Translations under genes and position numbers: made by a program
The notes under the pieces: model-generated
Databases searched by the model: none
Seen by the model: the letters and a program-made list of their open reading frames with translations, nothing else
What the model was told of the DNA's origin: nothing
Part shown: piece by piece, positions 1 to 64,000 of the stretch
Layout of the letters: every line of letters begins with the position of its first letter
How positions within the stretch are numbered: position 1 is the stretch's first letter
DNA from: Chondrilla cf. caribensis
Taxonomy: Eukaryota > Porifera > Demospongiae > Chondrillida > Chondrillidae
Length of the DNA stretch: 64,000 nucleotides
NCBI GenBank assembly: GCA_964020155.1
Contig: OZ026559.1
Span: forward strand, 2,242,845 to 2,306,844
Direction: 5' to 3'

Positions 1-280
1 ATTATGTACTGAGGTTTTAGCAGGAAATTAAAATTATTATGAGCTACTCAACCTATTATAAGATTAGTACAATGTCATGCTGTTTCCAACTATTGAAACG
101 CCATCATTATTACATTATTTTCTGAAAGTTTGTAGTAGTGGTTGACTAATATTATAACTGTGATTCATTTTTCAATTCACCTCTGATTATAGTATTAAAA
201 TTACATATATCTTGATATTTGCATGTAATCACCATATACGTGTGCTAAAACTTTAATGATATCTTCAATTCTTGTTTCAG

Positions 281-1147
281 ACTGATAGTGCTGATGTTGT
301 CATACAAAATGTACATGTGGGAGTAGAAAGAATCTGCATTGTACATGATAGGTCTAAAGAGCCTCTTAGTAGAGAAGAACAACTACCACCTGTGGAGCCC
401 TCATGTGATGAAGGTTGGTATATATACAATTCCTTTGTGTATGTCCACATTTGACTGTTTCAACCTTATCCCTTCGTATATTGCAAGTTGAATACACCAG
501 TGTAGTTGGAGATGTGGAGAGAACTCTATCTGAAGACCGTCATAGTAGAGAAGAACCACTACCACCTGTGGAGTCCTCACGTGATAAAGGTTGGTATATA
601 TACCATTCCTTTTTGTGTGTCCACATTTCACTGTTCCGACCTGATCCCCTCGTATATTGCATCCTAGCACCTGTGTGTTTGTTGTACATACATACATCTC
701 AAAGTAAGTTATCTATTACTTTTTCTAGCTATAGTACTAATTCTAATGGTTCAATGTAATATGTGAATCGGTTCAATGTATGCGAATATCACATAAATTA
801 ATATTATATTCTTTGATTCTTTGGGTTTGCACCATGTAGATCCACTCCTGACCACACCCACTCTTAACAAGATCGATGATCTCATAGTTCGACAAATCGC
901 TCTTGATTGGTATAGAGTTGGTTCACACTTGGAGATAGAGATTCATACTCTAAACATAATTGAAGCAGACATCCACCCACCAAGTGTGGAGAAGTGCTGT
1001 TTTACCATGTTTAACAAGTGGCTGTCTCATGAGAAAGGTACAGGTCCTGCCCCAAGACTCTGGAGAACTGTTCTCAAGGCACTCAAGGAAGTTGGATACA
1101 CCACTGTAGCTGGAGATGTTGAGAGAATTCTATTTGAAAGGAAATAA
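281..1147 (+). CDS. 3' end of a death-domain gene (unit 1; upstream exons lie outside the window)
   Basis: Three exons are visible. Linker exon 281-413 follows a TTTCAG acceptor and ends GATGAAG/GTTGG. A second linker-like exon, 488-589, is in phase 1 at both ends. The terminal death-domain exon runs 840-1147 with TAA stop. The last exon encodes about 100 residues with the six-helix death-domain pattern: an IDDLIVRQIALDWY helix, a LEIEIHTLNIIEAD segment, EKCCFTMFNKWL, and a final RLWRTVLKALKEVGY helix. Death domains form oligomeric signalling complexes in apoptosis and NF-kB pathways. The complete paralogues at 5.5-13.6 kb and 19.6-26.7 kb show that the missing part should be a membrane-anchored Roc-COR-like GTPase. 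The exon at 488-589 is unusual because it joins a copy of the death-domain tail (EYTSVVGDVERTLSE) to a linker copy. The donors (GTTGG) are weak but are shared with unit 3. Confidence 0.75.
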
Positions 1148-1808
1148 CATTATTATGTTTGCTTTGTGTAGAACTACCTCAACCTACTGTAATTATATAC
1201 AATGTAATTTGTATATTATTGTTTGTTAAGACTTTAGTTATAGATGAAAATAACCAGTATATTCGATTTTGAGAACGTGATTATTTTAAAATATCTGTAT
1301 TTTAATTGCCATGCATATTTCCTATAATGATAATTAAAATAATAATATATAATATACCATTGCAGATGAATCTGCATATGTAATACATCATGCATCATGA
1401 TAGTATGAATTTAGAATCGACACTGACTGTACAACCATAGGATTTCAAGCTATGGGTTACAAAATTGTATCTAAACAAGAGATGCCAAGAGGCTATTACA
1501 CTAGGCACTCAGAAAAAAGGAGGAAAAACGTATAGTAAAAGCGGAATTTAATATTTAATTTATAATAATATGGCGTGGTTATTGTCTATTATGGTAGGTC
1601 TAGATATCTAAAGTCAAGTAACATAATTTGAGTCCCACCACTATTGAAATCTGTTGTGTACTTGTAAAAGTAGGTATAACGACTGGGAGCTAGGTGTAGT
1701 CACTTGTACATTAGATCACACAATAAAATGAAGTTTGATTATTTTCAAGTTGGATTCATGTCCATACAAAAACAATATTGATTCAAGTTTTGATACACTG
1801 CCATAGAT
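1148..1808. other. Convergent intergenic spacer of unit 1
   Basis: No credible coding sequence. The spacer separates the tail of the + strand death-domain gene from the tail of the - strand TDP2-like gene. The same spacer recurs at 13,567-14,333 and 26,654-27,469 with high similarity, including an ACACAATAAAATGAA segment near its right end that could serve as a polyadenylation signal for the + strand gene. It is useful for aligning the three units. Confidence 0.6.
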
Positions 1809-2663
1809 CTAACACTTGCTAAGTTCAAATTCTGCCAGAATCCCCCAATGGTCACTGGGGAATCTTCCACAGGATTCCACACGCTCTTTACCAATTAACC
1901 TGAAGGACACAGGTTTTAGTTTATTTGTGTCTCTTCGACAAAGATACAGACGATCAAACCTCAACTTAGATTTATAAGGTGCCCCAAGGTTATCGTTGAC
2001 AGCAGTGTCCCATGTGTACTGGTGTTGAGGGTCAGATCCACATGATTCCCACACATCAACGCAACACGAAGGAACACGGACTGCAGCAACTTCAGCATCA
2101 CGTACATTCAAATCCCCGCCCAAAATGCTAGCCTGTCCATCGATATCGCACAGCTGGGTCATTTGTTCAAAACATTGTGCAAGCTGTCTCTTGCGTTCAC
2201 CGGACGAACTCTTCATGCTCTCAAGATGTGAGGTGAACAAGTGCACGGGGTGGTCCGAAATGGAAATCTTTTGGTGCAAGAGGTGACGTAACATTTGTGA
2301 ATAGGGAAATTTCGTGATTTTCAGAGAGTCGTCCAGGCAAATTGTCTTCTTCTTGAGGACGAATATCCCATGGAAATAGGGCAGCTGGTCGTTGGCACAC
2401 CGGCAGTCGTATTCAGACTCGAGAGCGTTCGACAGCATATCCCAAGTCATCGGTACTATTTCTTGAATAAAGACTACATCAGGTTTTTGCGTCGTTATGT
2501 TCTTCACCACAGACATGGTCCTCTCGAAAACGTTGTTGTTGTCCAAACCATCTATATTCCAAGTTAAGAGAGAGAATATTGTACTTTCTCCGATGATTCT
2601 AATCTCTTCTTCAGAATCTTTTCCCGTCGTTTTTAACCTAGCTTGACTTTCTTGGAAAGCCAT
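1809..2663 (-). CDS. TDP2-like: TDP2-like 5'-tyrosyl-DNA phosphodiesterase, copy 1
   Basis: A single-exon ORF of 284 residues, endonuclease/exonuclease/phosphatase (EEP) fold. The motifs are those of tyrosyl-DNA phosphodiesterase 2: TWNIDGL at 34-40 (metal/catalytic Asn), FIQE at 65-68 (metal-binding Glu), SHLES at 145-149, GGDLNVRD at 182-189 (catalytic Asp), DVWE at 203-206, YTWDT at 216-220, RFDR at 235-238 and FPSDHWG at 268-274 (catalytic His). TDP2 removes trapped topoisomerase II peptides from DNA 5' ends, and in vertebrates it was also described as the TNF-receptor/TRAF-associated protein TTRAP. Vertebrate TDP2 has an N-terminal UBA domain of roughly 100 residues; here only a short leader precedes the catalytic core. 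It lies tail-to-tail with the death-domain gene. The family call is secure; the cellular substrate of these duplicates is not known. Confidence 0.9.
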   Translation of the reverse strand: MAFQESQARLKTTGKDSEEEIRIIGESTIFSLLTWNIDGLDNNNVFERTMSVVKNITTQKPDVVFIQEIVPMTWDMLSNALESEYDCRCANDQLPYFHGIFVLKKKTICLDDSLKITKFPYSQMLRHLLHQKISISDHPVHLFTSHLESMKSSSGERKRQLAQCFEQMTQLCDIDGQASILGGDLNVRDAEVAAVRVPSCCVDVWESCGSDPQHQYTWDTAVNDNLGAPYKSKLRFDRLYLCRRDTNKLKPVSFRLIGKERVESCGRFPSDHWGILAEFELSKC

Positions 2664-3040
2664 TTTTCCGATTACAATACACGCAATAGATCACTCACCG
2701 GATTTCCTCGTTTCCTGTGTACGTATACTGTAAATGAAAATTGGACATAACGTATATCCTAGATTCACCCATCACTGCATGCGAACCCCCTTCTCGCCCA
2801 TGCACCCACCCACATACACCTAACAAAAGTGCTATTTAATATTTCAGTATTATACCTGGTCATGATCATAATACTGTACATAATACATGTAATGATTTGA
2901 CACAGAGTAAATGTTAGTCACGTCACATTGTCCTCAACACTACTGACAATGCTTGCTTTAGTGCACTAGAGGAATAAAATGAAATATCTGGACAAAAATC
3001 TAAAGTTAATCTCTAGTAGTTCGGAAACCAAGCCACAACT

Positions 3041-4275
3041 CTACATTTTTCCCAGGTCGGTCTTGCAGACAGGACAGGCACGGTGGGTGTCTTTCACCAC
3101 ACACAATGGGATCAAACAGCAACCACTGCAGAAGAAGAAGCAGAAAAAGTAGCCATACATTGGATTGGATTGAGCTAAAGGTATGTACACAGTAAGTGGT
3201 AGGCCCCTTCCATGTTTTCACACCACTCCACTTCATTCATATTCTGTCGTTGAACACAACATGAGGGAACACCAGCTACAACCTCAGCATCACATACATT
3301 CAACTCCAAAATCCAAATTCAAATCAGAATGGAAAAAAAAACAAACTTTTGTCTAATAAAGTTGAATCTGCGTACCATTGCAGTACATACATACGTACAT
3401 ACATAGGTATATTCACCATGGTGGGTGTGGTATCAAATTCTTTCAAAGTTACCAGTAGGACCATAGATGATATTCTCATATAATAATAATAATTATTATA
3501 TTATGTATCCTGAATTGTGGCAACATCAAAACTCTGGTTACAATAGAGCATTGAAGTGATTTCAAATATTGTCTTCAGTCTAAACCGATTGGACATATTA
3601 CCGTGTGAATGTGTTCTGTATCAATTCAAGTGAACCATGTTGCTGGTTTAAAACCAATTCAAATAAAGCACATCAATCCACTAGTGTTACCAGTGCTAGA
3701 ATGACCAACGGGGACACATACATAGAACACACGAAATATTTGCTTATGTAATCATTCTCACTATAATTCATGTAAACAGAAGATGGAAACAGAGGCAAAA
3801 ATATCTAAATATGCTGTGAATCGTTGTCACAGTAACAAGGCCTTACTACCACTGTTTGTACAGATGCACTACATCAGGCTTCTCACCACCAGGGGACGGG
3901 GATATCAAGCCAAGGAGACAGATGACTAGACACCACACTCAGGCAGTGAAACTCAATTATTATAATACAACTGTGCCACAGAGTGCTGAGTACTCACCAC
4001 CAGAGGATGGGGAAGAAGAACCCCAGGAGGAAGATGACAAGCACCCAAATCCAGGTACTTGAGCCCGTCTTCTGCATTGTTGTTGGGCTAACATTGTTCT
4101 GGCAGGATGGACAGGTGACACCACCCCCTCCACCAGTCTGTACAACAGTGACAGTAGTGGGAGCGGGTGCTTGAGTCGTCCAGGCAAATTGCTTTCTTCC
4201 TGAGGACGAATATCCCGTGGAAATAGGGCAGCTGGTCGTTGGCACACTGGCAGTCGTATTCAGAGTCAAGAGCAT
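3041..4275 (-). pseudogene. LITAF-domain gene, unit 1 copy, with its 5' end replaced
   Basis: The two LITAF exons are present: exon 1 at 3998 to about 4172 and exon 2 at 3041-3125. Exon 1 holds VTCPSCQNNVSP, a Trp-rich hydrophobic segment and donor TG/GTGAGT. Exon 2 follows CTGCAG and reads GCCLIPLCVV...CPVCKTDLGKM, stop. The paired CxxC motifs flanking a hydrophobic stretch define the LITAF domain, which binds zinc and sits on the cytosolic face of late-endosomal membranes. The proline-rich start seen in paralogues is gone. Upstream of about 4175 the sequence is a fragment of the TDP2-like gene, read here in a different frame. An ORF still runs through from an ATG ending at 4275, which would give a 120-residue chimeric protein, so either a pseudogene or a new fusion is possible. 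Confidence 0.6.
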
Positions 4276-4475
4276 TCGACAGTATATCTCAAGTCATCGG
4301 TACTATTTCTTGAATGAAGACTACATCAGGTTTTAGCGTCGTTATGTTCTTCACCACAAATAAGGTCCTCTCGAGAACGTTCTTGTTATCCAAACCGCCT
4401 ATATTCCAGGTTAAGAAAGAAAAACTGTACTTTCTAGACGATACTAATCTCTACTTCAGAATCACATTGCGTCAT
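4176..4475 (-). pseudogene. 5' fragment of a TDP2-like gene at the unit boundary
   Basis: About 300 bp align closely with the N-terminal coding part of the TDP2-like gene, from about residue 20 to the CLDD segment near residue 111, compared with 2,310-2,610. It carries frame-breaking changes and stops in the TDP2 frame. The same fragment lies at 16,706-17,000 in unit 2 but not after the LITAF gene of unit 3. Beyond it begins the 5' region of the next death-domain gene, so it marks the tandem-unit junction. Confidence 0.75.
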
Positions 4476-5462
4476 CATGATGTCATCGTCGGGTGTGGCA
4501 GGGATATCACATGATCATTACGTCATCGTCACCAACTGTTGTCTCCTTCGATGCCCGAAGGTGAGTGAAGAAGCCAATTGAGGCATTATTTCGTACTTAA
4601 TAATTATGATATAAACCTGCAACCACTGTAATTTGACTCCAGTTCCTTTGGTAGAACGACGATTAATATAGGTAAAAGTGGGGTAACTTGGTATGTGCGT
4701 CTTTCCTAATAGCCATGCCGTTCAGTAATCTTTAGTAATTGACATCTGCACGTCTTCGAATGTGGAATCACCTATTTGGAGATGACCCTAACAATAACTG
4801 GTATACATAGATCAATTTTAGAGTGTTGGAGGCCATCGTTTTCAAGTTAACCCCAGGCCGTTTCCCTGTAACAGTTATAAGGTAAATGGGGGTAATTCCG
4901 TAATTTTCGATTTCAACTCACTTACTGGAGCGATGGTACGGAGCGATGTCCTGCAATATACCTGCTAGTCAACTTTGACTAGTGCACTGTTAGCCCATCG
5001 GCTACCGATTGTACCGGTCTTCTCTACGTACAAGACAATGCCGAAGTCGGTACGCTATTGTGCTCACAGTCTAAATGAGATGATTGACAACGGGGTAGAA
5101 TTCAGGCACGATATAGTACATTTAAGCTGCTTGTAACCTCAATTGTAACTCGTTTTTTACTCCTCGCCATTGTACAATGCTCTATACTGACGCGCTCCGG
5201 AAATTACGGAATTCCCCCAATTCGAATCGGCAGCATACTTCAAAACCATGTTCATTAACGACGAAGCGTAACTGGCTCAAATCAGGTACGCTGATTCTAC
5301 ACATGTAGGTGCGCTGCCCGTTTAAGTTTACCACTTGTAATTTCTAGCGTCGTTGTTTTATACAGTGTTAAAGTCAATGTATTACGAAATTACCCCCGTT
5401 TACCTTAGCTAGACTATGATCGTCCGTTCCATTTTGGCTACACTCTTCTATTATGATTATAG
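4476..5462 (+). promoter_or_regulatory. 5' region and non-coding first exon of the unit 2 death-domain gene
   Basis: A conserved block ends ACTGTTGTCTCCTTCGATGCCCGAAG followed by GTGAGT at 4561. Unit 3 has the same block with donor at 19,216. I read it as a 5' untranslated exon; the core promoter should lie just left of it. The intron that follows carries a 530-bp inverted-repeat element in unit 2 only. No coding sequence is evident. Confidence 0.45.
4878..5407. mobile_element. Inverted-repeat (MITE-like) element inserted in unit 2
   Basis: Ends are inverted repeats of about 28 bp: TAAGGTAAATGGGGGTAATT at the left and its near complement ending CCCCCGTTTACCTTA at the right. The corresponding site in unit 3 (about 19,535-19,550) lacks it, which gives an empty-site comparison. 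No transposase ORF is present, so it would be non-autonomous. Confidence 0.75.
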
Positions 5463-5526
5463 ATGCATCCAGTTGTTTTCTCATGACTTTGACAGTGTGT
5501 TCAATTTATCTAGGAAATATAGGGAC

Positions 5527-8500
5527 ATGGACATGTACAATTTCAAGAACACTACAAGTCCTAATGCTACTTCAAATTCGCCAGGTATTTTTTCATTTGG
5601 TGAGTTCCCATTAATTTGTCATGAAATTTATTTATTATTGGACCTTCTCTGACAAAAAAGAGAAAATAATATGCAGTGTTAATTAATGCTTAATATGTAA
5701 TTCATATTAAGTATGTAAATATTGATTATAATATTATATTATCAAAATATAATTTACACAATATGATTGTCTTTGGGAATAGCCATCATCCATTTCAATA
5801 ATATACCTCTTGACAATACTGTATACATTTCTCATTTAGTGTGCAAAATATATAGTAATTTTCTAATTAGTTATTTCAATCATTATAGTGCTATTTTGTT
5901 GACTGAATTATTACTAATAATTTACTAATTACTACTAATTATTAAGTAATATTATGACATAATTATTATGTTGATGCATATCATCGTTCATGCATGGTAA
6001 TGTAAGATATTTACAATATCATACCAAAGTGCATGTTAGTGACAATGTTTGTATAGTCATTGGTGGCCATTCATGATATAGTTTTGAATTGGTCAGTTTT
6101 CAAAGAATCTAACCAAAATTTTTCAGTTTTATAAAAAAAGCTATGAGGGAGCTTGCTTTGGCAGATAGGCAGTATAAAGATGTTGTTCATCACGAAGTGT
6201 GACAACCAACCAATTTGGAATTGACTTTCCTAGGACAGAAAGCAGCCCTTACTTTCAATGTGATCACTTACAAATCTATCCATGCACATGTAATATAATA
6301 TTATGTCTGCTTAAATTTCGGGTGGCGTGCAAAAGTTGAAAAATGATGTCTGATCCACCTACTAGTTAGCCACTCAAGCCTTTATAAACAGTTTGATGTG
6401 ACAGTCATATTAATATTTCCTTATACACCTTGATTTAAAGCTACTTGGCACACTTTACTACCAGATGTTTAAGCAATTATCCATCAATTGGTACGATTAA
6501 TATTATTATCATCATTGCATTAATTTATTGACTCTTGGATTATCATTAATAATAACTTAAAGATACCCTTGCACATTATTGTAATATTTGTACAGTCAGT
6601 GGCATATGTATAATACAGTGCCACCCACTTAGCTAATAGGCCACAATTGGTTTTGTAAAGTTTTGGCCTAATATCCATTTTGGGACTTTTGCCTCATTAT
6701 CATGACATAAGTCGACATTATAATGTGATAAAATTGTTATGCACCATGTATTATCCTTAATTCCATCACAATTCACAATTATGTCTCAAAGTGTAGATAA
6801 TATGAAATACTACAGTCACACATGTACACACAATAATATAGCACATAATATAACTTAGTCTATTTACACTGGAAAAAGTCCAGCAATGAGTTCTGCACTT
6901 GGTTTTGTGTTGTATTGCTTTAACACTTAACACAATAAAATTATAAATCTTTATTCTAACCAAAAATTGTTGTCACAGAACAGAGAATGAAGGGGGGGAG
7001 CGCCCTGGTACCCCCTTTGGGGGAAATCCTGCATGCATATCAATGTTTATACTTAATTGTGTATATTCAGTCAGTATATTATATAATATTGTCATAATTT
7101 GTTCATTAATTATTATTTGTAAGTAATTCTATCTATCTACTATTATATTAGCAACAATTTTGTCATCTGTATACATTATTACACACATGTATTATTCATA
7201 TATTACATTAAACATAGCTACATGTAACAATATTTAATATTACTCTTTATAATATTTTTGTATTATTGCAGGAGTCAATGCTTTCTTCTTCTTATCTAGT
7301 ATGGGCTTGACCATCGTTGATGTTGTGATTGCATTTCTCTTCCTAAGACGATTCAAGAAAACTAAGTCCAAATTGTTTTGTGGTATTTGCAGTTCGCTTA
7401 TACTAACCATAAGCATCATATTGACTATCTGCTCACCGATTATATGCATCGTTGCACTGAGCATTGTGAAGCAGGTGGATGAAGCTAGTTCATTATGCGG
7501 TAAGTCTCATGTGTTATTGTGATAATTATAGCGCACATGCACGATTAGCTGTCATGAAATACTTAGTATAAACTATGTATATCTGTGCCAAAGTTGACAA
7601 TTATTAGTTTCATTTCGTTTCATTTTTATTAAATTATTGAATTATAAAGAAATGGGACCACTTAGCCAATGCAGGCTATTTTACAGGGTTGCCATTTAAG
7701 AAAGAGAGGGGTCATTATTATTCAGTTATGTGAATTTGAATATTCAACAGATATCAACTGCAGCTATATTGGTAAATGATTATCATTATCTGAGTGGAGA
7801 TAATGGGTATAAATATAATCTTTTCTCAAGTTCTTGAGTCAGTTGATATTTTTGTGAAAAGTACATTCTCGTGTCAGTAGTTCATGGTGTGGACTCTATT
7901 CCAGTGTTTGCAAACTTTTCACTTGTTACGTACCTCTTTGCAACTCTATTAATGTCATAACATTGCTTTTTCTTCTCATCCAATTCACTAAAGATCAATG
8001 TTACTTCCACTCTTTTATCCTTCAGTATATTCGGGATGGGCTAGTTTTTTTTCAAGCACGTGTACGTTTTTTTTTGGCTTTACTATACTAATATTGTCAA
8101 CAAGGAAGAAGTCACATGGTAAGTATTTGCATGTATCAGAATATTATAATTATATTTCTGAATCATTATTATCACTGCTACATTACCTCTATGTTATGCA
8201 TAGTGTAACTGTAACTGCACATGTTGGCTGAGCTGGTCTGATGGAGTTGGTGACCATTAATTGTACCAATATCAGTCAGTGGCTTCTGTCTTGTTGACAG
8301 GAATAGCAAGTCGTAGATAATATTATGTATGTGAACAGACAGACATTATATAATAAAATATGAGGATGCATAAATGACACAATCAATTCTGAATGACATC
8401 TGTTTTCTTTATTCTTGAGGAGGTACTGACTACAGGCTATATTGCAGTGGTAGAAAGAGGTTAACTATTATATGTACATAACAACATTATAATATCATAA

Positions 8501-8989
8501 TAACATAATAACTAATAATTTCATATCAAATCGCTGCACTTATTTTTGCTGCATGTATTTGAAACTAGCAAGTGAGCCCGACTTCGGCAGTCTCACCTGC
8601 TACGGCGAGTCATGCGCATCTTCGCTGGTGGCAACAGAGGGTTGTTGCTATAATGATGGTAGGTTTAGAATTTCATCGTTGGACAGCAGCCAATCGAGTC
8701 GCCCAATAACCAGAAGTCACTGGGATGATAATTAAAAATGACCATCAGCCGCGAAGGAACAAGTAATTCGAGTTCAAAAACTCGTGGGGCTGCCGCCCCC
8801 GCACTCGAATTACTTGGAGGTCTTTCTTAGGTCCAGAAGAACCTTCGCTGAGGTTATTACATTCGTCGAAGCTTTAGCGCACGAATTCTAGCCCAAATTC
8901 TAATTGTCGGCGTTCGAAATCGGCCATCTTTATTTCGCGCAATACAAATTATAATATAAATTCATTGTTGCGGTTACGCGTAGGAACAC

Positions 8990-9035
<46 letters not shown>

Positions 9036-12000
9036 GCGTTACATACCGGAAGTCGAAATGAAAACAATATAGGGAAAACCGGAAATGGAAGGTTCGCTTC
9101 ACATGGACAGTTAGACGGTCAATTTTAACCCGTGGAGGACACTTCCCGAGCCGTAATTCATAATCCCTGAGAGTTTGATGGCGCCTGTGCAGTAGTTTTT
9201 GCCCGAATCGCGAACAAACAAACAGTCTGAATTCTATATAATTAATACTCTATAAAATTGCAAAATATTTGCAAGTCACTATTAGATTTCAGATGAAAAG
9301 CTGTGTGAGCCACATTGTGTTCAGTCAAGTTTAACTATATTTAATTTAGTATATATTATATTCATTGATGTCATTGAACATCCTCTCAGAAAAAATGAAA
9401 TGTTATTTTCTGTCCGACTTCATGTTTATCACTTCTCAATTTGAATAGATCATGTTATAGGTTTATTTAATATATATTTCTCTGTAGTAACAGTGCACAA
9501 TAACTGGATGGGACACTACAAAGCTGTATGTAAAAAACATTCCTCAGTGAAAATTCAATTAACTCGATGCCTGTTCATTGGCCCACCTGGTGTGGGAAAA
9601 TCCAGCCTGAAACACTTGCTTCTTCACAACCAGTCCACTGACATCTCTAGCAGCACTCTAGTGTTGGAGGAACCAAGCATAGTTACACAGGAACATGAGA
9701 GCCCCTGGATAGTAGTTGATGATGATATGCGCAAACAGCTGGTAAGGTGTAAAGCTCAACGAATACATTTGGAATTGGTGGAGAAGCAACAGTATTGTTG
9801 TGATAATTTTTGCAATTTTGAAAGGGAATATCGGGAAAGTAATGAATCACAATCCACATCCATCTTGGCTGAAGTATCAAGTTGTTGTCATCGCCATGAA
9901 AGTAGAGATTGGAATCTTTTGACTCAAGCCTTGAGTGAATTACATGAGGAAATCGAAACGCAGAGGATTCCACAATTTTTTGAGAGTCAAGAATTCATGC
10001 AGTTCATTCATTTTCTGGATTCAGGTGGTCAGCCGGTGTTTCATGACATCTTACCTCTGTTCATAGGAACACCATGTCTGTACGTCTATGTGTTCAACTC
10101 TGTCTATGGCCTGGATGTACCATTGCCGATGAATTATCGTCCTACAAATGGCCAGGAACCTTTCATTCAGCCAGGAACTGAAACAGTACGTGATTCAATG
10201 CTACGTACCTTCTCCAGCATTCACACCATGCAACAGAAGATTTCAGTCGATTTTAAAGATCTCCTCAATCATGATGAAGATGGCCCACAAAGTTGTGTAC
10301 TCCTGGTTGCTACATTCAAGGACAAATTGCTGGAAGGAAAAGGCGAGCTGGGAAATGAGGAAGATCTTCGCAGTCAATGGGCATCTGAGCATGAAAGCCA
10401 AGCTTTGAAGCCATATAAGTCTCTACTCAGCTCGAAGGACTTACTTCTCATCAATAATCAGATGTGCACTCGTGGATCAAATGTGACGGAAAATGATAAA
10501 TCCACTTTGGAGGCACTCAAGAAATCAGTTTCTTCCTCAAGATCTGCTTTTAACTTTGAGATACCACTCCTGTGGCTAATTGTTGATCTTATAACCAACA
10601 GGGCAGGATTGAAGTTCATTGAGTATTCCTGTCTCCAGAAATTTTGCCTCAAAGAACGTTTTGTTTCTTCTAAGAGAGAATTCAGCACACTCATTGCCTT
10701 CATGCACACCCTTGGGTTCTTTGCTTACTTCAAAATCCCAACATTCACTAAACACCGTTTGATATGCACTGATGCCGCTTTCCTCTATCAACAAGTCTCC
10801 AAGCTTCTTGTGGTTCAATTCCTCCCATCACCACAATGCGATTCCACTAAAGAACTGAAGGCAAAGGGTATCATAAGCAGTAACTATTCCGAGATGTTTG
10901 ATGAGCTGGAAATTGCCAATAATGATATAATGGATCACCAGTGGTTCCTCCAGCTCCTGGTCCATGTTGGAATTGCAGCCAAAATAAAGAACGATTGTCA
11001 CTTTGTCCCTCTCACTCTACCACCCAAGCCAGTTTCCCCTTCATCACTCTCTAAATACAGTCAGTATTCTGTCAGTCCGATATGTTTCACAGTAAAGTTG
11101 AAGCAAGACACGTCATTTGGGCCCGATTACTCCTATATTCTCCCCAGAGGCATCTATTGTCAGCTGTGCACGTATGTCATACGTGAAGCCAGATGGTCGC
11201 CTGTGTCAAAGAGAAGCTGCCGTACTAGAGTTGCATACCTGATGGATACCACTGCCTCAATCTACTTGACAGAAACCCCCACCCACATTGAAGTATCAGT
11301 TCATGTACATCAAGGATCTACTGGAGTTCGTAGACGTGCCATATCAGATGTCCACTCTATTTGCAGCAAGATCAAGGCTCTTGTTTTCAGGGGTATTGAG
11401 GCTGCTTACAAGACCCTTTTCAACCAGAGTGCCAGTGATGTGTCAATTGCTGTGGGATTCACATGCCACTGTAGAAGTGCCAGTAGAGACAGTCACCTAA
11501 GGCTTGTCACTGATGACATTAAATTTTGTAAGAGTGCCTGTTGCAGCCATGGCATAATCACTCCACTTCATGCACAGGAAATTGTCTGGCTCACAAAAGA
11601 TAGTGTGGTAAGTGAATATCTTCATTAAATCATGTCCAATGTCATGTACATAATTGATGTCTTATGCAACATTTTAGTCTTCTATGTCAATATAATAATT
11701 ATGTGCTTGAAGTATACTCCCTTTATGTGTACTAGACTGTTAGCATTTTATATTATTACCAACATAGCTTTTAGCAGGAGAAATTATTTAATTAATTGTT
11801 TACTCATCCTATTATAAGACTATTTACATACCTTCACTATTATATCATTTTCTGAATGTTTATAGTAGTGGTGGACTAATATAACTGTGATTAAGTTTTA
11901 GATCACCTTTGATTATAGTATACGTATAATATTATCTTATTAATATTATTTCCTTGTACAATCACCATATTATGTGTGCTACAACTTTTATGTTATCTTA

Positions 12001-13566
12001 AATTCTTGCTACAGACTGATAGTGTTGATGTTGCCACACAAAATGTGGGAGTAGAAAGAATCTGCATTGTAAATGATGGGTCCGAACTACCACCAGTGGA
12101 GGAGCCCTTGCCTGATGAAGGCTGGACAGGTATATATATATATATATACCATTCCTTTGTGTGTGTCCACTGTTCACTGTGCTGACCTGATCCCTTTACT
12201 GCCTAATCTTAATATCACACAAAAATTTAATTGTCTCATACCAGTACAGCTAATCTTAAGTGCACCAGGCAAGGGTGTATGGAGTGAGAAAAATAATATC
12301 AAATAATTTTATTATAAAGACTGTTAATTAGTTTGATATGGTTGGAAGGAAGAAAAATCTGATCCACAGTTAAAACTAATCAAGATACAGGGATATTTAC
12401 TTTCAGTTATTCTTTTTGGTAGAATGTTGTGTAGTTCACATCCCGTTGTTATATCGATGTAAGTGCTTGTTTTTAATCAAGCATTGAGAAATATTTTCAA
12501 TGTACACATTTTGTCTCAAAGATGTGACACTTTACACTTTCTAGGTATTTTTTAAGTCATGTACGGTGTGTTTGCATGTATAATGCATCTCAGTACCTGC
12601 ATACATTGTTTGTTGTACAAATACTACTGTGCATTTCAAATTAAGCTACCGTATGTGTGGAAATTTTCACGGTACTATACTTTCACGGTTGCATAACTTT
12701 GAGGATCTTCGCAGATTTTATTTTCGCAGTTGTGGGCCAAATCAAATTATTTTTCACTTTAAAATGTTTGAGCTAGAAAGCTGTATCCATGGTTTTCATG
12801 TTTATTATGTATTGTGGACACCTTGCGAAGGAGAGGTACTTCATTGCACTCACGAAATCGCTAATAGAGAAGATCCATATGCTATAGCTGTCGACATCTT
12901 ATCGAAATTCAGGATGAACAAAATACTTGAATCTTGGGTCAATGCTTTATTTAAACTAACACAAAACCTATTGTCCTCTGTCCTATTGTAGTCATGTTTT
13001 GCAACGTGCACGTATGTCGAAAATAGACGGCCATTTTATAATCACTACATTATACTACATATTCCCAACTACCATAATAATTTGCAGATTAAACTTTTGC
13101 GGATGACCGGACATTCCATGAATACCGCGAAAATTTCCGTACATACGGTATAATATTAATTTTTCCAGTCCTTTTCCTATTGGTTCAATATTATGTGAAT
13201 ACCACATAAATTATTCTAAAACTAATATTCTTTGATTCTTTGGGTTTGTACCACGTAGATCCACTCCGGACCACACCCACTCTTGACAAGATTGATAAAC
13301 TCATAGTTCGACAAATCGCTCTTGATTGGTATTCAGCTGGTCTACACTTGGAGATAGAGGTTCTCACTCTAAACATCATTGAAGCAGACATCTACCCACC
13401 AAGTGTGGAGAAGTGCTGTCGTACCATGTTTAACAAGTGGCTGTCTCATGATGAAGGTACAGGTCCTGCCCCAAGACTCTGGAGAACTGTTCTCAAGGCA
13501 CTCAAGGAAGTTGGGTACACCAGTGTAGCTGGAGATGTGGAGAGAATTCTATTTTTCAATGAATAG
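5527..13566 (+). CDS. Membrane-anchored Roc-COR-like GTPase with C-terminal death domain, unit 2 (complete gene)
   Basis: Eight coding exons join in consistent phase: 5527-5599, 7272-7499, 8026-8118, 8436-8459, 9293-9328, 9488-11607, 12015-12129, 13259-13566 (about 1,000 residues). The start is the ATG of MDMYNFKNTT. The short N-terminus has two N-glycosylation sequons (NTT, NAT). Exon 2 gives two membrane helices separated by RRFKKTKSK, and exon 3 gives a third helix followed by STRKK. Positive-inside bias predicts N-terminus outside and the GTPase and death domain in the cytosol. Exons 1-4 and 6-8 agree with unit 3 in phase and position. The 24-nt exon 4 and 36-nt exon 5 are the least certain (donors GTTAAC and GTTTAA). 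I infer a receptor- or adaptor-like switch that nucleates death-domain signalling; the ligand is unknown. Confidence 0.72.
8560..9245. repeat. Interspersed repeat in an intron, unit 2
   Basis: GC-richer sequence starting near AAGTGAGCCCGACTTCGG and ending GCGAACAAACAAACAGTCTG...TACTCTATAAAATT. Unit 3 has a shorter version at about 22,905-23,260. Unit 2 carries an additional block of about 315 bp (8,759-9,073) that includes an AAGTAATTCGAGT...ACTCGAATTACTT hairpin and a (TA)n tract at about 8,991-9,031. It is likely a non-autonomous transposon with a nested insertion; family not determined. Confidence 0.55.
9488..11607 (+). CDS. Large Roc-COR-like exon of the unit 2 death-domain gene
   Basis: The exon follows TTTCTCTGTAG and ends at GATAGTGTG/GTAAGT. 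Residues counted from the GTG at 9493: P-loop GPPGVGKSS at 30-38 (Walker A/G1), switch-II-like DSGGQ at 176-180 (G3), and ATFKDKL at 273-279 in the place of the Roc G4 motif (usually THKD or NKxD). A winged-helix-like segment at about 355-440 contains HTLGFFAYF and LICTDAAFLYQQVSKLLVVQFL. A region at about 530-650 begins LPRGIYCQLCTYVI, like the C-terminal half of COR. The 135-residue Cys/His-rich insert between G1 and G3 is long for a Roc domain. The changed G4 leaves guanine-nucleotide specificity open. Genuine start codons are absent at the exon's left edge, which supports upstream exons. Confidence 0.8.
12015..13566 (+). CDS. Linker and death-domain exons, unit 2
   Basis: The linker exon 12,015-12,129 (TDSVDVATQN...PLPDEGWT) follows CTACAG and is acidic and proline-rich. 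The death-domain exon 13,259-13,566 follows CCACGTAG; its phase 1 completes an Asp codon. It encodes about 102 residues with conserved death-domain positions: DKLIVRQIALDWY, LEIEVLTLNIIEAD, EKCCRTMFNKWL, PRLWRTVLKALKEVGY and a final AGDVERIL. The stop is TAG at 13,564. The intron between these exons holds a 504-bp inverted-repeat element that units 1 and 3 lack. Confidence 0.78.
12647..13150. mobile_element. Inverted-repeat (MITE-like) element in the unit 2 linker/death-domain intron
   Basis: The left end reads TACCGTATGTGTGGAAATTT and the right end is the near complement of TACCGTATGTACGGAAATTTTCGCGG. Units 1 and 3 lack it at the same position. An internal ORF (12,629-12,991) is not recognised and is probably not coding. 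Its ends resemble the elements at 33,810 and 55,287, which also have CCGTA...GGAAAGTTTCGCG ends. Confidence 0.7.
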
Positions 13567-14333
13567 AAGTAACATTATTATGATTGCTTTGTGTAGAGCT
13601 ACCTCAACCTACTGTAATTCTAATATTATACATTGTAATTGTATAACTAACCACTAGACAGTATATTTGATTTTAGGAAGTTCAACATGATTATTTTAAA
13701 ATATTTGTATTTTAATCGCCATGGATATTTCCTATATATTATAAGAATAATAAAATATACCTTTGTAGATGGATCTGTTATATGCAATAATTATAATAAT
13801 GATATTATGAATTTAAAATCGACACTGACTATACAACCATAGGTTTCAAGCTATGGGTTACAAAATTGTATCTAAACAAGGGATGCCAATTACACTAGGC
13901 ACAGAGAAAAAAAGCAGGAAAAGTTAAACTTTACAATAGGAAAGGGGGAATTTAATATATACAGTATGGTTATTGTCTATTATGGTAGGTCTAGATATCT
14001 CAAGTCAAGTAACATAATTCAAATTGAGTCCCACCACTATGAAATCTGCTGTGTACTCATAAAAGTAGGTACAATGACTGGGAACTAGGTGTAGTCACCT
14101 TTCTACCTGCTGAATGCTGCAGCTGGTATCTATACTTGACCACATGCACATAACGATGGTAACAAAAAGGTACATAATGGCTAAAACAGGTACAGCACGT
14201 TACAACTTGCACATTAGATCACACAATAAAATGAAATTTGACTATTTTAATGCATGGGTTCAAGTTGGAACCATGCATGTCCATACAAAAACAATATTGA
14301 TTCAAGTTTGCTAAACTGTTATAGATCTAACAG
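13567..14333. other. Convergent intergenic spacer of unit 2
   Basis: Counterpart of the spacers at 1,148-1,808 and 26,654-27,469, lying between converging death-domain and TDP2-like genes. No convincing coding potential seen. Confidence 0.6.
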
Positions 14334-15185
14334 TCACTTGCTGAGTTCAAATTCTGCCAGAATCCCCCAATGGTCACTGGGGAATCTTCCACAGGATTCC
14401 ACACGCTCTTTACCAATTAACCTGAAGGACACAGGTTTCAGTTTATTTGTGTCTCTTCGACAAAGATACAGACGATCAAACCTCAGCTTGGATTTATAAG
14501 GTGCCCCAAGGTTATCGTTGACAGCAGTGTCCCATGTGTACTGGTGTTGAGGGTCAGATCCACATGATTCCCATACATCAACGCAACAGGAGGGAACACG
14601 GACTGCAGCAACTTCAGCATCACGTATATTCAAATCCCCACCCAAAATGCTAGCCTGTCCATCAATATCGCAAAGCTGGGTCATTTGTTCAAAACATTGT
14701 GCAAGCTGTCTCTTGCGTTCACTGGCCGAACTCTTCATGCTCTCAAGATGTGAGGTGAACAAGTGCACGGGGTGGTCCGAAATGGAAATCTTCTGGTGCA
14801 AGAGGTGACGTAACATTTGTGAATTTGGAAATTTCGTGATTTTCAGAGAGTCGTCCAGGCAAATTGTCTTCTTCTTGAGGACGAATATCCCATGGAAATA
14901 GGGCAGCTGGTCGTTGGCACACCGGCAGTCGTATTCAGAGTCAAGAGCGTTCGACAGCATATCCCAAGTCATCGGTACTATTTCTTGAATAAAGACTACA
15001 TCAGGTTTTAGCGTCGTTATGCTCTTCACCACAGACATGGTCCTTTCGAAAACGTTGTTGTTGTCCAAACCGTCTATATTCCAGGTTAAGAGAGAGAATA
15101 TTGTACTTTCTCCGATGATTCTAATCTCTTCTTCAGAATCTTTTCCCGTCGTTTTTAACCTAGCTTGACTTTCCTGGAAAGCCAT
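14334..15185 (-). CDS. TDP2-like: TDP2-like 5'-tyrosyl-DNA phosphodiesterase, copy 2
   Basis: An intact 283-residue EEP-family ORF, nearly identical to copy 1. All catalytic motifs are kept: TWNIDGL, FIQE, SHLES, GGDLNIRD (Ile for Val compared with copy 1), DVWE, YTWDT, RFDR and FPSDHWG. Only scattered substitutions are seen (for example TLKP for TQKP, ALDSE for ALESE), and it ends one residue earlier, without the final Cys. Maintenance of an open frame and every catalytic residue in three copies suggests a working enzyme or very recent duplication. It is head-to-tail with the LITAF gene to its right and converges on the death-domain gene to its left. The call as a TDP2 relative is firm; the role of having several copies is unknown. 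Confidence 0.9.
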   Translation of the reverse strand: MAFQESQARLKTTGKDSEEEIRIIGESTIFSLLTWNIDGLDNNNVFERTMSVVKSITTLKPDVVFIQEIVPMTWDMLSNALDSEYDCRCANDQLPYFHGIFVLKKKTICLDDSLKITKFPNSQMLRHLLHQKISISDHPVHLFTSHLESMKSSASERKRQLAQCFEQMTQLCDIDGQASILGGDLNIRDAEVAAVRVPSCCVDVWESCGSDPQHQYTWDTAVNDNLGAPYKSKLRFDRLYLCRRDTNKLKPVSFRLIGKERVESCGRFPSDHWGILAEFELSK

Positions 15186-15561
15186 TTTTCCGATTACAAC
15201 ACACGCAATAGATCACTCCCCGGATTTCCTCGTTTCCTCTGTGTCGTATACTGTAAATGAAAATTGGACATACTGTATACCCTACATTCACCCATCACTG
15301 CAAGTGAAACCCCTCTCACCCACTCACCCACATACACCTAACAAAAGTGCAATTTAATATTTCAGTAGAATAAATTATAGCTGGTCATGATCGTAATAAA
15401 AGATCACATGTAATGATTTGATACAGAGTAAATGTTAGTCAGTTCACGTTGTCCTCAACAATACCGACAATACTTGCTTTAGTGCACTAGAGGAATAAAA
15501 TGAAATATCTGGACAAAAGTCTACAGTTAATCTCTAGTAGTTTGGAAACCAAGCCACAATT

Positions 15562-16675
15562 CTACATCTTCCCCAGGTCGGTCTTGCAGACAGGACAGGC
15601 ACGGTGGGTGTCCTTCACCACACACAATGGGATCAAACAGCAACCACTGCAGAAGAAGAAGAAACAGAACACGTAGCCATACATTGGATTGGATTGAGCT
15701 GAAGGTATGTACACAGTTAATGGTAGGCCCCTTCCATGTTTCACACCACTCCACTTCATTCATATTCTGTCATTGAACACAACACAAGGGAACACCAGGT
15801 ACAACCTTAGCATTGCATACATTCAAATCCAAATTCCAAATTCAAATCAGAATGGAAAAAAAAACTTTTGTCTAATAAAATTGAATCTACCATTGTAGTA
15901 CATACATGTGCAGATATATTCACCATGGTGGGTGTGGTATCAAATTCCTTCAAAGTTCCCAGTAGAACCATAGATGATTCAAATATTGTCTTCAGTCTAA
16001 ACCAATTGGACACATTAGCGTGTGAATGTGTTCTGTATCAATTCAAGTAAACCACATACCAACTGGTTTAAAACCAATTCAAAATAAAGCACATCAATCC
16101 ACTAGTGCTACCAGTGCTAGAATGACCAACGGGGACACATACATAGAACACGGGAAATATTTGCTTATGTAATCATTCTCACTATATTTCATGTAAACAG
16201 AAGGTGGAAACAGAGGCAAAATATCTAAATATGCTGTAAATCGTCACAATAACAAGGCCTTACTACCATTGTTTGTACAGATCCACTACACCAGGCTTCT
16301 CACCACCAGGGGATGGGAAGTATCAAGCCAAGGAGACAGATGACCAGGCACCGCACCGAGACAGTGGAACTCAATTATAATACAACTGTATCACAGAGTG
16401 CTGAGTACTCACCACCAGAGGATGGGGAAGAAGAACCCCAGGAGGAAGATAACAAGCACCCAAATCCAGGCACTTGAGCCCGTCTTCTGCATTGTTGTTG
16501 GGGTGACATTGTTCTGGCAGGATGGACAGGTGACACCCCCCCCTCCACCAGTCTGTACAACAGTGACAGTAGTGGGAGCGGGTGCTTGAGGGGGCGGCTA
16601 CTGCTGCTGTTGAGGGGGTGGGTACTGCTGAGGAGGTGGTGGATATGCGTTGGGAGTAGGAGCTGAAGGTTCCAT
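15562..16675 (-). pseudogene. LITAF-domain gene, unit 2 copy, interrupted by a nonsense codon
   Basis: The structure matches unit 3. Exon 1 is 16,413-16,675 (start MEPSAPTPNAYPPPPQQ) with donor TG/GTGAGT. Exon 2 is 15,562-15,646 (GCCLIPLCVVKDTHRACPVC, then KTDLGKM, stop) after CTGCAG. At 16,598-16,600 the codon that is TAC (Tyr) in the paralogues' YPPP repeat is TAG, which would stop translation after 25 residues, before the first CxxC. Everything downstream (CPSC, hydrophobic segment, CPVC) is intact, so the inactivation is recent or is a sequencing error. A TDP2 fragment lies immediately upstream, as in unit 1. Confidence 0.72.
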
Positions 16676-16705
16676 TTTTGTGTGTTGTAGTGGGAGCGGG
16701 TGTTC

Positions 16706-17000
16706 GAGTCGTCCAGGCAAATTGCTTTCTTCCTGAGGACGAATATCCCGTGGAAGTAGGGCAGCTGGTCGTTGGCACACCGGCAGTCGTATTCAGAGTC
16801 AAAAGCATTCGACAGTATATCTCAAGTCATCGGTACTATTTCTTGAATGAAGACTACATCAGGTTTTAGCGTAGTCGTGTTCTTCACCACAGATAAGGTC
16901 CTAGCTCTCGAGAACGTTCTTGTTATCCAAACCGCCTATATTTCAGGTTAAGAAAGAAAAACTGTACTTTCTCCGACGATACTAATCTCTTCTTCAGAAT
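16706..17000 (-). pseudogene. 5' fragment of a TDP2-like gene, unit 2 boundary
   Basis: Counterpart of the fragment at 4,176-4,475, covering the N-terminal part of the TDP2 coding region with disrupted frame. Next to it is a short second copy of the LITAF exon stretch GTAGTGGGAGCGGGTG, suggesting that unit 1 lost its proline-rich segment by recombination between these two short copies. The fragment is followed directly by the left inverted repeat of the 2-kb element. Confidence 0.72.
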
Positions 17001-17446
17001 CACGAATTGTTCCGTCCCAAGTTGACTCCGACACCTTTTAAGCGCCCGAAATAAACGCCTGCCCCAAGTTGGCACCAGGAATTGCACAAGTGACCGACCG
17101 AGTCGCCGGTTCGTATACGAGCAGCGAATTGAGTCCCGGGAGTTATAGCCCATGTATCCAACCATAAACAGCCTCAATATCGGATGTTGACATCACATGG
17201 GTTTATTAAGGACATGCTGACAGCTTCGGATGTAAATGAGACTAAGAGTACGTGGCTACCATGACCAGCAAATTGGGCATTAGTATCTGGGAAAGTAGTC
17301 CTGGACCACAAATATTCCTCCACAAAGCCAGTGAAAAATACAATCACAGGGACAATGTAAGGCAGCTATATATAAAGTACAACGTATGTATTATCATTTC
17401 AACACTCAAAAGTACATATTACTCATATCTCTGAACACTATGCACT

Positions 17447-17602
17447 CCAGTGAAACGACTGCAAATATGCAACAACTGCAGTGGCTGTCATCAACCAGGC
17501 TGTGGAAAATGCACACACTGTCTAGATAAAGTTAAGTTTGGTGGTGAAGGGAAACTGAAGCAAGCATGCACTGCTAGGAAGACTTTCTCAAAATTTCAGT
17601 GA
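17447..17602 (+). CDS. Exon encoding a CXXC-type zinc finger, inside the inverted-repeat element
   Basis: After a possible CTCCAG acceptor the reading frame gives KRLQICNNCSGCHQPGCGKC, then THCLDKVKFGGEGKLKQAC, TARK, and ends TGA at 17,600-17,602. This fits the CXXC domain consensus: CxxCxxC, CGxCxxCxD, the KFGG signature and a KQxC segment. CXXC domains bind unmethylated CpG DNA in chromatin proteins. The run is too short to be a complete gene; flanking exons are not certain (a possible one near 17,905-17,994 ends at a GTAAGG donor). It may be a captured host exon or part of a transposon-encoded protein. Confidence 0.6.
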   Translation, partial: PVKRLQICNNCSGCHQPGCGKCTHCLDKVKFGGEGKLKQACTARKTFSKFQ

Positions 17603-18194
17603 TATTGGATCCAGCAAATCCAGCACGAAGAAGACATTTACAGGTGGAAAATAATCTATTTACATTGTAATACACAGCATGTACTCATTGTATGTACACA
17701 CATATGTACATGTAAAACATGCATACTACAGTATATACATGTACATACGTATGTAGTTGACAGGGCCTCCTGGGATACAGGATTCGCAGATATAAAATAG
17801 CGCATTTTAGTAAGTGTCCATAAATTTCATGTAAGTTACATGTTGCAACAGATACACCATCCAGCAATGCTCTGATACCCGGAAATTGAAATACAAACTG
17901 AATTCGATGAAAGATTTTGATTTAATACCACTGGTTGATGCTGGAATGCTCAAGGAGGTGATTACAGGTAGAATGATACAGGGTCAGGTAAGGACGTACG
18001 TACGTACTATGTACGTTGATATACGTTATTAAATGCGATAATACTTTCAGTTTGAAGACAATCTTACTAACACATGGAAATTATAATGTACATAATACAG
18101 GTAATGTAATAATGTGTTGTATTATAGGACAAGGACATATTTTGAAAAATACAATTAGGTCTTAGTAGCAATACATCTAGAAGGGAAGCACTGG

Positions 18195-18398
18195 ATGTTA
18201 GCGGTGTGTACAGTATATGATAACAAAGTTTATATTACCATTCACACATTCAATGTTGACTACAACTCTTCACCCATCATAAAAAGCAGGGACGTCTATG
18301 GAGAGGAAATACATGTATCTGTACTGACAAAGGACCAGGTTGATAGTTATTTTGAACAATTGCTTCAAAAAGCTCCACAATCACTAGACGACGAGTGA
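18195..18398 (+). CDS. Small unidentified ORF inside the inverted-repeat element
   Basis: 67 residues from MLAVCTVYDNKVYI to a LLQKAPQSLDDE C-terminus, with no recognised family. The composition looks protein-like (alternating hydrophobic residues, charged C-terminus), and it may be an exon of the same captured gene as the CXXC finger upstream. Coding status is uncertain. Confidence 0.3.
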   Translation: MLAVCTVYDNKVYITIHTFNVDYNSSPIIKSRDVYGEEIHVSVLTKDQVDSYFEQLLQKAPQSLDDE

Positions 18399-19129
18399 AT
18401 TTTGTACATGACACAGTTCTCTACCTTTGTATATGATAATGAAATGTAACTTTTGAACAGAACTGTGATATTCACTCAGGAGAGAGTAGTCAAGGTGCCG
18501 AAGGAGCATGAGGTACAGTACATACGTACTTTATGCATAGCTTTATGCCACATAATATTAGCATGTACCTGATCCTATTGTAAAAGTTAATTTTTCACTG
18601 ATTACACCTGTAGCAAGATTTTACCTACATGTGCCTTGGGGCTAATATGGAGGAAGGAGGAAACCAATTCAAACTCCTAACACTTTCTTTTGCAGGGACA
18701 ATTTGCAGGTCTAAACAATATCACTGTGTATTTCAAGAATAAATTAAACAGGTTCTAGACAGGCCAACATCTGGCGTTTCTTTTCTCATATAATCGGTAT
18801 AATTTAAAGAGACAATAATGAAAGGATCGCCCTTAAGCTTACCATCTGATCTTCATGTGCAACCCCCAGTGTCATGAAAAGTAAAGCGTGTTTTCGCAAT
18901 TCCTGGTGCCAACTTGGGGCAGGCGTTTATTTCGGGCGCTTAAAAGGTGTCTGAGTCAACTTGGGACGGGGAGTCAACTTGGGGCGGAACACACGGGATT
19001 ATTTCCGTGCATCTCCTGTAAAAGAAGGAGTTCAACCAGTGCGTTAATTTTGTATCACTAATGTCTAGCTATAGTGTGCGTCTGACGTCACGATTACCTC
19101 AAAGTCACGTGCGACGCCATTTTGAGTGG

Positions 19130-19215
19130 CAAGACCTTTGCGAGTGACCCGCCTACCAGTTCGTTTCGATCAGTTACATTTTAGAACCATCTGTTGTCTC
19201 CTTCGACGCTATAAG
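19130..19215 (+). promoter_or_regulatory. Non-coding first exon of the unit 3 death-domain gene
   Basis: GTTGTCTCCTTCGACGCTATAAG is followed by the donor GTGAGT at 19,216, matching the unit 2 exon ending at 4,560. The left limit is a guess. The transcription start is probably within the GC-richer stretch 19,000-19,150, which contains TGACGTCA-like and TCACGTG-like sites (CTGACGTCACG, AGTCACGTGC). Confidence 0.45.
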
Positions 19216-19643
19216 GTGAGTGAAGAAACCAATTTAGACATTATTTCGTACTTAATTATTATGATATGAACCTGCAACCACTGTAATGTGACTCCAGTTA
19301 CTTTGGTAGGAAGACGATTAAAATGGGTAATAGTTCACGTGGGGTAACTTGGGATGTGCGTCTTTCCTAATAGCCATGCCGTTCAGTAGTCTTTAGTAAT
19401 TGACATCTGCACGTCTTCGAATGTTGAATCGCCTATCGTTGGAGATGACACTAACAATAACTGGTATAAATAGCTAGATCAATGTTAGAGTGCTGGAGGC
19501 CATCATTTACAAGTTAACCCAGGGCCGTTTCCCAGTTATTATCATCCATTCCATTTTGGCTACACTCTTCTATTATCAGATGCATCCAGTTGTTTTCTCA
19601 TTACTTTGACAATGTGTTTAATTTATATAGTAAATATAGGGAC

Positions 19644-22600
19644 ATGGACATGTACAATTTCAACAACACTACGAGTCCGAATGCTACTTCAAGTTCACCA
19701 GATTTTACATATGTTGGTGAGTTGACATTAATTTGTCATCAAATTTATTTATTATTGGGCCTTCTCTGACAAAATATCGAAAATATTGTGCAGTGTTAAT
19801 TAATACTTGATAGTAATATTATGTAATAATTCATATTAAGTACATAAATAATGATTGTAATATTATATTATCAAAATATAATTTACACAATATGGTTGTC
19901 TTTGGCAATAGCCATCATCCATTTCAATAACATATCACTTGACAATACTGTATACATTTCTCATTTAGTGTGCAAAATATTATAGTAATTTTCTAATTTG
20001 TTATTTCAATCATTATAATAATGCTATTTTGTTCACTGAATTGTTTAATTTACTAATAATTTACTAACTACTACTAATTATTAAGTAATATTATGACATA
20101 ATTATTATGTTGATGCATATCATTGTTCATGGCATGGTAATGTAAGATATTTACAATATCATACAGAAGTGCATGTTAGTGACAATGTTTGTATATTAGT
20201 CATTGGTGGTCGTTCATGATATAGCTTTGAATTGGGTCCATGCATGTGTTAAGTGTCAGTTTTCAAAGAATCTAACCAAAATTTTTCAGTTTTATAAAAA
20301 AAGCTATGAGGGAGCTTGCTATGGCAGATAAGCACTATAAAGATGTTGTTCACCACAAAATGTGACAACCAATCAATTTGCAATTGACTTTCCTAGGACA
20401 AAAGGCAGCCCTTACTTTCAAGGTGATCACTTACAAATCTATCCATGCACATGTAATATAATACGTATGTCGGCTTAAATTTTTGGGTAGTGTGCAAAAG
20501 TTGAAAAATGAAGTCTGATCCACCTACTAGTTAGCCACTCAAGCCTTTATAAACAGTTTGATGTGACAGTCATATTAATATTTCCTTACACCTTGATTTA
20601 AAGCTACTTGGCACACTTTACTACCAGATGTTTGAGCAATTATCCATCAATTGGTACGATTAATATTATTACCATCATTGCATTATTGACTCTCGGATTA
20701 TCATTAATAATAAGATTCCCTTGTACATTATTGTGATATTTGTACAGTCAGTGGCATATGTATAATACAGTGCCACCCACTTAGCTAATAGGCCACAATT
20801 GGTTTTGTAAAGTTTTGGCCTAATATCCATTTTGGGACTTTTGCCTCATTATCATGACATAAGTCGACATTATAATGTGATAAACTTGTTATGCACCGTG
20901 TATTATCCTTAATTCCATCACAATTCACAATATTATAACAACAATGTCTCAAAGTGTAGATAATATGAAATACTACAGTCACACATGTACACACAATAAT
21001 ATATATAGCACATAATATGTTAGTCTATTTACACTGGAAAAGGTTCTGAATCAGCAATGAGCTCTGCACTTGGTTTTGTGTTGTATTGCTTTAACACTTA
21101 ACACAATAATATTATAAATCTTTATTCTAACCAAAAATTGTTGTCACAGAACAGAGAATAAAGGGGGGGAGCGCCCTGGTACCCCCTTTGGGGGAAACCC
21201 TGCATGCATATCTATGTTTATACTTAATTGTGTATATTCAGTCAGTATATTATATAATATTGTCGTAATTTGTTCATTAATTGTTATTTGTAAGTAATTC
21301 TATCTATCTACTATAATTATATTAGCAACAATTTTGTCATCTGTACTATACATTATTCCACACCTGTATTATTCATATATTACATTAAACATACATGTAA
21401 CAATATTTAATATTACTCTTTATAATATTTTTTGTATTTTTGCAGGATTAAATGCGTTATGCTTCTTACTTAGTATGGGCTTGAACATCTTTGACATTGG
21501 GATTACAGTTTTCTTCCTAAGACGATTCAAGAGAACTAAGTCCAAATTGTTTTATGGTATTTGCAGTGTGCTTATACTAACCATAAACACCATATTGACT
21601 ATCTGCTCACCGATTACATGCATCATTGCACTGAGCATTGTGAAGCAGGTGGATGAAGCTGATCCATTATGCTGTAAGTCTCATGTGTTATTGTGATAAT
21701 TATAGCGCACCTGCACGATTAGCTGTCATGAAATGCTTAGTATAAACTATGCATGTCTGTACCAAAGTTGACAATTATTAGTTTAAGAAAGAGAGGGGTC
21801 ATTATTATTCAGTTATGTGAATTTGAATGTTCAACAGATATCAACTGCAGCTATATTGGTAAATGATTATCATTATCTGAGTGGAGATAATGGGTATAAA
21901 TATAATCTTTTCTTAAGTTCTTGAGTCAGTTGATATTTTTGTGAAAAGTACATTCTCATGTCAGTAGTTCATGGTGTGGACTCTATTCCAGTGTTTGCAA
22001 ACTTTTCACTTGATAAGTACCTCCTTGCAACTCTATTAATGTCATAACATTGCTTTTTCTCCTCATCCAATTCACTAAAGATCAATGTTACTTCCACTCT
22101 TTTATCCTACAGTTTCTTTGGGAGTGGCTAGTCTTATTCCAAGCATGTGTATGTTTGGCTTTACTATGCTAATATTGTCAACAAGGAAGAAGGCACATGG
22201 TAAGTATTTGCAAATATCAGAATATTATAATTATATTTCTGAATCATTATTATCACTGCTACAGTACCTCTATGTTATGCATAGTGTAACTGTAACTGCA
22301 CATGTTGGCTGAGATGGTCTGATAGACTTGGTGACCATTAATTTTACCAATATCAGTCAGTGGCTTCTTTCTTGTTGACAGGAATAGCAAGTCGTAGATA
22401 TGTATGTGAACAGACAGACATTATCTTACTATAATTTACGGGGTCTCTGTTTGTTTGTTTGTTCACAAACTCCTCCTTCAGTTCGCATGCGATCGATGTC
22501 AAACTCCCCAATCCTTCTCAGCGGCACCTGTGAAGTATACTAAGGGGGTTGGCGTTTCGTTTAGGCCTTTCTTCTAGAATTCGAACGAAACCGTACTATT

Positions 22601-25600
22601 GCCGTACTTGAAAGGCGCCATTTTTATGACACGTTACGGACGAATACGCCCATAGGGCGGGTAATTCGTACTCGTATAATAAAATATGAGGATGCTTAAA
22701 CGACACAATCAATTCTGAATGACATCTGTTTTCTTTATTCTTGAGGAGGTACTGACGGCAGGCTATATTGCAGTGGTAGAAAGAGGTAAACTATTATAAT
22801 ATTATGTACATAACAACATTATAATAATAATATCATAATAACATAATAACTAATAATTTCATATCAAATTGCTGCACTTATTTTTTTTGCTGCATTTATT
22901 TGAAACTATCAAGTGAGCCCGACTTTGGCGGGCTCACCTGCTATGGTGAGTCATGTGCATCTTTGCTGGTGGCAACAGAGGGTAGTTGCTGTAATGATGG
23001 TAGGTTTAAAATTTCATTGTTGGACAACAGCCAATCGAGTCGCCCGATAACCAGAAGTCACTGGGCTGATAATTAAAAATGGTCATCAGCCGCGAAGGAA
23101 AAACCAAAAACGGAAGGTTCTCTTCACATGGACAGTTAGACGGCCGATTTTAACCCGTGGAGGACACTTCCCGAGCCGTACTTCATAATCCCTGAGAGTT
23201 TGGTGGCGCCTGTGCAGTAGTTTTTGCCCAAATCGCGAACAAACAAACAAACTGAATTATATATAGATAATACTCTATAAAATTGCAAAATATTTGCAAG
23301 TCACTATTAGATTTCAGGTGAAAAGCTGTGTGAGCCATGCCCACATTGTGTTCAGTCATGTGAAATAGTTTAACTATATTAATATATATTTTATTTATTG
23401 ATGTCATTGAACATCCTCTCAGAAAAAATGAAATGTTATTTTCTATCCGACTTCATGTTTATCGCTTCTCAATTTGAATAGATCATGTTATAGGTTTATT
23501 TAATATTTATTTCTCTGTAGTAACAGTGCACAATAACTGGATGGGACACTACAAAGCTGTGTGTAAAAAACATTCCTCAGAGAAAATTCAATTAACCCGC
23601 TGTCTGTTTATTGGCCCACCTGGTGTGGGAAAATCCAGCCTGAAACACTTGCTTCTTCACAACCAGTCCACTGATGTCTCTAGCAGCACTCTAGTGTTGG
23701 AGGAACCAAGCATAGTTACACAAGAACGTGAGAACCCCTGGAAAGTAGTTGATGATGATATGCGCAAACAGCTCGTAAAGTGTAAAGCTCAACGAATACA
23801 TTTGGAATTGGTGGAGAAGCAACAGTATTGTTGTGATAATTTTTGCAATTTTGAAAGGGAATATCGGGAAAGTAATGAATCACAATCCACGTCCATCTTG
23901 GCTGAAGTATCAAGTTGTTGTCATTGCCATGAAAGTAGAGATTGGAATCTTTTGACTCAAGCCTTGAGTGAATTGCATGAGGAAATTGAAACGCAGAGGA
24001 TTACACAATATTCTGAGGGTCAAAAATTCATGCAGTTCATTCATTTTCTGGATTCAGGTGGTCAGGCAGTGTTTCATGACATCTTACCTCTGTTCATAGG
24101 AACACCATGCCTGTACGTCTATGTGTTTAACTCTGTCTATGGTCTGGATGTACCATTGCCAATAAATTATCGTCCTACAAATGGCCAGGAGCCATTCATT
24201 CAGACAGGAACTGAAACAGCACGTGATTTAATGCTACGTACCCTCTCCAGCATTCATACCATGCAACAGAAGGTTTCAGTCAATTTTAAAGATCTGCTCG
24301 ATAAGAATGAAGATGCCCCACAAAGTTGCGTACTGCCGGTTGCTACATTCAAGGACAAATTGCTGGAAGGAAATGGTGAACTGAGAAATGAGGAAGATCT
24401 TCGCTGTCAATGGGCATCTGAGCATGAAAGCCAAGCTTTGAAGCCATATAAGTCTCTACTCAGCTCAAAGGACTTACTTCTCGTCAATAATCAGATGTAC
24501 ACTCCTGGATCAAATGCTACAGAAGATGATAAATCCACTTTGGAGGCACTCAAGAAATCGATTTCTTCCTCAAGATCTGCTTTTAACTTTGAGATACCCC
24601 TCCTGTGGCTAATTGTTGATCTCATAACCAACAAGGCAGGATTGAAGTTCATTGAGTATTCCTGTCTCCAGAAATTTTGCCTCAAAGAACGTTTTGTTTC
24701 TTCTAAGAGAGAGTTCAGCACACTCATTGCCTTCATGCACACCCTTGGGTTCTTTGCTTACTTCGAAATCCCAACATTCACTAAACCCCGTCTGATATGC
24801 ACTGATGTGGCTTTCCTCTATCAACAAGTCTCCAAGCTCCTTGTGGTTCAATTCCTCCCATCACCACGATGTGATTCCACTAAAGAACTGAAGGCAAAGG
24901 GTATCATAAGCAGTAAATATTCTGAGATGTTTGACGAGCTGGGAATTGCCAATAATGATATAATGGATCACCAGTGGTTCCTCCAGCTCCTGGTCCATGT
25001 TGGAATTGCAGCCAAAACACAGAACGATTGTGACTTTGTCCCACACACTCTACCACCCGAACCCATCTCACCTTCACCACTCTCTGAATACAGTCAGTAT
25101 TCTGTTAGTCCGATATGTTTCACGGTAAAATTGAAGCAAGACACGTCATTTGGACCTGATTACATCTATATTCTCCCCAGAGGCATCTATTGTCAGCTGT
25201 GCACGTATGTCATTCGTGTAGCTGGATGGTTGCCAGTGCCAGAGAGAAGCTGCCGTACTAGAGTTGCATACCTGATGGATACCACCGCCTCAATCTACTT
25301 GACAGAAACCCCCACCCACATTGAAGTATCTGTTCATGTACATCAAGGATCTACTGGAGTTCGTAGACTTGCAATTGCCGTTTCAGATGTCCACTCTATT
25401 TGCAGCAAGATCAAGACTCTTGTTCTCAGGGGTATCGAGGCTGCTTACAAGACCCTTTTCAGTCAGAGTGCCAGTGATGTGTCAATTGCTGTGGGATTCA
25501 CATGTCATTGTAAAGGTGCGAGCAGAGACCATCACCTAAGGCTAGCGCTCCTCAGTGATGACAATTGTGGGAACGCCCGTTGCTGTCATGGCATGATCAC

Positions 25601-26653
25601 TCCACTTCGTGCACAGGAAATTGTCTGGCTCAGCAAAGATAGTGTGGTAAGCAATTTAAGTATACTAGACTGTTAGCATTGCATATCATTATGCATGTAC
25701 ATAGCTTTTAGCAGGAAAAATTAATAATAATATTATTGTGATCTACTAAACCTATTATAAGATTAGTACATGCTATTTCCAACTCAGTCTAATAGTATTG
25801 ACATATCTTCATTATAATTACATTATTTTCTGAAAGTTCGTAGTAGTGGTGGACTAATATTAAACTGTGATTCACTTTTCAAACCACCTCTGATTATAGT
25901 ATTAAAATTACATATATCTTGATATTTCCTTGTAATTACCTTAAATATACGTGTGCTACAACTGAAATGTTATCTTAAATTCTTGTTTCAGACTGATAGT
26001 GCTGATGTTGTCATACAAAATGTACATGTGGGAATAGAAAGAATCTGCATTGTACATGATGGGTCTGAACAGCCTCTTAGTAGAGAAGAACAACTACCAC
26101 CTGTGGAGCCCTCATGTGATGAAGGTTGGTAGATATACCATTCCTTTGTGTGTGTCCACAGTTCACTTTTTCAACCTGATCCCTTCGTATATTGCATCCT
26201 AGCACCCGTGTGTTTGTTGTACATATGTACATCTCAATGAAAGTGATCTATTACTTTTACTAGCTAAGTACTAATTCTAATGGTTCAATGTATGTGAGTA
26301 TCACATAAATTATTATTATATTCTTTGATTCTTTGAGTTTTTACCATGTAGATCCACTCCGGACCACACCCACTCTCAACAAGATAAATGATCTCATAGT
26401 TCAGCGAATTGCTGTTCATTGGTATCCAGTTGGTCTCCACTTGGAGATAGAGATTCATACTCTAAACATCATTGAAGCAGACGTCTACCCACCAAGTGTG
26501 GAGAAGTGCTGTCTTACCATGTTTAACAAGTGGTTGTCTCATGAGAAAGGTACAGGTCCTGCCCCGAGACTCTGGAGAACTGTTCTCAAGGCACTCAAAG
26601 AAGTTGGATACAACAGTGTAGCTGGAGATGTGGAGAGAACTCTATTTGAATAG
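19644..26653 (+). CDS. Membrane-anchored Roc-COR-like GTPase with C-terminal death domain, unit 3 (complete gene)
   Basis: Same architecture as unit 2. Exons: 19644-19716, 21446-21673, 22113-22199, 22762-22785, 23318-23359, 23521-25646, 25992-26124, 26352-26653. Exon lengths match unit 2 exactly for exons 1, 2 and 4 and differ by whole codons in exons 3 and 5, with the same phases, which supports the model. The N-terminus MDMYNFNNTTSPNAT keeps both glycosylation sequons. Three membrane helices follow, with RRFKRTKSK and STRKK on the cytosolic side. Substitutions are concentrated in the first membrane exon (for example ALCFLLSMGLNIFDIGITVF against AFFFLSSMGLTIVDVVIAFL). The gene looks intact. 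The splice model needs transcript support; the domain calls do not depend on the small exons. Confidence 0.72.
22430..22680. mobile_element. Insertion of about 250 bp in unit 3 only
   Basis: Unit 3 holds ACTATAATTTACGGGGTCTC...TTTGTTTGTTTGTTCACAAACTCC...CGTACTCG between sequences that are adjacent in unit 2 (at about 8,349). Its start is related in inverse orientation to the end of the repeat at 9,200-9,245 (GCGAACAAACAAACAG). It is probably a short non-autonomous transposon or SINE-like repeat; family not determined. Confidence 0.6.
22905..23260. repeat. Interspersed repeat in an intron, unit 3
   Basis: Shorter form of the repeat at 8,560-9,245, lacking the nested block present in unit 2. 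It starts AAGTGAGCCCGACTTTGG and ends GCGAACAAACAAACAAACTG. Not coding. Confidence 0.55.
23521..25646 (+). CDS. Large Roc-COR-like exon of the unit 3 death-domain gene
   Basis: It follows TTTCTCTGTAG and ends AGTGTG/GTAAGC. Motifs are as in unit 2: GPPGVGKSS, DSGGQ and ATFKDKL, a HTLGFFAYF winged-helix segment and the LPRGIYCQLC COR-like segment. The region after the GTPase is closely similar, but the far C-terminus diverges (LRLALLSDDNCGNARCCHGM against LRLVTDDIKFCKSACCSHGI), with codon-level insertions. The open frame over 700 codons in both copies argues for purifying selection or recent duplication. Confidence 0.8.
25992..26653 (+). CDS. Linker and death-domain exons, unit 3
   Basis: The linker exon 25,992-26,124 encodes TDSADVVIQNVHVGIERI and continues to EPSCDE, the same form as unit 1 rather than unit 2 (which lacks the extra VH and the PLSREEQ segment). 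The death-domain exon 26,352-26,653 ends LFE, stop TAG. Death-domain hallmarks are present: NDLIVQRIAVHWY, LEIEIHTLNIIEADV, EKCCLTMFNKWL, RLWRTVLKALKEVGY. Confidence 0.78.
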
Positions 26654-27469
26654 AAGTAACATTATTATATATCATTGCTTTGTAGAACTACCTTAACCTA
26701 CTGTAATTATATACATTGTAATTGTATATCGTTTGTTAAGATTTTAGTTATAGATGAAACTAACCAGCTGTATATTCGATATTGAGAACATAATTATTTT
26801 AAAATATCTGTATTTTAATTGCCATGCATATTTCCTATAATGATAATTAATAATATTATAATGATATACATAATATACCATTGCAGATAGATCTAATATA
26901 TACATGCAGTACATGTCGTGCATAATGATATGAACTTAGAATTGACACCTACTGTACAACCATAGGATTTGAAACTATGGGTTACAAAATCGTATCTAAA
27001 CAAGGGATACCAAGAGGCTATTACTCTAGGTACTCAGAAAAAAGATTAAGAAGGAAAAACTTATAGTAAAAATGGGGGAATTTAATATATATATACAGCA
27101 TAGTTATTGTCTATTATGGTAGGTCTAGATATCTCAAGTCAAGTAACATAATTTAAATTTCAGTCCCACCACTATGAAATCTGCTGTGTACTCATAAAAG
27201 TAGGCATAATGACTGGGAACTAGGTGTAGTCACCTTTCTACCTGCTGAATGCTGGTATCTATACTTGACGACATGCACATAACGCTGGTAACAAAAAGGT
27301 ACATAATGGTTAAAACAGGTACAGCACGTTACAACTTGCACGTTAGATCACACAATAAAATGAAGTTTGATTATTTTATTGCATGGGTTCAAGTTGGAAC
27401 CATGTCCATATACAAAAACACTACTGATTCAAGAATGTACATAACAAGTTTTGTTAAACTGTTATAGAT

Positions 27470-28291
27470 CTAACACTTGCTGAGTTCAAATTCTGCCAGA
27501 ATCCCCCAATGGTCACTGGGGAATCTTCCACAGGATTCCACACGCTCTTTACCAATTAACCTGAAGGACACAGGTTTCAGTTTATTTGTGTCTCTTCGAC
27601 AAAGATACAGACGATCAAACCTCAGCTTGGATTTATAAGGTGCCCCAAGGTTATCGTTGACAGCAGTGTCCCATGTGTATTGGTGTTGAGGGTCAGATCC
27701 ACATGATTCCCACACATCAATGCAACAGGAAGGAACACCAACTGCAGCTACTTCAGCATCACGTACATTCAAATCCCCGCCCAAAATGCTAGCCTGTCCA
27801 TCAATATCGCACAGCTGAGTCATTTGTTCAAAACATTGTGCAAGCTGTCTCTTGCGTTCACCGGCCGAACTCTTCATGCTCTCAAGATGTGAAGTGAACA
27901 AGTGGACGGGGTGGTCCGAAATGGAAATCTTCTGGTGCAAGAGGTGACGTAACATTTGTGAATTGGGAAATTTCGTGATTTTCAGAGAGTCGTCCAGGCA
28001 AATTGTCTTTTTCTTCAGGACGAATATCCCGTGGAAATAGGGCAGCTGGTCGTTGGCACACCGGCAGTCGTATTCAGAGTCAAGAGCGTTCGACAGCATA
28101 TCCCAAGTCATCGGTACTATTTCTTGAATAAAGACTACATCAGGTTTTAGCGTCGATATGTTCTTCACCACAGACATGGTCCTCTCGAAAACGTTGTTGC
28201 TATCCAAACCGTCTATATTCCAGGTTAAGAGAGAGAATATTGTACTTTCTCCGATGATACTAATCTCTTCTTGACTTTCCTGGAAAGCCAT
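27470..28291 (-). CDS. TDP2-like: TDP2-like 5'-tyrosyl-DNA phosphodiesterase, copy 3
   Basis: An intact 273-residue EEP ORF with all TDP2 motifs (TWNIDGL, FIQE, SHLES, GGDLNVRD, DVWE, YTWDT, RFDR, FPSDHWG). Compared with copies 1 and 2 it lacks eleven residues near the N-terminus (the ARLKTTGKDSE segment), a clean in-frame deletion before the catalytic domain. The rest has few changes (VGVPSCCID for VRVPSCCVD). The loss affects only the short leader, so activity should not depend on it. Position and orientation repeat those of copies 1 and 2. Confidence 0.9.
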   Translation of the reverse strand: MAFQESQEEISIIGESTIFSLLTWNIDGLDSNNVFERTMSVVKNISTLKPDVVFIQEIVPMTWDMLSNALDSEYDCRCANDQLPYFHGIFVLKKKTICLDDSLKITKFPNSQMLRHLLHQKISISDHPVHLFTSHLESMKSSAGERKRQLAQCFEQMTQLCDIDGQASILGGDLNVRDAEVAAVGVPSCCIDVWESCGSDPQHQYTWDTAVNDNLGAPYKSKLRFDRLYLCRRDTNKLKPVSFRLIGKERVESCGRFPSDHWGILAEFELSKC

Positions 28292-28666
28292 TTTCTCGAT
28301 TACTACACACGCAATAGATCACTCACCGGATTTCCTCGTTTCCTCTGTGTCGTATACTGTAAATGAAAATTGGACATACCGTATATCCTAGATTCCCCCA
28401 TCACTGCATGTGAACCTCCTTCTCACTCACCCATACACATATCTAGCAAAAGTGCAATTTAATATTCCAGTAAAATAAATTATAGCTGGTCATGATCATA
28501 TTATACGATCACATGTAATGATTTGACACAGAGTAAATGTTAGTCAGTTCACGTTGTCCTCAACAATACCAACAATACTTGCTTTAGTACACTAGAGGAA
28601 TAAAATGAAATATCTGGACAAAAATCTACAGTTAATCTCTAGTAGTTTGGAAACCAAGCCACAATT

Positions 28667-29928
28667 CTACATCTTCCCCATGTCGGTCTTGCAGACAGGA
28701 CAGGCACGGTGGGTGTCCTTCACCACACACAATGGGATCAAACAGCAACCACTGCAGAAGAAGAAGAAACAGAACACGTAGCCATACATTGGATTGGATT
28801 GAACTGAAGGTATGTACACAGTAAATGGTAGGCCCCTTCCATGTTTTCACACCACTCCACTTCATTCATATTCTGTCGTTGAATACAACATGAGGGAACA
28901 TCAACTACAACCTCAGCATCACATACGTACATTCAACTCCAAATTCCAAATTCAAATCAGAATGGAAAAGAAAACTTTTGTCTAATAAAGTTGAACCTAC
29001 CATTGCAGTACATACGTATGTACATACATAGGTATATTCACCATGGTGGGTGTGGTATCAAATTCCTTCAAAGTTATCAGTAGGACCATAGATGGTATTC
29101 TCATATAATAATAATAATTATTATATTATGTATCCTGAATTGTGGCAACATCAAAACCCTGGTTACAATAGAGCATTGAAGTGATTTCAAATATTGTCTT
29201 CAGTCTAAACCGATTTGACATATTACCGTGTGAATGTGTTCTGTATCAATTCAAGTGAACCACATACCAACTGGTTTAAAACCAACTTAAATACAGCACA
29301 TCAATCCACTAGTGTTACCAGTGCTAGAATGACCAACGGGGACACATACATAGAACACGCGAAGTATTTGCTTATGTAATCATTCTCACCATATTCATGT
29401 GAACAGAAGGTGGAAACAGAGGCAAAATATCTAAATATGCTGTGAATCGTTGTCACAGTAACAAGGCCTTACTACCACTGCTTGTACAGATCCACTACAC
29501 CAAGCTTCTCACCACCAGGGGACGGGGATATCAAGCCGAGGAGACAGATGACTAGACACCGCACTCAGGCAATGAAACTCAATTATTATAATACAACTGT
29601 ACCACAGAGTGCTAAATACTCACCACCAGAGGATGGGGAAGAAGAAGCCCAGGATGAAGATGACAAGCACCCACAACCAGGCATTTGAGCCCGTCTTCTG
29701 CATTGTTGTTGGGGTGACATTGTTCTGGCAGGATGGACAGGTGACACCACCCCCTCCACCAGTCTGTACAACAGTGACAGTAGTGGGAGCGGGTGCTTGA
29801 GGGGGTGGGTACTGCTGCTGTTGAGGGGGCGGGTACTGCTGTTGAGGGGGTGGGTACTGTTGCTGAGGGGGCGGGTATTGCTGAGGAGGTGGTGGATATG
29901 CGTAGGGAGTAGGAGCTGAAGGTTCCAT
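28667..29928 (-). CDS. LITAF-domain protein, unit 3 copy (intact)
   Basis: Exon 1 is 29,624-29,928, start MEPSAPTPYAYPPPPQQYPP, ending CTCTGGTG/GTGAGT. Exon 2 is 28,667-28,751, beginning after CTGCAG. The joined product is about 129 residues: a proline/glutamine/tyrosine-rich N-terminus with repeated YPPPQQQ, then TCPSCQNNVTP, a Trp-containing hydrophobic segment (SNAWLWVLVIFILGFFFPILW), then CGCCLIPLCVV and CPVCKTDMGKM. The two CxxC knuckles around an amphipathic membrane segment are the LITAF domain, a zinc-binding monotopic membrane anchor on endosomes. PPxY-type motifs (PPPY/PPQY) in LITAF proteins recruit WW-domain ubiquitin ligases such as NEDD4/ITCH; here the many YPPP runs are related but not exact PPxY, apart from a few PPQQY forms. 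Confidence 0.85.
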
Positions 29929-30837
29929 TTTTATGTATCTCTACAAGGAAAACAATAATAAATAATTCTGGCAATAAAAAGCAACTTATATTCAACTCAT
30001 TTATTACTTATAGCACAACATGCATATGTACATTATGTACAAAGTATATACAAACGTATATCTGTATATATACATGTTATATATATACAATAATTAAAGT
30101 AATCATAGCCGATCATGATATCATATGATATATACATACATATGTATGTACAGTGAAGGATGGAATTGTCTGAATTTTCAAAGGAAAGCATGAAGGCCTA
30201 ACTCCCAATAAACCCAATGAATGCAGCTCGGGTCATTTGGCACATTTGATACTGACTGCATGTAAACTGAACTGTAAACAAATAAACAGACTGAGAGAGA
30301 TGACCACAGTGAGATGGCCCAGCAGATAACAAGGGAGTACATACGTACGTACGTATGTAATTCTATGCCTATGCAATAATGGTAATTATAACCCATACCA
30401 CAATAATATATAGGCACCATTATCACAATCATGATAATCTGGTAATACTACATGTTTCTCATGAAGTTTGAAATATTACACTTTGTCTGAAAAAGCAGGT
30501 TTTGCAGTAGATGAAAACTATTGAAATAATAAAGTTACGTATGTGCTGAGCAATAAACAAATGAATCTAGTGTCTAACAAAGCTTAAAATCTGGACTGAA
30601 TTGCTTGTGTGTGTTTGTACGTGTGTCTGTGCGCGCATGTGTGTTCGTGTGAGCAGGTATGTTTACATACACACGTATGTGAGTATGACTTAGTGACATT
30701 GCTACTTGAATGTCGTCCTCACGGGACATTCCAACAATTACCACATCCTCTGGTGGGACTGCCTATGGCAATGAACAGTTCAGTGTACTAATGATTCCAG
30801 GTTTACACGAGATGATCAAAAAAATAGCACTGTGTGT

Positions 30838-30892
<55 letters not shown>
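30838..30892. repeat. (GT)n microsatellite
   Basis: An uninterrupted GT dinucleotide run of more than 50 bp. ORFs reading VCVCVC are artefacts of it. Confidence 0.95.
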
Positions 30893-30894
<2 letters not shown>

Positions 30895-30934
30895 GTAAGC
30901 ACTTAGGATTGTATCCACAAGTATTAAACACAAC

Positions 30935-31205
30935 ATAATATGTACATTAGTACTAGGACTCAACATGTACATTAGTATCAGGACACAACATGTACATACA
31001 TTAGTATCAGGACGCAACATGTACATACGTACATTAGTCTCATGACGCAACATGTACGTACGTACATTAGTACCAGGATGCATCATGTACATTTGCACTA
31101 GGACACAGCATGTACATTAGTAGCAGGGCGCAACATGTACAATAGTACCAGGATACAACATGTACGTACATTAGTACTAGGATGCAACACATACAGTACA
31201 TAGTA
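30935..31205. repeat. Minisatellite built on ACATTAGTACCAGGACGCAAC-type units
   Basis: About nine imperfect copies of a unit reading roughly ACATTAGTA(C/T)CAGGA(C/T)(G/A)CAACATGTAC, with variable TACGTACG spacers. Simple tandem expansion; no coding role seen. Confidence 0.8.
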
Positions 31206-32167
31206 CCAGTACGACATCAACCACGACTCACATGCCCTAACATGTGTCAAATCTAATTCAGGGCTCCAAAGTAACACAACACCACTCTAATATCAGACAC
31301 TAGTAACATATTACGATGCTGTACTGATGAGACAGGGGACATCCTATAAACAAACCAATAATTACTATCAGCTGTAGCATTCAGTTATTCTTGTTGTAAT
31401 TGTTGTGATAACAAACAAAATACATACAACAACATGGAGTCAACACAAACCTCACTCAACACAAACATCCCAAGGATCTCTTTCACACTACAAGAATTTC
31501 ATCTCAACGGAATGCGTTGCCATAGTAATGTCAATGGGAGCAGAAATGTAGCTTGTGTGAAACCTAAAATCTTGTTTCAGAAGAAATAGTGCTGAGTGTG
31601 CACTGTTGCAGACGTGAATCACAGCCTGTAATGTACACAATGTATAAAGTGGGACAGAAGATGGGTGGAATGATACAGAGGCTATGTCTCATGGAATTCG
31701 TTACTTCGATTCGCATTAACTCAGGCACAGTCTGCCAGAAATTGGAAAATCCTCCTTCATTGAGATATCCCATTGTGTATGGTGCTAAAAATACACTAAA
31801 GTTAACGCATGTACACAGCCTATGTGAAACTAAGAAATGAAGCGATTACGTACATCAGATACTGTGTATCCTAACACTATCCCAAGTGAATGCATACAGT
31901 ATATACGTACGTATGTACATGCAGAGGGGGTTGTGGACTCATTTCAATGAATAAAATAATTCACACTTTGGCCAGAACAATGCATTATAATAATTTCTCT
32001 TTTGATCATTTTCACATCACACATCTCGACCCTCATTCATAACAGCTATTGTAGCAACACGAACATCATGTTCTGTGGTCGGTGAAGTATTTCGAATGCA
32101 TGGACACGTGTGGTCGAGAACGTAAGAAACGGAGGAAACGCTTTGTACACGGTTACTTATCCCCCTA

Positions 32168-32715
32168 ATGTAGATGACTGACTATCAATAGTGCTATTAT
32201 TTAGTATAGCGCGCAGATTGGAACGCCGCTGTACCACCTGGTCACCGGAGACGTGACGCTTGACCAACGACAATCGTGCCGCTACAAATCCCTAAGTGGT
32301 GTATTCTTTTCTAAAAGTATCTGTGGCTACCAATCGCTGATGCAACTACCCGGCCCCTGCTGAAGGTCGAGCACGTGATGATTTGACTGCTCTATATAAT
32401 AAAATCCACTTTTCAGTGTGTTGGAAAACCATGTATTTCCTTATTAGATAACTCGGGTTCGATTTCAAGAGAAAAATTCAATAAAATCCACAACTCACAC
32501 TAGTCTTCTGATCAGCGTCAACACACTAAATCTGCACTGTAGCGATACAGCCCTCAACTGTACTGAAGTATACCAATCAGCGCCTGCTTGGACAGCTCAG
32601 TAGTAGCTCCAATCGCAACGCGGTTATGCGCATGCGCAGTAGCAGGTGGTACGGCGGCGTTCCAATCTGCGCGCCATAAAAATGGCACTATCGATAGTCA
32701 GTTATCTACATTATA
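32168..32715. repeat. Long inverted repeat with 70-bp arms
   Basis: The left arm (GTAGATGACTGACTATCAAT...CGCAGATTGGAACGCCGCTG) is matched in inverse orientation by the right arm (GGCGTTCCAATCTGCGCGCC...GATAGTCAGTTATCTAC). The loop is about 400 bp and GC-richer. A single arm occurs at about 40,432-40,500 in the duplicated region. It may be a transposon with inverted ends; no ORF was recognised. Confidence 0.7.
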
Positions 32716-33462
32716 TTATGGTGAATTTCATGCGTTCTACGTTGCAGTTTGCAGTAATCTTTTCATCAATGTAATTGTGTCCTTTTATAACATGAGACCT
32801 GCATATGTCAGGAGATGAGGAGAAAATGTACATTATATATATAACATAGAGTCTATGTGTTTCCTATGCCAGTTGGGATTATCTTGTGTAATGTGCAGGA
32901 TAAATTCCTTCTATCAACAATGTAAATTTTATCAATTTCATATTTTTGTTCATAATTCATGAATGTTATTTGTATATGTATATGAATAATATTTTTATAA
33001 TTCTGTTCAATCATTGTCAGGTATAAATATATTTAGTATATATTTATATATAGTTATTTATCAATGTTATGAACGTTATCAACCATAGCTATTATGCATA
33101 ATATTTTACTAGCCAAATGTGTGCCAACTAATGAATGTGTTGTTACCATTAGGCCCAATATGGCCTGCAGGGGCTCAGGTCAGAAATCAAGAATTCAAAA
33201 TTCCAATCAGTATGAATGATATGTTTCAAAGCAGTCCATGCATAAGGTTATTAGAGACCAAAGGCAGACTTTTAAAGGATACATCGCTCTGTGCTGCTCC
33301 AATATCTTCAAATTAGAGCTCTCCCCAATGAACTATTATAATAGATTCGTTCATTAATTATATCTGTATGCTAATATCTATAAGAATAGCATAGTATTCC
33401 ATAATTATTGAAATATGCAAAATTAATTGGATTCAATAGTAAATGCTTGCATTTTTTCCCAG

Positions 33463-34900
33463 TTAAACTTCACTTGGTATATATCTTCCTAGGTTGCTTT
33501 TGCAGACAGGACAGACATAGTAGGTGTCCCTCATCACACACAATGGGATCAGACAGAAACCCCTGCAGAAAAGAACCCACATATCAACCTGATAAAGCAT
33601 ATCAAAAGTAAATTTTGAAGTTCCTTAATAGCACATAATAATATCAGATTCTCTGTAACTATATTGTAGTTAAAGTATAAAGCTACTAGTATATTACATG
33701 TTGAATTAAACAACATATTATTATAATAAATCAGCATCATGATTTTTTTTAACATCAATGGATACAATGAAACAATTATCCATGAGCACAGTCATAACCA
33801 GTCCCAAGATTAACCATATAGCGGGAAAGTTTCGTGGACTAAAACTGACGTAATCGTGTGAATAATCAATGAATGCAATGGGCGTTAATAATACGAAACT
33901 TTTACGCGAAATTGAGCAATTCACGGAAGTTTTGTCTCGCGAAACTTTCCATCCATACGGTATGTGTCTGTTTTTCTAATAAATGGCACACTATCACAAT
34001 GTGTGTGTGGCTGGGTGAGGATACACATATTGTGGATCTGTGTGGTTTAGTATAATGACAGTTCTGTGTGTAATGTGCATGGACATATTATGTGTGTATG
34101 CATGATGTTTGTATGCATGGTGTGTTTATTGTATGTGCACATATGTTCACATGTACATGTTTGTGTATACGTTCATGTACAGTATGACCTAATACATATG
34201 GATATGTTTCTTCATAGTTGTAGGACTATTGTTTAACACATCTATCAGTGATATTCAATGTATATTGCATGTGCCTGAAGAGGCCCGTGATGGGTGAAAC
34301 GTTGCACGAATGATTAATTTGTGAAAAGAATTGCTTGAATATCACAGACTATAGACGTGTTAAACAATTATAGTCCTTCAACCATAGAGAAATACAACAA
34401 AATGTCTAACAACTTTCACATGTACATATGGATATGTTTATATATGTACGTGTGTATTTGTTATAAATATTATATATGAGATATATATATAATTGTGGAT
34501 TATGTCCATAAGTTTCATGTACTATATGTATACTTATGTATGTATTTATATGTGTATTACATGTGTATGTGTATATTTACACATTTGTGTGTGGTATGTG
34601 TGTCACTAAATATACTCTCCACACATGCATACACACAGTCACTCACAACCAGCAGATAGGGATGAGGAAGCCAAGCAGGAAGAGAAGAAATACCCACGAC
34701 CAGGCATTCCTACTAATAATCGTCTCTGTTCTTGGGGTAACATTATTCTGGCAGGATGGGCAGGTGACACTACCAAAATCTACATCAGACTCAGCCTGTA
34801 CAACAGACACATCGGCAGCAGTTGACTGGAGCGGATACTGCTGTTGAGGGGACAGGTCTTCTTGTAAAAGAGAATATTTTAGGGGTGGTGGATAGGCCAT
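33463..34900 (-). CDS. LITAF-domain protein A (second duplication, left copy)
   Basis: Exon 1 is 34,647-34,900, start MAYPPPLKYSLLQEDLSPQ, donor TGGTT/GTGAGT. Exon 2 is 33,463-33,562 after CTGCAG, reading GFCLIPLCVMRDTYYVCPVC and ending KSNLGRYIPSEV, stop TAA. The product is about 117 residues. CPSC and CPVC knuckles flank a hydrophobic segment (AWSWVFLLFLLGFLIPICW). The N-terminus has fewer prolines than the unit 3 and right-hand copies, and the C-terminus is longer than the KTDMGKM ending. A TTTGATAG acceptor at about 34,924 suggests a 5' untranslated exon, possibly ending near 35,100 at CGATATTACC (donor GTAATA on the - strand). The gene appears intact. Confidence 0.78.
33810..33960. mobile_element. 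MITE-like insertion in the intron of LITAF A
   Basis: Its ends are ACCATATAGCGGGAAAGTTTCG and the inverse of CCGTATGGATGGAAAGTTTCGCG. The duplicate locus at about 41,535 is uninterrupted (CCCAAGATGTATGTGTC), so this is a filled/empty-site pair with a probable TA target. No ORF. Confidence 0.78.
34070..34620. repeat. TG/TA-rich alternating purine-pyrimidine tract in the LITAF A intron
   Basis: Long stretches of TATGTGTGTATGCATG-type sequence. Similar tracts lie in the LITAF B intron (41,640-41,990), the LITAF C intron (47,200-47,520) and at 50,600-50,780. They account for many spurious ORFs rich in Val, Cys, Tyr and His. Confidence 0.6.
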
Positions 34901-34999
34901 TGGATCAGTTGTGATATTCTCTATCAAAGAACAATCAGAATAGTATTTATTTAATACTACCTGCACACTAGACCTTGTGTGTACTTTACATACATAGAA

Positions 35000-36660
35000 A
35001 CCCAAGTATTGCATCAGAGTATAAACTGTATACTATATCTACAATTTCTTGGAAATACAATAAATCAGTGCTTTTTCAGAATATTAACAAATACGATATT
35101 ACCTATTACATCAGACTACATGTTAAGGACACCAAGATAAGAAACAAGTGTCTCACACAGACATTCAATATTGCAAATCTTCACTACGTGCTGACACAGC
35201 CTTGACCTCTCAAACGTAGAAGTAAGAGGTACATGGGACATCCTTTGATCGGGATTTAGATATCAAATAATTCATTATCAAATTATATTAAATACCAAAG
35301 TGCAGATGATCCAATCAAGGTATAGATTTTGTATACAGTGTATGAATATAGAACTCAATGAAGGAGCAATTGATTAACTTCTAACTCGAACAAGTTGGAG
35401 TTTGAGGTTGTATTTGGGAGTAGTAAAGATATTATTATGGTTGACCTCACCCTATTATGAGAGAAGTTAGTAACAGTATATATTTACAGATTTAATTTTC
35501 TTGCTGTCTGAATTTTGATTACTCCCATCAAATAGACGAACTGTTCGAGCACGCAATCCAAGAGTGTCCTTTCACTCTTAACTTAAATATTATGTTGATC
35601 AGAAGCTAAAGCCTTAGGTTGTAATACTATGTACAAGCATAGATACTACAACCCCTTAGTATCTATGGTACAAGTATATATATATATAATGAAAGTTTCA
35701 AGTAGTGAGTTTGTATCCGAATCCTGATCTTATTTTCACTACTTCATAAGTGCTAATACTAATGGCCGAGTCTAATACTACTTCTCAGTGACACATACAT
35801 CTTCACAGGCACACATTTAGACATTGATTTCATCTTAATACAACTATAATATTGACAGTTACTGATATAGGTGTCCGATTTTGATTTTTACCCTATAGGG
35901 TGTGGCATCGAATTCCGGACGTCATGATAAACCGGACGCGATGGAGGTAGCTACAACCTTCAAATTTACACCATTGGACAAGCACACGAATTGAACTAGG
36001 TAATTTATACTATTTTGGGAATTTATATAGGCTGAATGGCGTTTTTCGTCAATATAAATTCCTCTCTGCAATATAAAATTTGTAACGTTCGAAATTTGGT
36101 CTTTCACAGGGGGTTAGATATCTTGCTCGGATTCCCTCAAAGTGATAAATATTTATCTCTAACTTTCATATGTTAAAGTAGACATGTATGGTTATCACTT
36201 CTGATGTTTTCCGGGTTCTTCGTCGTTTCTCCACTCTGTAGTGAGGTCCGTCCGAAAGCTCATTCTTTTGTCCGAATATCGATTTATTTTATTATCGGGC
36301 GATTTTTTCGAACGACTCTAACAGAGCCATGCGGTAAGCTACGAGGATCTTACTGAGTAGAGAGCAACTACATGTAATGGCCTATAAAACAAAGTTTATT
36401 GGGATTCGGTAGGTTTCATAGTTTTCGAGAAATAGCCAATTTTATATGTCCGAATATAGATGGCGTCCGATCATTGATTATTTACTCTATTATAACCGTA
36501 AAATACACTTTTCGATTCTACTTAATTTAAAAGTTTAATTTAGCTAATATTAGCTACTCTTAAACCCACTGAAATAACCGCTATAAATTCACTACAAAAG
36601 CAAACAACAAAAACATCAGGTTCAACTCACTTTGACAAGATGAAAAATCAACGAGAACAC
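35000..36660. other. Upstream region of LITAF A, duplicated at 42,340-43,440
   Basis: Holds the putative 5' untranslated exon and promoter area of LITAF A. Segments 35,000-35,370 and 35,760-36,130 match 42,350-42,755 and 43,085-43,230; the intervening parts differ. Around 36,480-36,660 the TTCACTACAAAAGCAAACAACAAAAACATC block recurs at about 43,320 and 51,420. No protein-coding gene found. Confidence 0.5.
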
Positions 36661-38088
36661 CAGAAAGACCTTGTCAATGAGTGAAAACTCTCACCATAGA
36701 CACATATTATGCAAATGGGCACGCAAATGGAATTGAAGGAATGGTGGTAAGCATCATAATATGTACGCGAGAAGATGACACTTTCGTTAATCAGGTTAAG
36801 GACGGTTTAGACAAGTTAGGGACTGGTTTGTATTGTAATACGTTTTCATGATCAGAAAGAGGAAAGAGACAGAATTGGCCAGATAGGCAGATTGAAAAGT
36901 TTAAGGAGCGAGGCGATCGCATCGGATGAGAGCCAGGCAATTAACCTTCTCCTGCTTTTGTGAAGTATACTCGTTGGCGAAATAGGTACATGGCTGTGTA
37001 GTCACTTCAGCACAATCCATTGTTTCGAAAAGCCTGGGGAAATGTCATACCAGGTCTTCCATCAGAAAAGGGTTTCTGAATCGCATCTTTCAAGTTTGCA
37101 AACTCTGGGCGGATAAGTGCCATTGTGAGCTGAACGTGGGGATTCCCCTGATCATGCATCTGCGGACGCAAACAATAAATATAGGATCTTGCTCAACCAG
37201 CAGCTTATTTCAGCAATATACAGGGTGAACATCAGGTGAAGCATGAACCGCAGATGCCGTCACGAGGTGAATAGGGAGCTGATGAAGAAAATATCATATG
37301 CTACATGGTAGGATAGTACCAGACTGAGTGTGGTCTCTAGGTCATTTTTAAAGCATACAGAACCCTTTTTGAGACCCAAAGTACCATTCATCATGACTCA
37401 AAATACCCCCTGCACCCCTTTTCAAATGATCAATGTACATCAATATGGTTTACTGTTGAATAGTGTATATACTTCATGCACTGTTTATTACATAATTGTA
37501 CTGTTGCGGTCATTGTTGTGTGACTGCTTTATTTATACCCCCCAAAAATGTTCCATCATACATAAAGGTACCCTTCTTCATTTCAATTCTGGTGACCACA
37601 CTGGATAGTACCTTCCTTTCAAGCTGTTTAAAACATAATATTATTGAGAAAAAGAACAAGGCAGCTGATATAGTTCACTGCTTAATAAGTGCAATGGCAC
37701 AGTCAGGGCCTGAGATGATTTTTACTCGTACACACAGGAGTGGACAAAGGCAATCAGCGGGGGGGGAGTATTTGAGGTCAGCAATGTTGCTTTCTTATAT
37801 TTTGAATTTCATAAACTAGATCAGATTCTTCTTATGAGGGAATTATTACCTCTGCATGTATTTGATCAAATGCACTATATGGATAAAGCAGAAGTGATGA
37901 AAGCTGTGGGTGATGATGAAGATCTCCTGTTCCATTAGGATATTTTATGTGGGCAGCTGTCTAACAATGGAACTTAAGCCAAAAATTGCTGCAGGAGGTG
38001 GTTGACCTATGGATGACAATCTGTGCACATGCATTAGCCAAGCAATTGATACAGGTAGTTGGAAAAGTAATATGATCTGAGGCTGGCA

Positions 38089-38586
38089 TCAACTTTCCAT
38101 GCACCCATAATAATTATTGCCATCTGTCTTCATCAAAATGACAATAATATTATTATATGAGTGATGATGATGGGAGGACAGTGGGCTGGGATCCCTTCTG
38201 TCATATATAAGGCATGCAATACATGAAAATCTTTGACCCAATGTTAAATGCAATTTCCATTGGGGAAAGTGGGTGGGGATACTAACATAACCTGCTGAGG
38301 GGGCCTTTGGTGGTGAAATAAGGGACAGCTTCTTTGCCATCTTTAAAGAAGAGGGACTCAAGAGTTTCAAAGGGGTGGCTGGATTAGCAGTAATCGTCTC
38401 TATAGCAAGACCAACTGTTACAGTAAAAGAAGTTAGTGTAGGTTCATGACTTTCTACAGGTGTAGGAGGTTGAGAATCGACCGACATGATCCACTTTGCA
38501 TCTATATCTGCACGTTGTTTCACTCCAGCATGACCCTGATGTATCAAAGCAGCCCTTCTTTCAGCACCCTTTCTTCTCGTTAACAA
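38089..38586 (-). CDS. Unidentified 165-residue ORF in the decayed transposon
   Basis: Starts MLTRRKGAERRAALIHQGHA, is Pro/Ser/Thr-rich in the middle, and opens just upstream of and divergent from the recombinase fragment. It might belong to the transposon. No family was recognised and it may be spurious. Confidence 0.25.
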   Translation of the reverse strand: MLTRRKGAERRAALIHQGHAGVKQRADIDAKWIMSVDSQPPTPVESHEPTLTSFTVTVGLAIETITANPATPLKLLSPSSLKMAKKLSLISPPKAPSAGYVSIPTHFPQWKLHLTLGQRFSCIACLIYDRRDPSPLSSHHHHSYNNIIVILMKTDGNNYYGCMES

Positions 38587-38590
38587 TCAC

Positions 38591-38965
38591 TTGGAAGGGG
38601 GCATGTTGAAAATCGACCTTGCAGGTGAAGCAACAGGTTCCAACCTTTGCCAGGTGAGGGCTTTGCTTGATTACCTGGCCAGACGTGGGGGGAGCTCAGG
38701 CCCCTTGTTCAGATTGCAGGATGGTGGCCCTCTTCATTGGGCTAATTTTGTTCATCAAGTACAAGCAGCTCTCTCAACGTCCAGTCTGGTGGGTTCAAAT
38801 CTCAATGGGCACAGTTTCCAGATTGGCACAGCCACTTCAGCAAGTGCAGCAGGTGTTCCGGAATCCACCATTAAGGTTCTTGGGCAGTGGCAGAGCATGG
38901 CATACTAACTATATATCCGACCATCAGTTGAAGATTTGGCAAAAATATCTCCTTACCTCTGCTGA
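38591..38965 (+). pseudogene. Tyrosine recombinase, catalytic C-terminal fragment (broken)
   Basis: The frame reads GSNLCQVRALLDYLARRG, then GPLFRLQDGGPL, then NGHSFQIGTATSASAAGVPE, then STIKVLGQWQSMAY, a TAA stop at 38,906, then LYIRPSVEDLAK. This is the HxxR...GxW...Y region of DIRS/Crypton-type and related tyrosine recombinases. The conserved HSFR is HSFQ here (catalytic Arg replaced), and the stop falls just before the LYIR segment that carries the nucleophilic Tyr. No N-terminal half is seen. It is therefore an inactive relic. Confidence 0.7.
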
Positions 38966-39708
38966 CTGGTTCGGGGACCCCAGTTTTTTTCTTGTTTTTT
39001 GGTGTATGGGTGTGTGCTGGCACGAGTATGTATTTGCGGTTGGAGCAGGCTCAAGGATACACCCGATTGCATGCTTTAAGATTGTTGCAGGGGGGATATT
39101 TGATTAGAGGGTAAAGGATAGCTTCAACGTAAATCAATAGTAAATGCTATCTAAGTACCAGGGCTACCTCATGCACAGGGTGCCTAACAATTTTGTGGGA
39201 GGATATGTGAATAAGAGATAGAGCAAAACGGTTTAGTACTATAGAAAACAAATTTTTCCTCTCACCTTGGGGGACCTCCTTCAGGGATCTTGGGCTCAAT
39301 CCCCCAGGGGAAATTTAAGTAGAATAGTTGGTTATATAACAGAGTAAGCATTAAATAGGCCCGGGTTACATTGGCTAGGGGATGGCACCCGTGACAGTTG
39401 GGGGAGCAAATCAGCATCCCCTTAAGTCCAAAACGGGCTTCTCTTGGAGATTTCTGTTAAGTGCTTGAGTAGGCTGCGACCTTATAGTGGATAGGACTAG
39501 TTTGCGTTAATAAGTAACATAGGAAGTCAGGGTGTTAACCACCATTATCACGCTCTCACTGTCACAAGTGATAGTCTAGTCTCGCGTAGCCAGACCCTCA
39601 CTCTGGATGAAATAATCACGACCGCACTTGATTGGCCATAGAATATCTATAGGTATGATTTGGCTTTGGGAATAATGGGGTGATTTGGGCAGGATGGTTA
39701 CATTGCTG

Positions 39709-40020
39709 TTAATATAAACTCAAATATTGATTAAAATTCAAGTGCAGTGCAACGTGCTCAGTATAGGTACCTGGGTTAGTGCAGCCTGCATTCTGCATTG
39801 TTGTTGGGGTAACATTGCTCTGGCAGGGCAGGCAGGTGACACCACCTCCGCCAGTCTGTGACATCAGTTGTAGTTGGAGCTTGAGGGGGTGGGTACTGCT
39901 GCTGTTGAGGGGGTGGGTACTGCTGCTGTTGAGGGGTGGGTACTGCTGCTGTTGAGGGGTGGCCATGGGTACTGCTGTTGTTGAGGGACTGTTGTTGGTC
40001 AGGGGGTGAATATAATATAC
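39709..40020 (-). pseudogene. LITAF exon 1 relic
   Basis: On the - strand the sequence gives broken YPPPQQQ-type repeats and then TGGGGVTCLPCQSNVTPTTM, ending without the hydrophobic segment or a donor. The first CxxC has a changed form (CLPC). There is no exon 2 nearby. It lies in a block repeated at 43,500-43,720, so it is a truncated gene copy rather than a functional one. Confidence 0.7.
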
Positions 40021-40329
40021 ATTGTGCATGATCATGAATATATCGTTATAAAATGTATAAATATTATTTAATTTAGTATTATATGATTATATTATTACTT
40101 CTCATGTCCAGATCCGCTGATAAATATGATTGATTTAAAAAACGTTATCAACCATAGATAATATATAGTACATACATACATAGAATTTAATGAAAAACTG
40201 TGTGCCAACTATAATGAATGTTTTATTACCATATGGCCCAATATGAACTGCATGGTTTCAGGTCAGGTAGGAGTCAAGAATTCAAAATTCCAATTGTACA
40301 AGGCGATGCTGAACTAAATCTTCTCTGTA

Positions 40330-41040
40330 GCATTACAGCCCTCAACTGTACTGAAGTATACCAGTCAGCGTCTGCTTCGACAGCTCAGTAGTAGCTCCAA
40401 TCGCAACGCAGTTGTGCGCATGCGCGTTAGCAGGTGGTACGGCAGCGTTCCAATCTGCGTGCTATAATAATGGCACTATCGATAGTCAGTTTACTACATT
40501 ATGGTGAATTTCATGCATTCACCGTTGCAAAAGTCATTTTTTATCAATGTAAATGTGTCCTTTTATAACAGACCTGCATATATCAGGAGATGAGGAAAAA
40601 AATGTACATTATAATATATACCATTTCCTGTGTCGGTTGGGATTATCTTACATAATGTTAAATTACTTCCATCAACAATGTAAATGTTATCAAGTTCATA
40701 TATTTTGTTCATAATTCATGAATGTCTTGTTATATGTATGAATAATATTATTATAATTCTCAAGTCTGTTAACTCAATCATTGTCGGTTAAAATTATCAA
40801 TTTTATGAATGTCATCAACCATAGATATTATAAATAATACTAAACAAACAAAATGTGTGCCAACTAATGAATGTGTTATTACCATTAGGCCCAATATGGC
40901 TGCAGGGGCTCAGGTCAGAAATCAAGAATTCAAAATTCAAATTGATAATAATATATGTTTCAAAGCATGGGGCTATTGAAGACCAAAGGCAGGCTTTTAA
41001 AGGATACATCACTCTTGCTGCTCTGATATTTTTTTCAAAT
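40330..41040. repeat. Second copy of the block at 32,540-33,310
   Basis: Matches from CATTACAGCCCTCAACTGTACTGAAGTATACC through the GCCCAATATGG...CAGGTCAGAAATCAAGAATTCAA segment. It marks the left part of the roughly 7.7-kb duplication that includes LITAF A and B. Part of it (CCATATGGTCCAATATGAAC...) occurs again at about 46,200 and 40,200. No gene was seen. Confidence 0.65.
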
Positions 41041-41162
41041 TAGAGCTCTCCCACTGGAATAATTATTATAATAAAATTTTTCATTACTTGTGTCTGTATG
41101 CTAATATCCATAAGAATAGCATAGTATCCCATAATTATTGAAATATTCAAAATTAATTGGAT

Positions 41163-42278
41163 TCAATGATAAATGCTTGCATTCTTTCCCAGGTAAACTT
41201 CGCTTGGTATATATCTTCCTAGGTTGCTTTTGCAGACAGGACAGACATGGTGGGTTTCCCTCATCACACACAATGGGATCAGACAGAAACCCCTGCAGAA
41301 GAAAAAACACATAACCTGATAAAGCATATGAAAAGTAAGATTTGAAATTCAGTAATGTACAATTTTTACCACTGTATTTATATCCTAGTAAAAGTATAAA
41401 GCTAAGAGTATGATAGATATTACATTTTGAATTAAACAACGTGTTATTATAATAAATCAGCATCATTAAATCTATTAACATCAATGGATACAATAAAGCA
41501 ATTATCCATGAGCACAGTCATAACCAGTCCCAAGATGTATGTGTCTGTTTTTCTAATAAATGGCACGCTATATGACAATGTATGTGTGGCTGGGTGAGGA
41601 TACACATATTGCGTATCTGTGCATGTGGTTTAGTATAATGACGGTTAATTCTGTGTGTCATGTGCATGTATATGTATGTGTGTATGTATGGATGTTTGTA
41701 TGTATGGTGTGTTTATTGTATGTGCACATATGTTCGCATGTAACTTTGTGTATATGTTCGTGTACAGTACAACCTAATACTGTCATACAAATGGATATGT
41801 GTATATATGTATGTGTGTATTTATTATGTATATGAGATACGTATATACATAAATGTCCATAAGTTTTATGCACTGTGTATATACTTTATATTTATGTATA
41901 TGTATTTATAATGTGTGTACATATTTGAATGCATGTATGTGAATGTCATATATGATCATATTGTATCATGTGTGTGTTATGTGTGTCATTGAATATATAC
42001 TCTCCGCATGTGCATACAGTCACTCACAACCAGAGGATGTGGTAGAAGAAGCCCCAGAGGATAAAGATAAGCACCCATAACCAGGCAATCCTACTAATCT
42101 TCTTCACTGTTGTTGGGGTAACATTATTCTGGCAGGATGGACAGGTGACACTTCTACAACCTACAACAGTTGCAGTCTGTACAACAGTCACATTGGCAGC
42201 AGTTGACTGATAATGGGGCTGTTGAGGCGGCAAGTCTTCTTGTAAAAGAGAATATTTTGGGGGTGGTGGATAGGCCAT
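41163..42278 (-). CDS. LITAF-domain protein B (second duplication, right copy)
   Basis: Exon 1 is 42,028-42,278, start MAYPPPPKYSLLQEDLPPQQ. Exon 2 is 41,163-41,292. The product is about 126 residues. Knuckles CPSC and CPVC flank a hydrophobic segment (IAWLWVLIFILWGFFYHILW). Exon 2 reads GFCLIPLCVMRETHHVCPVC and continues KSNLGRYIPSEVYLGKNASIYH before TGA. The stop used by LITAF A (GTTTAA) is GTTTAC here, which adds ten residues. Otherwise it is a close duplicate of LITAF A with the same intron position. It appears intact. Confidence 0.75.
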
Positions 42279-43439
42279 TGGATCAGATATGATTTTCTCT
42301 ATCAAAGAACAATCAGAACAGTATTAATACCACCCGCGCATTAGACTTTGTGTGTACTTTACATACATAGAATCACAAGTATTGCATTGGAGTATAAACT
42401 GTATACTATATCTACAATTTCTTGGAAATACGATAAATCAGTGCTTTTTCAGAATATTAACAAATACGATATTACCTGTTACATCAGACTACATGTTAAG
42501 GATGCCAAGATAAAGAACAAGTATCTCACACAGGCATTCAATATTGCAAATCTTCAAGCACTATGTGCTGACACAGCCTTGACCTCTCAAATGTAGAAGT
42601 AAGAGGTACATGGGACATCCTTTGATCGGGATTTAGATATCAAATAATTCATTATTAAATTATATTAAATACCAAAGTGCAGTTGATTTCCAATCAAGGC
42701 AGATATATATTGTATACGTGCAGGGGGTGAATATAGAACTCAATGAAGGAGCAATCTCCAATCTACAAGTGACCGGAAATAAACCGTGACCGGAATGCGC
42801 AGGTGATACCCTACCGGTCGATAATTGCGCAACGCAATTTGTACGTCTGGTCGATAGTTGGTACTGGTGGTCGAGAATTGGTTTTCGTAAGCACGAATGT
42901 TTTATCTTACCGCTTCTTAAGGGAATGAGATTTCGGAACCGGACAAAGAGCGCTGTTTAGAGGTCCTTACTGGCAATCTCGAGTGTGAAAATCAGCCTTT
43001 TGCGACCTCGCTCGCGCGCGTTGTGTCCTTCGGTAAGAAAGTGGTCGATAATTGGTTTCTTACGCTACTTAATTTGTATTGCCCTGGCCGAGTCTAATAC
43101 TATACATCTTATTGACACATAGATACATATTCACAGGCACACATTTGGACATTGATTTCATCTCCATACAACTAGCGTTAACTGATATAGCTCTCCGATT
43201 TTGACTTTTACCCTATATAAATTCGAAGAATCCTTAATATATACATTACCGTAAAATGCACTTCTCTATTCTACAAATTTCATTTATTATCTATCATCAC
43301 TCTTAGACTCACTGAAATAACCGCTATAAATTCACTAAAAAGTAAACAACAAAATACATCAAGTTGAACACACTTTGAGCAGATGAGAAATCAACGAGAA
43401 CACAAGAAAGACTTGCAGTGAATACTCTCACAAATTACG

Positions 43440-43725
43440 CAACCACCATAAAATGGTCGCCGCCGCACTTGATAGTATCTATAGGTATGGTTCGGCTACG
43501 GGAAAGAACGGGGTGATTTGGGGCAGGGTGGTTACGTTGCTGTTGATACAAACTCAACTATTGGTTAAAATTCAAGTGCAGTGCAACTCGTTCAGTATAG
43601 ATACCTGGCTTATGTGAGGTGGGTACTGTTGCTGTTGAGGGACTGTTGTTGGTCAGGGGGTGAATATTATAATATACATTGTGTATGATTATGAATATAT
43701 TGCTATAAAATGTATGAATACACGG
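43440..43725. pseudogene. Repeated promoter-like block with LITAF debris
   Basis: Matches 39,600-40,050: CCGCACTTGATAGTATCTATAGGTATGG...AAAATTCAAGTGCAGTGCAAC, followed by a short proline-repeat remnant (GTGGGTACTGTTGCTGTTGAGGGACTG). The LITAF part is reduced to a few repeat units. No functional gene. Confidence 0.55.
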
Positions 43726-43945
43726 CGAAAATGGATAGCAAAAACGGTGCAATACGGATCCCGTGACACAATCAGAATACGGATTATGCTCCGCTTCCCG
43801 TATTGCTCGGGAAGTAACGGGTTCGATGATATCGTAGCTAACGGGTTGTTTCCAAAATTATCTCATAGTTGAGGCGTTTTATCTATTATGGTCAAGTCAG
43901 AAGGATGAAATCATGCTGATCTGTGGTTGATTTGGCGGGATTTGA

Positions 43946-43957
43946 AGTATGTGTGTG

Positions 43958-44033
<76 letters not shown>

Positions 44034-44037
44034 TGCA

Positions 44038-44100
<63 letters not shown>
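43946..44100. repeat. (GTGC)n/(GT)n microsatellite
   Basis: Alternating GCGT and GT runs of about 155 bp. The CVRACVRACV and HTHTHT reading frames on both strands are artefacts. Confidence 0.95.
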
Positions 44101-44104
44101 ATTT

Positions 44105-45475
44105 GCACCGTCTGCTCTTCAATGTATTGTAAATACACCTGTCAAGATGTGTCATCTTTCGGCAGGGAGCTAACATAGTGTACCTGTTTGTTGTGTGACG
44201 TGGTTTGAATTGTACACTGTCTGCTCTTTATGTATTGTCAAGATGTGTCACTGAGTCTTTCGGCAATACACCTGTCACGATGTGTCATCTTTCGGCAGGG
44301 AGCTAACATAGTGTACCTGTTTGTTGTATGATGTGGTTTGAAGTGTACACTCCCTGCTCTTTATGTATTGTCAAGATGTGTCATCTTTCGGCAATGCACC
44401 TGTCAAGATGTGTCATCTTTCGGCAATGCACCTGTCAAGATGTGTCATCTTTTGGCAGGGAGCTAACATAGTGTACCTGTTTGTTGTGTGGTGTGGTTTA
44501 AAGTGTACACTCCCTGCTCTTTTTGTATTGTCAGATGTGTCATCTTTCGGCAATACACCTGTCAAGATGTGTCATCTTTCGGCAGGGAGCTAACATAGTG
44601 TACCTGTTTGTTGTATGATGTGGTTTGAAGTGTACACTCCCTGCTCTTTATGTATTGTCAAGATGTGTCATCGTTCAGCAATGCACCTGTCAAGATGTGT
44701 CATCTTTCGGCAGGGAACTAACATAGTGTACCTGTTTGTTGTGTGACGTGGTTTGAAGTGTACACTGTCTGCTCTTTATGTATTGTCAAGATGTGTCATC
44801 TTTCGGCAATACACCTGTCAAGATGTGTCATCTTTCGGCAGGGAGCTAACATAGTGTACCTGTTTGTTGTATGATGTGGTTTGAAGTGTACACTCCCTGC
44901 TCTTTATGTATTGTCAAGATGTGTCATCGTTCAGCAATGCACCTGTCAAGATGTGTCATCTTTCGGCAGGGAACTAACATAGTGTACCTGTTTGTTGTGT
45001 GACGTGGTTTGAAGTGTACACTGTCTGCTCTTTATGTATTGTCAAGATGTGTCATCTTTCGGCAATACACCTGTCAAGATGTGTCATCTTTCGGCAGGGA
45101 GCTAACATAGTGTACCTGTTTGTTGTATGATGTGGTTTGAAGTGTACACTCCCTGCTCTTTATGTATTGTCAAGATGTGTCATCTTTCAGCAATGCACCT
45201 GTCAAGATGTGTCATCTTTCGGCAGGGAGCTAACATAGTGTACCTGTTTGTTGTGTGGTGTGGTTTAAAGTGTACACTGTCTGCTCTTTATGTATTGTCA
45301 AGATGTGTCATCTTTCGGCAATGCACCTGTCAAGATGTGTCATCTTTCGGCAGGGAGCTAACATAGTGTACCTGTTTGTTGTGTGGTGTGGTTTAAAGTG
45401 TACACTGTCTGCTCTTTATGTATTGTCAAAATGTGTCATCTTCCAGCGGGGAGCTAATGTGTACCAGAGTGTGCT
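44105..45475. repeat. Satellite of about ten 128-bp units
   Basis: The marker GGCAGGGAGCTAACATAGTG recurs near 44,161, 44,294, 44,454, 44,581, 44,709, 44,837, 44,965, 45,093, 45,220 and 45,349, mostly 127-129 bp apart. Within each unit the CAAGATGTGTCATCTTTCGG segment occurs twice, so the unit itself has an internal duplication. ORFs through it are period artefacts. Confidence 0.92.
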
Positions 45476-45649
45476 ATCCTAGTGTAGCATGTTTGTAGTG
45501 TGACAAGTTTGTGCACAAGTAAATTATAAATGGATCCAAAATTAATTAACTATAACTAGCTGTCTTAGTGCTTGAACTGTAACAGAGACAGGGCATGCAA
45601 GACAGTGCTTGAACTGTAACAGCTAAACTTGTTCTTTATACTTTTTTAG

Positions 45650-45741
45650 GTGCTGAACCAACAGGGGCGCCAGCAGAACGCTTCCCACCACCACCGTTTG
45701 AAGAGTCAGCCAGAACTAGGAATGACCGTCAAGACCAATAA
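45650..45741 (+). CDS. Possible terminal exon with a proline-rich tail
   Basis: After a strong acceptor (TTTATACTTTTTTAG) the frame reads AEPTGAPAERFPPPPFEESA and ends RTRNDRQDQ, stop TAA. Upstream exons were not found and would have to lie across or beyond the satellite. The family is unknown. A good polypyrimidine tract and a protein-like composition are the only support. Confidence 0.3.
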
Positions 45742-46554
45742 GAAGAGCGTGAAATTATCACCTTTTAAACGCTTTTAGACACAATTACTATGTTTAGCGT
45801 GTTTAGTATATACTTTTGATTTTAAAATACTACGTACCTAGCTGTGTCTTCTAACGTCGCCAAATAAGCACTCTAAGTATAAAACAATGAAAAATCAATT
45901 CGAACGCGCTGGAAGAGCATCCATTCCACAATTCTGGTCTGTCTTTGTCATCTGTACGGGAACCCGTGTAAATCTCGTCCTATATGTATCAACGGGAACG
46001 GATTCAACGTGTAAACGGGCCCGTGCACAACACACGTTGTGTAATATTATTAGTATTATGATTATAATGTTATTATTAATTTTCTCATGTCCAGATCCAC
46101 AAATATATATTATATACATACATGATTATTTATTTTATAAATGTTATCAACTATTATAGATAACACAATATACATAGAATTTAAGGAAAGACATGTTTCC
46201 CAACTACAATGAATGTTTTATTACCATATGGTCCAATATGAACTGCAGGGTTCAGGTCAGGTAGGAGTCAAGAATTCAAAATTCCAATTGTACAAATAAT
46301 ATCATTATTTCATTAATTATATCTACATTTAATCCTCCCGTACTCTTAAATGTTGTTTTAATTTGTTGGTAACTGTGCTTAATTGTAATGGTTGTCTGAT
46401 TATTGTATTATATTTGTTTACATCTAGTAACTATAATAATAATAATAGTAATAATAGTACTTACTTATTATCAAAATGTAATTAATTAGACTTAATAGTA
46501 AATTAATTGGGTTTGAATAACAAACACAATCAAATTGCTTGCATATTCGCTACG

Positions 46555-47815
46555 TTACATCTTCCCCAAGTCGGTCCTGCAAACAGGACAGGCACGGTGG
46601 GTGTCCTTCACCACACACAATGGGATCAAACAGCAACCACTGCAGAAGAAGAAAACACAGAACACGATATGGCATGTCAGAAGTAAGGTCAGTATAGCAT
46701 AGTTCAGTAATAGCACATAATATCATTGTAGTTATATCCTACTACAGTGGGACCTCTCTATAAAGGACAAATTGGGACCAGGAAATTTGTCCACTGTAGA
46801 GAGGTTGTCCACTCTTCAGAGGTGAAAAATGTACTAGCACTATTATATAATAGGGAAATCTATTTTTGGTGCCTTACAGAGTGTCCTTTGTAGGGAGGTA
46901 ATTTCTATGGTGTCCTTTATTGGGAGAGTCTTTTAATAGAGATTCCACTGTAAAAGTAAAGCTACTAAGTGTAAGCTGGATGATTACATGTTGATTTCAA
47001 CCAACAAGTATCATAAAGCAACCTTGATGGATACTGTAACAATAAAGTAATCTTCCATGAGCACACCCATAACCAGTCCAGGGATGTAAATATTTGTGTC
47101 TGTTTTTCTTGTTCTAAATGGCACACTATGACAATGTGAGTGTGTGGCTGGGTGAGGATACGCATAATATTGTGGATCTCTTTGGTTTAGTATAATGATA
47201 ACGTTTGTGTCATGGGCATGTATGTACATGTGTATGGATGTTTGTATGTACTGTGTGATTAATGTATGTGCACGTGTTGCCTGTGCACGTACAGTATGAC
47301 CTTACTCATATGGATAGGTGTATAAGTATTTATGTGTGTTTATACTGTATAATACATGTATATGATATGCATAATTTTGTTTATGTCCATATGTTTCATG
47401 TACATATGCATACTTATGTCAATGCAAGTATGTGTACATATGCATGTACGTATTTTAATGCATGCATGTAAATGTCATATATGAATATATTGCATCATAT
47501 TATGTTTGTTATATGAGCCTGTGAATATGATCGCACAAAGTAAAATATACCGAACATGTACACAGTCACTCACCACCAGAGGATGGGGAAGAAGAAGCCC
47601 AGGAGGAAGATGACAAGCACCCAAATCCAGGCACTCTCACCCGTCTTCTGCATTGTTGTTGGGGTAACACTGTTCTGGCAGGATGGACAGGTGACACCAC
47701 CCCCTCCACCACCAGTCTGCACAACAGTGACATTGGAAGTAGTTGACTGAGGGGGTGGGTACTGCTGTTGAGGAGGCGGGTACGCAGAGTATTGTGGAGG
47801 TGGTGGATAAGCCAT
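46555..47815 (-). CDS. LITAF-domain protein C
   Basis: Exon 1 is 47,574-47,815 (start MAYPPPPQYSAYPPPQQQYP). Exon 2 is 46,555-46,639 (GCCLIPLCVVKDTHRACPVC, then a KTDLGKM-type end). The product is about 108 residues. CPSC and CPVC knuckles flank a hydrophobic segment (AWIWVLVIFLLGFFFPILW). The MAYPPP start and TTTAATAG 5' acceptor resemble LITAF A and B, while exon 2 is of the type seen in units 1-3 and the right-hand copies, so this gene looks intermediate or recombinant. Its 5' flank at 48,500-48,720 matches those of A and B (ACTTTATACATACATAGAAACTCAAGTATTGCA). The gene appears intact. Confidence 0.8.
46742..46951. mobile_element. MITE with CAGTGGRACCTCT-type inverted ends in the LITAF C intron
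   Basis: Left end TACAGTGGGACCTCTCTATAAAGG; right end AATAGAGATTCCACTGTA, its inverse. It is flanked by TA. A partial relative lies at about 57,090-57,260 (ATTGAAGGACACTCC...CCTCTCTACAGTGGACA). Non-coding. Confidence 0.75.
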
Positions 47816-47959
47816 CGTATCAGCTGGGATTTTCTCTATTAAAGAACAATCAGAGCAGTACATGTAATTTTTGTTAACAATTCCAATTATCGCTCATTAT
47901 AACTTACAATGAAGTAAAAAATACATATTTTACTTGCTCTAAAAATACGTCATATCTAA

Positions 47960-48299
47960 TTTCGTCGGCTTGCAAAGTGCACGGTCTGTTCTATTTTTAG
48001 ACAATTTACGTCACAGCAATACCAATTTATCACAATTGCCACCTTCTGCCAGTAGCTTCACCTGAAATAGACCCTCCATGGTCAAGAACAGACTGCTTAT
48101 ACGTGAATACTCACAGGGTATATGTCCACCTATCTTGTACTCTCCTTCCAATATCAATTTAACACCCACAGCTTAAGGATCGTGCGCATTTCCATTCTTT
48201 TTCACATTGGAACGTGACACCTATCTCTGGATTCTACGCATCCTTGTATATGCGGTATCCTCTCACAGCTATCATAGTCTTTAGCTCAACAGACACCAT
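47960..48299 (-). pseudogene. HIRAN-like gene relic, copy 1
   Basis: The - strand ATG at 48,299 opens a frame reading MVSVELKTMIAVRGYRIYKD, then a TAG stop, then NPEIGVTFQCE. The paralogue at 59,550 helps to recognise it. The RGYxxYKD...WNPxIGxxxxC pattern followed by the AVAVK and GGHI segments resembles the HIRAN domain, a DNA-end-binding module found in helicases and in stand-alone proteins of several invertebrates. Multiple stops show it is not functional. It lies inserted between LITAF C and its conserved upstream region. Confidence 0.45.
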
Positions 48300-48949
48300 G
48301 CTTTTTAAATATAATACAAAAAAAAACTCTTATTTTTGTCGTATTCTAATATTTGTCAAATCTCTCCTATATTCCGTCAGTTGCAACAATTTTGTTCAGA
48401 TGCGCTCTAATTGAAATAAATGACGAAAAACAGGATTCTGATTCTGACAAATTTTTACAGCAAATATGTATACAGTAAAAGTCCTTGGAGGCCAATGCAA
48501 ATCACCTGCCTACTGGACCTAATGTGTGTACTTTATACATACATAGAAACTCAAGTATTGCACTACGACTACGGTATTAACTGTATATCGTAGGTACAAT
48601 TTCTTGGAAACACTACGAATCAGCAATTTTTCCGCATATAAACCAACACGAATGTACCTGTCACGTTAGACTACATGTTTGAGGATGGCGTGTAGACATT
48701 TTCATAACACACGCATTAGTACATACAGTATATGTTATGGTAACCGTAGTCAATATATACATCTAACTGTAAACAGTGAATGTACAGTTTAGAGTTGATG
48801 TCCTATATGCAGACATATCGAAAGCATCCATTGTCTAAATCAGCAACTTCATACTAAAGGGACACTCATGATATGAATACACTGACATTCTTTGCCACCA
48901 ACCATGAAAAACAAACACGTCATCAATAATATTGTATTCAATTACATGG

Positions 48950-49255
48950 CTGGCGCCATAGGGGCGGCCGGGGTAGCCATGGTTGCCCCACTTTTTGTCT
49001 TCAAGACCAGTTTGAATTAATACTTTTAACCGTTCGAGCACTGTTGCAGTTCTGTATACGTAGCAGACTGCAACAACCACCTTACCACCGTACTAACTTC
49101 ATTTTTTTTGTGGTGACGTCATAGTCGCCTTTACATAATGCAGCGCTGCTAAAACACACTATTCGCCAGCTTACAGCTATCTGGAAAATTGAGTGAGGGT
49201 CTAGCATCAGAAGCCTCACTGGCCTCCCCACTTTAAAAGAGCTGGCTCCGGCACT
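48950..49255. mobile_element. Possible non-autonomous element with GGCTGGCGCC...AGCTGGCTCCGGCACTG ends
   Basis: Partly inverted ends around 48,950-49,010 and 49,220-49,255 (CCCCACTTTTTG and CCCCACTTTAAAAG occur in both). It looks like a short transposon in a gene-free stretch. The 81-codon antisense ORF across it is probably fortuitous. Confidence 0.4.
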
Positions 49256-49689
49256 GAATTAACCCGTTATACAAGTACATGTGCAGGTCACCAGCAGCCA
49301 GTCAGTACAGTACTGTTTATGCCTTATGTAAGCAAACAATATACACCGTACATGTAGTACATAAAGCGTAGACAAGTAAATCAGTACATATTGTACACAC
49401 AGTACATAATGTACATGCAGTGCATATAATTCGTACAGTATATACAGTATATACAGTACATACAAGAATATTACATATTGGGGTAAGTTCATGGTATTCA
49501 GCGAAACCAGTCTGCTGTAAGCACCTTCAAGGGCACTTCTAATCTGTACTTTGAACATGGTTTAGCTGATGAAGACTCTCAAGCCAAAACGTTTGAGAAT
49601 TTATAAACCTTATGTTATGTCTGATGCTCTTTTGATGAGCATTCATTCCAAGTAATGTACATAGCAATGAGACTCTACACTTACTAGTA

Positions 49690-50115
49690 CTTCATATCAG
49701 AGGTATACTATCGGTATTGATTGACTCAGTCTACATGAGCTAGGGACTAAGTGAAGTGTATTCACTAACCAGGAGTATGTACTAACCCGAGTACATACTC
49801 ACTGAGCAAGTTGCACTGTATAATACTGCATGCAGCAACACAAAGGCTTGATATCTGAACAAATACACGGAATTTACAAAGCTACCACTTGTTGAGGAGA
49901 GACTAATACATATGTCCTATCTTCCATTTTACAAGTGTATGTACAGTCCCAGTTCCTTAGTAAGTACCTGGGTGAGTATAATATTACACATGCATACTTT
50001 TGATTAGTGGGTACACCGCACTCAGTCTCTTGCTCATGTACACAATGTCAACCAGTACTGATAGTGAGTACCTCTGATGAGAAGTACAGGTTTGGTGTAC
50101 CCTCTATTACACTAT
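49690..50115. repeat. Two copies of a short inverted-repeat element (AACTTGCTTAGTAAGTAC family)
   Basis: 49,690-49,825 and 49,945-50,115 match the fuller copy at 59,060-59,236 in opposite orientations (shared ACTAACCAGGAGTATG, CATGAGCTAGGGACT and GTCAACCAGTACTGATAG). No coding sequence was seen between 49,260 and 51,500 beyond unrecognised small ORFs. Confidence 0.65.
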
Positions 50116-51399
50116 AGCTAACTAATCATGTTTGACAGTACAAGCTTCAAGTCGACCATCACAATGCCTACTGATAGTGAAGTAGATGTACTTGAGACAT
50201 TTAATTTAGTAATCAATGAAAGCCAAACATTGACATAGGAGCACTTGTAGTTACATAATGTTGGCTCACTCCCTTACATTCCTACAACAACTACACCCAT
50301 ATATGTATACATATGCATACTTGCAGTTACCTATGATTGAACAAGGATGTGTACCCATCAAACTGGAATGTACCCAAATTTACAGGGGGGAGGGGAATAT
50401 CTCAAAAGCTAAGGAATTTGGGCTAACACAGTTGCCCACAATTCACACCTTGTGGTGAAATGGACTGGAATGTATCCTCCAATGTATCATGAACAAACTT
50501 AGTATCATCTAATTTCATACACATTCCTTTTGACACTATATTATGTAACTTGAGTAATATAATCAAGCTTTTTTCAGGAAGCATTAAAATTAAAGTACTG
50601 TCTATGGTGTGAGTGCGTGTCCTGTATGTCCATGTTTGTGTATATGTTCACATATGTTTGCATGTGTGTGTATATACATATGCATGTGCATGCCTGTGCA
50701 TGTGTGTACATGCGTGTGTGTGTATTTGTGTACGTACATGCATGTCCAGGTTAACCTGTGTCCACACGAGTGTGCATGTGACATCACAAGACTACAACAA
50801 TCCTAAACCACACCCTTGATTGGTCTCATGACCAATGAATACTATCAAAAAGTCATGAATCTCTTTATTAAAAACCGCACGAGTTTTCCCAAACACTCAC
50901 ATATTCAACATTAATCACACCCTCTTACACTTTTCATATAGGTTTCTTTTCCAGCAATCTCGGCTCGGCAAAATGTGGATAGCAAAGGAGCCTTAATATT
51001 AGCCCATGGGCTAGTGACTAGGGCGCTGACTCTCTTGTATCCATGCATACACGTTCAATATCCACTTGCGCATGGTGTATCTACACATCGCGGGTTACTT
51101 GGAAAATGCTTGCATGCTTCGATCTTGGGCAAATACTTTCATCCTCCGATATTGGGTACTATCCTCGGATATTTCAATCGGTTAATTAGGCGAACAAACG
51201 GTAACGACGAAAGCAATTCTAGAGGATCGTTTCACGATCGATGTGCTGCGGAAAATGCGAGTTACACGCTAGGGTCACGGTAATAGTTATTATCGAAGTT
51301 CAAGTTTATCGTTATCGCGTAATGTAAGTATTTGAAATGGAAGAATAGTTACGTATATTACCGCCTAATCAAGTTCATCACGTCCAGCAATTTCTTGCA

Positions 51400-51905
51400 T
51401 TATCACATTCAAACTCAACTATTCGCTATAATTCAATAAAAAAGGAAAACAACAAGAAAACATCAACCAACTTTGAGTAGATCAGCAATCAACGAGAGGA
51501 CAAAAACGACTTTCAGCGAACACTCCCACTGTACTGCGCAAGAAGTAGTCTAATCTCGCGTATCCAGACCCTCACTCCGATACGGTGTCGTGGTACATTT
51601 TATCCCCCCAATTGATTTTTATTTATTTAAGATTAACCCCCGGGGAAAATATGCTAGGCTATTAAATCCCCCCGGGATATAGTATCCTAGGATAATATAC
51701 GGAACATATTCAAAATGCCGTCGCCGCCGCACTTGTACCTGTGGTTGGGCTTGGCTATGGGAGACTATAGCTAATAGGTACAGTCTTTAAGTATAATATA
51801 TAAAATGGCAAATTTGGGGTGTGGTTACATTACCATTAATATAAACTCAGCTATTGTTTCAAATTCATGTGCAGCGTAACCAGTAGGTACCTAGGGTTGG
51901 TACAC
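51400..51905. repeat. Third copy of the promoter-like block found at 36.6/39.6 kb and 43.3 kb
   Basis: Contains AAAAACATCAACCAACTTTGAGTAGATCAGCAATCAACG-type sequence, then TCTAATCTCGCGTATCCAGACCCTCACTC, then the CGCCGCCGCACTTG and GTTACATTACCATTAATATAAACTCAGC segments. A CCCCCGGGG...CCCCCCGGGATATAG palindromic insert (51,600-51,700) is specific to this copy. No LITAF exon follows it; a minisatellite does. Confidence 0.55.
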
Positions 51906-51907
51906 AC

Positions 51908-52305
51908 TGTTCTGGTTAGTACGCCCTCCTGGTTAGTACACACTCCTGGTTAGTACACACTCCTGGTTAGTACACACTCCTGGTCAGTACACCCTCCTGG
52001 TTAGTACACACTCCTGGTTAGTGCACACTCCTGGTTAGTACACACTCCTGGTTAGTACACACTCCTGGTCAGTACACCCTCCTGGTTACTGCACACTCCT
52101 GTTTAGTGCACACTCCTGGTTAGTGCACACTCCTGGTTAATACACACTCCTGGTTAGTACACACTCATGGTTAGTACACACTCCTGGTTAGTACATATAT
52201 ACTCCTGGTTAATTAGCACACACTCCTGGTTAATACACACTCCTGGTTAGTACACACCTGGTTAGTACACACTCCTGGTTAGTACATACTCCTGGTTAAC
52301 ATTAG
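51908..52305. repeat. 17-bp minisatellite, about 22 units
   Basis: The tandem unit is CTCCTGGTTAGTACACA with a few variants (CAGTACACC, TGCACAC). It is continuous on its right with the body of the inverted-repeat element family (see 52,305-52,440). Confidence 0.92.
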
Positions 52306-52440
52306 TGAATACACTTCTCTCAGTCCCTAGTTCATGTATGCTGTGTCAACCAGTACTGATAGAAAGTACTTCTTTCCCTTGTCTGATTCCGTACAGAATT
52401 GGTGCTCCCTTCAAGGTACTTGCTATGCAAGTTGGACTAT
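52305..52440. repeat. Inverted-repeat element copy joined to the 17-bp minisatellite
   Basis: Reads CAGTCCCTAGTTCATGTATG...GTCAACCAGTACTGATAGAAAGTAC...CTTCAAGGTACTTGCTATGCAAGTTGGAC, the reverse orientation of the copy at 59,060. Its ACTCCTGGTTAGTGAGTACA segment has been expanded to give the array on its left. Confidence 0.7.
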
Positions 52441-52626
52441 ATATAATTCATATTAATGTCTATATCTTCATACTTACAGGGACTGAATACTGCATTGTCG
52501 ATCAATAGCATTGATTTTTGAAGGCACCTATCACATATGCACAGGACCAAAAGTCCTCTGTTATAATTAATTACTCTAATACTCTTTTCATCTCAGAATA
52601 TTGCATTCCATCATAAACAGAAAACA

Positions 52627-52908
52627 TTTAAAAATGAAAAAGGATGTAGGGATAACAAGCAAAAAAGGGGAAGGAACAAGGTAGGGATGAGTGCATGGAA
52701 TGAGAAGACCGTCGGAGTGAGCAGCATGTCGGAATGAGAAGACTGTCGGAATATAACAATCCCTATATCAACAGCTGCAGAAGCTATACTGTGTATTGCA
52801 CAAGCAATCACTGCCGCTGATATAGGGATTGTTATATTCCGACAGTCTTCTCATTCCAACATGCTGCTTTATTTGCTTGTTATCCCTACATCCTTTTTCA
52901 TTTTTTTC
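52627..52908. repeat. Fold-back (long hairpin) element
   Basis: The left arm AATGAAAAAGGATGTAGGGATAACAAGC and GAGAAGACTGTCGGAATATAACAATCCC is mirrored by the right arm GGGATTGTTATATTCCGACAGTCTTCTC...GCTTGTTATCCCTACATCC. The arms are over 100 bp with a short central loop near 52,780. Adjacent unpaired blocks (AAAAGGGGAAGGAACAAGG) lie in the left arm only. No ORF is credible. Confidence 0.8.
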
Positions 52909-53161
52909 GCATCATCCCTACATATAGAGTGCTATCGCACTCTATGATAGACTCTCTATTCTGTCTAATCAAATATCATGACCAATCTGAAAGGGAATGT
53001 TTGTCACTACTAGTGACATACAAAATAAAGTGCAACTTACAATCCTATCTAATATGTGGCTAATACAGAAAATTAATACATAGAGCTGATACTACTCAGT
53101 CTATAGAAAGCTGTGTTACACTGTATACTAAGGGCTATTAATACGTTCATTATGTATACAT

Positions 53162-54316
53162 TTACATCTTCCCCATGTCGGTCCTGCAGACAGGACAGGC
53201 ACGGTGGGTGTCCTTCACCACACACAATGGGATCAAACAGCAACCACTACAGAAGAAGAAGAAACATGGCCATTCAATGAAGTTTGAAATACATTCTTAA
53301 GATGCACGTTGCATCATCATAACCATAATTTCATCATCATCATCCTCATTACCATCCCCATCATCCTCATCATCACCCTATTGCACATGGACATACAGGA
53401 ATGACACCATCCATAGCTCACTCCCCTTTGTTCATCTTTAGATGGACAACCTCCTCTCTGAAATCAATCAATATATTCCACGAAACATGTCTAGATACAG
53501 TGGAGTTAATCCAGCCTGCTACAACTCCCAGTGAAATGTCCCCAACTCTAATGGGAGCACTTATTTGACCACTGACCGAGACATGACATCAGGGAAATTA
53601 GCTTAACTGCTTTTCAAAATACATTGGCTCTATAAAACTGCTACTTTATCAAAATTGCCCTCTTGGGGCATGTAAAATAGTGTATGTAACTCACAGAATT
53701 ATAATTTTAAAATGTGTAGCAGAATTTAATTTTTCTCAGGTACAAGATTTGGAGTGCTTGATCTTTCATACCAAATTCTATGTAAATGCCCAAGACAAGT
53801 TTATTGGATAGGGGAGTTTAGGTTGTTAATGATCGAACTAGCATGTAAATTTCATGTACATGACGTTAAGAGACAATATTACTCAATTATTATAATACAG
53901 CTGTAACACAGAATGCTACGTACTCACCACCAGAGGATGGGGAAGAAGAAGCCCAGGAGGAAGATGACAAGCACCCACAACCAGGCACTTGAACCCATCT
54001 TCCGCACTGTTGTTGGGGTGACATTTTTCTGGCAGGAATGACAGTGGACACCACCCCCTCCACCAGTCTGTACAACAGTGACATTAGAGGTAGTGGCAAC
54101 AGGTGCTTGAGGAGGCGGGTACTGCTGTTGAGGGGGTGGGTACTGCTGCTGTTGAGGGGGCGGGTACTGCTGTTGGTCAGGGGGTGGGTACTGCTGCTGT
54201 TGAGGGGGCGGGTACTGCTGTTGGTCAGGGGGTGGGTACTGCTGCTGAGGGGGTGGGTAAGGCTGTTGGTCGGGTGGTGGATAGCTTTGAGGAGGAGGGG
54301 TCACTGGATCAGCCAT
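53162..54316 (-). CDS. LITAF-domain protein D
   Basis: Exon 1 is 53,928-54,316 (start MADPVTPPPQSYPPPDQQPY), donor TG/GTGAGT. Exon 2 is 53,162-53,246 after CTGTAG (AG acceptor; other copies have CTGCAG). The product is about 157 residues, the longest of the set. The N-terminal half is a run of YPPPQQQ and YPPPDQQ heptad-like repeats. The first knuckle is HCHSCQKNVTP, with a CHSC in place of CPSC that retains both Cys. Hydrophobic segment AWLWVLVIFLLGFFFPILW, then GCCLIPLC and CPVCKTDMGKM. Probable function is a zinc-binding endosomal membrane adaptor; the repeated proline/tyrosine motifs are candidates for WW-domain or ESCRT partner binding. Appears intact. Confidence 0.83.
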
Positions 54317-54344
54317 TTTTTAATTCTGCCATAGAAAATAACTA

Positions 54345-55286
54345 AAAGATAATTATTATAATTGAATACCAACCATATTTCTAGTTTGCTAATTGATGGC
54401 ATAGCTATATGATGCATTTGAAACACTTCATATGTGTTGACAATATTGGTCGAATCAACTGTCAGTAATGGACTGGCAGTTGATAGCACTTGCATTCGAT
54501 TCAGAATTGATCTTCATTGCAATAATTTCATATTTATGTTTCTGAATCAGTGATCATGCATATTCATTGTCTGCAGGGTTAGTAATGAATAAAATTGATA
54601 CTGACAGTGCTCACTCCATCAAATATGATTACATCACCACAGTAAAAACAAGTTTATAGACCCACTCTACCTAATAAGGTGATGTTGGATCTTGTCTGTG
54701 TGTCATGAATATCTTTAAATCTAAAAATAGAAACCTTTCCAAACCCTCATTGAGCTCTCCTACTAGCCCAGAATAATTCTTATCCACATCATTACTCACG
54801 TACAGAATTGATGGTAGATGGACCAATGGCAAATTAAAGAACACCTACTACATAATGCACACATGGACTGAAATGCTGCAACCCTTACTACCTGATTTGT
54901 AGCCTCTATGTGGAAGAGTGGCAGTGGAATATCAATTTTAACAACAGATATGCATCCCATCAACATTTAGTGTCATGACACTTTGAGAGTAGAGTTACCC
55001 CTATTGGTTGTGAGGCATATTTTGCAAAATGCAACTTGTAAAGTGAAACTAAAAAGGTTGATAGTACATACAATGAAACTAAAACGTAGCAATGTATAGT
55101 ACTTAATTTTATCCCTATTTCCAAACCTATGACTTCAATGCATGCAAGGACTATTCAGTCACACCATTGAGCATCTATGGTCACACTGACCACAACTTCC
55201 GAAATCATGACAGTTGATACGTGTAAACTTGTGAGAATCCGAACTCAATACGCAATAACTGTTACAAAGTAAACTGGTTGGTGACA
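54345..55286. other. Upstream region of LITAF D without recognised genes
   Basis: AT-rich sequence containing the presumed promoter of the - strand LITAF D. No conserved coding frame or repeat family identified. Confidence 0.4.
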
Positions 55287-55482
55287 TACCTTACGGACGG
55301 AAAGTTTCGCGGGGCCAAACTTTCGCGAATCGCTCAATTTCGCGACAAAAAGTTTCGCGTTTTTAACGCCCATAGCGCTAATTGATTGTCAGACGATTAC
55401 GTCATCGGGTGCGTGTGCGGGGACGGGCTAGCTAGCTAGACTAAACTTTTAGTCCCCGAAAATTCCCCGCTAGGGTATCATG
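55287..55482. mobile_element. MITE-like element with CGGAAAGTTTCGCG end
   Basis: Left end CCTTACGGACGGAAAGTTTCGCGGGGCCAAA. The right end GACTAAACTTTTAGTCCCCGAAAATTCCCCGC...ATCATGG is a degenerate inverse. Internal GCGAATCGCTCAATTTCGCG matches the element at 33,810-33,960. Non-coding. Confidence 0.6.
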
Positions 55483-57576
55483 GACACGAGCCAGTATGAT
55501 CGTAAAACTGTTTGAAATTCGATTAAATTCAACAATCTATGGTTTATTCAGCCCCATTAAGCCTCGGATACTTCAACCCAGTGATGATTCGCTCCATAGC
55601 GCCACATTTAACAATGTCCTCGCATCGAGACGCTAACTATCAGCATTGTGACCTTTCGCAAGTCCATTCATCCACGGCCTTTCAAAGCGACCCGTTTATC
55701 CGCAGTAGACTACTACGAGATCGTTACAAATACGAGTCCTTTATTGATAATTACTGGGTGTTCTCAAAACAGGAACATACATTGCATGCATGGTCGTTTA
55801 TACGGTAGATCTATGTACGCATTACGAATTGTACGTCGATTTCCGAGATACCGTAGGTTATAAAGAAGTATGAGCTGCGACTATAGAGACCATTCAAAGT
55901 CGCTTCCTTCGCAACCAAAGCGGGGATCTAGCAAAGAGTGCATAGCACGTACGATATCTTTCTCGTGAAGGTGAATCACTGACACATCGACGTCCTGGTC
56001 CATTGTTTGCAGGCATGCGATACTCGACCGAGAAATTATTACTTATTTATTTATGAACAATTTCAAAATTGGTTTGAAAATAGTAAACTTACCTTCTTTG
56101 CTTTCGAGTTCGGTGAATCGAGAAAGATAGAGCCAACAGAACAAGTACAAGGAACCTCAGGTGTACCGCCCACTTTATGCGCAACGAGGTATATAGGAAG
56201 CCGGTCCCACCCATGTTCATATTTGGGCTGAATACGGAAGCACGTGTGTTTTAATCGAATTCATGATAGACAGACTCCTTAAAGTCTACAAGCGCCTGGT
56301 GAGCGATAAGTGGTTACAACCATTAGAGTTGTATGGGCTTTTTATAGTGTACATCATGTTGGCCAACATCATCAATGGGTCCGGATTCATGGTCAATTAT
56401 AAGTGGAGCACATATACAGTCAAACATGCTTAGTAAGTACCTTGAAGGGCACACCAAATATGTACTTCTTATCAGAGGTACTTGCTAGGGCAGCTATGTG
56501 TACATGAGTTAGGGAAGTACTAAGTGTAATCGCTAGCCAGGAGTATGCATGTATTAATCCAGGCACTCACTAAGAACGTTGCTCTGTAACTGGTATAGGA
56601 GGCTATTCAGTCATGTCCTACAATGGCATCACAGATTCTACAATGAATATCATCCCCAGGGGCTGGTACAGTTATACTACTAGATGGAGATCTTATTGCT
56701 TGTGACTCAACTAACATCTTTAGACTTGTCAAGGATTCATGAAATTGCATCATGATTGCAAACCATATGTATAGTGCACGTAATAACAAATGATTCAAAG
56801 AGTTCCACACATAGGGCTGGTGCAAGTACAAGTGTCTCCGATGTTGATCTGTCTCTTTGGTTTCACCAGCCAGTGCAACTTGCTTAGTGAGTATCTTGGT
56901 GGGTACATATTCCTGGTTACACCTCACTCACTTGCTAGCTCATGTACACCATGTCAACCAGTACTGATAGAAGTACCTCTGACAGAAAGCACAGATTTGG
57001 TGTGGCCTTCAAGTCACTTATCAAGCAGGTCATCTGTAGTACATGTATAAGAAACAGATATAATATTACAGTGTATGCATGCCCCCTATTGAAGGACACT
57101 CCTGCATGATGAGGGGTACACATACAATGGAAATATCATTAAATCTCTACAATGGACACCCCTTCAGGCACTAAAACGGATCAACTCTCCTTTAGGGCTA
57201 TATTATAAACTGTTCTGAAGAATGGACAACCTCTCTACAGTGGACAAAATTACTGATTCTAATGTGTAACCTATTAAGTGGGTTCTATGTACTGTATACT
57301 AGTTGCTCGTATGTGATGAACAGATATCGCTCAAAGAGCCATGTACATGTCATTTCATGATTATTTGATATATTCATCATCAATGTGTTGAATATACATA
57401 GGTTAGCTTGTATTACATGTCTGTATAATATCATTGTGAAAATAACAGTGACAATAAACTACTGAGCTATACTGTGTATGTGAACACACATCCAAGTTAC
57501 AAAATAGTGTCTATGACAATTGATGAATGTTCAAATTGTGCTTTGCTACTTTGATTGATGAACTACTGTACACATG
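55483..57576. other. Gene-poor stretch with element copies
   Basis: Holds two copies of the AACTTGCTTAGTAAGTAC inverted-repeat family (about 56,416-56,592 in + orientation, 56,872-57,040 in - orientation) and a partial CAGTGGACA-type MITE (57,090-57,260). An 89-codon ORF at 55,539-55,808 matches no family I know. Confidence 0.5.
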
Positions 57577-58924
57577 TTACATCTTCCCCATGTCGGTCTT
57601 GCAGACAGGACAGGCACGGTGGGTGTCCTTCACCACACACAATGGGATCAAACAGCAACCACTGCAGAAGAAGAAACACGACCCTTCAATGAGGCTTGAA
57701 TTGAAAGTATCAACAGTTACTGCAAAATTTCAACTAACAAATAGCACTACAGTGAAGAAATGCAAAAATTGTGAAATAGAGCCAAGAATAGGTTACTATC
57801 AAACCAAGATGTGATTTTTTTGAAAACTTTCCAATATATGCCATCATTCTACACTGCATTGAAGTGCTGTTTCACAACGTAACGATTTTAGCCAAAACAA
57901 GATGAACACAAACCTAACAACACGTGAAGGTTTCATGCCTTACGGAAGGTCCCACAACCATCATGCTCTGAGGTCTGGAATACATTCTATCACTCCCCTC
58001 CCCCAAGTTCCTATCATTCCCAAAGTATTTGGGAAATTTCAAAATAGCCAGATATTCCAATTAAAATTCTGACAGCAATATTCCCAGGATGTTCTTCCCA
58101 CCAGATATTCAGCTACTGTGTTGTTATCAATGGAAGTTGTTCAAATCCCTAGTAGCCACTATTAGGGAAAGTGCCATATCTGTGTGCTCAATCGATGTAT
58201 GTACATTGATGATAGCTACTCATGTTCAAGAATCCTCTGTCTCCCAGTACATGCACAATGTCAAATGTAGAATGCAAAGAATTGACCTGGTTACTTGTAA
58301 GATTTAAAAATTGACACAAAGTAGATGATCCTGTATTGTAGACCACTGCCACACAAATACCACCTAGTGGGGTCTAAGTGACCACTCTAGTAAAACAAAC
58401 CAATGCATAGTCTCAAGTACACAGATACACCTCTATATTATGTAGTCACTTGTCACACAAACCGAATTTTCTTGGTCCCTGGGTGGCATTTATAAAATGT
58501 TTGCACTGTGTGCATTTATGATGTAATGAATGAATACTCACCACCAGAGGATGGGGAAGAAGAAGCCCAGGATGAAGATGACAAGCACCCACAACCAGGC
58601 ATTTGAGCCCGTCTTCTGAATTGTTGTTGGGGTGACATTGTTCTGGCAGGACGGACAGGTGACACCACCCCCTCCACCAGTCTGTACAACAGTGACAGTA
58701 GTGGGAGCGGGTGCTTGAGGGGGCGGGTACTGCTGCTGTTGAGGGGGTGGGTACTGCTGCTGTTGAGGGGGTGGGTACTGTTGCTGGTCAGGGGGCGGGT
58801 ACTTTTGTTGGTCAGGGGGTGGGTACTGTTGCTGGTCAGGGGGTGGATACCCTTGAGGGGGTGGGTACTGCTGTTGTTCAGGTGGTGGATAGCTCTGAGG
58901 AGGAGGGGCCATTGGATCAGCCAT
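57577..58924 (-). CDS. LITAF-domain protein E
   Basis: Exon 1 is 58,542-58,924 (start MADPMAPPPQSYPPPEQQQY), donor TG/GTGAGT. Exon 2 is 57,577-57,661 after CTGCAG. The product is about 155 residues. The N-terminus has about ten YPPP repeats with QQQ, DQQ and EQQ spacers. Then TCPSCQNNVTP, a hydrophobic segment (SNAWLWVLVIFILGFFFPIL), CGCCLIPLCVV and CPVCKTDMGKM. Exon 1's C-terminal half is nearly identical to that of the unit 3 LITAF, while the N-terminus is like LITAF D (MADP start), suggesting exchange between copies. This is the clearest intact member and a good reference for the others. Confidence 0.87.
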
Positions 58925-59059
58925 TTTTCACCCTAATATAGATTAGCAATAAATGACAAAAATTTGTGTACTAGCAGCAATAATTTCACTGGTTGATGTA
59001 TTCAACATCTGTGAATATATATATGCAGGTAGGTTGAATCAAAGGTAGCCACTTGATAT

Positions 59060-59236
59060 ACAGTCCAACTTGCTTAGTAAGTACTTTGAAGGGTACACTA
59101 AATCTGTACTTCTTACCAGAGGTACTTGCTATCAGTACAGGTTGGCATAGTGTACGTGAGTTAGGGATTGAGTTGAGTGTACTCACTAACCAGGAGTATG
59201 CACTAACCCAGGTACTTACTAAGCAAGTTGCACTAC
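59060..59236. mobile_element. Reference copy of the AACTTGCTTAGTAAGTAC inverted-repeat element
   Basis: The ends CCAACTTGCTTAGTAAGTAC and GTACTTACTAAGCAAGTTG are perfect inverse copies over about 18 bp. Body of about 175 bp, no ORF. Other copies: 49,690; 49,945; 52,305; 56,416; 56,872. Confidence 0.82.
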
Positions 59237-59549
59237 AATTCTCATCATAACTACTCTAACAATAATTTTATTATGACCTCGATATGTTAATCATAACTTC
59301 CGCCATTCCTCCTCATAACTTCCTCATAACTATACAAAATGCACTATCCAGTGAATCCTTACTCATCTGCTCTTCGATCATCCGGCTGATAAGTCTATCC
59401 ATGACACTTTGATGGTAGCAACCCGCCATTTCAAGTACGCATTAGTTTGAAAATTTGCCTAGTTTTGAGTATGTCGACCATAGATTACACATACTAGCGT
59501 GCATGCTACAACCAGCTTCATATGTCTTTTTGTATTGTATTTAAAAAGC

Positions 59550-59854
59550 ATGGCGTCTATTGAGCTAAAGACTATGATAGCTGTGAGAGGATACCACGTG
59601 TACAAGGATGTATGGAATCCAGAGATAGGTGTCACGTTCCAATGCAAAAAAAAGAAGGAAATGCACACGATCATTAAGCTGTGGCTGTTAAATTGATATT
59701 GGAAGGAGAGTATGAGCTAGGTGGACATATATCCTGTGAGATTTCATGTATAAGCAGTCTGTTCTTGACCATGGAGGGTCCATTTCAGGTGAAGTTACTG
59801 GCAGAAGGCGGCAATTGTGACGAATTGGTATTGTTGCAACGTAAATTAGAGTAA
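59550..59854 (+). pseudogene. HIRAN-like gene relic, copy 2
   Basis: From the ATG: MASIELKTMIAVRGYHVYKD, then VWNPEIGVTFQCKKK, then a frameshift in an A-run. In the shifted frame GNAHDH, stop, AVAVKLILEGEYELGGHISC and a segment ending LLQRKLE before TAA at 59,852. This resembles HIRAN domains (RGYHVYKDxWNPxIG, GNxxDPxAVAV, GGHIP). A paralogous relic lies inverted at 47,960-48,299. One frameshift and one stop make it non-functional as read. Confidence 0.5.
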
Positions 59855-59959
59855 TGTGACTAAAAATAAGAACAGACTCTGTTTTGTCATCATAAGAGTA
59901 ATAATGTCCACGCACACTTCAAGCCGACAAAAATTAGATGTGAGGTATTTTTAGAGCAA

Positions 59960-62529
59960 ATACGGTATCTGTTTTGTTTAACTGGACAGGCTGTTGAACC
60001 ATTGGGGTTAGATAAGGGTGGGCCCACCATACCATATGGTCTGCCAGATTTGGTGTATCACATATTGTGTTGACATAGTAATGGATTAGCATATAACAGG
60101 TACTCGATAGATAGTTCGGCTTTGATGTGTGTATCTACAGTGCTACATAGAACCATACAAATTCCTCATAGTTGACATAGCAGCAGCAAGGAATTAAAGC
60201 ATACCATTCAATCCAGCAAAGCCGAGACACTATCACAAACTATAAGAATTCGTTAGATACGGAACATTTGATGCCTCAATAGCAATCTTAACCAGCACTC
60301 AATAGAGTGAACGAAGAGCTTATAAGAGTCAAAGATGAAAGGAACAGCGACAGTGCATGTCTGAAAAACAAATACACTTTCAGAATATACATACATATCA
60401 CATTAGTTACAGTTTGAACAACTGTTATTACTTCTACACTGAGAAGTTTAGGACATACCACACTGAGGTGTGAGAAAGGGGCAACTGTTGGAAAATAGGC
60501 ACCCTTACTTCACTAATCGTGTTATCTAGATTACGTAGTACTCCGTTTTGTCAACATACCATACATGGAAGCCAGTAGTACAGCACAAATGGTTATCAGG
60601 TGCATATCCACTGTGAGGCACATTAACTCAAAATGGCTGAACAGCTGACATTGGATGGAACAATTTAGGAAGTGAGCAATGGAGCTTCACCAAAGAAGAT
60701 AATTCATTTGCTATTGAGAGCATGCTTCTTTGTTGCGACTTCTATACGTATATGGTATAAGTGCATCCTCCAAGCAACTAGCTTCCATAGTTTGACTTCC
60801 TTAACTGTACACCATTGCATAACATCCTGCAATTTGTTCACCTTTCCATTCATCAAATTCCTACATCATTTCACAAACACACAGACTTCAAAATGGCTTC
60901 CTCTGCCTCAAAATTACAGGTCAAACTGTACTTGATTCAGCTCAAATAAGGCCTATCCTGTGTCTAACAGAAATCCCTTTGGATTGGGTTGGGGTGGAAA
61001 ACTTATTTGTTGTTCCAGTAGCTACCATTCTAAGCACCCTGGAACAATACAATGTAACACACAAAAATGTCATAAAATAAAGAATGTAAAAAAAAAACAT
61101 GTAGGGAAACAAATTATGAAATGAAAGAGATAAGGAACTATGCATAACGTAAATCCCTTGGAAAGTTCTGAATGCTACCCAGTGCTCTGAAAGGACCATC
61201 TGATACAGTCTACTACATAGTTTTAATCTCTTAAACCATAGACATTGGAAATTAAATCTGAGGTCAAATGTAGGGCTTCCTTGTGATGGGTAAACAGCTC
61301 GGGAGGGCATTTGTTCTCTCTATTGGAAAGTTGACGTACCCCACTTTGGAGGTGGTACCCTCTCCATATAGGACCAATATACATTGTCACTGGATTTGAA
61401 TCATGCATGTTCCCAATTTCCACTTAATCTGTCCTATTCGCCTCTTTGTGACCACTTCCAAAAGAGGAAAACAGCCTAATCAGGTTTCCTTGTTGTTGGC
61501 ATTTCACACCACAGTTCCACACATGGGGTGGCGAGACCCTGGCAGACAAACAGTCAAAACTAACACCCATAGCTTGTGTGTGGAGTGTAGTCCGTTTTCC
61601 GCGCACCCTCAATAGCTAATACATACAGCGGTAACTCCAGCCCACTGGGTTAGGGATAAGAACACTGGGTTTAGGATAAGAACGGGGTTTGGGATACGAA
61701 CACTGGGTTTAGGCATAGGTTTAGGATACGACTTGGTTTAGGACAACAAATAGGGTAATTTGGAATCGATGGCCATGCGCCCCCGAGCACCGCAATACAA
61801 TAACGAAGCATGTTCCAGTTAGTGGTATCTTATCGGCAGTTAAGATTACCGAGCGGTGCCTATAGGCGCCCAATGTACTGAAGCCACTCGGGCTTACAGC
61901 CTATAATAAGAGATGTACACCACAATGCGCCCTGTAGTCAACGTACTCCAGTGCTGAGATGAGACTGTATAGCACTTCGGAATCCTTACTTTAGGTACAT
62001 TTGGGCCATTCATTCCCGTGCCTTGATATCTACATATTTTACGTTACCCATGGAGATAGACAACAGTTCGATACAACCTATAGGGGACGCTTCACTATTG
62101 CCGAAAAAATGGACGAAAATCCTTTGAGTTTTGAAGTAGTAGACAGCCAGTGTTAGTCTATACAGCAGTCGAGACTGTTTTTAGCCGAAAATAGACCATT
62201 TATCGACACATTTCCCGGTAGACCATATGCTCTTTGAGTAATAGCCCAATAACGTTGACATTTCTCACCCAGTCGTTCGAACAAACAATGGATCGTTAAC
62301 TCACTTTGTCGCCAGTCAACCAAAAAGGAGCCAACTTCGCTACAGCCAACTATCAAAGAATGTTGAGAAGTGAACCGCAACTAGCACGTGTCTGTCTATA
62401 TATCAATCAATCAATCATTATTACAATGCGTATATATTATACTAGCATAGTTGCCAACTGTCCCGAATCATCCGGGACATTCACGGGGTTTTTTAGTGGT
62501 AACATTAGTCTAGCTAGCTAGACAGTCTG
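59960..62529. other. Stretch without recognised genes
   Basis: Several ORFs of 60-122 codons occur on both strands with no family resemblance or splice support. A short tandem-like GGGTTTAGGATA(A/C)GAAC repeat lies at about 61,645-61,760. The remainder looks like unique intergenic DNA. Confidence 0.4.
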
Positions 62530-62796
62530 TAAGAGGCGCCGGGGGCGGAAAAGGGAAGGGGCAGTCTAGCCAGTAGTACGATCGTACCATGTCCTTGCAA
62601 ACTTCTAGTAATCGCGTTCATCTGACTGTCAGATGGGTGAATTTTCCCAGCTACCGACGACGTGTACGTTAGTATTAATATCATTGCCAAGGTTCTTGGC
62701 AGTAGAATTTCATTGGTTGATGGTCGCGCTCAGGTGTGACTGATCGCTACTTGGGCTAGACCGTCCCTTCCCTTTTCCGCCCCTCGGCGCCTCTTA
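62530..62796. mobile_element. Inverted-repeat element with 40-bp GC-rich ends
   Basis: TAAGAGGCGCCGGGGGCGGAAAAGGGAAGGGGCAGTCTAGCC at the left is the inverse of GGCTAGACCGTCCCTTCCCTTTTCCGCCCCTCGGCGCCTCTTA at the right, with a body of about 270 bp. No ORF. Confidence 0.8.
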
Positions 62797-63119
62797 GGGA
62801 CGTGTCGCAGTAACACGTGAACTCCCTCTTTAGTGACCCCGGGTTAAAATTTTCTAGGACGGTTTGACCCCTGGTCATCGGTACTTTCTATTTAGGGACG
62901 GTAATTAGCGCCCGTTTAACTTCTATACTGCGGACGTCTCAAGATATGGATACGCTAAAAATCGGACCGAGGTGTATTCCAAACAATGAATGAACAATAA
63001 TGAACAATGGCGAAAAGGACAATGTGCTAGATCATTAGAATTATGAGTAGAAATGTGAAATTTCCCAGTAATGAGTAAGAGGTCATGCATGTGAATGAAA
63101 CATGAAACGGACAAGCCCA

Positions 63120-63490
63120 TGCATACTCAGCACCAAAGGGGAGAGAATCCAAAGCCCAAGACGAATACTATTATATGGCCACAACCAAAACCTGGCTTAT
63201 ACTTTCTCTCCTCTTTGACAGTTGGGGTGACATTGCTATAGTAGGAGGGACATTGGAAATCACCACCAACACAACCAGATACACAGTTGCATTAGGTCTA
63301 TAGTATCAGATGGAGAGGGTGGGTCCAATTGTTGAGGGGGCAGGTCCTATTGTTGAGGGGGTGGGTATGTCTGTTGTTTAGGTAAAGGATACTGTTGTTC
63401 CAGATGCTGCTGTTCGGATGGTGAAGACAGCTGCTGGTGGTGCTGCTGTTGTGATGAAGCATATGTTGGAGGGGCTGTTGGGTTGGCCAT
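63120..63490 (-). pseudogene. LITAF exon 1 relic, right end of the cluster
   Basis: The - strand ATG at 63,490 starts MANPTAPPTYASSQQQHHQQ and reaches TYPPPQQ before a TAG stop. After further stops, a frame reads GGDFQCPSYYSNVTPTVKEE and then CGHIIVFVLGFGFSPLWC. The first CxxC is lost (CPSYY), the hydrophobic segment is degraded and no exon 2 was found to the left. It is an old, non-functional member of the LITAF family. Confidence 0.7.
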
Positions 63491-64000
63491 TTTTATCTCT
63501 GTTATGGAGACAGTTCGAGAGGGGAATCACAATCAAAGAAAATAAATATAGTAATTGATGTAATCTGATTAATTAAATATGACATTGGACATAATCTCTG
63601 TATGCTACCTTTTCAGCTTCTGAGAATGCTGATATCCACAAAGGAGTCTAATGCAGTTTACAGCTGAATAAAGTGTTTGTAATATTGACTATGACATGAA
63701 ACCCACATTATAATACATTGTACAATGTCATCATTTTTATAATAGGCCATGCAGTTAATGAACTTTTACACTGCAAATTCAGCCCAGTTTCGTTTTCAAA
63801 GAAGACCTTTTGGAATGGATTTTATTCCTCGTGTAAGTTTTCAACTATTTATCCCTGAATAGCCAAGATAATCGATTCACTGATACGTGAACATTCGACT
63901 ATGGTTCGACTAATGATAATATTATAGTGCCTATATCAGATCGAAAGCAGCGAGTTCACGCTACGATGGTGCCAAGTGAAGCAGCAAATTAACTTCTCTA

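What the first reader, a model, noticed from the sequence alone, without database searches (positions are those of the whole stretch)
1..29930. Tandemly amplified three-gene module: death-domain GTPase, TDP2-like enzyme and LITAF
Three units repeat the same order and orientation (+ death-domain GTPase, - TDP2, - LITAF) with non-coding spacers conserved between them. Each family has a link to TNF/death-receptor biology elsewhere: death domains; TDP2, first described as the TNF-receptor/TRAF-associated TTRAP; and LITAF, named for LPS-induced TNF. Co-amplification of the set, rather than one gene, suggests a co-selected innate immune or cell-death cassette. The module is seen directly; the functional link is inference.
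Basis: partly seen in the sequence, partly recalled or inferred. Interest (0 to 1): 0.8.

Follow-up and report, generated by a model that had tools for sequence, protein, structure and literature searches.

The report
Triplicated sponge membrane death-GTPase gene array
A sponge-like animal genome holds three side-by-side copies of a gene for what looks like a membrane-anchored cell-death switch protein whose membrane part is changing unusually fast, as recognition receptors often do, together with copies of a DNA-repair gene and an endosome gene that may only have been carried along.

Summary
In detail: three tandem units of about 11-12.5 kb, each with a + strand death-domain GTPase, a - strand TDP2 and a - strand LITAF; the first unit's GTPase body lies just left of the window. 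I model the GTPase as a six-exon gene, open in 3 of 3 units: short N-terminus with glycosylation sequons, three hydrophobic helices, Roc-COR GTPase (fold nearest LRRK1 and bacterial Roco), linker, death domain. Rocos with death domains are known; I found none with this membrane part. Between units 2 and 3 the helix exons show dN 0.168, dS 0.043, adjacent introns 0.03; the GTPase body (w 0.33-0.42) and TDP2 (w 0.10-0.13) are constrained. Unit 1 contrasts are weaker. This suggests diversifying selection on a membrane receptor. The three-gene TNF cassette is partly supported: GTPase and TDP2 stay intact in every unit, but LITAF exon 1 is normal in only one of three, and LITAF genes continue alone to the right. 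The TNF links rest mostly on names. Segmental duplication around a diversifying receptor is the simplest reading. No expression or ligand data were available; function is inferred.

The parts
281..413 (+). Unit 1 GTPase gene, exon 5 of 6 (linker); exons 1-4 lie left of the window
   Evidence: Open frame, AG acceptor, GTTGGT donor chosen by phase; similarity to P0009 residues ~810-840 judged by eye
840..1146 (+). Unit 1 GTPase gene, exon 6 (death domain)
   Evidence: tblastn of P0009 C-terminus E 1.6e-23; Pfam Death E 0.012; gene model
1809..2690 (-). Unit 1 TDP2, single-exon open frame, 293 aa
   Evidence: motifs TWNIDG, QEI, GGDLNVRD, SDHWG present
3041..3125 (-). Unit 1 LITAF exon 2 (ends approximate, counted by hand)
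   Evidence: Motif search..CCLIPLCVVKDTHRACPVCKT.. after a CAG acceptor
3997..4164 (-). Unit 1 LITAF exon 1, zinc-ribbon half; usual proline-rich N-terminus absent
4172..4444 (-). Unit 1 TDP2 5' fragment with an in-frame stop (pseudogene)
5527..5599 (+). Unit 2 GTPase gene exon 1: start, short N-terminus with NTT and NAT sequons
   Evidence: Conserved start and GTGAGT donor in 3 of 3 units
7272..7499 (+). Unit 2 GTPase gene exon 2: hydrophobic helices 1 and 2
   Evidence: AG/GTAAGT boundaries, hydropathy; 27 of 228 aligned sites differ from unit 3
8026..8118 (+). Unit 2 GTPase gene exon 3: hydrophobic helix 3 and basic juxtamembrane segment
   Evidence: AG/GTAAGT boundaries; 12 of 87 aligned sites differ from unit 3
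9488..11607 (+). Unit 2 GTPase gene exon 4: Roc-COR GTPase body
   Evidence: 89% identical to the unit 3 body, whose model matches Roco structures
12015..12129 (+). Unit 2 GTPase gene exon 5 (linker)
   Evidence: its donor (GTATAT) is not the one used in units 1 and 3
13259..13566 (+). Unit 2 GTPase gene exon 6 (death domain)
   Evidence: weak fold model
14334..15212 (-). Unit 2 TDP2, 292 aa
   Evidence: PDB match to TDP2 E 7.5e-54
15562..15646 (-). Unit 2 LITAF exon 2 (ends approximate, counted by hand)
16412..16675 (-). Unit 2 LITAF exon 1, with an in-frame stop in the Gln/Pro-rich part
16705..16998 (-). Unit 2 TDP2 5' fragment with stops (pseudogene)
19644..19716 (+). Unit 3 GTPase gene exon 1
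21446..21673 (+). Unit 3 GTPase gene exon 2: hydrophobic helices 1 and 2
22113..22199 (+). Unit 3 GTPase gene exon 3: hydrophobic helix 3
23521..25646 (+). Unit 3 GTPase gene exon 4: Roc-COR body
   Evidence: AlphaFold2 pLDDT 78.5, pTM 0.81; Foldseek LRRK1 E 4.4e-15, C. tepidum Roco E 3.8e-12
25992..26124 (+). Unit 3 GTPase gene exon 5 (linker)
26352..26653 (+). Unit 3 GTPase gene exon 6 (death domain)
27470..28318 (-). Unit 3 TDP2, 282 aa
28667..28751 (-). Unit 3 LITAF exon 2 (ends approximate, counted by hand)
29623..29928 (-). Unit 3 LITAF exon 1, intact, begins MEPSAP

Best explanation
The window holds a three-copy segmental tandem duplication in a sponge-like animal. Its driving gene is most likely a membrane-anchored death-domain Roco receptor. 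Shown by sequence: each unit has an uninterrupted six-exon reading frame for a short N-terminus with N-glycosylation sequons, three hydrophobic helices, a Roc-COR GTPase and a death domain; the helix exons differ between units 2 and 3 far more at amino-acid-changing sites than at silent sites or in introns; the GTPase body and TDP2 are constrained. Inferred: the membrane part faces a changing partner (microbe, toxin, or self/non-self label). Engagement changes the nucleotide state or dimerisation of the cytosolic Roc-COR unit, which clusters the death domains and recruits death-domain adaptors, giving cell death or inflammatory transcription. The units exchanged DNA by recombination or gene conversion, so the membrane module and the GTPase body have different histories. 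TDP2 and LITAF were duplicated because they sit next to the receptor. TDP2 copies are kept under constraint for their own reasons; LITAF is decaying in two of three units.
For: Gene model with GT-AG introns and continuous frame in 3 of 3 units, 975, 978 and 982 aa. Three hydrophobic stretches in 3 of 3. Relative P0009 (1093 aa) has a hydrophobic segment, then a basic segment, Roc-COR and Death, though its Pfam scores for COR-A, Roc and Death lie below the curated cut-offs. Roc-COR fold. Death domain; weakly 29, 71. U2-U3 helix exons dN 0.168, dS 0.043, 37 nonsynonymous against 3 synonymous changes, Fisher 0.008, bootstrap 0.001. Nonsynonymous sites 37/246 against 31/1029 in adjacent introns, p 2.8e-11. 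37 of 40 changes nonsynonymous against 0.72 expected, p 0.0016. GTPase body w 0.33-0.42, TDP2 w 0.10-0.13. Mosaic divergence along the units. LITAF damage in two units.
Against: No transcript of this genome was seen. Exons 1-3 rest on splice signals, open frames and hydropathy, with no significant Pfam match; helix 1 of U2 and U3 only just passes the hydropathy threshold (1.64 and 1.68 against 1.6), and the same scan also flags a stretch inside the GTPase of P0009. The exon 5 donor was chosen by phase and differs in U2. U1-U2 and U1-U3 contrasts are weaker (w 1.50 and 1.25 over the helix exons; bootstrap 0.038 and 0.139). With exon 1 included, U2-U3 w is 1.75, Fisher 0.126, bootstrap 0.046. 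The contrast was found by exploration. Changes fall in the helices as well as loops, and the outside part is only about 24 residues plus one loop, small for a ligand binder. The death-domain exon is not clearly constrained (w 1.17, 0.41, 0.59). TDP2 constraint in all three copies is more than simple hitch-hiking predicts. The genome-wide search for further GTPase copies did not complete.
Confidence: 0.55

Rival explanations
1. One reading: the three genes form one co-selected innate-immune or cell-death cassette. The GTPase receptor triggers death signalling, TDP2 modulates TRAF or repairs DNA damage during it, and LITAF routes the receptor through endosomes.
For: Three units keep the same order. 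GTPase and TDP2 intact and constrained in 3 of 3. Equal contig lengths suggest linkage of GTPase with TDP2 on two other contigs and of GTPase with LITAF on one. LITAF N-termini of U2 and U3 begin MEPSAP, with a PSAP motif of the kind that binds ESCRT-I (motif meaning recalled; sequence).
Against: LITAF exon 1 is damaged or truncated in 2 of 3 units. LITAF amplifies alone to the right. Selection differs sharply between the genes. No co-expression data. The TNF link is mostly historical naming.
Confidence: 0.2
2. Ordinary recent segmental duplication without adaptive meaning. The apparent fast change in the membrane exons is a mis-modelled non-coding stretch or an effect of uneven gene conversion.
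For: Mosaic divergence suggests gene conversion or unequal exchange. Exon 1 and its surroundings are also divergent, with high dS. No significant Pfam match to exons 1-3. 1.4% of non-coding windows reach exon 3's divergence.
Against: Conversion does not separate nonsynonymous from synonymous sites (37 against 3). Frames and splice sites hold in 3 of 3 although U1's N-terminus is only 41-44% identical to the others. Exon 2's divergence (0.118) is reached by no non-coding window of equal length in the same stretch.
Confidence: 0.2
3. Assembly artefact: uncollapsed haplotypes laid end to end. (Raised from 0.05 to 0.07 on review, because the second contig carrying these proteins may be part of the same assembly.)
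For: Sponge genomes can be very heterozygous (recalled); no reads were available. The 559,567-base contig listed for P0001 and P0002 could be a contig-level piece of this same assembly, so it is no independent proof.
Against: Units differ by 3-51% depending on the stretch, with private insertions and differently damaged LITAF genes.
Confidence: 0.07

Closest known systems
Roco proteins (LRRK1/LRRK2, bacterial Roco)
   Same: Roc G domain with P-loop GPPGVGKSS followed by COR; predicted fold matches LRRK1 and C. tepidum Roco
   Different: No leucine-rich repeat or kinase found; three N-terminal hydrophobic helices and a C-terminal death domain
Animal Rocos with death domains: DAPK1; placozoan Rocos with CARD and death domains
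   Same: Roc-COR and a death domain. PMC6337361 (passages) names DAPK1 as characterised by a C-terminal death domain; PMC11378527 (passages) says Trichoplax has at least 17 ROCO genes with LRR, TPR, CARD and death domains around Roc-COR
   Different: Kinase and ankyrin repeats of DAPK1 (recalled) not found here; whether any placozoan Roco has membrane helices was not seen in the passages
Amphimedon queenslandica LOC109593740 (P0086)
   Same: Predicted sponge protein with Roc and a C-terminal Death match
   Different: Only 28% identical over 26% of the query; a weak Neuralized match (E 5.8e-4) instead of the three-helix N-terminus
Brown-algal LRR-ROCO candidate immune receptors (PMC11378527, passages seen)
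   Same: A Roco family with an N-terminal recognition part under diversifying selection
   Different: There the variable part is shuffled LRR exons, and in N. decipiens most genes are dispersed; here it is hydrophobic-helix exons in a tandem array
Death receptors (TNF receptor superfamily)
   Same: Membrane protein with a cytosolic death domain (here inferred)
   Different: No cysteine-rich ectodomain, three helices instead of one, and a GTPase between membrane and death domain
TDP2
   Same: Catalytic domain and motifs
   Different: No UBA-type domain found in the single-exon frame; three intact tandem copies
LITAF
   Same: Zinc ribbon split around a hydrophobic stretch, proline-rich N-terminus with PSAP
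   Different: Clustered multigene family on one contig

Membership tests
Roco (Roc-COR) family | Roc G domain with nucleotide-binding motifs | tested here: met
   GPPGVGKSS, LDSGGQ, TFKDK in 3 of 3 units; Pfam Roc E 4.7e-4 for U3 only, below its cut-off
Roco (Roc-COR) family | COR domain after Roc | tested here: met
   Pfam COR-A E 3.8e-4 for U2 only, below its cut-off; Foldseek to Roc-COR structures up to E 4.4e-15
DAPK1-type Roco | Protein kinase and ankyrin repeats (recalled) | tested here: not met
   No kinase or ankyrin hit in Pfam scans of two GTPase bodies, three N-terminal models and three death-domain exons
Death domain superfamily | Death fold / sequence profile | tested here: met
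   Profile (three exons plus P0009 and P0086 pieces) matches PIDD E 6.2e-5, ankyrin-3, FADD, RIPK1. Weaker: Pfam 1 of 3 exons at E 0.012; none of the genome's 101 Death matches in the window; own model pLDDT 63.6 with five helices, Foldseek top hits death domains but none at E below 0.001
TNF receptor superfamily | Cysteine-rich extracellular repeats | tested here: not met
   N-terminal model has about 24 residues before helix 1; no significant Pfam match (best E 0.015 to an unrelated GTPase family)
TDP2 | Endonuclease/exonuclease/phosphatase fold with TDP2-type motifs | tested here: met
   Pfam 3 of 3 copies, PDB match for the U2 copy, motifs 3 of 3
TDP2 | 5'-tyrosyl-DNA phosphodiesterase activity | not testable with these tools
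   No assay
TDP2 | N-terminal UBA-like domain of vertebrate TDP2 (recalled) | tested here: not met
   Only Exo_endo_phos families at E 0.001 in the single-exon frames; possible upstream exons were not searched
LITAF | CxxC, hydrophobic stretch, HxxCPxC zinc ribbon | tested here: met
   CPSCQNN in exon 1 and HRACPVC in exon 2 in 3 of 3 units; PF10601 hits

The most novel reading that the evidence does not exclude
The array is a recognition locus of sponges: a new receptor class in which a hypervariable three-helix membrane module is wired through a Roc-COR GTPase to a death domain, diversified by gene conversion and positive selection among tandem copies, acting in self/non-self or microbe recognition.
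Probability: 0.25. Interest if true: 0.87.

Novelty: new variant of a known kind. Interest (0 to 1): 0.6.

Why it matters
Sponges reject foreign tissue and live with dense microbial communities, and how recognition leads to cell death in them is poorly known (general knowledge). A membrane protein joining a fast-changing helix module to a Roco GTPase and a death domain would be a layout not seen in the passages of the three Roco-related papers consulted here, and it gives concrete genes to test. It would also extend to an animal the idea, proposed for brown-algal LRR-ROCO genes (PMC11378527), that Roco proteins can serve as diversifying immune receptors.

Tried and rejected
Rejected: a CARD between the GTPase and the death domain. 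P0009 has a sub-threshold CARD match (E 0.078), but tblastn of P0009 found nothing matching that part in the units. Rejected: a separate multi-pass gene in the spacer; phases and splice sites join these exons to the GTPase. A stretch at 6947-7123 and 21118-21294 that looked like a further membrane exon has no counterpart in unit 1 and was left out of the model. Fold prediction of the death-domain exon gave a weak model, so the profile match carries that claim. One search's Pfam hits to the N-terminal models are all weak (E 0.015 or worse) and were not used. Searches scanned the unit 3 LITAF exon in a wrong frame (window:29612-29929) and found nothing; the right frame is seen. An early single-exon selection estimate (w 2.3-3.1) was replaced by the spliced model. 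The XK-related hit to one membrane exon (E 0.0095) was not pursued.

Literature (open-licence PMC papers only; listings of titles and abstract starts): three searches with Roco, death domain and sponge, metazoan or transmembrane terms (3 of 3 papers listed, 9 of 11, 10 of 22) and one with Amphimedon and Roc-COR (0 papers) showed me no membrane Roco with a death domain. Passages only were read in PMC8195603, PMC12909245, PMC11378527 and PMC6337361. Searches for TDP2 with LITAF (3 of 3 listed, 6 of 148 listed) and sponge with LITAF (15 of 51) listed no paper on their linkage.
Full report
What was checked. Among the TDP2 relatives, the best that carry a species name are two from the sponge Dysidea avara (50% and 48%); Amphimedon queenslandica comes lower (43%) (120 of 426 hits listed). 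I take the genome to be that of a sponge-like animal; this is inference.

The array. Self-alignment of the window and its flanks shows three tandem units in the order + GTPase, - TDP2, - LITAF: U1 about -6445 to 4466, U2 4531 to 17003, U3 19186 to 29883, with aligned blocks 74-96% identical. The U1 GTPase body is outside the window. Genome-wide, 5 of 5 TDP2 matches (three intact, two broken 5' pieces) and 10 of 10 LITAF matches (33 candidates scored) fall in this region of one contig; both searches warn that counts are lower bounds. The search for other GTPase copies did not complete (15 busy errors, listed under steps to tell).

The GTPase gene. One big exon per unit encodes the Roc-COR body. 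Its AlphaFold2 model (unit 3; 55 sequences, pLDDT 78.5, pTM 0.81) matches LRRK1 (E 4.4e-15), C. tepidum Roco (E 3.8e-12) and LRRK2. A relative of 1093 aa, P0009, carries a hydrophobic segment before and a death domain after this body; its Pfam scores (COR-A 2.7e-4, Death 2.9e-4, Roc 0.0053) are below the curated cut-offs. Its C-terminus finds one exon in each unit. A profile of these exons with the corresponding pieces of P0009 and P0086 matches death domains of PIDD (E 6.2e-5), ankyrin-3 (1.5e-4), FADD and RIPK1. Weaker or negative: Pfam reports 1 of 3 exons (E 0.012); the six-frame Death search lists none in the window; the isolated model is poor and its Foldseek hits, though death domains, are not significant.

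The 5' exons. Aligning the 5' regions of the three units shows shared splice signals, and the six-exon model is open in 3 of 3 units with AG acceptors and GT donors (the exon 5 donor was chosen by phase and lies elsewhere in U2). It predicts a short N-terminus with NTT and NAT sequons, three hydrophobic helices, then GTPase and death domain. In U2 and U3 the loop between helices 1 and 2 and the segment after helix 3 are basic (RRFKKTKSK or RRFKRTKSK; STRKKSH or STRKKAH), which fits an outside N-terminus and a cytosolic GTPase; in U1 the segment after helix 3 is not basic (read by eye; the rule is general knowledge). Pfam does not recognise this part. The exon 2 DNA of U2 finds only itself and the U3 copy in the genome; the diverged U1 copy was not picked up by that search.

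Selection. Over the two helix exons, U2 and U3 differ by 37 nonsynonymous and 3 synonymous changes: dN 0.168, dS 0.043 (the nucleotide alignment counts 39 of 315 sites). Adjacent introns differ at 31 of 1029 sites, the three 5' introns together at 147 of 3139. With the intron transition/transversion ratio 0.72 of random changes would be nonsynonymous; 37 of 40 has p 0.0016. Against this: with exon 1 included w is 1.75, Fisher 0.126, bootstrap 0.046; for U1-U2 and U1-U3 w over the helix exons is 1.50 and 1.25, bootstrap 0.038 and 0.139; and exon 3's divergence is matched by 1.4% of non-coding windows of its length, exon 2's by none. The death-domain exon is mixed (w 1.17, 0.41, 0.59). The GTPase body (w 0.34, 0.42, 0.33) and TDP2 (w 0.10, 0.11, 0.13) are constrained in all three pairs.

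Mosaic history. In 400-base bins over 5725-9324, U2 and U3 are 3-8% apart while U1 is 18-51% from both; over the GTPase body all pairs are 4-12% apart; in the intron before the death domain U1 and U3 are close (0.09) and U2 differs (0.27-0.41). This points to exchange between units, so the membrane module and the rest of the gene need not share one tree.

TDP2 and LITAF. TDP2 is a single-exon frame with the TDP2 motifs in 3 of 3 copies; the U2 copy matches solved TDP2 structures (E 7.5e-54). All three copies are intact, which is more than passive carriage would predict. LITAF has two exons, and exon 2 is present in 3 of 3 units. Exon 1 is intact only in U3; in U2 it has an in-frame stop and in U1 its usual N-terminus is missing and a broken TDP2 piece lies in its place. 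To the right LITAF copies continue without the other two genes (exon 2 at about 41.2, 46.7, 53.3, 57.7 and 75.4 kb; no GTPase or TDP2 match there, part of the flank being N), and blocks around some of them are duplicated on their own.

Relatives. Protein tables give only contig lengths, so linkage is indirect: P0003 (GTPase, about 85%) and P0096 (TDP2, 97-98%) both list 172,452; P0004 (GTPase) and P0216 (LITAF, the only hit) both 15,229; P0011 (GTPase, 50%) and P0097 (TDP2, 68-70%) both 3,579,723. I compared the 95 GTPase rows with the 120 listed TDP2 rows by eye and saw only these two GTPase/TDP2 coincidences; they are the two best TDP2 hits. The same contig does not mean adjacent. That contig may be another assembly or a contig-level piece of this one, so it is not independent proof of the array.

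Reading. The simplest account is a segmental tandem duplication whose adaptive centre is the GTPase gene: a membrane-anchored Roco with a death domain and a diversifying membrane module. By analogy with Roco proteins, for which a cycle between monomer and dimer is proposed (PMC6337361, passages seen), and with death-domain assemblies (recalled), engagement at the membrane would switch the Roc-COR unit and cluster death domains. These steps are inferred. TDP2 and LITAF are neighbours; a functional tie is possible but unsupported beyond linkage. PMC8195603 (passages seen) places related AP-GTPase/COR proteins in animal apoptosis and prokaryotic conflict systems. PMC11378527 (passages seen) describes brown-algal LRR-ROCO genes with diversifying selection and mentions placozoan ROCO genes with CARD and death domains, so a Roco with a death domain in an early animal is not itself new; the membrane module and its rapid change are what I did not find described.

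Noticed in passing
30000-64000 and the right flank to about 76200: A run of minus-strand LITAF-like genes, several with both exons, whose Gln/Pro-rich exon 1 contains 24-base tandem repeats (for example 54107-54280, 58718-58888).
   Followed up: partly
44132-45447: A tandem array of about 128-base units, roughly 93% alike.
   Followed up: no
51895-52298: A 17-base tandem repeat (GGTTAGTACACACTCCT, about 23 copies) whose sequence also occurs in an array about 21 kb left of the window.
   Followed up: no
38540-38908: An open frame that looked by eye like the end of a tyrosine-recombinase-type mobile element; Pfam gave no match at E 0.1.
   Followed up: partly
L016:2243-3022, just left of unit 1: A 260-aa open frame that looked by eye like the end of a retrotransposon reverse-transcriptase protein; Pfam gave only a weak C1 match (E 0.03).
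   Followed up: partly
L015:3-338 and L015:7125-7796: A fibronectin type III domain exon (Pfam E 2.8e-15) followed further on by a tyrosine-containing open frame without Pfam match, possibly one receptor gene beside the array.
   Followed up: partly
genome-wide (G000): 101 Death-domain matches listed in this genome (150 of 185 candidates scored), with clusters on several contigs, consistent with a large death-domain repertoire.
   Followed up: no
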